Positions 1-30,696 of a stretch of 30,696 bases of DNA are shown here, piece by piece (positions within the stretch are counted from its first letter, which is position 1; every line of letters begins with the position of its first letter). A program made the position numbers and the translations under genes. The DNA is from Saccoglossus kowalevskii. Its lineage: Eukaryota > Hemichordata > Enteropneusta > Harrimaniidae. The DNA is taken from NCBI RefSeq assembly GCF_000003605.2, contig NW_003133525.1, positions 1 to 30,696 of the forward strand. The letters run 5' to 3'. Under the pieces are notes generated by a model. It had not been told where the DNA came from and ran no database searches. It saw only the letters and a program-made list of their open reading frames with translations.

Positions 1-559
1 AATCGCTTTGTAAGCTACGTATACGTGTATTAATCTTCTTCACAATCGCTTTTTAAGCTACGTATTCGTGCATTAATCTTCCCCACAATAGTTTTGTAAG
101 CTACGTATTCGTGTATTAATCATCTTCACAATCGCTTTGTAAGCTACGTATTCGTGCATTAATCTTCTTCACAATCGCATTGTAAGCTACTTATTCGTGT
201 ATTAATCTTCCTCACAAACGCATTGTAAGCTACGTATTTGTGTAATAATCTTCTTCACAATCGCTTTGTAAGCTACGTATTCGTGTATTAATCTTTCTCA
301 CAAACGCATTGTAAGCTACGTATTTGTGTAATAATCTTCTTCACAATAGCTTTGTAAGCTACGTATTCGTGTATTAATCTACTTCACAATCCCTTTGTAA
401 ACTACGTATTCGTGCATTAATCTTCCTCACAATCGCTTTGTAAACTACGTATTCGTGTATTAATCTTCTTCACAATCGCTTTGTAAGCTACGTATTCGTG
501 TATTAATCTTCTTCACAATCGCATTGTAAGCTACGTATTCGTGTATTAATCTTCTTCAC
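1..559. repeat. Array start: fragment of A-to-M linker
   Basis: Thirteen monomers. TATACGTG is in the first monomer, then CTTTTTAAG and CCCCAC in the second, so the window opens inside an A-like module whose CATCCTCAC monomer, if present, lies upstream. AAACGCATTG/GTAATAAT monomers follow near 215 and 300, and CCCTTTGTAAAC at 391. This is the usual order between A and M, but M itself is missing and the next A begins at 560. No gene. Confidence 0.8.
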
Positions 560-732
560 AATCGCTTTGTAAGCTACGTATTCGTGTATTAATCATCCTC
601 ACAATCGCTTTGTAAGCTACGTATACGTGTATTAATCTTCTTCACAATCGCTTTTTAAGCTACGTATTCGTGCATTAATCTTCTCTCACAATCGTTTTGT
701 AAGCTACGTATTCGTGTATTAATCTTCTTCAC
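560..732. repeat. Module A copy 1 (carries a 1-bp insertion)
   Basis: Four consecutive diagnostic monomers: CATCCTCAC (594), TATACGTG, CTTTTTAAG and GTTTTG. The TATACGTG monomer holds the perfect 10-bp palindrome ACGTATACGT. The third monomer ends CTCTCAC with an extra base instead of CCCCAC. Instead of B-type monomers, an indel-rich stretch and then a C-type monomer at 861 follow, so this A is joined to the wrong part of the unit. Confidence 0.85.
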
Positions 733-860
733 AATCGCTTTGTAAGCTACGTATTCGTGCATTAATCTTTCTTCACAATCGCTTTGTAAGCTACGTATTC
801 GTGCATTAAACTTCTCACAATCGCTTTGTAAGCTACGTATTCGTGTATTAATCTCTTCAC

Positions 861-903
861 AATCGCTTTGCAAGCTTCGTATTCGTGTATTAAACTTCTT
901 TAC
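861..903. repeat. Isolated C-type monomer
   Basis: A single monomer with GCAAGCTTCG and TAAACTTCTTTAC, the last monomer type of module C, without the four that normally precede it. It contains a HindIII site (AAGCTT) made by the A-to-T change at monomer base 17. It marks the right side of the rearranged junction after 732. Confidence 0.8.
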
Positions 904-1290
904 AATCGCTTTGTAAGCTACGTATTCGTGTATTAATCTTCTTCACAATCGCTTTGTAAGCTTCGTATTCGTGTATTAATCTTCTTCACAATCGCTTTGT
1001 AAGCTACGTATTCGTGCATTAATCTTCTTCACAATCGCTTTGTAAGCTACGTATTCGTGCATTAAACTTCTTCACAATCGCTTTGTAAGCTACGTATTCG
1101 TGTATTAATCTTCTTCACAATCGCTTTGTAAGCTACGTATTCGTGTATTAAACTTCTTCACAATCGCTTTGTAAGCTACGTATTCGTGCATTAATCTTCT
1201 TCACAATCGCTTTGTAAGCTACGTATTCGTGTATTAATCTTCTTCACAGTCGCTTTGTAAGCTACGTATTCGTGCATTAATCTTCTTCAC

Positions 1291-1505
1291 AGTCGCTTTG
1301 TAAGCTACGTATTCGTGTATTAATCTTCCTAACAATCGCTTTGTAAGCTACGTATTTGTGTATTACTCTTCTTCACAATCGCTTTGTAAGCTACGTATTC
1401 GTGTATTAATCTTCTTCACAATCGCTTTGTAAGCTACGTATTCGTGTATTAATCTTCCTAACAATCGCTTTGTAAGCTACGTATTTGTGTATTACTCTTC
1501 TTCAC
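1291..1505. repeat. Module T copy 1
   Basis: Two dimers (CTTCCTAAC monomer followed by TATTTG...TATTACTC monomer) with TATTACTC at 1,361 and 1,490, exactly 129 bp (three monomers) apart. CACAGTCGC monomers precede it, as at most T copies. The next A starts at 1,635, three monomers later, where the fuller copies have four. Confidence 0.85.
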
Positions 1506-1634
1506 AATCGCTTTGTAAGCTACGTATTCGTGTATTAATCTTCTTCACAATCGCTTTGTAAGCTACGTATTCGTGCATTAATCTTCCCCACAATCGTTTT
1601 GTAAGCTACGTATTCGTGTATTAATCTTCTTCAC

Positions 1635-1806
1635 AATCGCTTTGTAAGCTACGTATTCGTGTATTAATCATCCTCACAATCGCTTTGTAAGCTACGTATA
1701 CGTGTATTAATCTTCTTCACAATCGCTTTTTAAGCTACGTATTCGTGCATTAATCTTCCCCACAATCGTTTTGTAAGCTACGTATTCGTGTATTAATCTT
1801 CTTCAC
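1635..1806. repeat. Module A copy 2
   Basis: CATCCTCAC at 1,669, 25 monomers after copy 1. It is followed by a CGCATTG monomer and B-type monomers, then jumps straight to a second T at 2,022, so M and C are absent from this cycle. Confidence 0.85.
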
Positions 1807-2021
1807 AATCGCTTTGTAAGCTACGTATTCGTGCATTAATCTTCTTCACAATCGCATTGTAAGCTACGTATTCGTGTATTAATCTTCCTCACAAACGCAT
1901 TGTAAGCTACGTATTTGTGTAATAATCTTCTTCACAATCGCTTTGTAAGCTACGTATTCGTGTATTAATCTTTCTCACAATCGCATTGTAAGCTACGTAT
2001 TCGTGTAATAATCTTCTTCAC

Positions 2022-2237
2022 AATCGCTTTGTAAGCTACGTATTCGTGTATTAATCTTCCTAACAATCGCTTTCGTAAGCTACGTATTTGTGTATTACTC
2101 TTCTTCACAATCGCTTTGTAAGCTACGTATTCGTGTATTAATCTTCTTCACAATCGCTTTGTAAGCTACGTATTCGTGTATTAATCTTCCTAACAATCGC
2201 TTTGTAAGCTACGTATTTGTGTATTACTCTTCTTCAC
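2022..2237. repeat. Module T copy 2 (carries a 1-bp insertion)
   Basis: Two T dimers with TATTACTC at 2,093 and 2,222 (129 bp apart). The first TATTACTC monomer carries an inserted base (CTTTCGTAAG), the only insertion in the window outside the 670-860 cluster. It follows B-type monomers directly, so this is another shortcut within the unit. Confidence 0.83.
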
Positions 2238-2581
2238 AATCGCTTTGTAAGCTACGTATTCGTGTATTAATCATCTTCACAATCGCTTTGTAAGCTACGT
2301 ATTCGTGCATTAATCTTCCCCACAATCGTTTTGTAAGCTACGTATTCGTGCATTAATCTTCCCCACAATCGTTTTGTAAGCTACGTATTCGTGTATTAAT
2401 CTTCTTCACAATCGCTTTGTAAGCTACGTATACGTGTATTAATCTTCTTCACAATCGCTTTTTAAGCTACGTATTCGTGCATTAATCTTCCCCACAATCG
2501 TTTTGTAAGCTACGTATTCGTGTATTAATCTTCTTCACAATCGCTTTGTAAGCTACGTATTCGTGCATTAATCTTCTTCAC

Positions 2582-2753
2582 AATCGCTTTGTAAGCTACG
2601 TATTCGTGTATTAATCATCCTCACAATCGCTTTGTAAGCTACGTATACGTGTATTAATCTTCTTCACAATCGCTTTTTATGCTACGTATTCGTGCATTAA
2701 TCTTCCCCACAATCGTTTTGTAAGCTACGTATTCGTGTATTAATCTTCTTCAC
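2582..2753. repeat. Module A copy 3
   Basis: CATCCTCAC at 2,616. The third monomer has a private base change, CTTTTTATG instead of CTTTTTAAG. A second TATACGTG monomer at 2,429, five monomers upstream, lacks the CATCCTCAC partner; the same arrangement is seen at 15,844. M follows 12 monomers after A starts instead of 16, so four linker monomers are missing. Confidence 0.85.
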
Positions 2754-3097
2754 AATCGCTTTGTAAGCTACGTATTCGTGCATTAATCTTCTTCACAATC
2801 GCATTGTAAGCTACGTATTCGTGTATTAATCTTCCTCACAAACGCATTGTAAGCTACGTATTTGTGTAATAATCTTCTTCACAATCGCTTTGTAAGCTAC
2901 GTATTCGTGTATTAATCTTTCTCACAAACGCATTGTAAGCTACGTATTTGTGTAATAATCTTCTTCACAATCGCTTTGTAAGCTACGTATTCGTGTATTA
3001 ATCTACTTCACAATCCCTTTGTAAACTACGTATTCGTGCATTAATCTTCTTCACAATCGCTTTGTAAGCTACGTATTCGTGTATTAATCTTCTTCAC

Positions 3098-3699
3098 AAT
3101 CGCTTTGTAAGCTCCGTATTCGTTTATTAATCTTCTTCACAATCGCTTTGTAAGCTACGTATTCGTGCATTAAACTTGTTCACAATCGCTTTGTAAGCTA
3201 CGTATTCGTGTATTAATCTACTTCACAATCGCTTTGTAAGCTACGTGTTCGTGTATTAATCTTCTTCACAATCGCTTTGTAAGCTACGTATTCGTGCATT
3301 AATCTTCCTCACAATCGCTTTGTAAGCTACGTATTCGTGTATTAATCTTCTTCACAATCGCTTTGTCAGCTACGTATTCGTGTATTAATCTTCTTCACAA
3401 TCGCTTTGTAAGCTACGTATTCGTGTATTAATCTTCTTCACAATCGCTTTGTAAGCTACGTATTCGTGTATTAATCTGCTTCACAATCGCTTTGTAAGCT
3501 ACGTATTCGTGTACTAATCTTCTTCACAATCGCTTTGTAAGCTACGTATTCGTGCATTAATCTTCTTCACAATCGCTTTGTAAGCTACGTATTCGTGTAT
3601 TAATCTTCTTCACAATCGCTTTGTAAGCTACGTATTTGTGTATTAATCTTCCTCACAATCGCTTTGTAAGCTTCGTATTCGTGTATTAATCTTCTTCAC
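3098..3699. repeat. Module M copy 1
   Basis: Fourteen monomers defined by an ordered series of marks: GCTCCG with TCGTTTATT, GCATTAAAC, CTACTTCAC, CGTGTTCGTG, GTCAGC (3,365), CTGCTTCAC, GTACTAAT, TATTTGTGTATTAATC and GCTTCG (3,670). GCTCCG to GTCAGC is 254 bp and GCTCCG to GCTTCG is 559 bp, as in every complete copy. It carries the private variant TAAACTTGTTCAC at 3,171, shared only with the copy at 16,685. Confidence 0.88.
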
Positions 3700-4129
3700 A
3701 ATCGCTTTGTAAGCTACGTATTCGTGTATTAAACTTCTTCACAATCGCTTTGTAAGCTACGTATTCGTGTATTAATCTTCTTCACAATCGCTTTGTAAGC
3801 TACGTATTCGTGTATTAATCTTCTTCACAATCGCTTTGTAAGCTACGTATTCGTGCATTAATCTTCCTCACAATCCCTTTGTAAACTACGTATTCGTGCA
3901 TTAATCTTCCTCACAATCGCTTTGTAAACTACGTATTCGTGTATTAATCTTCTTCACAATCGCTTTGTAAGCTACGTATTCGTGTATTAATCTTCTTCAC
4001 AATCGCATTGTAAGCTACGTATTCGTGTATTAATCTTCTTCACAAACTCATTGTAAGCTACGTATTCGTGCATTAATCTTCTTCACAATCGCTTTGTAAG
4101 CTACGTATTCGTGTATTAATCTTCTTCAC

Positions 4130-4731
4130 AATCGCTTTGTAAGCTCCGTATTCGTTTATTAATCTTCTTCACAATCGCTTTGTAAGCTACGTATTCGTGC
4201 ATTAAACTTCTTCACAATCGCTTTGTAAGCTACGTATTCGTGTATTAATCTACTTCACAATCGCTTTGTAAGCTACGTGTTCGTGTATTAATCTTCTTCA
4301 CAATCGCTTTGTAAGCTACGTATTCGTGCATTAATCTTCCTCACAATCGCTTTGTAAGCTACGTATTCGTGTATTAATCTTCTTCACAATCGCTTTGTCA
4401 GCTACGTATTCGTGTATTAATCTTCTTCACAATCGCTTTGTAAGCTACGTATTCGTGTATTAATCTTCTTCACAATCGCTTTGTAAGCTACGTATTCGTG
4501 TATTAATCTGCTTCACAATCGCTTTGTAAGCTACGTATTCGTGTACTAATCTTCTTCACAATCGCTTTGTAAGCTACGTATTCGTGCATTAATCTTCTTC
4601 ACAATCGCTTTGTAAGCTACGTATTCGTGTATTAATCTTCTTCACAATCGCTTTGTAAGCTACGTATTTGTGTATTAATCTTCCTCACAATCGCTTTGTA
4701 AGCTTCGTATTCGTGTATTAATCTTCTTCAC
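4130..4731. repeat. Module M copy 2, 1,032 bp after copy 1
   Basis: GCTCCG at 4,143, GTCAGC at 4,397 and the GTACTAAT mark at 4,543 are each 1,032 bp (24 monomers) after their partners in copy 1. It lacks the CTTGTTCAC variant of copy 1. An AACTCATTG monomer precedes it near 4,044, which copy 1 has lost. Confidence 0.88.
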
Positions 4732-5333
4732 AATCGCTTTGTAAGCTACGTATTCGTGTATTAATCTTCTTCACAATCGCTTTGTAAGCTACGTATTCGT
4801 GTATTAATCTTCTTCACAATCGCTTTGTAAGCTACGTATTCGTGTATTAAACTTCTTCACAATCGCTTTGTAAGCTACGTATTCGTGTATTCATCTTCTT
4901 CACAATCGCTTTGTAAGCTACGTATTCGTGCATTAATCTTCTTCACAATCGCTTTGTAAGCTACGTATTCGTGCATTAATCTTCTTCACAATCGCTTTGT
5001 AAGCTACGTATTCGTGCATTAATCTTCTTCACAGTCGCTTTGTAAGCTACGTATTCGTGCATTAATCTTCTTCACAATCGCTTTGTAAGCTACGTATTCG
5101 TGTATTAATCTTCTTCACAATCGCTTTGTAAGCTACGTATTCGTGTATTAAACTTCTTCACAATCGCTTTGTAAGCTACGTATTCGTGCATTAATCTTCT
5201 TCACAATCACTTTGTAAGCTACGTATTCGTGCATTAATCTTCTTCACAGTCGCTTTGTAAGCTACGTATTCGTGTATTAATCTTCTTCACAGTCGCTTTG
5301 TAAGCTACGTATTCGTGCATTAATCTTCTTCAC
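4732..5333. repeat. Linker array before T, CAGTCGC-rich
   Basis: Fourteen near-consensus monomers with scattered TAAAC, GCATTAATC and CACAGTCGC variants, plus the rare CAATCACTTTG monomer at 5,204. That rare variant also occurs at 12,771, 19,135 and 19,951, which links this stretch to those regions. Two TATTCATC/TATTAATC differences near 4,890 are simple substitutions. No gene or other element is visible. Confidence 0.8.
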
Positions 5334-5763
5334 AGTCGCTTTGTAAGCTACGTATTCGTGTATTAATCTTCCTAACAATCGCTTTGTAAGCTACGTATTT
5401 GTGTATTACTCTTCTTCACAATCGCTTTGTAAGCTACGTATTCGTGTATTAATCTTCTTCACAATCGCTTTGTAAGCTACGTATTCGTGCATTAATCTTC
5501 CTCACAATCGCTTTTTAAACTACGTATTCGTGTATTAATCTTCTTCACAATCGCTTTGTAAGCTACGTATTCGTGTATTAATCTTCCTAACAATCGCTTT
5601 GTAAGCTACGTATTTGTGTATTACTCTTCTTCACAATCGCTTTGTAAGCTACGTATTCGTGTATTAATCTTCTTCACAATCGCTTTGTAAGCTACGTATT
5701 CGTGTATTAATCTTCCTAACAATCGCTTTGTAAGCTACGTATTTGTGTATTACTCTTCTTCAC
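5334..5763. repeat. Module T copy 3, expanded to three dimers
   Basis: TATTACTC at 5,404, 5,619 and 5,748. The last two keep the 129-bp spacing; the first is 215 bp upstream and is separated from them by a CTTTTTAAAC monomer (around 5,505-5,547). The same 215-bp arrangement with the same CTTTTTAAAC monomer occurs at 20,081-20,381, 14,747 bp away. Confidence 0.84.
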
Positions 5764-5849
5764 AATCGCTTTGTAAGCTACGTATTCGTGTATTAATCAT
5801 CTTCACAATCGCTTTGTAAGCTACGTATTCGTGTATTAATCTTCTTCAC

Positions 5850-6021
5850 AATCGCTTTGTAAGCTACGTATTCGTGTATTAATCATCCTCACAATCGCTT
5901 TGTAAGCTACGTATACGTGTATTAATCTTCTTCACAATCGCTTTTTAAGCTACGTATTCGTGCATTAATCTTCCCCACAATCGTTTTGTAAGCTACGTAT
6001 TCGTGTATTAATCTTCCTCAC
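5850..6021. repeat. Module A copy 4, short-linker haplotype
   Basis: CATCCTCAC at 5,884. The fourth monomer runs directly into the AAACGC B-type monomer at 6,022; most other A copies have two more monomers (GCATT and CGCATTG) here. The same two-monomer absence occurs after the A copies at 22,487 and 26,185, so the three share an ancestor. Confidence 0.86.
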
Positions 6022-6451
6022 AAACGCATTGTAAGCTACGTATTTGTGTAATAATCTTCTTCACAATCGCTTTGTAAGCTACGTATTCGTGTATTAATCT
6101 TTCTCACAAACGCATTGTAAGCTACGTATTTGTGTAATAATCTTCTTCACAATCGCTTTGTAAGCTACGTATTCGTGTATTAATCTACTTCACAATCCCT
6201 TTGTAAACTACGTATTCGTGCATTAATCTTCCTCACAATCGCTTTGTAAACTACGTATTCGTGTATTAATCTTCTTCACAATCGCTTTGTAAGCTACGTA
6301 TTCGTGTATTAATCTTCTTCACAATCGCATTGTAAGCTACGTATTCGTGTATTAATCTTCTTCACAAACTCATTGTAAGCTACGTATTCGTGCATTAGTC
6401 TTCTTCACAATCGCTTTGTAAGCTACGTATTCGTGTATTAATCTTCTTCAC

Positions 6452-7569
6452 AATCGCTTTGTAAGCTCCGTATTCGTTTATTAATCTTCTTCACAATCGC
6501 TTTGTAAGCTACGTATTCGTGCATTAAACTTCTTCACAATCGCTTTGTAAGCTACGTATTCGTGTATTAATCTACTTCACAATCGCTTTGTAAGCTACGT
6601 GTTCGTGTATTAATCTTCTTCACAATCGCTTTGTAAGCTACGTATTCGTGCATTAATCTTCCTCACAATCGCTTTGTAAGCTACGTATTCGTGTATTAAT
6701 CTTCTTCACAATCGCTTTGTCAGCTACGTATTCGTGTATTAATCTTCTTCACAATCGCTTTGTAAGCTACGTATTCGTGTATTAATCTTCTTCACAATCG
6801 CTTTGTAAGCTACGTATTCGTGTATTAATCTGCTTCACAATCGCTTTGTAAGCTACGTATTCGTGTATTAATCTTCTTCACAATCGCTTTGTAAGCTACG
6901 TATTCGTGCATTAATCTTCTTCACAATCGCTTTGTAAGCTACGTATTCGTGTATTAATCTTCTTCACAATCGCTTTGTAAGCTACGTATTTGTGTATTAA
7001 TCTTCCTCACAATCGCTTTGTAAGCTACGTATTCGTGCATTAATCTTCTTCACAATCGCTTTGTAAGCTACGTATTCGTGTATTAATCTTCTTCACAATC
7101 GCTTTGTAAGCTACGTGTTCGTGTATTAATCTTCTTCACAATCGCTTTGTAAGCTACGTATTCGTGCATTAATCTTCCTCACAATCGCTTTGTAAGCTAC
7201 GTATTCGTGTATTAATCTTCTTCACAATCGCTTTGTCAGCTACGTATTCGTGTATTAATCTTCTTCACAATCGCTTTGTAAGCTACGTATTCGTGTATTA
7301 ATCTTCTTCACAATCGCTTTGTAAGCTACGTATTCGTGTATTAATCTGCTTCACAATCGCTTTGTAAGCTACGTATTCGTGTACTAATCTTCTTCACAAT
7401 CGCTTTGTAAGCTACGTATTCGTGCATTAATCTTCTTCACAATCGCTTTGTAAGCTACGTATTCGTGTATTAATCTTCTTCACAATCGCTTTGTAAGCTA
7501 CGTATTTGTGTATTAATCTTCCTCACAATCGCTTTGTAAGCTTCGTATTCGTGTATTAATCTTCTTCAC
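6452..7569. repeat. Module M copy 3 with 12-monomer internal duplication
   Basis: GCTCCG (6,465) to GCTTCG (7,540) is 1,075 bp rather than 559, an excess of exactly 12 monomers. CGTGTTCGTG and GTCAGC each occur twice (GTCAGC 6,719 and near 7,235). The first half has GTATTAAT where other M copies have GTACTAAT, and lacks GCTTCG at the expected place (7,024). The copy at 20,639 shares both features. Confidence 0.84.
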
Positions 7570-7870
7570 AATCGCTTTGTAAGCTACGTATTCGTGTATT
7601 AAACTTCTTCACAATCGCTTTGTAAGCTACGTATTCGTGTATTAATCTTCTTCACAATCGCTTTGTAAGCTACGTACTCGTGTATTAATCTTCTTCACAA
7701 TCGCTTTGTAAGCTACGTATTCGTGTATTAAACTTCTTCACAATCGCTTTGTAAGCTACGTATTCGTGTATTAATCTTCTTCACAATCGCTTTGTAAGCT
7801 ACGTATTCGTGCATTAATCTTCCTCACAATCGCTTTGTAAACTACGTATTCGTGCATTAATCTTCTTCAC

Positions 7871-8085
7871 AATCGCTTTGTAAGCTACGTATTCGTGTAT
7901 TAAACTTCTTTACAATCGCTTTGTAAGCTACGTATTCGTGCATTAAACTTCTTCACAATCGCTTTGTAAGCTTCGTATTCGTGTATTAAACTTCTTTACA
8001 ATCGCTTTGTAAGCTACGTATTCGTGCATTAAACTTCTTCACAATCGCTTTGCAAGCTTCGTATTCGTGTATTAAACTTCTTTAC
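7871..8085. repeat. Module C copy 1
   Basis: Five monomers alternating TAAACTTCTTTAC and GCATTAAACTTCTTCAC, with GCTTCG in the third and GCAAGCTTCG (8,052) in the fifth. HindIII sites (AAGCTT) fall in monomers 3 and 5, 86 bp apart. It lies seven monomers after the end of M, the same distance as at 28,980. Confidence 0.86.
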
Positions 8086-8773
8086 AATCGCTTTGTAAGC
8101 TACGTATTCGTGTATTAATCTTCTTCACAATCGCTTTGTAAGCTTCGTATTCGTGTATTAATCTTCTTCACAATCGCTTTGTAAGCTACGTATTCGTGCA
8201 TTAATCTTCTTCACAATCGCTTTGTAAGCTACGTATTCGTGCATTAAACTTCTTCACAATCGCTTTGTAAGCTACGTATTCGTGTATTAATCTTCTTCAC
8301 AATCGCTTTGTAAGCTACGTATTCGTGTATTAAACTTCTTCACAATCGCTTTGTAAGCTACGTATTCGTGTATTAATCTTCTTCACAATCGTTTTGTAAG
8401 CTACGTATTCGTGCATTAATCTTCTTCACAATCGCTTTGTAAGCTACGTATTCGTGCATTAATCTTCTTCACAATCGCTTTGTAAGCTACGTATTCGTGT
8501 ATTAATCTTCTTCACAGTCGCTTTGTAAGCTACGTATTCGTGCATTAATCTTCTTCACAATCGCTTTGTAAGCTACGTATTCGTGTATTAATCTTCTTCA
8601 CAATCGCTTTGTAAGCTACGTATTCGTGTATTAAACTTCTTCACAATCGCTTTGTAAGCTACGTATTCGTGCATTAATCTTCTTCACAATCGCTTTGTAA
8701 GCTACGTATTCGTGTATTAATCTTCTTCACAGTCGCTTTGTAAGCTACGTATTCGTGCATTAATCTTCTTCAC
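8086..8773. repeat. C-to-T linker, 16 monomers
   Basis: Sixteen near-consensus monomers with an ordered mix of GCTTCG, GCATT, TAAAC and CACAGTCGC variants. The stretch 24,895-25,582 has the same length and nearly the same order. One private change is GTTTTG near 8,391. Nothing else is visible. Confidence 0.8.
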
Positions 8774-8988
8774 AGTCGCTTTGTAAGCTACGTATTCGTG
8801 TATTAATCTTCCTAACAATCGCTTTGTAAGCTACGTATTTGTGTATTACTCTTCTTCACAATCGCTTTGTAAGCTACGTATTCGTGTATTAATCTTCTTC
8901 ACAATCGCTTTGTAAGCTACGTATTCGTGTATTAATCTTCCTAACAATCGCTTTGTAAGCTACGTATTTGTGTATTACTCTTCTTCAC
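8774..8988. repeat. Module T copy 4
   Basis: TATTACTC at 8,844 and 8,973, 129 bp apart, each preceded by a CTTCCTAAC monomer. It ends four monomers (172 bp) before the next A, matching the copies at 13,632 and 25,583. Confidence 0.86.
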
Positions 8989-9160
8989 AATCGCTTTGTA
9001 AGCTACGTATTCGTGTATTAATCTTCTTCACAATCGCTTTGTAAGCTACGTATTCGTGCATTAATCTTCCCCACAATCGTTTTGTAAGCTACGTATTCGT
9101 GTATTAATCTTCTTCACAATCGCTTTGTAAGCTACGTATTCGTGTATTAATCTTCTTCAC

Positions 9161-9332
9161 AATCGCTTTGTAAGCTACGTATTCGTGTATTAATCATCCT
9201 CACAATCGCTTTGTAAGCTACGTATACGTGTATTAATCTTCTTCACAATCGCTTTTTAAGCTACGTATTCGTGCATTAATCTTCCCCACAATCGTTTTGT
9301 AAGCTACGTATTCGTGTATTAATCTTCTTCAC
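9161..9332. repeat. Module A copy 5
   Basis: CATCCTCAC at 9,195, 77 monomers after copy 4. The long linker is intact (CGCATTG, AAACGCATTG twice, CCCTTTGTAAAC at 9,594), but the order then jumps from CGCATTG to the end of M (TATTTG, GCTTCG), so most of M is missing from this cycle. Confidence 0.85.
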
Positions 9333-9455
9333 AATCGCTTTGTAAGCTACGTATTCGTGCATTAATCTTCTTCACAATCGCATTGTAAGCTACGTATTCG
9401 TGTATTAATCTTCCTCACAAACGCATTGTAAGCTACGTATTTGTGTAATAATCTT

Positions 9456-10250
9456 CTTCACAATCGCTTTGTAAGCTACGTATTCGTGTATTAATCTTTC
9501 TCACAAACGCATTGTAAGCTACGTATTTGTGTAATAATCTTCTTCACAATCGCTTTGTAAGCTACGTATTCGTGTATTAATCTACTTCACAATCCCTTTG
9601 TAAACTACGTATTCGTGCATTAATCTTCCTCACAATCGCTTTGTAAACTACGTATTCGTGTATTAATCTTCTTCACAATCGCTTTGTAAGCTACGTATTC
9701 GTGTATTAATCTTCTTCACAATCGCATTGTAAGCTACGTATTCGTGTATTAATCTTCTTCACAATCGCTTTGTAAGCTACATATTTGTGTATTAATCTTC
9801 CTCACAATCGCTTTGTAAGCTTCGTATTCGTGTATTAATCTTCTTCACAATCGCTTTGTAAGCTACGTATTCGTGTATTAAACTTCTTCACAATCGCTTT
9901 GTAAGCTACGTATTCGTGTATTAATCTTCTTCACAATCGCTTTGTAAGCAACGTATTCGTGTATTAATCTTCTTCACAATCGCTTTGTAAGCTACGTATT
10001 CGTGTATTAAACTTCTTCACAATCGCTTTGTAAGCTACGTATTCGTGTATTAATCTTCTTCACAATCGCTTTGTAAGCTACGTATTCGTGCATTAATCTT
10101 CCTCACAATCGCTTTGTAAACTACGTATTCGTGCATTAATCTTCTTCACAATCGCTTTGTAAGCTACGTATTCGTGTATTAAACTTCTTTACAATCGCTT
10201 TGTAAGCTACGTATTCGTGCATTAAACTTCTTCACAATCGCTTTGTAAGC
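9456..10250. repeat. Left copy of an ~0.8-kb duplication (offset 1,032 bp)
   Basis: Collinear with 10,488-11,282 at an offset of exactly 24 monomers: AAACGC 9,505/10,537, CCCTTT 9,594/10,626, rare GCAACG 9,948/10,980. The left copy has ACATATTTG near 9,780 where the right has ACGTATTTG. A third GCAACG at 10,292 is 344 bp (8 monomers) after the first, from a smaller nested duplication. Confidence 0.83.
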
Positions 10251-10487
10251 TACGTATTCGTGTATTAATCTTCTTCACAATCGCTTTGTAAGCAACGTAT
10301 TCGTGTATTAATCTTCTTCACAATCGCTTTGTAAGCTACGTATTCGTGTATTAAACTTCTTCACAATCGCTTTGTAAGCTACGTATTCGTGTATTAATCT
10401 TCTTCACAATCGCTTTGTAAGCTACGTATTCGTGCATTAATCTTCCTCACAATCGCTTTGTAAACTACGTATTCGTGCATTAATCTT

Positions 10488-11282
10488 CTTCACAATCGCT
10501 TTGTAAGCTACGTATTCGTGTATTAATCTTTCTCACAAACGCATTGTAAGCTACGTATTTGTGTAATAATCTTCTTCACAATCGCTTTGTAAGCTACGTA
10601 TTCGTGTATTAATCTACTTCACAATCCCTTTGTAAACTACGTATTCGTGCATTAATCTTCCTCACAATCGCTTTGTAAACTACGTATTCGTGTATTAATC
10701 TTCTTCACAATCGCTTTGTAAGCTACGTATTCGTGTATTAATCTTCTTCACAATCGCATTGTAAGCTACGTATTCGTGTATTAATCTTCTTCACAATCGC
10801 TTTGTAAGCTACGTATTTGTGTATTAATCTTCCTCACAATCGCTTTGTAAGCTTCGTATTCGTGTATTAATCTTCTTCACAATCGCTTTGTAAGCTACGT
10901 ATTCGTGTATTAAACTTCTTCACAATCGCTTTGTAAGCTACGTATTCGTGTATTAATCTTCTTCACAATCGCTTTGTAAGCAACGTATTCGTGTATTAAT
11001 CTTCTTCACAATCGCTTTGTAAGCTACGTATTCGTGTATTAAACTTCTTCACAATCGCTTTGTAAGCTACGTATTCGTGTATTAATCTTCTTCACAATCG
11101 CTTTGTAAGCTACGTATTCGTGCATTAATCTTCCTCACAATCGCTTTGTAAACTACGTATTCGTGCATTAATCTTCTTCACAATCGCTTTGTAAGCTACG
11201 TATTCGTGTATTAAACTTCTTTACAATCGCTTTGTAAGCTACGTATTCGTGCATTAAACTTCTTCACAATCGCTTTGTAAGC
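10488..11282. repeat. Right copy of the ~0.8-kb duplication
   Basis: Partner of 9,456-10,250. The two diverge near 11,282, where this copy shows GCTTCG and enters module C while the left copy has GCTACG. The left boundary is where GTAATAAT (left) and GCATTAAT (right) differ. Confidence 0.83.
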
Positions 11283-11396
11283 TTCGTATTCGTGTATTAA
11301 ACTTCTTTACAATCGCTTTGTAAGCTACGTATTCGTGCATTAAACTTCTTCACAATCGCTTTGCAAGCTTCGTATTCGTGTATTAAACTTCTTTAC
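11182..11396. repeat. Module C copy 2
   Basis: All five monomers are present, with GCAAGCTTCG at 11,363. The usual 16-monomer linker and T do not follow; the array jumps back to CGCATTG and the TATTTG/GCTTCG end of M, then to A at 11,612. Confidence 0.85.
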
Positions 11397-11611
11397 AATC
11401 GCTTTGTAAGCTACGTATTCGTGTATTAATCTTCTTCACAATCGCTTTGTAAGCTACGTATTCGTGTATTAATCTTCTTCACAATCGCATTGTAAGCTAC
11501 GTATTCGTGTATTAATCTTCTTCACAATCGCTTTGTAAGCTACGTATTTGTGTATTAATCTTCCTCACAATCGCTTTGTAAGCTTCGTATTCGTGTATTA
11601 ATCTTCTTCAC

Positions 11612-11783
11612 AATCGCTTTGTAAGCTACGTATTCGTGTATTAATCATCCTCACAATCGCTTTGTAAGCTACGTATACGTGTATTAATCTTCTTCACAAT
11701 CGCTTTTTAAGCTACGTATTCGTGCATTAATCTTCTCCACAATCGTTTTGTAAGCTACGTATTCGTGTATTAATCTTCTTCAC
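11612..11783. repeat. Module A copy 6
   Basis: CATCCTCAC at 11,646. The third monomer ends CTCCAC instead of CCCCAC. B-type monomers follow to about 12,000, then AACTCATTG and one GCTCCG monomer (12,098), after which the order leaves M immediately. Confidence 0.84.
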
Positions 11784-12439
11784 AATCGCTTTGTAAGCTA
11801 CGTATTCGTGCATTAATCTTCTTCACAATCGCATTGTAAGCTACGTATTCGTGTATTAATCTTCCTCACAAACGCATTGTAAGCTACGTATTTGTGTAAT
11901 AATCTTCTTCACAATCGCTTTGTAAGCTACGTATTCGTGTATTAATCTTTCTCACAAACGCATTGTAAGCTACGTATTTGTGTAATAATCTTCTTCACAA
12001 ACTCATTGTAAGCTACGTATTCGTGCATTAATCTTCTTCACAATCGCTTTGTAAGCTACGTATTCGTGTATTAATCTTCTTCACAATCGCTTTGTAAGCT
12101 CCGTATTCGTTTATTAATCTTCTTCACAATCGCTTTGTAAGCTACGTATTCGTGTATTAATCTTCTTCACAATCGCATTGTAAGCTACGTATTCGTGTAT
12201 TAATCTTCTTCACAAACTCATTGTAAGCTACGTATTCGTGCATTAACCTTCTTCACAATCGCTTTGTAAGCTACGTATTCGTGTATTAATCTTCTTCACA
12301 ATCGCTTTGTAAGCTTCGTATTCGTGTATTAATCTTCTTCACAATCGCTTTGTAAGCTACGTATTCGTGTATTAATCTTCTTCACAATCGCTTTGTAAGC
12401 TACGTATTCGTGTATTAAACTTCTTCACAATCGCTTTGT

Positions 12440-13010
12440 AAGCTACGTATTCGGTATTAATCTTCTTCACAATCGCTTTGTAAGCTACGTATTCGTGCAT
12501 TAATCTTCTTCACAATCGCTTTGTAAGCTACGTATTCGTGCATTAATCTTCTTCACAATCGCTTTGTAAGCTACGTATTCGTGTATTAATCTTCTTCGCA
12601 GTCGCTTTGTAAGCTACGTATTCGTGCATTAATCTTCTTCACAATCGCTTTGTAAGCTACGTATTCGTGTATTAATCTTCTTCACAATCGCTTTGTAAGC
12701 TACGTATTCGTGTATTAAATTTCTTCACAATCGCTTTGTAAGCTACGTATTCGTGCATTAATCTTCTTCACAATCACTTTGTAAGCTACGTATTCGTGCA
12801 TTAATCTTCTTCACAGTCGCTTTGTAAGCTACGTATTCGTGTATTAATCTTCTTCACAGTCGCTTTGTAAGCTACGTATTCGTGCATTAATCTTCTTCAC
12901 AGTCGCTTTGTAAGCTACGTATTCGTGTATTAATCTTCCTAACAATCGCTTTGTAAGCTACGTATTCGTGTATTAAACTTCTTTACAATCGCCTTGTAAG
13001 CTACGTATTC
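12440..13010. repeat. Block with private variants (source or copy)
   Basis: Carries four rare marks: TTCGGTATT (1-bp deletion, 12,451), TAAATTTCTTC (12,716), CAATCACTTTG (12,771) and GCCTTGTAAG (12,991). Its left part recurs at 19,620-20,080 and its right part at 18,960-19,360, at offsets of 7,180 and 6,364 bp. Both offsets equal whole numbers of monomers (167 and 148) once the deletion is counted. Confidence 0.85.
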
Positions 13011-13631
13011 GTGTATTAAACTTCTTCACAATCGCTTTGTAAGCTACGTATTCGTGCATTAATCTTCTTCACAATCGCTTTGTAAGCTACGTATTCGTGC
13101 ATTAAACTTCTTCACAATCGCTTTGTAAGCTACGTATTCGTGTATTAATCTTCTTCACAATCGCTTTGTAAGCTACGTATTCGTGTATTAAACTTCTTCA
13201 CAATCGCTTTGTAAGCTACGTATTCGTGTATTAATCTTCTTCACAATCGCTTTGTAGGCTACGTATTCGTGCATTAATCTTCTTCACAATCGCTTTGTAA
13301 GCTACGTATTCGTGCATTAATCTTCTTCACAATCGCTTTGTAAGCTACGTATTCGTGTATTAATCTTCTTCACAGTCGCTTTGTAAGCTACGTATTCGTG
13401 CATTAATCTTCTTCACAATCGCTTTGTAAGCTACGTATTCGTGTATTAATCTTCTTCACAATCGCTTTGTAAGCTACGTATTCGTGTATTAAACTTCTTC
13501 ACAATCGCTTTGTAAGCTACGTATTCGTGCATTAATCTTCTTCACAATCGCTTTGTAAGCTACGTATTCGTGTATTAATCTTCTTCACAGTCGCTTTGTA
13601 AGCTACGTATTCGTGCATTAATCTTCTTCAC

Positions 13632-13846
13632 AGTCGCTTTGTAAGCTACGTATTCGTGTATTAATCTTCCTATCAATCGCTTTGTAAGCTACGTATTTGT
13701 GTATTACTCTTCTTCACAATCGCTTTGTAAGCTACGTATTCGTGTATTAATCTTCTTCACAATCGCTTTGTAAGCTACGTATTCGTGTATTAATCTTCCT
13801 AACAATCGCTTTGTAAGCTACGTATTTGTGTATTACTCTTCTTCAC
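13632..13846. repeat. Module T copy 5
   Basis: TATTACTC at 13,702 and 13,831, 129 bp apart. The first dimer has CTTCCTATC instead of CTTCCTAAC, a private change. It is followed four monomers later by A at 14,019. Confidence 0.85.
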
Positions 13847-14018
13847 AATCGCTTTGTAAGCTACGTATTCGTGTATTAATCTTCTTCACAATCGCTTTGT
13901 AAGCTACGTATTCGTGCATTAATCTTCCCCACAATCGTTTTGTAAGCTACGTATTCGTGTATTAATCTTCTTCACAATCGCTTTGTAAGCTACGTATTCG
14001 TGTATTAATCTTCTTCAC

Positions 14019-14190
14019 AATCGCTTTGTAAGCTACGTATTCGTGTATTAATCATCCTCACAATCGCTTTGTAAGCTACGTATACGTGTATTAATCTTCT
14101 TCACAATCGCTTTTTAAGCTACGTATTCGTGCATTAATCTTCCCCACAATCGTTTTGTAAGCTACGTATTCGTGTATTAATCTTCTTCAC
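14019..14190. repeat. Module A copy 7
   Basis: CATCCTCAC at 14,053. Only one B-type AAACGCATTG monomer follows (near 14,277) instead of two, so the A-to-M distance is 14 monomers. This deletion is different from the one in the short haplotype at 5,850. Confidence 0.84.
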
Positions 14191-14620
14191 AATCGCTTTG
14201 TAAGCTACGTATTCGTGCATTAATCTTCTTCACAATCGCATTGTAAGCTACGTATTCGTGTATTAATCTTCCTCACAAACGCATTGTAAGCTACGTATTT
14301 GTGTAATAATCTTCTTCACAATCGCTTTGTAAGCTACGTATTCGTGTATTAATCTACTTCACAATCCCTTTGTAAACTACGTATTCGTGCATTAATCTTC
14401 CTCACAATCGCTTTGTAAACTACGTATTCGTGTATTAATCTTCTTCACAATCGCTTTGTAAGCTACGTATTCGTGTATTAATCTTCTTCGCAATCGTATT
14501 GTAAGCTACGTATTCGTGTATTAATCTTCTTCACAAACTCATTGTAAGCTACGTATTCGTGCATTAATCTTCTTCACAATCGCTTTGTAAGCTACGTATG
14601 CGTGTATTAATCTTCTTCAC

Positions 14621-15222
14621 AATCGCTTTGTAAGCTCCGTATTCGTTTATTAATCTTCTTCACAATCGCTTTGTAAGCTACGTATTCGTGCATTAAACTT
14701 CTTCACAATCGCTTTGTAAGCTACGTATTCGTGTATTAATCTACTTCACAATCGCTTTGTAAGCTACGTGTTCGTGTATTAATCTTCTTCACAATCGCTT
14801 TGTAAGCTACGTATTCGTGCATTAATCTTCCTCACAATCGCTTTGTAAGCTACGTATTCGTGTATTAATCTTCTTCACAATCGCTTTGTCAGCTACGTAT
14901 TCGTGTATTAATCTTCTTCACAATCGCTTTGTAAGCTACGTATTCGTGTATTAATCTTCTTCACAATCGCTTTGTAAGCTACGTATTCGTGTATTAATCT
15001 GCTTCACAATCGCTTTGTAAGCTACGTATTCGTGTACTAATCTTCTTCACAATCGCTTTGTAAGCTACGTATTCGTGCATTAATCTTCTTCACAATCGCT
15101 TTGTAAGCTACGTATTCGTGTATTAATCTTCTTCACAATCGCTTTGTAAGCTACGTATTTGTGTATTAATCTTCCTCACAATCGCTTTGTAAGCTTCGTA
15201 TTCGTGTATTAATCTTCTTCAC
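14621..15222. repeat. Module M copy 4
   Basis: Complete: GCTCCG 14,634, GTCAGC 14,888, GCTTCG 15,193. The preceding monomer has TATGCGTG near 14,599, a private variant, and GTAAGTTACG and GCTGCG follow shortly after its end. No C or T follows before the next A. Confidence 0.87.
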
Positions 15223-15996
15223 AATCGCTTTGTAAGTTACGTATTCGTGTATTAAACTTCTTCACAATCGCTTTGTAAGCTGCGTATTCGTGTATTAATC
15301 TTCTTCACAATCGCTTTGTAAGCTACGTATTCGTGTATTAAACTTCTTCACAATCGCTTTGTAAGCTACGTATTCGTGTATTAATCTTCTTCACAATCGC
15401 TTTGTAAGCTACGTATTCGTGCATTAATCTTCTTCACAATCGCTTTGTAAGCTACGTATTCGTGTATTAATCTTCTTCACAATCGCTTTGTAAGCTACGT
15501 ATTCGTGTATTAAACTTCTTCACAATCGCTTTGTAAGCTACGTATTCGTGTATTAATCTTCTTCACAATCGCTTTGTAAGCTACGTATTCGTGCATTAAT
15601 CTTCCTCACAATCGCTTTGTAAGCTACGTATTCGTGTATTAAACTTCTTCACAATCGCTTTGTAAGCTACGTATTCGTGCATTAATCTTCTTCACAATCG
15701 CTTTGTAAGCTACGTATTCGTGCATTAATCTTCCCCACAATCGTTTTGTAAGCTACGTATTCGTGCATTAATCTTCCCCACAATCGTTTTGTAAGCTACG
15801 TATTCGTGTATTAATCTTCTTCACAATCGCTTTGTAAGCTACGTATACGTGTATTAATCTTCTTCACAATCGCTTTTTAAGCTACGTATTCGTGCATTAA
15901 TCTTCCCCACAATCGTTTTGTAAGCTACGTATTCGTGTATTAATCTTCTTCACAATCGCTTTGTAAGCTACGTATTCGTGCATTAATCTTCTTCAC
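15223..15996. repeat. Linker array between M and A
   Basis: Eighteen monomers, mostly consensus, GCATT or TAAAC variants, then two successive CCCCAC/GTTTTG monomers and a TATACGTG monomer (15,844) without CATCCTCAC. The last part, from about 15,696, repeats 2,281-2,581 closely. C and T are absent. Confidence 0.8.
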
Positions 15997-16168
15997 AATC
16001 GCTTTGTAAGCTACGTATTCGTGTATTAATCATCCTCACAATCGCTTTGTAAGCTACGTATACGTGTATTAATCTTCTTCACAATCGCTTTTTAAGCTAC
16101 GTATTCGTGCATTAATCTTCCCCACAATCGTTTTGTAAGCTACGTATTCGTGTATTAATCTTCTTCAC
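15997..16168. repeat. Module A copy 8
   Basis: CATCCTCAC at 16,031, exactly 13,415 bp after the one at 2,616. The full long linker follows (A to M 16 monomers), with CCCTTTGTAAAC at 16,430 and AACTCATTG near 16,603. Confidence 0.86.
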
Positions 16169-16684
16169 AATCGCTTTGTAAGCTACGTATTCGTGCATTA
16201 ATCTTCTTCACAATCGCATTGTAAGCTACGTATTCGTGTATTAATCTTCCTCACAAACGCATTGTAAGCTACGTATTTGTGTAATAATCTTCTTCACAAT
16301 CGCTTTGTAAGCTACGTATTCGTGTATTAATCTTTCTCACAAACGCATTGTAAGCTACGTATTTGTGTAATAATCTTCTTCACAATCGCTTTGTAAGCTA
16401 CGTATTCGTGTATTAATCTACTTCACAATCCCTTTGTAAACTACGTATTCGTGCATTAATCTTCCTCACAATCGCTTTGTAAACTACGTATTCGTGTATT
16501 AATCTTCTTCACAATCGCTTTGTAAGCTACGTATTCGTGTATTAATCTTCTTCACAATCGCATTGTAAGCTACGTATTCGTGTATTAATCTTCTTCACAA
16601 ACTCATTGTAAGCTACGTATTCGTGCATTAATCTTCTTCACAATCGCTTTGTAAGCTACGTATTCGTGTATTAATCTTCTTCAC

Positions 16685-17286
16685 AATCGCTTTGTAAGCT
16701 CCGTATTCGTTTATTAATCTTCTTCACAATCGCTTTGTAAGCTACGTATTCGTGCATTAAACTTGTTCACAATCGCTTTGTAAGCTACGTATTCGTGTAT
16801 TAATCTACTTCACAATCGCTTTGTAAGCTACGTGTTCGTGTATTAATATTCTTCACAATCGCTTTGTAAGCTACGTATTCGTGCATTAATCTTCCTCACA
16901 ATCGCTTTGTAAGCTACGTATTCGTGTATTAATCTTCTTCACAATCGCTTTGTCAGCTACGTATTCGTGTATTAATCTTCTTCACAATCGCTTTGTAAGC
17001 TACGTATTCGTGTATTAATCTTCTTCACAATCGCTTTGTAAGCTACGTATTCGTGTATTAATCTGCTTCACAATCGCTTTGTAAGCTACGTATTCGTGTA
17101 CTAATCTTCTTCACAATCGCTTTGTAAGCTACGTATTCGTGCATTAATCTTCTTCACAATCGCTTTGTAAGCTACGTATTCGTGTATTAATCTTCTTCAC
17201 AATCGCTTTGTAAGCTACGTATTTGTGTATTAATCTTCCTCACAATCGCTTTGTAAGCTTCGTATTCGTGTATTAATCTTCTTCAC
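16685..17286. repeat. Module M copy 5
   Basis: GCTCCG 16,698, GTCAGC 16,952, GCTTCG 17,257. It has TAAACTTGTTCAC at 16,758, otherwise found only at 3,171, and a private TATTAATATTC near 16,845. This is the partner of M copy 1 in the long-range duplication. Confidence 0.87.
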
Positions 17287-17931
17287 AATCGCTTTGTAAG
17301 CTACGTATTCGTGTATTAAACTTCTTCACAATCGCTTTGTAAGCTACGTATTCGTGTATTAATCTTCTTCACAATCGCTTTGTAAGCTACGTATTCGTGT
17401 ATTAATCTTCTTCACAATCGCTTTGTAAGCTACGTATTCGTGTATTAATCTTCTTCACAATCGCTTTGTAAGCTACGTGTTCGTGTATTAATCTTCTTCA
17501 CAATCGCTTTGTAAGCTACGTATTCGTGCATTAATCTTCCTCACAATCGCTTTGTAAGCTACGTATTCGTGTATTAATCTTCTTCACAATCGCTTTGTAA
17601 GCTACGTATTCGTGTATTAATCTTCTTCACAATCGCTTTGTAAGCTACGTATTTGTGTATTACTCTTCTTCACAATCGCTTTGTAAGCTACGTATTCGTG
17701 TATTAATCTTCTTCACAATCGCTTTGTAAGCTACGTATTCGTGTATTAATCTTCCTAACAATCGCTTTGTAAGCTACGTATTCGTGTATTAATCTTCTTC
17801 ACAATCGCTTTGTAAGCTACGTATTCGTGCATTAATCTTCCCCACAATCGTTTTGTAAGCTACGTATTCGTGTATTAATCTTCTTCACAATCGCTTTGTA
17901 AGCTACGTATTCGTGTATTAATCTTCTTCAC
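17287..17931. repeat. Disordered linker with a stray T monomer
   Basis: Fifteen monomers. A CGTGTTCGTG monomer near 17,478 belongs to M, a lone TATTACTC monomer at 17,658 lacks its CTTCCTAAC partner, and a CTTCCTAAC monomer near 17,752 lacks TATTACTC. This looks like T after several exchanges. No gene. Confidence 0.75.
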
Positions 17932-18103
17932 AATCGCTTTGTAAGCTACGTATTCGTGTATTAATCATCCTCACAATCGCTTTGTAAGCTACGTATACGT
18001 GTATTAATCTTCTTCACAATCGCTTTTTAAGCTACGTATTCGTGCATTAATCTTCCCCACAATCGTTTTGTAAGCTACGTATTCGTGTATTAATCTTCTT
18101 CAC
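17932..18103. repeat. Module A copy 9
   Basis: CATCCTCAC at 17,966, 45 monomers after copy 8. The long linker is complete, and M starts 16 monomers after A. One GCTGCG change lies near 18,547. Confidence 0.86.
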
Positions 18104-18619
18104 AATCGCTTTGTAAGCTACGTATTCGTGCATTAATCTTCTTCACAATCGCATTGTAAGCTACGTATTCGTGTATTAATCTTCCTCACAAACGCATTGT
18201 AAGCTACGTATTTGTGTAATAATCTTCTTCACAATCGCTTTGTAAGCTACGTATTCGTGTATTAATCTTTCTCACAAACGCATTGTAAGCTACGTATTTG
18301 TGTAATAATCTTCTTCACAATCGCTTTGTAAGCTACGTATTCGTGTATTAATCTACTTCACAATCCCTTTGTAAACTACGTATTCGTGCATTAATCTTCC
18401 TCACAATCGCTTTGTAAACTACGTATTCGTGTATTAATCTTCTTCACAATCGCTTTGTAAGCTACGTATTCGTGTATTAATCTTCTTCACAATCGCATTG
18501 TAAGCTACGTATTCGTGTATTAATCTTCTTCACAAACTCATTGTAAGCTGCGTATTCGTGCATTAATCTTCTTCACAATCGCTTTGTAAGCTACGTATTC
18601 GTGTATTAATCTTCTTCAC

Positions 18620-18920
18620 AATCGCTTTGTAAGCTCCGTATTCGTTTATTAATCTTCTTCACAATCGCTTTGTAAGCTACGTATTCGTGCATTAAACTTC
18701 TTCACAATCGCTTTGTAAGCTACGTATTCGTGTATTAATCTACTTCACAATCGCTTTGTAAGCTACGTGTTCGTGTATTAATCTTCTTCACAATCGCTTT
18801 GTAAGCTACGTATTCGTGCATTAATCTTCCTCACAATCGCTTTGTAAGCTACGTATTCGTGTATTAATCTTCTTCACAATCGCTTTGTCAGCTACGTATT
18901 CGTGTATTAATCTTCTTCAC
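18620..18920. repeat. Module M copy 6, truncated after GTCAGC
   Basis: GCTCCG 18,633 and GTCAGC 18,887 keep the 254-bp spacing, but the CTGCTTCAC, GTACTAAT and GCTTCG monomers are missing. Within two monomers the array enters CACAGTCGC-type sequence matching the 12.7-kb private block, so the junction is a deletion or an insertion of that block. Confidence 0.84.
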
Positions 18921-18959
18921 AATCGCTTTGTAAGCTACGTATTCGTGTATTAATCTTCT

Positions 18960-19360
18960 TCACAGTCGCTTTGTAAGCTACGTATTCGTGCATTAATCTT
19001 CTTCACAATCGCTTTGTAAGCTACGTATTCGTGTATTAATCTTCTTCACAATCGCTTTGTAAGCTACGTATTCGTGTATTAAATTTCTTCACAATCGCTT
19101 TGTAAGCTACGTATTCGTGCATTAATCTTCTTCACAATCACTTTGTAAGCTACGTATTCGTGCATTAATCTTCTTCACAGTCGCTTTGTAAGCTACGTAT
19201 TCGTGTATTAATCTTCTTCACAGTCGCTTTGTAAGCTACGTATTCGTGCATTAATCTTCTTCACAGTCGCTTTGTAAGCTACGTATTCGTGTATTAATCT
19301 TCCTAACAATCGCTTTGTAAGCTACGTATTCGTGTATTAAACTTCTTTACAATCGCCTTG
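18960..19360. repeat. Second copy of the private-variant block (right part)
   Basis: TAAATTTCTTC 19,080, CAATCAC 19,135 and GCCTTG 19,355 lie exactly 6,364 bp (148 monomers) after their counterparts at 12,716, 12,771 and 12,991. A GCAAGCTTCG C-type monomer follows at 19,394-19,436. Confidence 0.86.
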
Positions 19361-19619
19361 TAAGCTACGTATTCGTGCATTAAACTTCTTCACAATCGCT
19401 TTGCAAGCTTCGTATTCGTGTATTAAACTTCTTTACAATCGCTTTGTAAGCTACGTATTCGTGTATTAATCTTCTTCACAATCGCTTTGTAAGCTTCGTA
19501 TTCGTGTATTAATCTTCTTCACAATCGCTTTGTAAGCTACGTATTCGTGTATTAATCTTCTTCACAATCGCTTTGTAAGCTACGTATTCGTGTATTAAAC
19601 TTCTTCACAATCGCTTTGT

Positions 19620-20080
19620 AAGCTACGTATTCGGTATTAATCTTCTTCACAATCGCTTTGTAAGCTACGTATTCGTGCATTAATCTTCTTCACAATCGCT
19701 TTGTAAGCTACGTATTCGTGCATTAATCTTCTTCACAATCGCTTTGTAAGCTACGTATTCGTGTATTAATCTTCTTCACAGTCGCTTTGTAAGCTACGTA
19801 TTCGTGCATTAATCTTCTTCACAATCGCTTTGTAAGCTACGTATTCGTGTATTAATCTTCTTCACAATCGCTTTGTAAGCTACGTATTCGTGTATTAAAT
19901 TTCTTCACAATCGCTTTGTAAGCTACGTATTCGTGCATTAATCTTCTTCACAATCACTTTGTAAGCTACGTATTCGTGCATTAATCTTCTTCACAGTCGC
20001 TTTGTAAGCTACGTATTCGTGTATTAATCTTCTTCACAGTCGCTTTGTAAGCTACGTATTCGTGCATTAATCTTCTTCAC
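19620..20080. repeat. Third copy of the private-variant block (left part)
   Basis: TTCGGTATT with the same 1-bp deletion as at 12,451 (here at 19,631), then TAAATTTCTTC 19,896 and CAATCAC 19,951, all 7,180 bp after their partners. The shared deletion is strong evidence of common descent. CACAGTCGC monomers and T follow. Confidence 0.87.
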
Positions 20081-20381
20081 AGTCGCTTTGTAAGCTACGT
20101 ATTCGTGTATTAATCTTCCTAACAATCGCTTTGTAAGCTACGTATTTGTGTATTACTCTTCTTCACAATCGCTTTGTAAGCTACGTATTCGTGTATTAAT
20201 CTTCTTCACAATCGCTTTGTAAGCTACGTATTCGTGCATTAATCTTCCTCACAATCGCTTTTTAAACTACGTATTCGTGTATTAATCTTCTTCACAATCG
20301 CTTTGTAAGCTACGTATTCGTGTATTAATCTTCCTAACAATCGCTTTGTAAGCTACGTATTTGTGTATTACTCTTCTTCAC
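20081..20381. repeat. Module T copy 6, 215-bp spaced form
   Basis: TATTACTC at 20,151 and 20,366, 215 bp (five monomers) apart, with a CTTTTTAAAC monomer between them. It matches 5,334-5,634 at an offset of 14,747 bp. Confidence 0.85.
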
Positions 20382-20638
20382 AATCGCTTTGTAAGCTACG
20401 TATTCGTGTATTAATCTTCTTCACAATCGCTTTGTAAGCTACGTATTCGTGTATTAATCTTCCTAACAATCGCTTTGTAAGCTACGTATTCGTGTATTAA
20501 TCTTCTTCACAATCGCTTTGTAAGCTACGTATTCGTGCATTAATCTTCCTCACAATCGTTTTGTAAGCTACGTATTCGTGTATTAATCTTCTTCACAATC
20601 GCTTTGTAAGCTACGTATTCGTGTATAATCTTCTTCAC

Positions 20639-21239
20639 AATCGCTTTGTAAGCTACGTATTCGTTTATTAATCTTCTCACAATCGCTTTGTAAGCTACGT
20701 ATTCGTGCATTAAACTTCTTCACAATCGCTTTGTAAGCTACGTATTCGTGTATTAATCTACTTCACAATCGCTTTGTAAGCTACGTGTTCGTGTATTAAT
20801 CTTCTTCACAATCGCTTTGTAAGCTACGTATTCGTGCATTAATCTTCCTCACAATCGCTTTGTAAGCTACGTATTCGTGTATTAATCTTCTTCACAATCG
20901 CTTTGTCAGCTACGTATTCGTGTATTAATCTTCTTCACAATCGCTTTGTAAGCTACGTATTCGTGTATTAATCTTCTTCACAATCGCTTTGTAAGCTACG
21001 TATTCGTGTATTAATCTGCTTCACAATCGCTTTGTAAGCTACGTATTCGTGTATTAATCTTCTTCACAATCGCTTTGTAAGCTACGTATTCGTGCATTAA
21101 TCTTCTTCACAATCGCTTTGTAAGCTACGTATTCGTGTATTAATCTTCTTCACAATCGCTTTGTAAGCTACGTATTTGTGTATTAATCTTCCTCACAATC
21201 GCTTTGTAAGCTACGTATTCGTGCATTAATCTTCTTCAC
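20639..21239. repeat. Module M copy 7, variant
   Basis: TCGTTTATT, CTACTTCAC, CGTGTTCGTG, GTCAGC (20,905), CTGCTTCAC and TATTTGTG occur in order, but the first monomer has GCTACG rather than GCTCCG, and GTACTAAT and GCTTCG are replaced by GTATTAAT and GCTACG. The latter two features match the first half of the copy at 6,452. One base is deleted near 20,677, and another near 20,625 just upstream. Confidence 0.8.
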
Positions 21240-21540
21240 AATCGCTTTGTAAGCTACGTATTCGTGTATTAATCTTCTTCACAATCGCTTTGTAAGCAAC
21301 GTATTCGTGTATTAATCGGCTTCACAATCGCTTTGTAAGCTACGTATTCGTGTACTAATCTTCTTCAAAATCGCTTTGTAAGCTACGTATTCGTGCATTA
21401 ATCTTCTTCACAATCGCTTTGTAAGCTACGTATTCGTGTATTAATCTTCTTCACAATCGCTTTGTAAGCTACGTATTCGTGCATTAATCTTCCTCACAAT
21501 CGCTTTGTAAACTACGTATTCGTGCATTAATCTTCTTCAC

Positions 21541-21755
21541 AATCGCTTTGTAAGCTACGTATTCGTGTATTAAACTTCTTTACAATCGCTTTGTAAGCTA
21601 CGTATTCGTGCATTAAACTTCTTCACAATCGCTTTGTAAGCTTCGTATTCGTGTATTAAACTTCTTTACAATCGCTTTGTAAGCTACGTATTCGTGCATT
21701 AAACTTCTTCACAATCGCTTTGCAAGCTTCGTATTCGTGTATTAAACTTCTTTAC
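21541..21755. repeat. Module C copy 3
   Basis: Five monomers with GCAAGCTTCG at 21,722. T follows after only nine linker monomers (22,143) instead of 16. Upstream lie GCAACG (near 21,297), CGGCTTCAC and TTCAAAATCG private variants around 21,297-21,370. Confidence 0.85.
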
Positions 21756-22142
21756 AATCGCTTTGTAAGCTACGTATTCGTGTATTAATCTTCTTCACAA
21801 TCGCTTTGTAAGCTTCGTATTCGTGTATTAATCTTCTTCACAATCGCTTTGTAAGCTACGTATTCGTGCATTAATCTTCTTCACAATCGCTTTGTAAGCT
21901 ACGTATTCGTGCATTAAACTTCTTCACAATCGCTTTGTAAGCTACGTATTCGTGTATTAATCTTCTTCACAATCGCTTTGTAAGCTACGTATTCGTGTAT
22001 TAAACTTCTTCACAATCGCTTTGTAAGCTACGTATTCGTGCATTAATCTTCTTCACAATCGCTTTGTAAGCTACGTATTCGTGTATTAATCTTCTTCACA
22101 GTCGCTTTGTAAGCTACGTATTCGTGCATTAATCTTCTTCAC

Positions 22143-22357
22143 AGTCGCTTTGTAAGCTACGTATTCGTGTATTAATCTTCCTAACAATCGCTTTGTAAGC
22201 TACGTATTTGTGTATTACTCCTCTTCACAATGGCTTTGTAAGCTACGTATTCGTGTATTAATCTTCTTCACAATCGCTTTGTAAGCTACGTATTCTTGTA
22301 TTAATCTTCCTAACAATCGCTTTGTAAGCTACGTATTTGTGTATTACTCTTCTTCAC
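22143..22357. repeat. Module T copy 7
   Basis: TATTACTC at 22,213 and 22,342 (129 bp apart). Private changes are ATTACTCCTC, CAATGGC and TATTCTTG between 22,217 and 22,297. A follows three monomers later at 22,487. Confidence 0.84.
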
Positions 22358-22486
22358 AATCGCTTTGTAAGCTACGTATTCGTGTATTAATCTTCTTCAC
22401 AATCGCTTTGTAAGCTACGTATTCGTGCATTAATCTTCCCCACAATCGTTTTGTAAGCTACGTATTCGTGTATTAATCTTCTTCAC

Positions 22487-22658
22487 AATCGCTTTGTAAG
22501 CTACGTATTCGTGTATTAATCATCCTCACAATCGCTTTGTAAGCTACGTATACGTGTATTAATCTTCTTCACAATCGCTTTTTAAGCTACGTATTCGTGC
22601 ATTAATCTTCCCCACAATCGTTTTGTAAGCTACGTATTCGTGTATTAATCTTCCTCAC
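22487..22658. repeat. Module A copy 10, short-linker haplotype
   Basis: CATCCTCAC at 22,521, 106 monomers after copy 9, the largest gap between A modules. It runs directly into the AAACGC monomer, as at 5,850 and 26,185. Confidence 0.86.
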
Positions 22659-23088
22659 AAACGCATTGTAAGCTACGTATTTGTGTAATAATCTTCTTCA
22701 CAATCGCTTTGTAAGCTACGTATTCGTGTATTAATCTTTCTCACAAACGCATTGTAAGCTACGTATTTGTGTAATAATCTTCTTCACAATCGCTTTGTAA
22801 GCTACGTATTCGTGTATTAATCTACTTCACAATCCCTTTGTAAACTACGTATTCGTGCATTAATCTTCCTCACAATCGCTTTGTAAACTACGTATTCGTG
22901 TATTAATCTTCTTCACAATCGCTTTGTAAGCTACGTATTCGTGTATTAATCTTCTTCACAATCGCATTGTAAGCTACGTATTCGTGTATTAATCTTCTTC
23001 ACAAACTCATTGTAAGCTACGTATTCGTGCATTAATCTTCTTCACAATCGCTTTGTAAGCTACGTATTCGTGTATTAATCTTCTTCAC

Positions 23089-23690
23089 AATCGCTTTGTA
23101 AGCTCCGTATTCGTTTATTAATCTTCTTCACAATCGCTTTGTAAGCTACGTATTCGTGCATTAAACTTCTTCACAATCGCTTTGTAAGCTACGTATTCGT
23201 GTATTAATCTACTTCACAATCGCTTTGTAAGCTACGTGTTCGTGTATTAATCTTCTTCACAATCGCTTTGTAAGCTACGTATTCGTGCATTAATCTTCCT
23301 CACAATCGCTTTGTAAGCTACGTATTCGTGTATTAATCTTCTTCACAATCGCTTTGTCAGCTACGTATTCGTGTATTAATCTTCTTCACAATCGCTTTGT
23401 AAGCTACGTATTCGTGTATTAATCTTCTTCACAATCGCTTTGTAAGCTACGTATTCGTGTATTAATCTGCTTCACAATCGCTTTGTAAGCTACGTATTCG
23501 TGTACTAATCTTCTTCACAATCGCTTTGTAAGCTACGTATTCGTGCATTAATCTTCTTCACAATCGCTTTGTAAGCTACGTATTCGTGTATTAATCTTCT
23601 TCACAATCGCTTTGTAAGCTACGTATTTGTGTATTAATCTTCCTCACAATCGCTTTGTAAGCTTCGTATTCGTGTATTAATCTTCTTCAC
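23089..23690. repeat. Module M copy 8
   Basis: Complete copy: GCTCCG 23,102, GTCAGC 23,356, GCTTCG 23,661, with GTACTAAT present. A C-type block starts one monomer after its end. Confidence 0.87.
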
Positions 23691-23733
23691 AATCGCTTTG
23701 TAAGCTACGTATTCGTGTATTAAACTTCTTCAC

Positions 23734-23948
23734 AATCGCTTTGTAAGCTACGTATTCGTGTATTAAACTTCTTTACAATCGCTTTGTAAGCTACGTATTC
23801 GTGTATTAAACTTCTTCACAATCGCTTTGTAAGCTTCGTATTCGTGTATTAAACTTCTTTACAATCGCTTTGTAAGCTACGTATTCGTGCATTAAACTTC
23901 TTCACAATCGCTTTGCAAGCTTCGTATTCGTGTATTAAACTTCTTTAC
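23734..23948. repeat. Module C copy 4, between two M copies
   Basis: GCAAGCTTCG at 23,915, 946 bp (22 monomers) before the one in the next C. The second monomer has GTATT instead of GCATT. It lies between M copies at 23,089 and 24,078, so it was carried in by the duplication that made the second M. Confidence 0.83.
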
Positions 23949-24077
23949 AATCGCTTTGTAAGCTACGTATTCGTGTATTAATCTTCTTCACAATCGCATT
24001 GTAAGCTACGTATTCGTGTATTAATCTTCTTCACAAACTCATTGTAAGCTACGTATTCGTGTATTAATCTTCTTCAC

Positions 24078-24636
24078 AATCGCTTTGTAAGCTCCGTATT
24101 CGTTTATTAATCTTCTTCACAATCGCTTTGTAAGCTACGTATTCGTGTATTAATCTACTTCACAATCGCTTTGTAAGCTACGTGTTCGTGTATTAATCTT
24201 CTTCACAATCGCTTTGTAAGCTACGTATTCGTGCATTAATCTTCCTCACAATCGCTTTGTAAGCTACGTATTCGTGTATTAATCTTCTTCACAATCGCTT
24301 TGTCAGCTACGTATTCGTGTATTAATCTTCTTCACAATCGCTTTGTAAGCTACGTATTCGTGTATTAATCTTCTTCACAATCGCTTTGTAAGCTACGTAT
24401 TCGTGTATTAATCTGCTTCACAATCGCTTTGTAAGCTACGTATTCGTGTACTAATCTTCTTCACAATCGCTTTGTAAGCTACGTATTCGTGCATTAATCT
24501 TCTTCACAATCGCTTTGTAAGCTACGTATTCGTGTATTAATCTTCTTCACAATCGCTTTGTAAGCTACGTATTTGTGTATTAATCTTCCTCACAATCGCT
24601 TTGTAAGCTTCGTATTCGTGTATTAATCTTCTTCAC
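24078..24636. repeat. Module M copy 9, one monomer shorter
   Basis: GCTCCG at 24,091 is 989 bp (23 monomers) after copy 8. GCTCCG to GTCAGC is 211 bp rather than 254, so one monomer (the GCATTAAAC one) is missing; GCTTCG is at 24,607. Confidence 0.86.
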
Positions 24637-24679
24637 AATCGCTTTGTAAGCTACGTATTCGTGTATTAAACTTCTTCAC

Positions 24680-24894
24680 AATCGCTTTGTAAGCTACGTA
24701 TTCGTGTATTAAACTTCTTTACAATCGCTTTGTAAGCTACGTATTCGTGCATTAAACTTCTTCACAATCGCTTTGTAAGCTTCGTATTCGTGTATTAAAC
24801 TTCTTTACAATCGCTTTGTAAGCTACGTATTCGTGCATTAAACTTCTTCACAATCGCTTTGCAAGCTTCGTATTCGTGTATTAAACTTCTTTAC
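24680..24894. repeat. Module C copy 5
   Basis: Five monomers with GCAAGCTTCG at 24,861. With the following 16-monomer linker and T it forms a 1,118-bp block collinear with 7,871-8,988, offset 16,809 bp (391 monomers less four known 1-bp deletions). Confidence 0.86.
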
Positions 24895-25582
24895 AATCGC
24901 TTTGTAAGCTACGTATTCGTGTATTAATCTTCTTCACAATCGCTTTGTAAGCTTCGTATTCGTGTATTAATCTTCTTCACAATCGCTTTGTAAGCTACGT
25001 ATTCGTGCATTAATCTTCTTCACAATCGCTTTGTAAGCTACGTATTCGTGCATTAAACTTCTTCACAATCGCTTTGTAAGCTACGTATTCGTGTATTAAT
25101 CTTCTTCACAATCGCTTTGTAAGCTACGTATTCGTGTATTAAACTTCTTCACAATCGCTTTGTAAGCTACGTATTCGTGTATTAATCTTCTTCACAATCG
25201 CTTTGTAAGCTACATATTCGTGCATTAATCTTCTTCACAATCGCTTTGTAAGCTACGTATTCGTGCATTAATCTTCTTCACAATCGCTTTGTAAGCTACG
25301 TATTCGTGTATTAATCTTCTTCACAGTCGCTTTGTAAGCTACGTATTCGTGCATTAATCTTCTTCACAATCGCTTTGTAAGCTACGTATTCGTGTATTAA
25401 TCTTCTTCACAATCGCTTTGTAAGCTACGTATTCGTGTATTAAACTTCTTCACAATCGCTTTGTAAGCTACGTATTCGTGCATTAATCTTCTTCACAATC
25501 GCTTTGTAAGCTACGTATTCGTGTATTAATCTTCTTCACAGTCGCTTTGTAAGCTACGTATTCGTGCATTAATCTTCTTCAC
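24895..25582. repeat. C-to-T linker, 16 monomers
   Basis: The variant order matches 8,086-8,773. A private ACATATTCG change near 25,213 destroys one of the otherwise near-invariant TACGTA cores. CACAGTCGC monomers precede T. Confidence 0.8.
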
Positions 25583-25797
25583 AGTCGCTTTGTAAGCTAC
25601 GTATTCGTGTATTAATCTTCCTAACAATCGCTTTGTAAGCTACGTATTTGTGTATTACTCTTCTTCACAATCGCTTTGTAAGCTACGTATTCGTGTATTA
25701 ATCTTCTTCACAATCGCTTTGTAAGCTACGTATTCGTGTATTAATCTTCCTAACAATCGCTTTGTAAGCTACGTATTTGTGTATTACTCTTCTTCAC
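25583..25797. repeat. Module T copy 8
   Basis: TATTACTC at 25,653 and 25,782, 129 bp apart, with CTTCCTAAC partners. It ends four monomers before A at 25,970. Confidence 0.86.
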
Positions 25798-25969
25798 AAT
25801 CGCTTTGTAAGCTACGTATTCGTGTATTAATCTTCTTCACAATCGCTTTGTAAGCTACGTATTCGTGCATTAATCTTCCCCACAATCGTTTTGTAAGCTA
25901 CGTATTCGTGTATTAATCTTCTTCACAATCGCTTTGTAAGCTACGTATTCGTGTATTAATCTTCTTCAC

Positions 25970-26141
25970 AATCGCTTTGTAAGCTACGTATTCGTGTATT
26001 AATCATCCTCACAATCGCTTTGTAAGCTACGTATACGTGTATTAATCTTCTTCACAATCGCTTTTTAAGCTACGTATTCGTGCATTAATCTTCCCCACAA
26101 TCGTTTTGTAAGCTACGTATTCGTGTATTAATCTTCTTCAC
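25970..26141. repeat. Module A copy 11, left of a tandem pair
   Basis: CATCCTCAC at 26,004, only 215 bp (five monomers) before the next one, so A itself has been tandemly duplicated with one linker monomer. This is the closest A pair in the window. Confidence 0.87.
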
Positions 26142-26184
26142 AATCGCTTTGTAAGCTACGTATTCGTGTATTAATCTTCTTCAC

Positions 26185-26356
26185 AATCGCTTTGTAAGCT
26201 ACGTATTCGTGTATTAATCATCCTCACAATCGCTTTGTAAGCTACGTATACGTGTATTAATCTTCTTCACAATCGCTTTTTAAGCTACGTATTCGTGCAT
26301 TAATCTTCCCCACAATCGTTTTGTAAGCTACGTATTCGTGTATTAATCTTCCTCAC
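26185..26356. repeat. Module A copy 12, right of the pair, short haplotype
   Basis: CATCCTCAC at 26,219. It runs straight into AAACGC (short haplotype) and two B-type monomers, then jumps to TAAAC and C at 26,787. M and CCCTTT are absent from this 28-monomer cycle. Confidence 0.86.
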
Positions 26357-26786
26357 AAACGCATTGTAAGCTACGTATTTGTGTAATAATCTTCTTCACA
26401 ATCGCTTTGTAAGCTACGTATTCGTGTATTAATCTTTCTCACAAACGCATTGTAAGCTACGTATTTGTGTAATAATCTTCTTCACAATCGCTTTGTAAGC
26501 TACGTATTCGTGTATTAAACTTCTTCACAATCGCTTTGTAAACTACGTATTCGTGCATTAATCTTCTTCACAATCGCTTTGTAAGCTACGTATTCGTGTA
26601 TTAATCTTCTTCACAATCGCTTTGTAAGCTACGTATTCGTGTATTAATCTTCTTCACAATCGCTTTGTAAGCTACGTATTCGTGTATTAATCTTCTTCAC
26701 AATCGCTTTGTAAGCTACGTATTCGTGCATTAATCTTCCTCACAATCGCTTTGTAAACTACGTATTCGTGCATTAATCTTCTTCAC

Positions 26787-27001
26787 AATCGCTTTGTAAG
26801 CTACGTATTCGTGTATTAAACTTCTTTACAATCGCTTTGTAAGCTACGTATTCGTGCATTAAACTTCTTCACAATCGCTTTGTAAGCTTCGTATTCGTGT
26901 ATTAAACTTCTTTACAATCGCTTTGTAAGCTACGTATTCGTGCATTAAACTTCTTCACAATCGCTTTGCAAGCTTCGTATTCGTGTATTAAACTTCTTTA
27001 C
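26787..27001. repeat. Module C copy 6
   Basis: Five monomers, GCAAGCTTCG at 26,968. It is followed within five monomers by single-dimer T at 27,217 rather than after the normal 16. Confidence 0.85.
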
Positions 27002-27216
27002 AATCGCTTTGTAAGCTACGTATTCGTGTATTAATCTTCTTCACAATCGCTTTGTAAGCTTCGTATTCGTGTATTAAACTTCTTCACAATCGCTTTGTAA
27101 GCTACGTATTCGTGTATTAATCTTCTTCACAATCGCTTTGTAAGCTTCGTATTCGTGTATTAATCTTCTTCACAGTCGCTTTGTAAGCTACGTATTCGTG
27201 CATTAATCTTCTTCAC

Positions 27217-27302
27217 AATCGCTTTGTAAGCTACGTATTCGTGTATTAATCTTCCTAACAATCGCTTTGTAAGCTACGTATTTGTGTATTACTCTTCTTC
27301 AC
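27217..27302. repeat. Module T, single dimer
   Basis: One CTTCCTAAC/TATTACTC dimer only (TATTACTC 27,287). This is one of the few places where the pair has been reduced to one. A follows at 27,389. Confidence 0.83.
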
Positions 27303-27388
27303 AATCGCTTTGTAAGCTACGTATTCGTGTATTAATCTTCTTCACAATCGCTTTGTAAGCTACGTATTCGTGTATTAATCTTCTTCAC

Positions 27389-27560
27389 AATCGCTTTGTA
27401 AGCTACGTATTCGTGTATTAATCATCCTCACAATCGCTTTGTAAGCTACGTATACGTGTATTAATCTTCTTCACAATCGCTTTTTAAGCTACGTATTCGT
27501 GCATTAATCTTCCCCACAATCGTTTTGTAAGCTACGTATTCGTGTATTAATCTTCTTCAC
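27389..27560. repeat. Module A copy 13
   Basis: CATCCTCAC at 27,423. The long linker is complete: CGCATTG, two AAACGCATTG monomers, CCCTTTGTAAAC at 27,822 and AACTCATTG near 27,990. Confidence 0.87.
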
Positions 27561-28076
27561 AATCGCTTTGTAAGCTACGTATTCGTGCATTAATCTTCTT
27601 CACAATCGCATTGTAAGCTACGTATTCGTGTATTAATCTTCCTCACAAACGCATTGTAAGCTACGTATTTGTGTAATAATCTTCTTCACAATCGCTTTGT
27701 AAGCTACGTATTCGTGTATTAATCTTTCTCACAAACGCATTGTAAGCTACGTATTTGTGTAATAATCTTCTTCACAATCGCTTTGTAAGCTACGTATTCG
27801 TGTATTAATCTACTTCACAATCCCTTTGTAAACTACGTATTCGTGCATTAATCTTCCTCACAATCGCTTTGTAAACTACGTATTCGTGTATTAATCTTCT
27901 TCACAATCGCTTTGTAAGCTACGTATTCGTGTATTAATCTTCTTCACAATCGCATTGTAAGCTACGTATTCGTGTATTAATCTTCTTCACAAACTCATTG
28001 TAAGCTACGTATTCGTGCATTAATCTTCTTCACAATCGCTTTGTAAGCTACGTATTCGTGTATTAATCTTCTTCAC

Positions 28077-28678
28077 AATCGCTTTGTAAGCTCCGTATTC
28101 GTTTATTAATCTTCTTCACAATCGCTTTGTAAGCTACGTATTCGTGCATTAAACTTCTTCACAATCGCTTTGTAAGCTACGTATTCGTGTATTAATCTAC
28201 TTCACAATCGCTTTGTAAGCTACGTGTTCGTGTATTAATCTTCTTCACAATCGCTTTGTAAGCTACGTATTCGTGCATTAATCTTCCTCACAATCGCTTT
28301 GTAAGCTACGTATTCGTGTATTAATCTTCTTCACAATCGCTTTGTCAGCTACGTATTCGTGTATTAATCTTCTTCACAATCGCTTTGTAAGCTACGTATT
28401 CGTGTATTAATCTTCTTCACAATCGCTTTGTAAGCTACGTATTCGTGTATTAATCTGCTTCACAATCGCTTTGTAAGCTACGTATTCGTGTACTAATCTT
28501 CTTCACAATCGCTTTGTAAGCTACGTATTCGTGCATTAATCTTCTTCACAATCGCTTTGTAAGCTACGTATTCGTGTATTAATCTTCTTCACAATCGCTT
28601 TGTAAGCTACGTATTTGTGTATTAATCTTCCTCACAATCGCTTTGTAAGCTTCGTATTCGTGTATTAATCTTCTTCAC
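28077..28678. repeat. Module M copy 10
   Basis: Complete: GCTCCG 28,090, GTCAGC 28,344, GTACTAAT present, GCTTCG 28,649. It stands 16 monomers after A and 7 before C, the spacing taken as canonical. Confidence 0.88.
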
Positions 28679-28979
28679 AATCGCTTTGTAAGCTACGTAT
28701 TCGTGTATTAAACTTCTTCACAATCGCTTTGTAAGCTACGTATTCGTGTATTAATCTTCTTCACAATCGCTTTGTAAGCTACGTATTCGTGTATTAATCT
28801 TCTTCACAATCGCTTTGTAAGCTACGTATTCGTGTATTAAACTTCTTCACAATCGCTTTGTAAGCTACGTATTCGTGTATTAATCTTCTTCACAATCGCT
28901 TTGTAAGCTACGTATTCGTGCATTAATCTTCCTCACAATCGCTTTGTAAACTACGTATTCGTGCGTTAATCTTCTTCAC

Positions 28980-29194
28980 AATCGCTTTGTAAGCTACGTA
29001 TTCGTGTATTAAACTTCTTTACAATCGCTTTGTAAGCTACGTATTCGTGCATTAAACTTCTTCACAATCGCTTTGTAAGCTTCGTATTCGTGTATTAAAC
29101 TTCTTTACAATCGCTTTGTAAGCTACGTATTCGTGCATTAAACTTCTTCACAATCGCTTTGCAAGCTTCGTATTCGTGTATTAAACTTCTTTAC
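28980..29194. repeat. Module C copy 7
   Basis: Five monomers, GCAAGCTTCG at 29,161. A single extra GCAAGCTTCG monomer recurs at 29,410-29,452, six monomers on, showing a local repeat of the C end. Confidence 0.85.
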
Positions 29195-30398
29195 AATCGC
29201 TTTGTAAGCTACGTATTCGTGTATTAATCTTCTTCACAATCGCTTTGTAAGCTTCGTATTCGTGTATTAATCTTCTTCACAATCGCTTTGTAAGCTACGT
29301 ATTCGTGCATTAATCTTCTTCACAATCGCTTTGTAAGCTACGTATTCGTGCATTAAACTTCTTCACAATCGCTTTGTAAGCTACGTATTCGTGTATTAAT
29401 CTTCTTCACAATCGCTTTGCAAGCTTCGTATTCGTGTATTAAACTTCTTTACAATCGCTTTGTAAGCTACGTATTCGTGTATTAATCTTCTTCACAATCG
29501 CTTTGTAAGCTTCGTATTCGTGTATTAATCTTCTTCACAATCGCTTTGTAAGCTACGTATTCGTGCATTAATCTTCTTCACAATCGCTTTGTAAGCTACG
29601 TATTCGTGCATTAAACTTCTTCACAATCGCTTTGTAAGCTACGTATTCGTGTATTAATCTTCTTCACAATCGCTTTGTAAGCTACGTATTCGTGTATTAA
29701 ACTTCTTCACAATCGCTTTGTAAGCTACGTATTCGTGCATTAATCTTCTTCACAATCGCTTTGTAAGCTACGTATTCGTGTATTAATCTTCTTCACAGTC
29801 GCTTTGTAAGCTACGTATTCGTGCATTAATCTTTTTCACAGTCGCTTTGTAAGCTACGTATTCGTGTATTAATCTTCCTAACAATCGCTTTGTAAGCTAC
29901 GTATTTGTGTATTAATCTTCTTCACAATCGCTTTGTAAGCTACGTATTCGTGTATTAATCTTCCTAACAATCGCTTTGTAAGCTACGTATTCGTGTATTA
30001 ATCTTCTTCACAATCGCTTTGTAAGCTACGTATCCGTGCATTAATCTTCCTAACAATCGCTTTGTAAGCTACGTATTCGTGTATTAATCTACCTAACAAT
30101 CGCTTTGTAAGCTACGTATTCGTGTATTAAACTTCTTCACAATCGCTTTGTAAGCTACGTATTCGTGTATTAATCTTCTTCACAATCGCTTTGTAAGCTA
30201 CGTATTCGTGTATTAATCTTCTTCACAATCGCTTTGTAAGCTACGTATTCGTGTATTAAACTTCTTCACAATCGCTTTGTAAGCTACGTATTCGTGTATT
30301 AATCTTCTTCACAATCGCTTTGTAAGATACGTATTCGTGCATTAATCTTCCTCACAATCGCTTTGTAAACTACGTATTCGTGCATTAATCTTCTTCAC
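29195..30398. repeat. Rearranged linker after C, degenerate T
   Basis: Twenty-eight monomers. CTTCCTAAC occurs near 29,874, 29,957 and 30,046, and a CTACCTAAC variant near 30,090. The one TATTTG monomer ends TATTAATC, so T is present only in degenerate form. Private changes are CTTTTTCAC (29,831), TATCCGTG (30,031) and GTAAGATACG (30,326). No A module follows. No gene is visible. Confidence 0.75.
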
Positions 30399-30613
30399 AA
30401 TCGCTTTGTAAGCTACGTATTCGTGTATTAAACTTCTTTACAATCGCTTTGTAAGCTACGTATTCGTGCATTAAACTTCTTCACAATCGCTTTGTAAGCT
30501 TCGTATTCGTGTATTAAACTTCTTTACAATCGCTTTGTAAGCTACGTATTCGTGCATTAAACTTCTTCACAATCGCTTTGCAAGCTTCGTATTCGTGTAT
30601 TAAACTTCTTTAC
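30399..30613. repeat. Module C copy 8 at window end
   Basis: All five monomers again, GCAAGCTTCG at 30,580, 33 monomers after copy 7. It is followed by a consensus monomer and the final GCTTCG monomer, which has two 1-bp deletions (30,686 and 30,691 region). Confidence 0.85.
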
Positions 30614-30696
30614 AATCGCTTTGTAAGCTACGTATTCGTGTATTAATCTTCTTCACAATCGCTTTGTAAGCTTCGTATTCGTGTATAAACTCTTCA

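Follow-up and report, generated by a model that had tools for sequence, protein, structure and literature searches.

An apparently single-locus 43-bp minisatellite-type array of Saccoglossus kowalevskii keeps a higher-order monomer order and has probably been scrambled by in-register duplications and deletions

Introduction

Short-unit tandem arrays with higher-order repeats (HORs) are already known, and the 43-bp array of Saccoglossus kowalevskii described here is another example. In the portion of PMC2588610 drawn on here, the human 61-bp repeat at Xp22.33 lies at one locus and forms irregular HORs of 1.6 and 2.4-2.5 kb, human VNTRs of 36, 38 and 40 bp are also marked as HOR in the table, and human 5-bp arrays have HORs of 3,360, 3,600 and 5,630 bp. 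The Xp22.33 VNTR resembles the 43-bp array in its short unit, its tens of kilobases at one locus, its irregular kilobase-scale HORs and its complex arrangement; it differs in unit sequence and species, and for the 43-bp array the monomer order has been worked out and the breaks in it counted (PMC2588610). VNTRs in the same source have units from 20 bp and arrays up to about 50 kb, a range that includes the 43-bp array, which lies slightly past the minisatellite figures in the corresponding part of PMC8122249 (about 15 bp, 0.5-30 kb).

Alpha satellite and telomeric repeats offer further comparisons. As described in the excerpted parts of PMC6718397 and PMC11630843, monomers that correspond between alpha-satellite HOR copies resemble each other much more closely than do the monomers of a single copy, and in the 'cascading' type monomer kinds are repeated inside the unit, and the 43-bp array is like alpha satellite in both respects. 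In contrast, alpha arrays have equidistant diagonals and complete copies, both of which the 43-bp array lacks, divergence inside the unit is about 20-40% in alpha satellite versus 5.7% here, and the 43-bp array has no known centromere link (PMC6718397, PMC11630843). Arabidopsis variant telomeric repeat arrays share variant-repeat maps, local homogenisation and HORs with the 43-bp array but have a 7-bp unit and lie at chromosome ends; in the passages of PMC11406999 used here, they are ascribed to slippage and unequal crossing over.

Results

The window, by which we mean the whole stretch of 30,696 bp that was analysed, contains a single 43-bp array (positions 1-30,695) and nothing else (Table 1). 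Both ends of the array are contig ends, and its length is at least 30.7 kb. Monomer length is exactly 43 bp in 704 of the 714 monomers, and the whole set of 714 comprises 89 distinct sequences. The 572-Mb assembly is fragmented, with masked stretches; COX1 on its contig C4830 contains in-frame TGA, in keeping with an animal mitochondrion.

Table 1. Features of the 43-bp array, in window coordinates
Feature	Position	Strand	Remarks
43-bp tandem array, uninterrupted, 714 monomers	1..30696	+	Whole contig C2546, without flanking unique DNA
42/44-bp and private monomers, clustered close to contig start	646..860	+	Probably low-quality consensus
First cycle of the original prediction, 77 monomers	5850..9160	+	67 - 2 (deletion with hybrid) + 12 (duplication)
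Hybrid monomer 'i' (starts as F, ends as b)	5979..6021; also 22,616 and 26,314	+	In-register deletion of 2 monomers
Longest unbroken run, 64 slots (44-66, then 0-40)	7011..9762	+	Crosses cycle closure
Second cycle of the original prediction, 81 monomers	22487..25969	+	67 - 2 - 6 + 22
Exact duplicate, 25 monomers (1,075 bp)	22659..23733; second copy at 27,647	+	Longest exact repeat of array
Second longest unbroken run, 48 slots (26-66, then 0-6)	27346..29409	+	

The monomers follow a fixed cyclic order, as the original prediction had proposed; its module spacings total 67, as does the cycle rebuilt here, and its anchors at 5,850, 22,487 and 27,389 all fall on the same slot (27). The cycle was put together by eye from monomer strings and then tested by parsing, because greedy building with contexts of 4-6 monomers ended in a 24-monomer loop, in which a rare junction had won a tie. 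No repeated monomer kind is specific to slot 9, which was filled with F; the three intact copies differ there. Parsed with this cycle, which is derived from the same array that it explains, the 714 monomers show 70 breaks and 127 mismatches (cost 534), compared with at least 187 breaks and a cost of at least 1,808 for 300 permuted slot orders; shuffling the monomers themselves (100 times) never gave fewer than 227 breaks. In a held-out test, the stretch 7,011-9,762 alone served as reference and indices 130-162 and 227-239 were excluded; the 130 monomers before index 130 gave 17 breaks, versus a minimum of 35 over 100 permuted references, and the 474 monomers from index 240 gave 52, versus a minimum of 120. 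With other 64-monomer stretches as reference there were 75-131 breaks, the rest of the array being explained less well or similarly. Each of the 67 slots occurs 6-16 times and each cycle adjacency at least five times; by a stricter count, which asks for a run reaching at least three monomers to either side, the least supported adjacency is seen twice. The evidence for a higher-order cyclic order of about 60-67 monomers is good.

In two respects the array is organized as a HOR would be. A fixed order of variant monomers recurs, and monomers of the same slot are more alike (0.65% divergence) than the 67 canonical monomers are among themselves (5.7%), although slot assignment by best fit lowers the within-slot divergence and favours this comparison. 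Monomer kinds also recur inside the unit, with 33 distinct kinds in 67 slots.

The period itself is absent. Of the proposed 2,881-bp HOR, the cyclic order stands, but a physical unit that tiles the array is not seen; the 714 monomers are interrupted by 70 breaks, and no period dominates. The diagonals near 65-67 monomers that a dot plot was expected to give are missing: lags 64-68 hold 11 of the 1,025 monomers (1.1%) in exact runs of at least 8 monomers, the weight is scattered over 78 lags with none at lags 130-138, and monomer autocorrelation has no peak at 65-67. Next-copy distances of 65-69 monomers make up 2 of 647 (0.3%), and the successive spacings of an anchor monomer are 25, 22, 76, 77, 57, 56, 46, 45, 106, 81, 5 and 28. 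No unbroken 67-slot turn was found in the parse of the 714 monomers, the longest unbroken run having 62-64 slots depending on jump cost (64 in the parse used). Two further hallmarks of a HOR, diagonals spaced evenly by the unit length and complete canonical copies in tandem, are thus lacking. Nor is 67 the sole length of the unit: FAb is present eight times and its form shorter by two three times, and three places pass over a 7-slot block, against five passages through that adjacency. A 67-mer had also been regarded as long beside human alpha satellite. Alpha-satellite monomers are about 171 bp, so that a comparison by monomer number misleads. In base pairs, 2,881 is short of the 5,639 bp given for a 33-mer alpha-satellite HOR in the excerpted part of PMC6718397.

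The two rearranged cycles had been counted correctly at 77 and 81 monomers, but the one at 22,487 does not consist of 65 monomers with 16 duplicated; the parse gives 65 - 6 + 22. The deletion of six slots (58-63), with its junction between slots 57 and 64, is present in both duplicate copies (23,734 and 24,680), which suggests that it preceded the duplication. Overall, the 70 breaks fall into 52 kinds and are spread over the contig at 7-13 per 102 monomers (one per 10 monomers on average), with an apparent displacement of at most 8 monomers in 42 of them (sizes modulo 67). Two exact 43-bp monomers are joined at 67 breaks, and the remaining three (indices 17, 20 and 479) touch a monomer that is one base longer or shorter. 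Exact hybrids, with the front of one parent and the end of the other, occur at 10 breaks (6 kinds); both neighbours are canonical at 38, and at the other 22 a monomer deviates from its slot but is no exact hybrid. No bias in homology length was detected at the breaks, where the identity tract has a median of 43, versus 42 at random in-register positions (p = 0.10).

All 469 exact core matches found genome-wide, and all 633 monomer matches with up to three mismatches, lie in the window; these counts refer to the readable assembly, with masked, unassembled and more diverged copies outside them. Because the readable assembly has no close copies (up to three mismatches) outside the window, the array is minisatellite-like: it occupies one locus at this level of similarity, with a short unit and a limited, if contig-bounded, length. 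Its low abundance in the assembly speaks against an abundant centromeric or telomeric satellite. The exact 21-bp core has no matches in viral_contigs and genome_contigs; with the low-complexity filter active, window positions 5,000-6,000 have no match in phages (near mode search) and positions 7,011-9,762 none in plasmids (distant mode search), and a 17-letter piece of the core has none in the literature text searched. A coding function was rejected, there being no ORF of at least 100 aa in the window, as was an RNA function, there being no Rfam match at gathering scores and no strong strand folding (z -1.6 and -1.8). No function is indicated beyond that of an exchange-prone tandem array.

Discussion

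Because 67 of the 70 junctions are exactly in register and hybrids are present at 10, the locus is best explained as a HOR-like array of minisatellite type, apparently at a single locus, that was scrambled by in-register duplications and deletions; we place the probability of this reading at roughly 0.78. About 67 variant monomers would first have been amplified head to tail as a block, giving a HOR stage, and what is presumably a young array would then have been scrambled by some tens of events, duplications and deletions alike (about 80 in the best-fitting simulations). Each event may have been a homologous in-register exchange, through unequal sister-chromatid exchange, single-strand annealing or slippage, with local order being kept at about 10 monomers per run and the period being lost. 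In simulations that began with a HOR and then applied small events (sizes uniform over 1-20 or geometric with mean 8; 15 runs each), about 80 events left about 70 breaks of 57-58 kinds, with a lag 64-68 share of 0.016-0.018. Some observations fit less well: the next-copy share of 0.3% near 67 lies in the low tail, such a value or lower being reached in 4-5 of 100 small-event runs and in 15-17 of 100 with larger events, and the longest run of 64 exceeds the simulated means of 40-50. The 22 breaks with deviating monomers that are no exact hybrids, and identity tracts not clearly exceeding those at random positions, also weigh against it.

It is unlikely, to our minds, that continuous Smith-type unequal crossover acted without a separate 67-mer amplification, the cycle being the chain left by overlapping duplications. 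Many spacings are present in the array, and such exchange makes periodicities by itself according to the portion of PMC8122249 drawn on here, but simulated growth from one or two copies without an amplified HOR kept on average 21-45 of the 67 slots (10 settings, 100 runs each, some large-event runs yielding arrays too short for scoring, and longer histories with mutation lying outside the simulations), and small-event growth gave 318-438 breaks compared with the 70 observed. The mosaic could also be partly an assembly artefact in which the assembler put together different stretches or haplotypes of an array that is longer and more regular. The contig is all repeat without flanks, and private monomers are enriched at both of its ends (9 singletons in the first 51 monomers and 7 in the last 51, with 6 in one inner bin); 6 of the 10 odd-length monomers are within the first 49 or are the very last, and low-quality consensus likely lies behind the odd monomers clustered near the contig start. 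However, the breaks are spread along the contig, their identity (median 43 bp) is probably too short for joins made through long-read overlaps, and other arrays of the same genome are likewise without a clean period, and we consider such a partial artefact quite improbable. A further reading is a true, mostly regular 67-mer array, to which the breaks observed would be exceptions of local extent. The cyclic order and its closure have strong support, but with a break every 10 monomers or so, no complete unit and 1.1% of the exact diagonal weight falling at lags 64-68, we find this reading very hard to credit.

If the locus is a scrambled HOR-like array, a long cyclic monomer order can outlast the period itself, and a search for periods only would therefore miss such arrays, for which order-based parsing is needed. 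Its hybrid monomers and nested junctions would then be a readable record of in-register exchange; the 43-bp array by itself is otherwise ordinary.

Contigs C2550 (40-bp unit), C4700 (48 bp) and C1200 (35 bp) of the same genome are similar in that tandem arrays with long-range order fill the stretches read, and they have no 13-mers in common with the 43-bp consensus. Their higher-order units would be 59 x 40 bp (2.4 kb), 75 x 48 bp (3.6 kb) and 71 x 35 bp (2.5 kb), respectively, alongside 67 x 43 bp (2.9 kb), and several such arrays in one genome may be a place to study what sets higher-order unit size. That unrelated short-unit arrays here each develop units of about 2.4-3.6 kb whatever the monomer length is a long shot; were it true, the exchange or amplification step would measure DNA length (for example, circle size or resection tract) and not monomer number. 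Against a common size, C1200 shows further lags, of 51 and 88 (1.8 and 3.1 kb), the best lag of C4400 is 197 x 57 bp (11 kb), and C2100 has mainly lags of 5 and 2. Unlike the 43-bp array, C2550 keeps a period, with lags of 59, 118 and 177 monomers.

The 43-bp array and its monomers

The window makes up all 30,696 bp of contig C2546, which belongs to an assembly of 572,110,611 bases in 4,830 contigs, and Tandem Repeats Finder reports a single period-43 array along it. Alignment to its consensus divides the array into 714 monomers that represent 89 distinct sequences; 704 monomers are exactly 43 bp long, and the consensus monomer itself occurs 153 times. Of 45 private monomers, the first 51 positions hold 9 and the last 51 hold 7; the other 29 fall among the middle 612, where one inner bin has 6. 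Five of the ten monomers of other lengths lie at indices 15 to 48 and another is the last monomer; those near the window ends likely reflect low-coverage consensus, contig ends probably being less well polished.

Across the readable genome, the exact 21-bp core has 469 matches; a search for the monomer that allowed three mismatches gives 633, none of them on the reverse strand. Both totals equal the window's own, so that within the readable part of the assembly close copies (three mismatches or fewer) are confined to C2546.

Coordinates of the features discussed
Feature	Contig	Position
Period-43 array	C2546	1-30,695
Contiguous reference stretch	C2546	7,011-9,762
77-monomer cycle	C2546	5,850 (start)
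81-monomer cycle	C2546	22,487 (start)
Odd-length monomers near contig ends (6 of 10)	C2546	646-860, 2065-2108, 30657-30696
40-bp array, contig start	C2550	1-10000
48/97-bp array, contig start	C4700	1-10000
Mitochondrial stretch of the COX1 strand observation	C4830	12023-16363

Cyclic order without a 67-monomer period

We built a cycle of 67 slots, each a position for a variant monomer, from recurrent monomer strings and used it to parse the array, charging a cost for each jump. The parse has 70 breaks (jumps out of cycle order; 56 to 78 across jump costs 8 to 3), 127 mismatches, and 6 to 16 copies of each slot. Its cost is 534, compared with at least 1,808 and at least 187 breaks for 300 random slot orders, and the reversed array gives 248 breaks. 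As a control for circularity, the contiguous reference stretch alone was used, with 100 permutations per test. The 130 monomers before index 130 parse with 17 breaks, where permuted references need no fewer than 35. From index 240 onward (474 monomers) there are 52 breaks against a permuted minimum of 120, and in the final 234 of that set 20 against 62. All 67 cycle adjacencies have at least five supports, or at least two when three monomers on each side must fall in one run. The cycle closes, because opening it at any point raises the cost by 14 to 58.

The original prediction was a 67-monomer (2,881-bp) higher-order repeat (HOR), and that period is not borne out. Exact runs of at least eight monomers at lags 64 to 68 account for 11 of 1,025 monomers, and the window has no such runs at lags 130 to 138; with slot labels in place of exact sequences, the two shares become 0.7% and 0.4%, respectively. 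The exact-run signal is scattered over 78 lags (top lags 391, 265, and 116). From one copy of a slot to the next the median distance is 51, with just 2 of 647 distances falling at 65 to 69, and the longest unbroken run of the cycle is 64 slots.

Forms of several lengths coexist in the array. The predicted 77-monomer cycle is present (67 − 2 + 12); the other cycle is indeed 81 monomers long, but its makeup is 67 − 2 − 6 + 22 rather than 65 + 16. The two halves of its 22-monomer duplication share an identical six-slot deletion, which thus probably predates the duplication. The FAb form, named for three monomer kinds, occurs eight times in the window versus three for the form shorter by two, which has a hybrid of the front of F and the end of b, and a seven-slot skip is found at three places versus five passages through the same adjacency.

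Breaks and origin of the array

Exact 43-bp monomers flank 67 of the 70 breaks, and the other three (indices 17, 20, and 479) adjoin a monomer of 42 or 44 bp. Canonical monomers meet at 38 breaks, exact hybrids of two parents (six kinds) lie at 10, and 22 show a monomer departure with no exact hybrid. Joining independent of sequence would, we infer, stay in register in about 1/43 of cases, and we propose that some form of exchange lies behind the in-register breaks. Divergence is 0.65% within slots versus 5.7% between canonical slots and suggests amplification that was recent relative to monomer divergence, although best-fit assignment of the slots calls for some caution here.

A plausible origin is that a 67-mer was amplified into regular copies that would then have been hit by many small duplications and deletions. 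Simulations starting from 11 regular copies with about 80 such events yield about 70 breaks of 57 to 58 kinds (observed, 52 kinds) and a share at lags 64 to 68 of 0.016 to 0.018 (observed, 0.011 exact and 0.007 on slot labels), and simulated growth from one or two copies without an amplified 67-mer stage retains a mean of only 21 to 45 of the 67 slots. Several observations count against the amplification model. Near-67 distances are as scarce as observed or scarcer in only 4 to 5 of 100 small-event runs, although larger simulated events match or exceed the scarcity in 15 to 17 of 100. The observed longest run also exceeds the simulated means, and breaks show no clear preference for longer identity tracts (p = 0.10).

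Comparison with other arrays

HOR copies are expected to yield equidistant diagonals, according to PMC6718397; the 43-bp array lacks them. HORs are carried by human locus-specific VNTRs of 36, 38, 40, and 61 bp, according to a table in PMC2588610, and the same paper gives irregular HORs of 1.6 and 2.4 to 2.5 kb for the 61-bp VNTR and HORs of 3,360, 3,600, and 5,630 bp, or hundreds of 5-bp monomers, for GAATG arrays. Given such examples, the number 67 is unexceptional. PMC11630843 describes canonical, variant, and cascading HORs. We file the array as minisatellite-type with scrambled higher-order order, a kind already known; a text search of one collection of papers with a 17-letter piece of the 43-bp sequence gave no match.

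We also sampled 10 kb from the starts of 23 other contigs picked by contig number, of which 6 were N and 17 readable. Seven of the 17, on contigs of 10 to 47 kb, are at least 95% tandem array, with units (35, 40, 44, 48/97, 57, 216, and 262/489 bp) that all differ from the window's, and none of the 17 has a 13-mer in common with the 43-bp consensus. Five short-unit arrays (10 or 20 kb each) were compared with 60 monomer shuffles in an order test covering many lags, with z values uncorrected for multiple lags; the 262/489-bp array lay outside it, as did the 216-bp array, which was split into monomers only. Signals appear in C2550 (lags 59, 118, and 177; z 12, 17, and 17), C4700 (lag 75, about 3.6 kb; z 15), C1200 (lags 71, 88, 163, and 51; z 7 to 10), C4400 (lag 197; z 6.6), and C2100 (chiefly lags 5 and 2; z 5 to 6), and the window's best lag up to 199 is 149 (z 7.3). 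Several arrays of this genome therefore show long-range order, which is not limited to the window. The C2550 higher-order unit is more regular and long, at 59 monomers or about 2.36 kb.

G+C content is 0.20 in C600 and 0.19 in C3200, which possibly derive from another organism or an organelle, and 0.28 to 0.53 in the other 15 readable contigs. The mitochondrial contig C4830 (17,037 bp) has COX1 on the strand opposite two other frames, which we take to be ND1 and COX2, an unusual mitochondrial arrangement.
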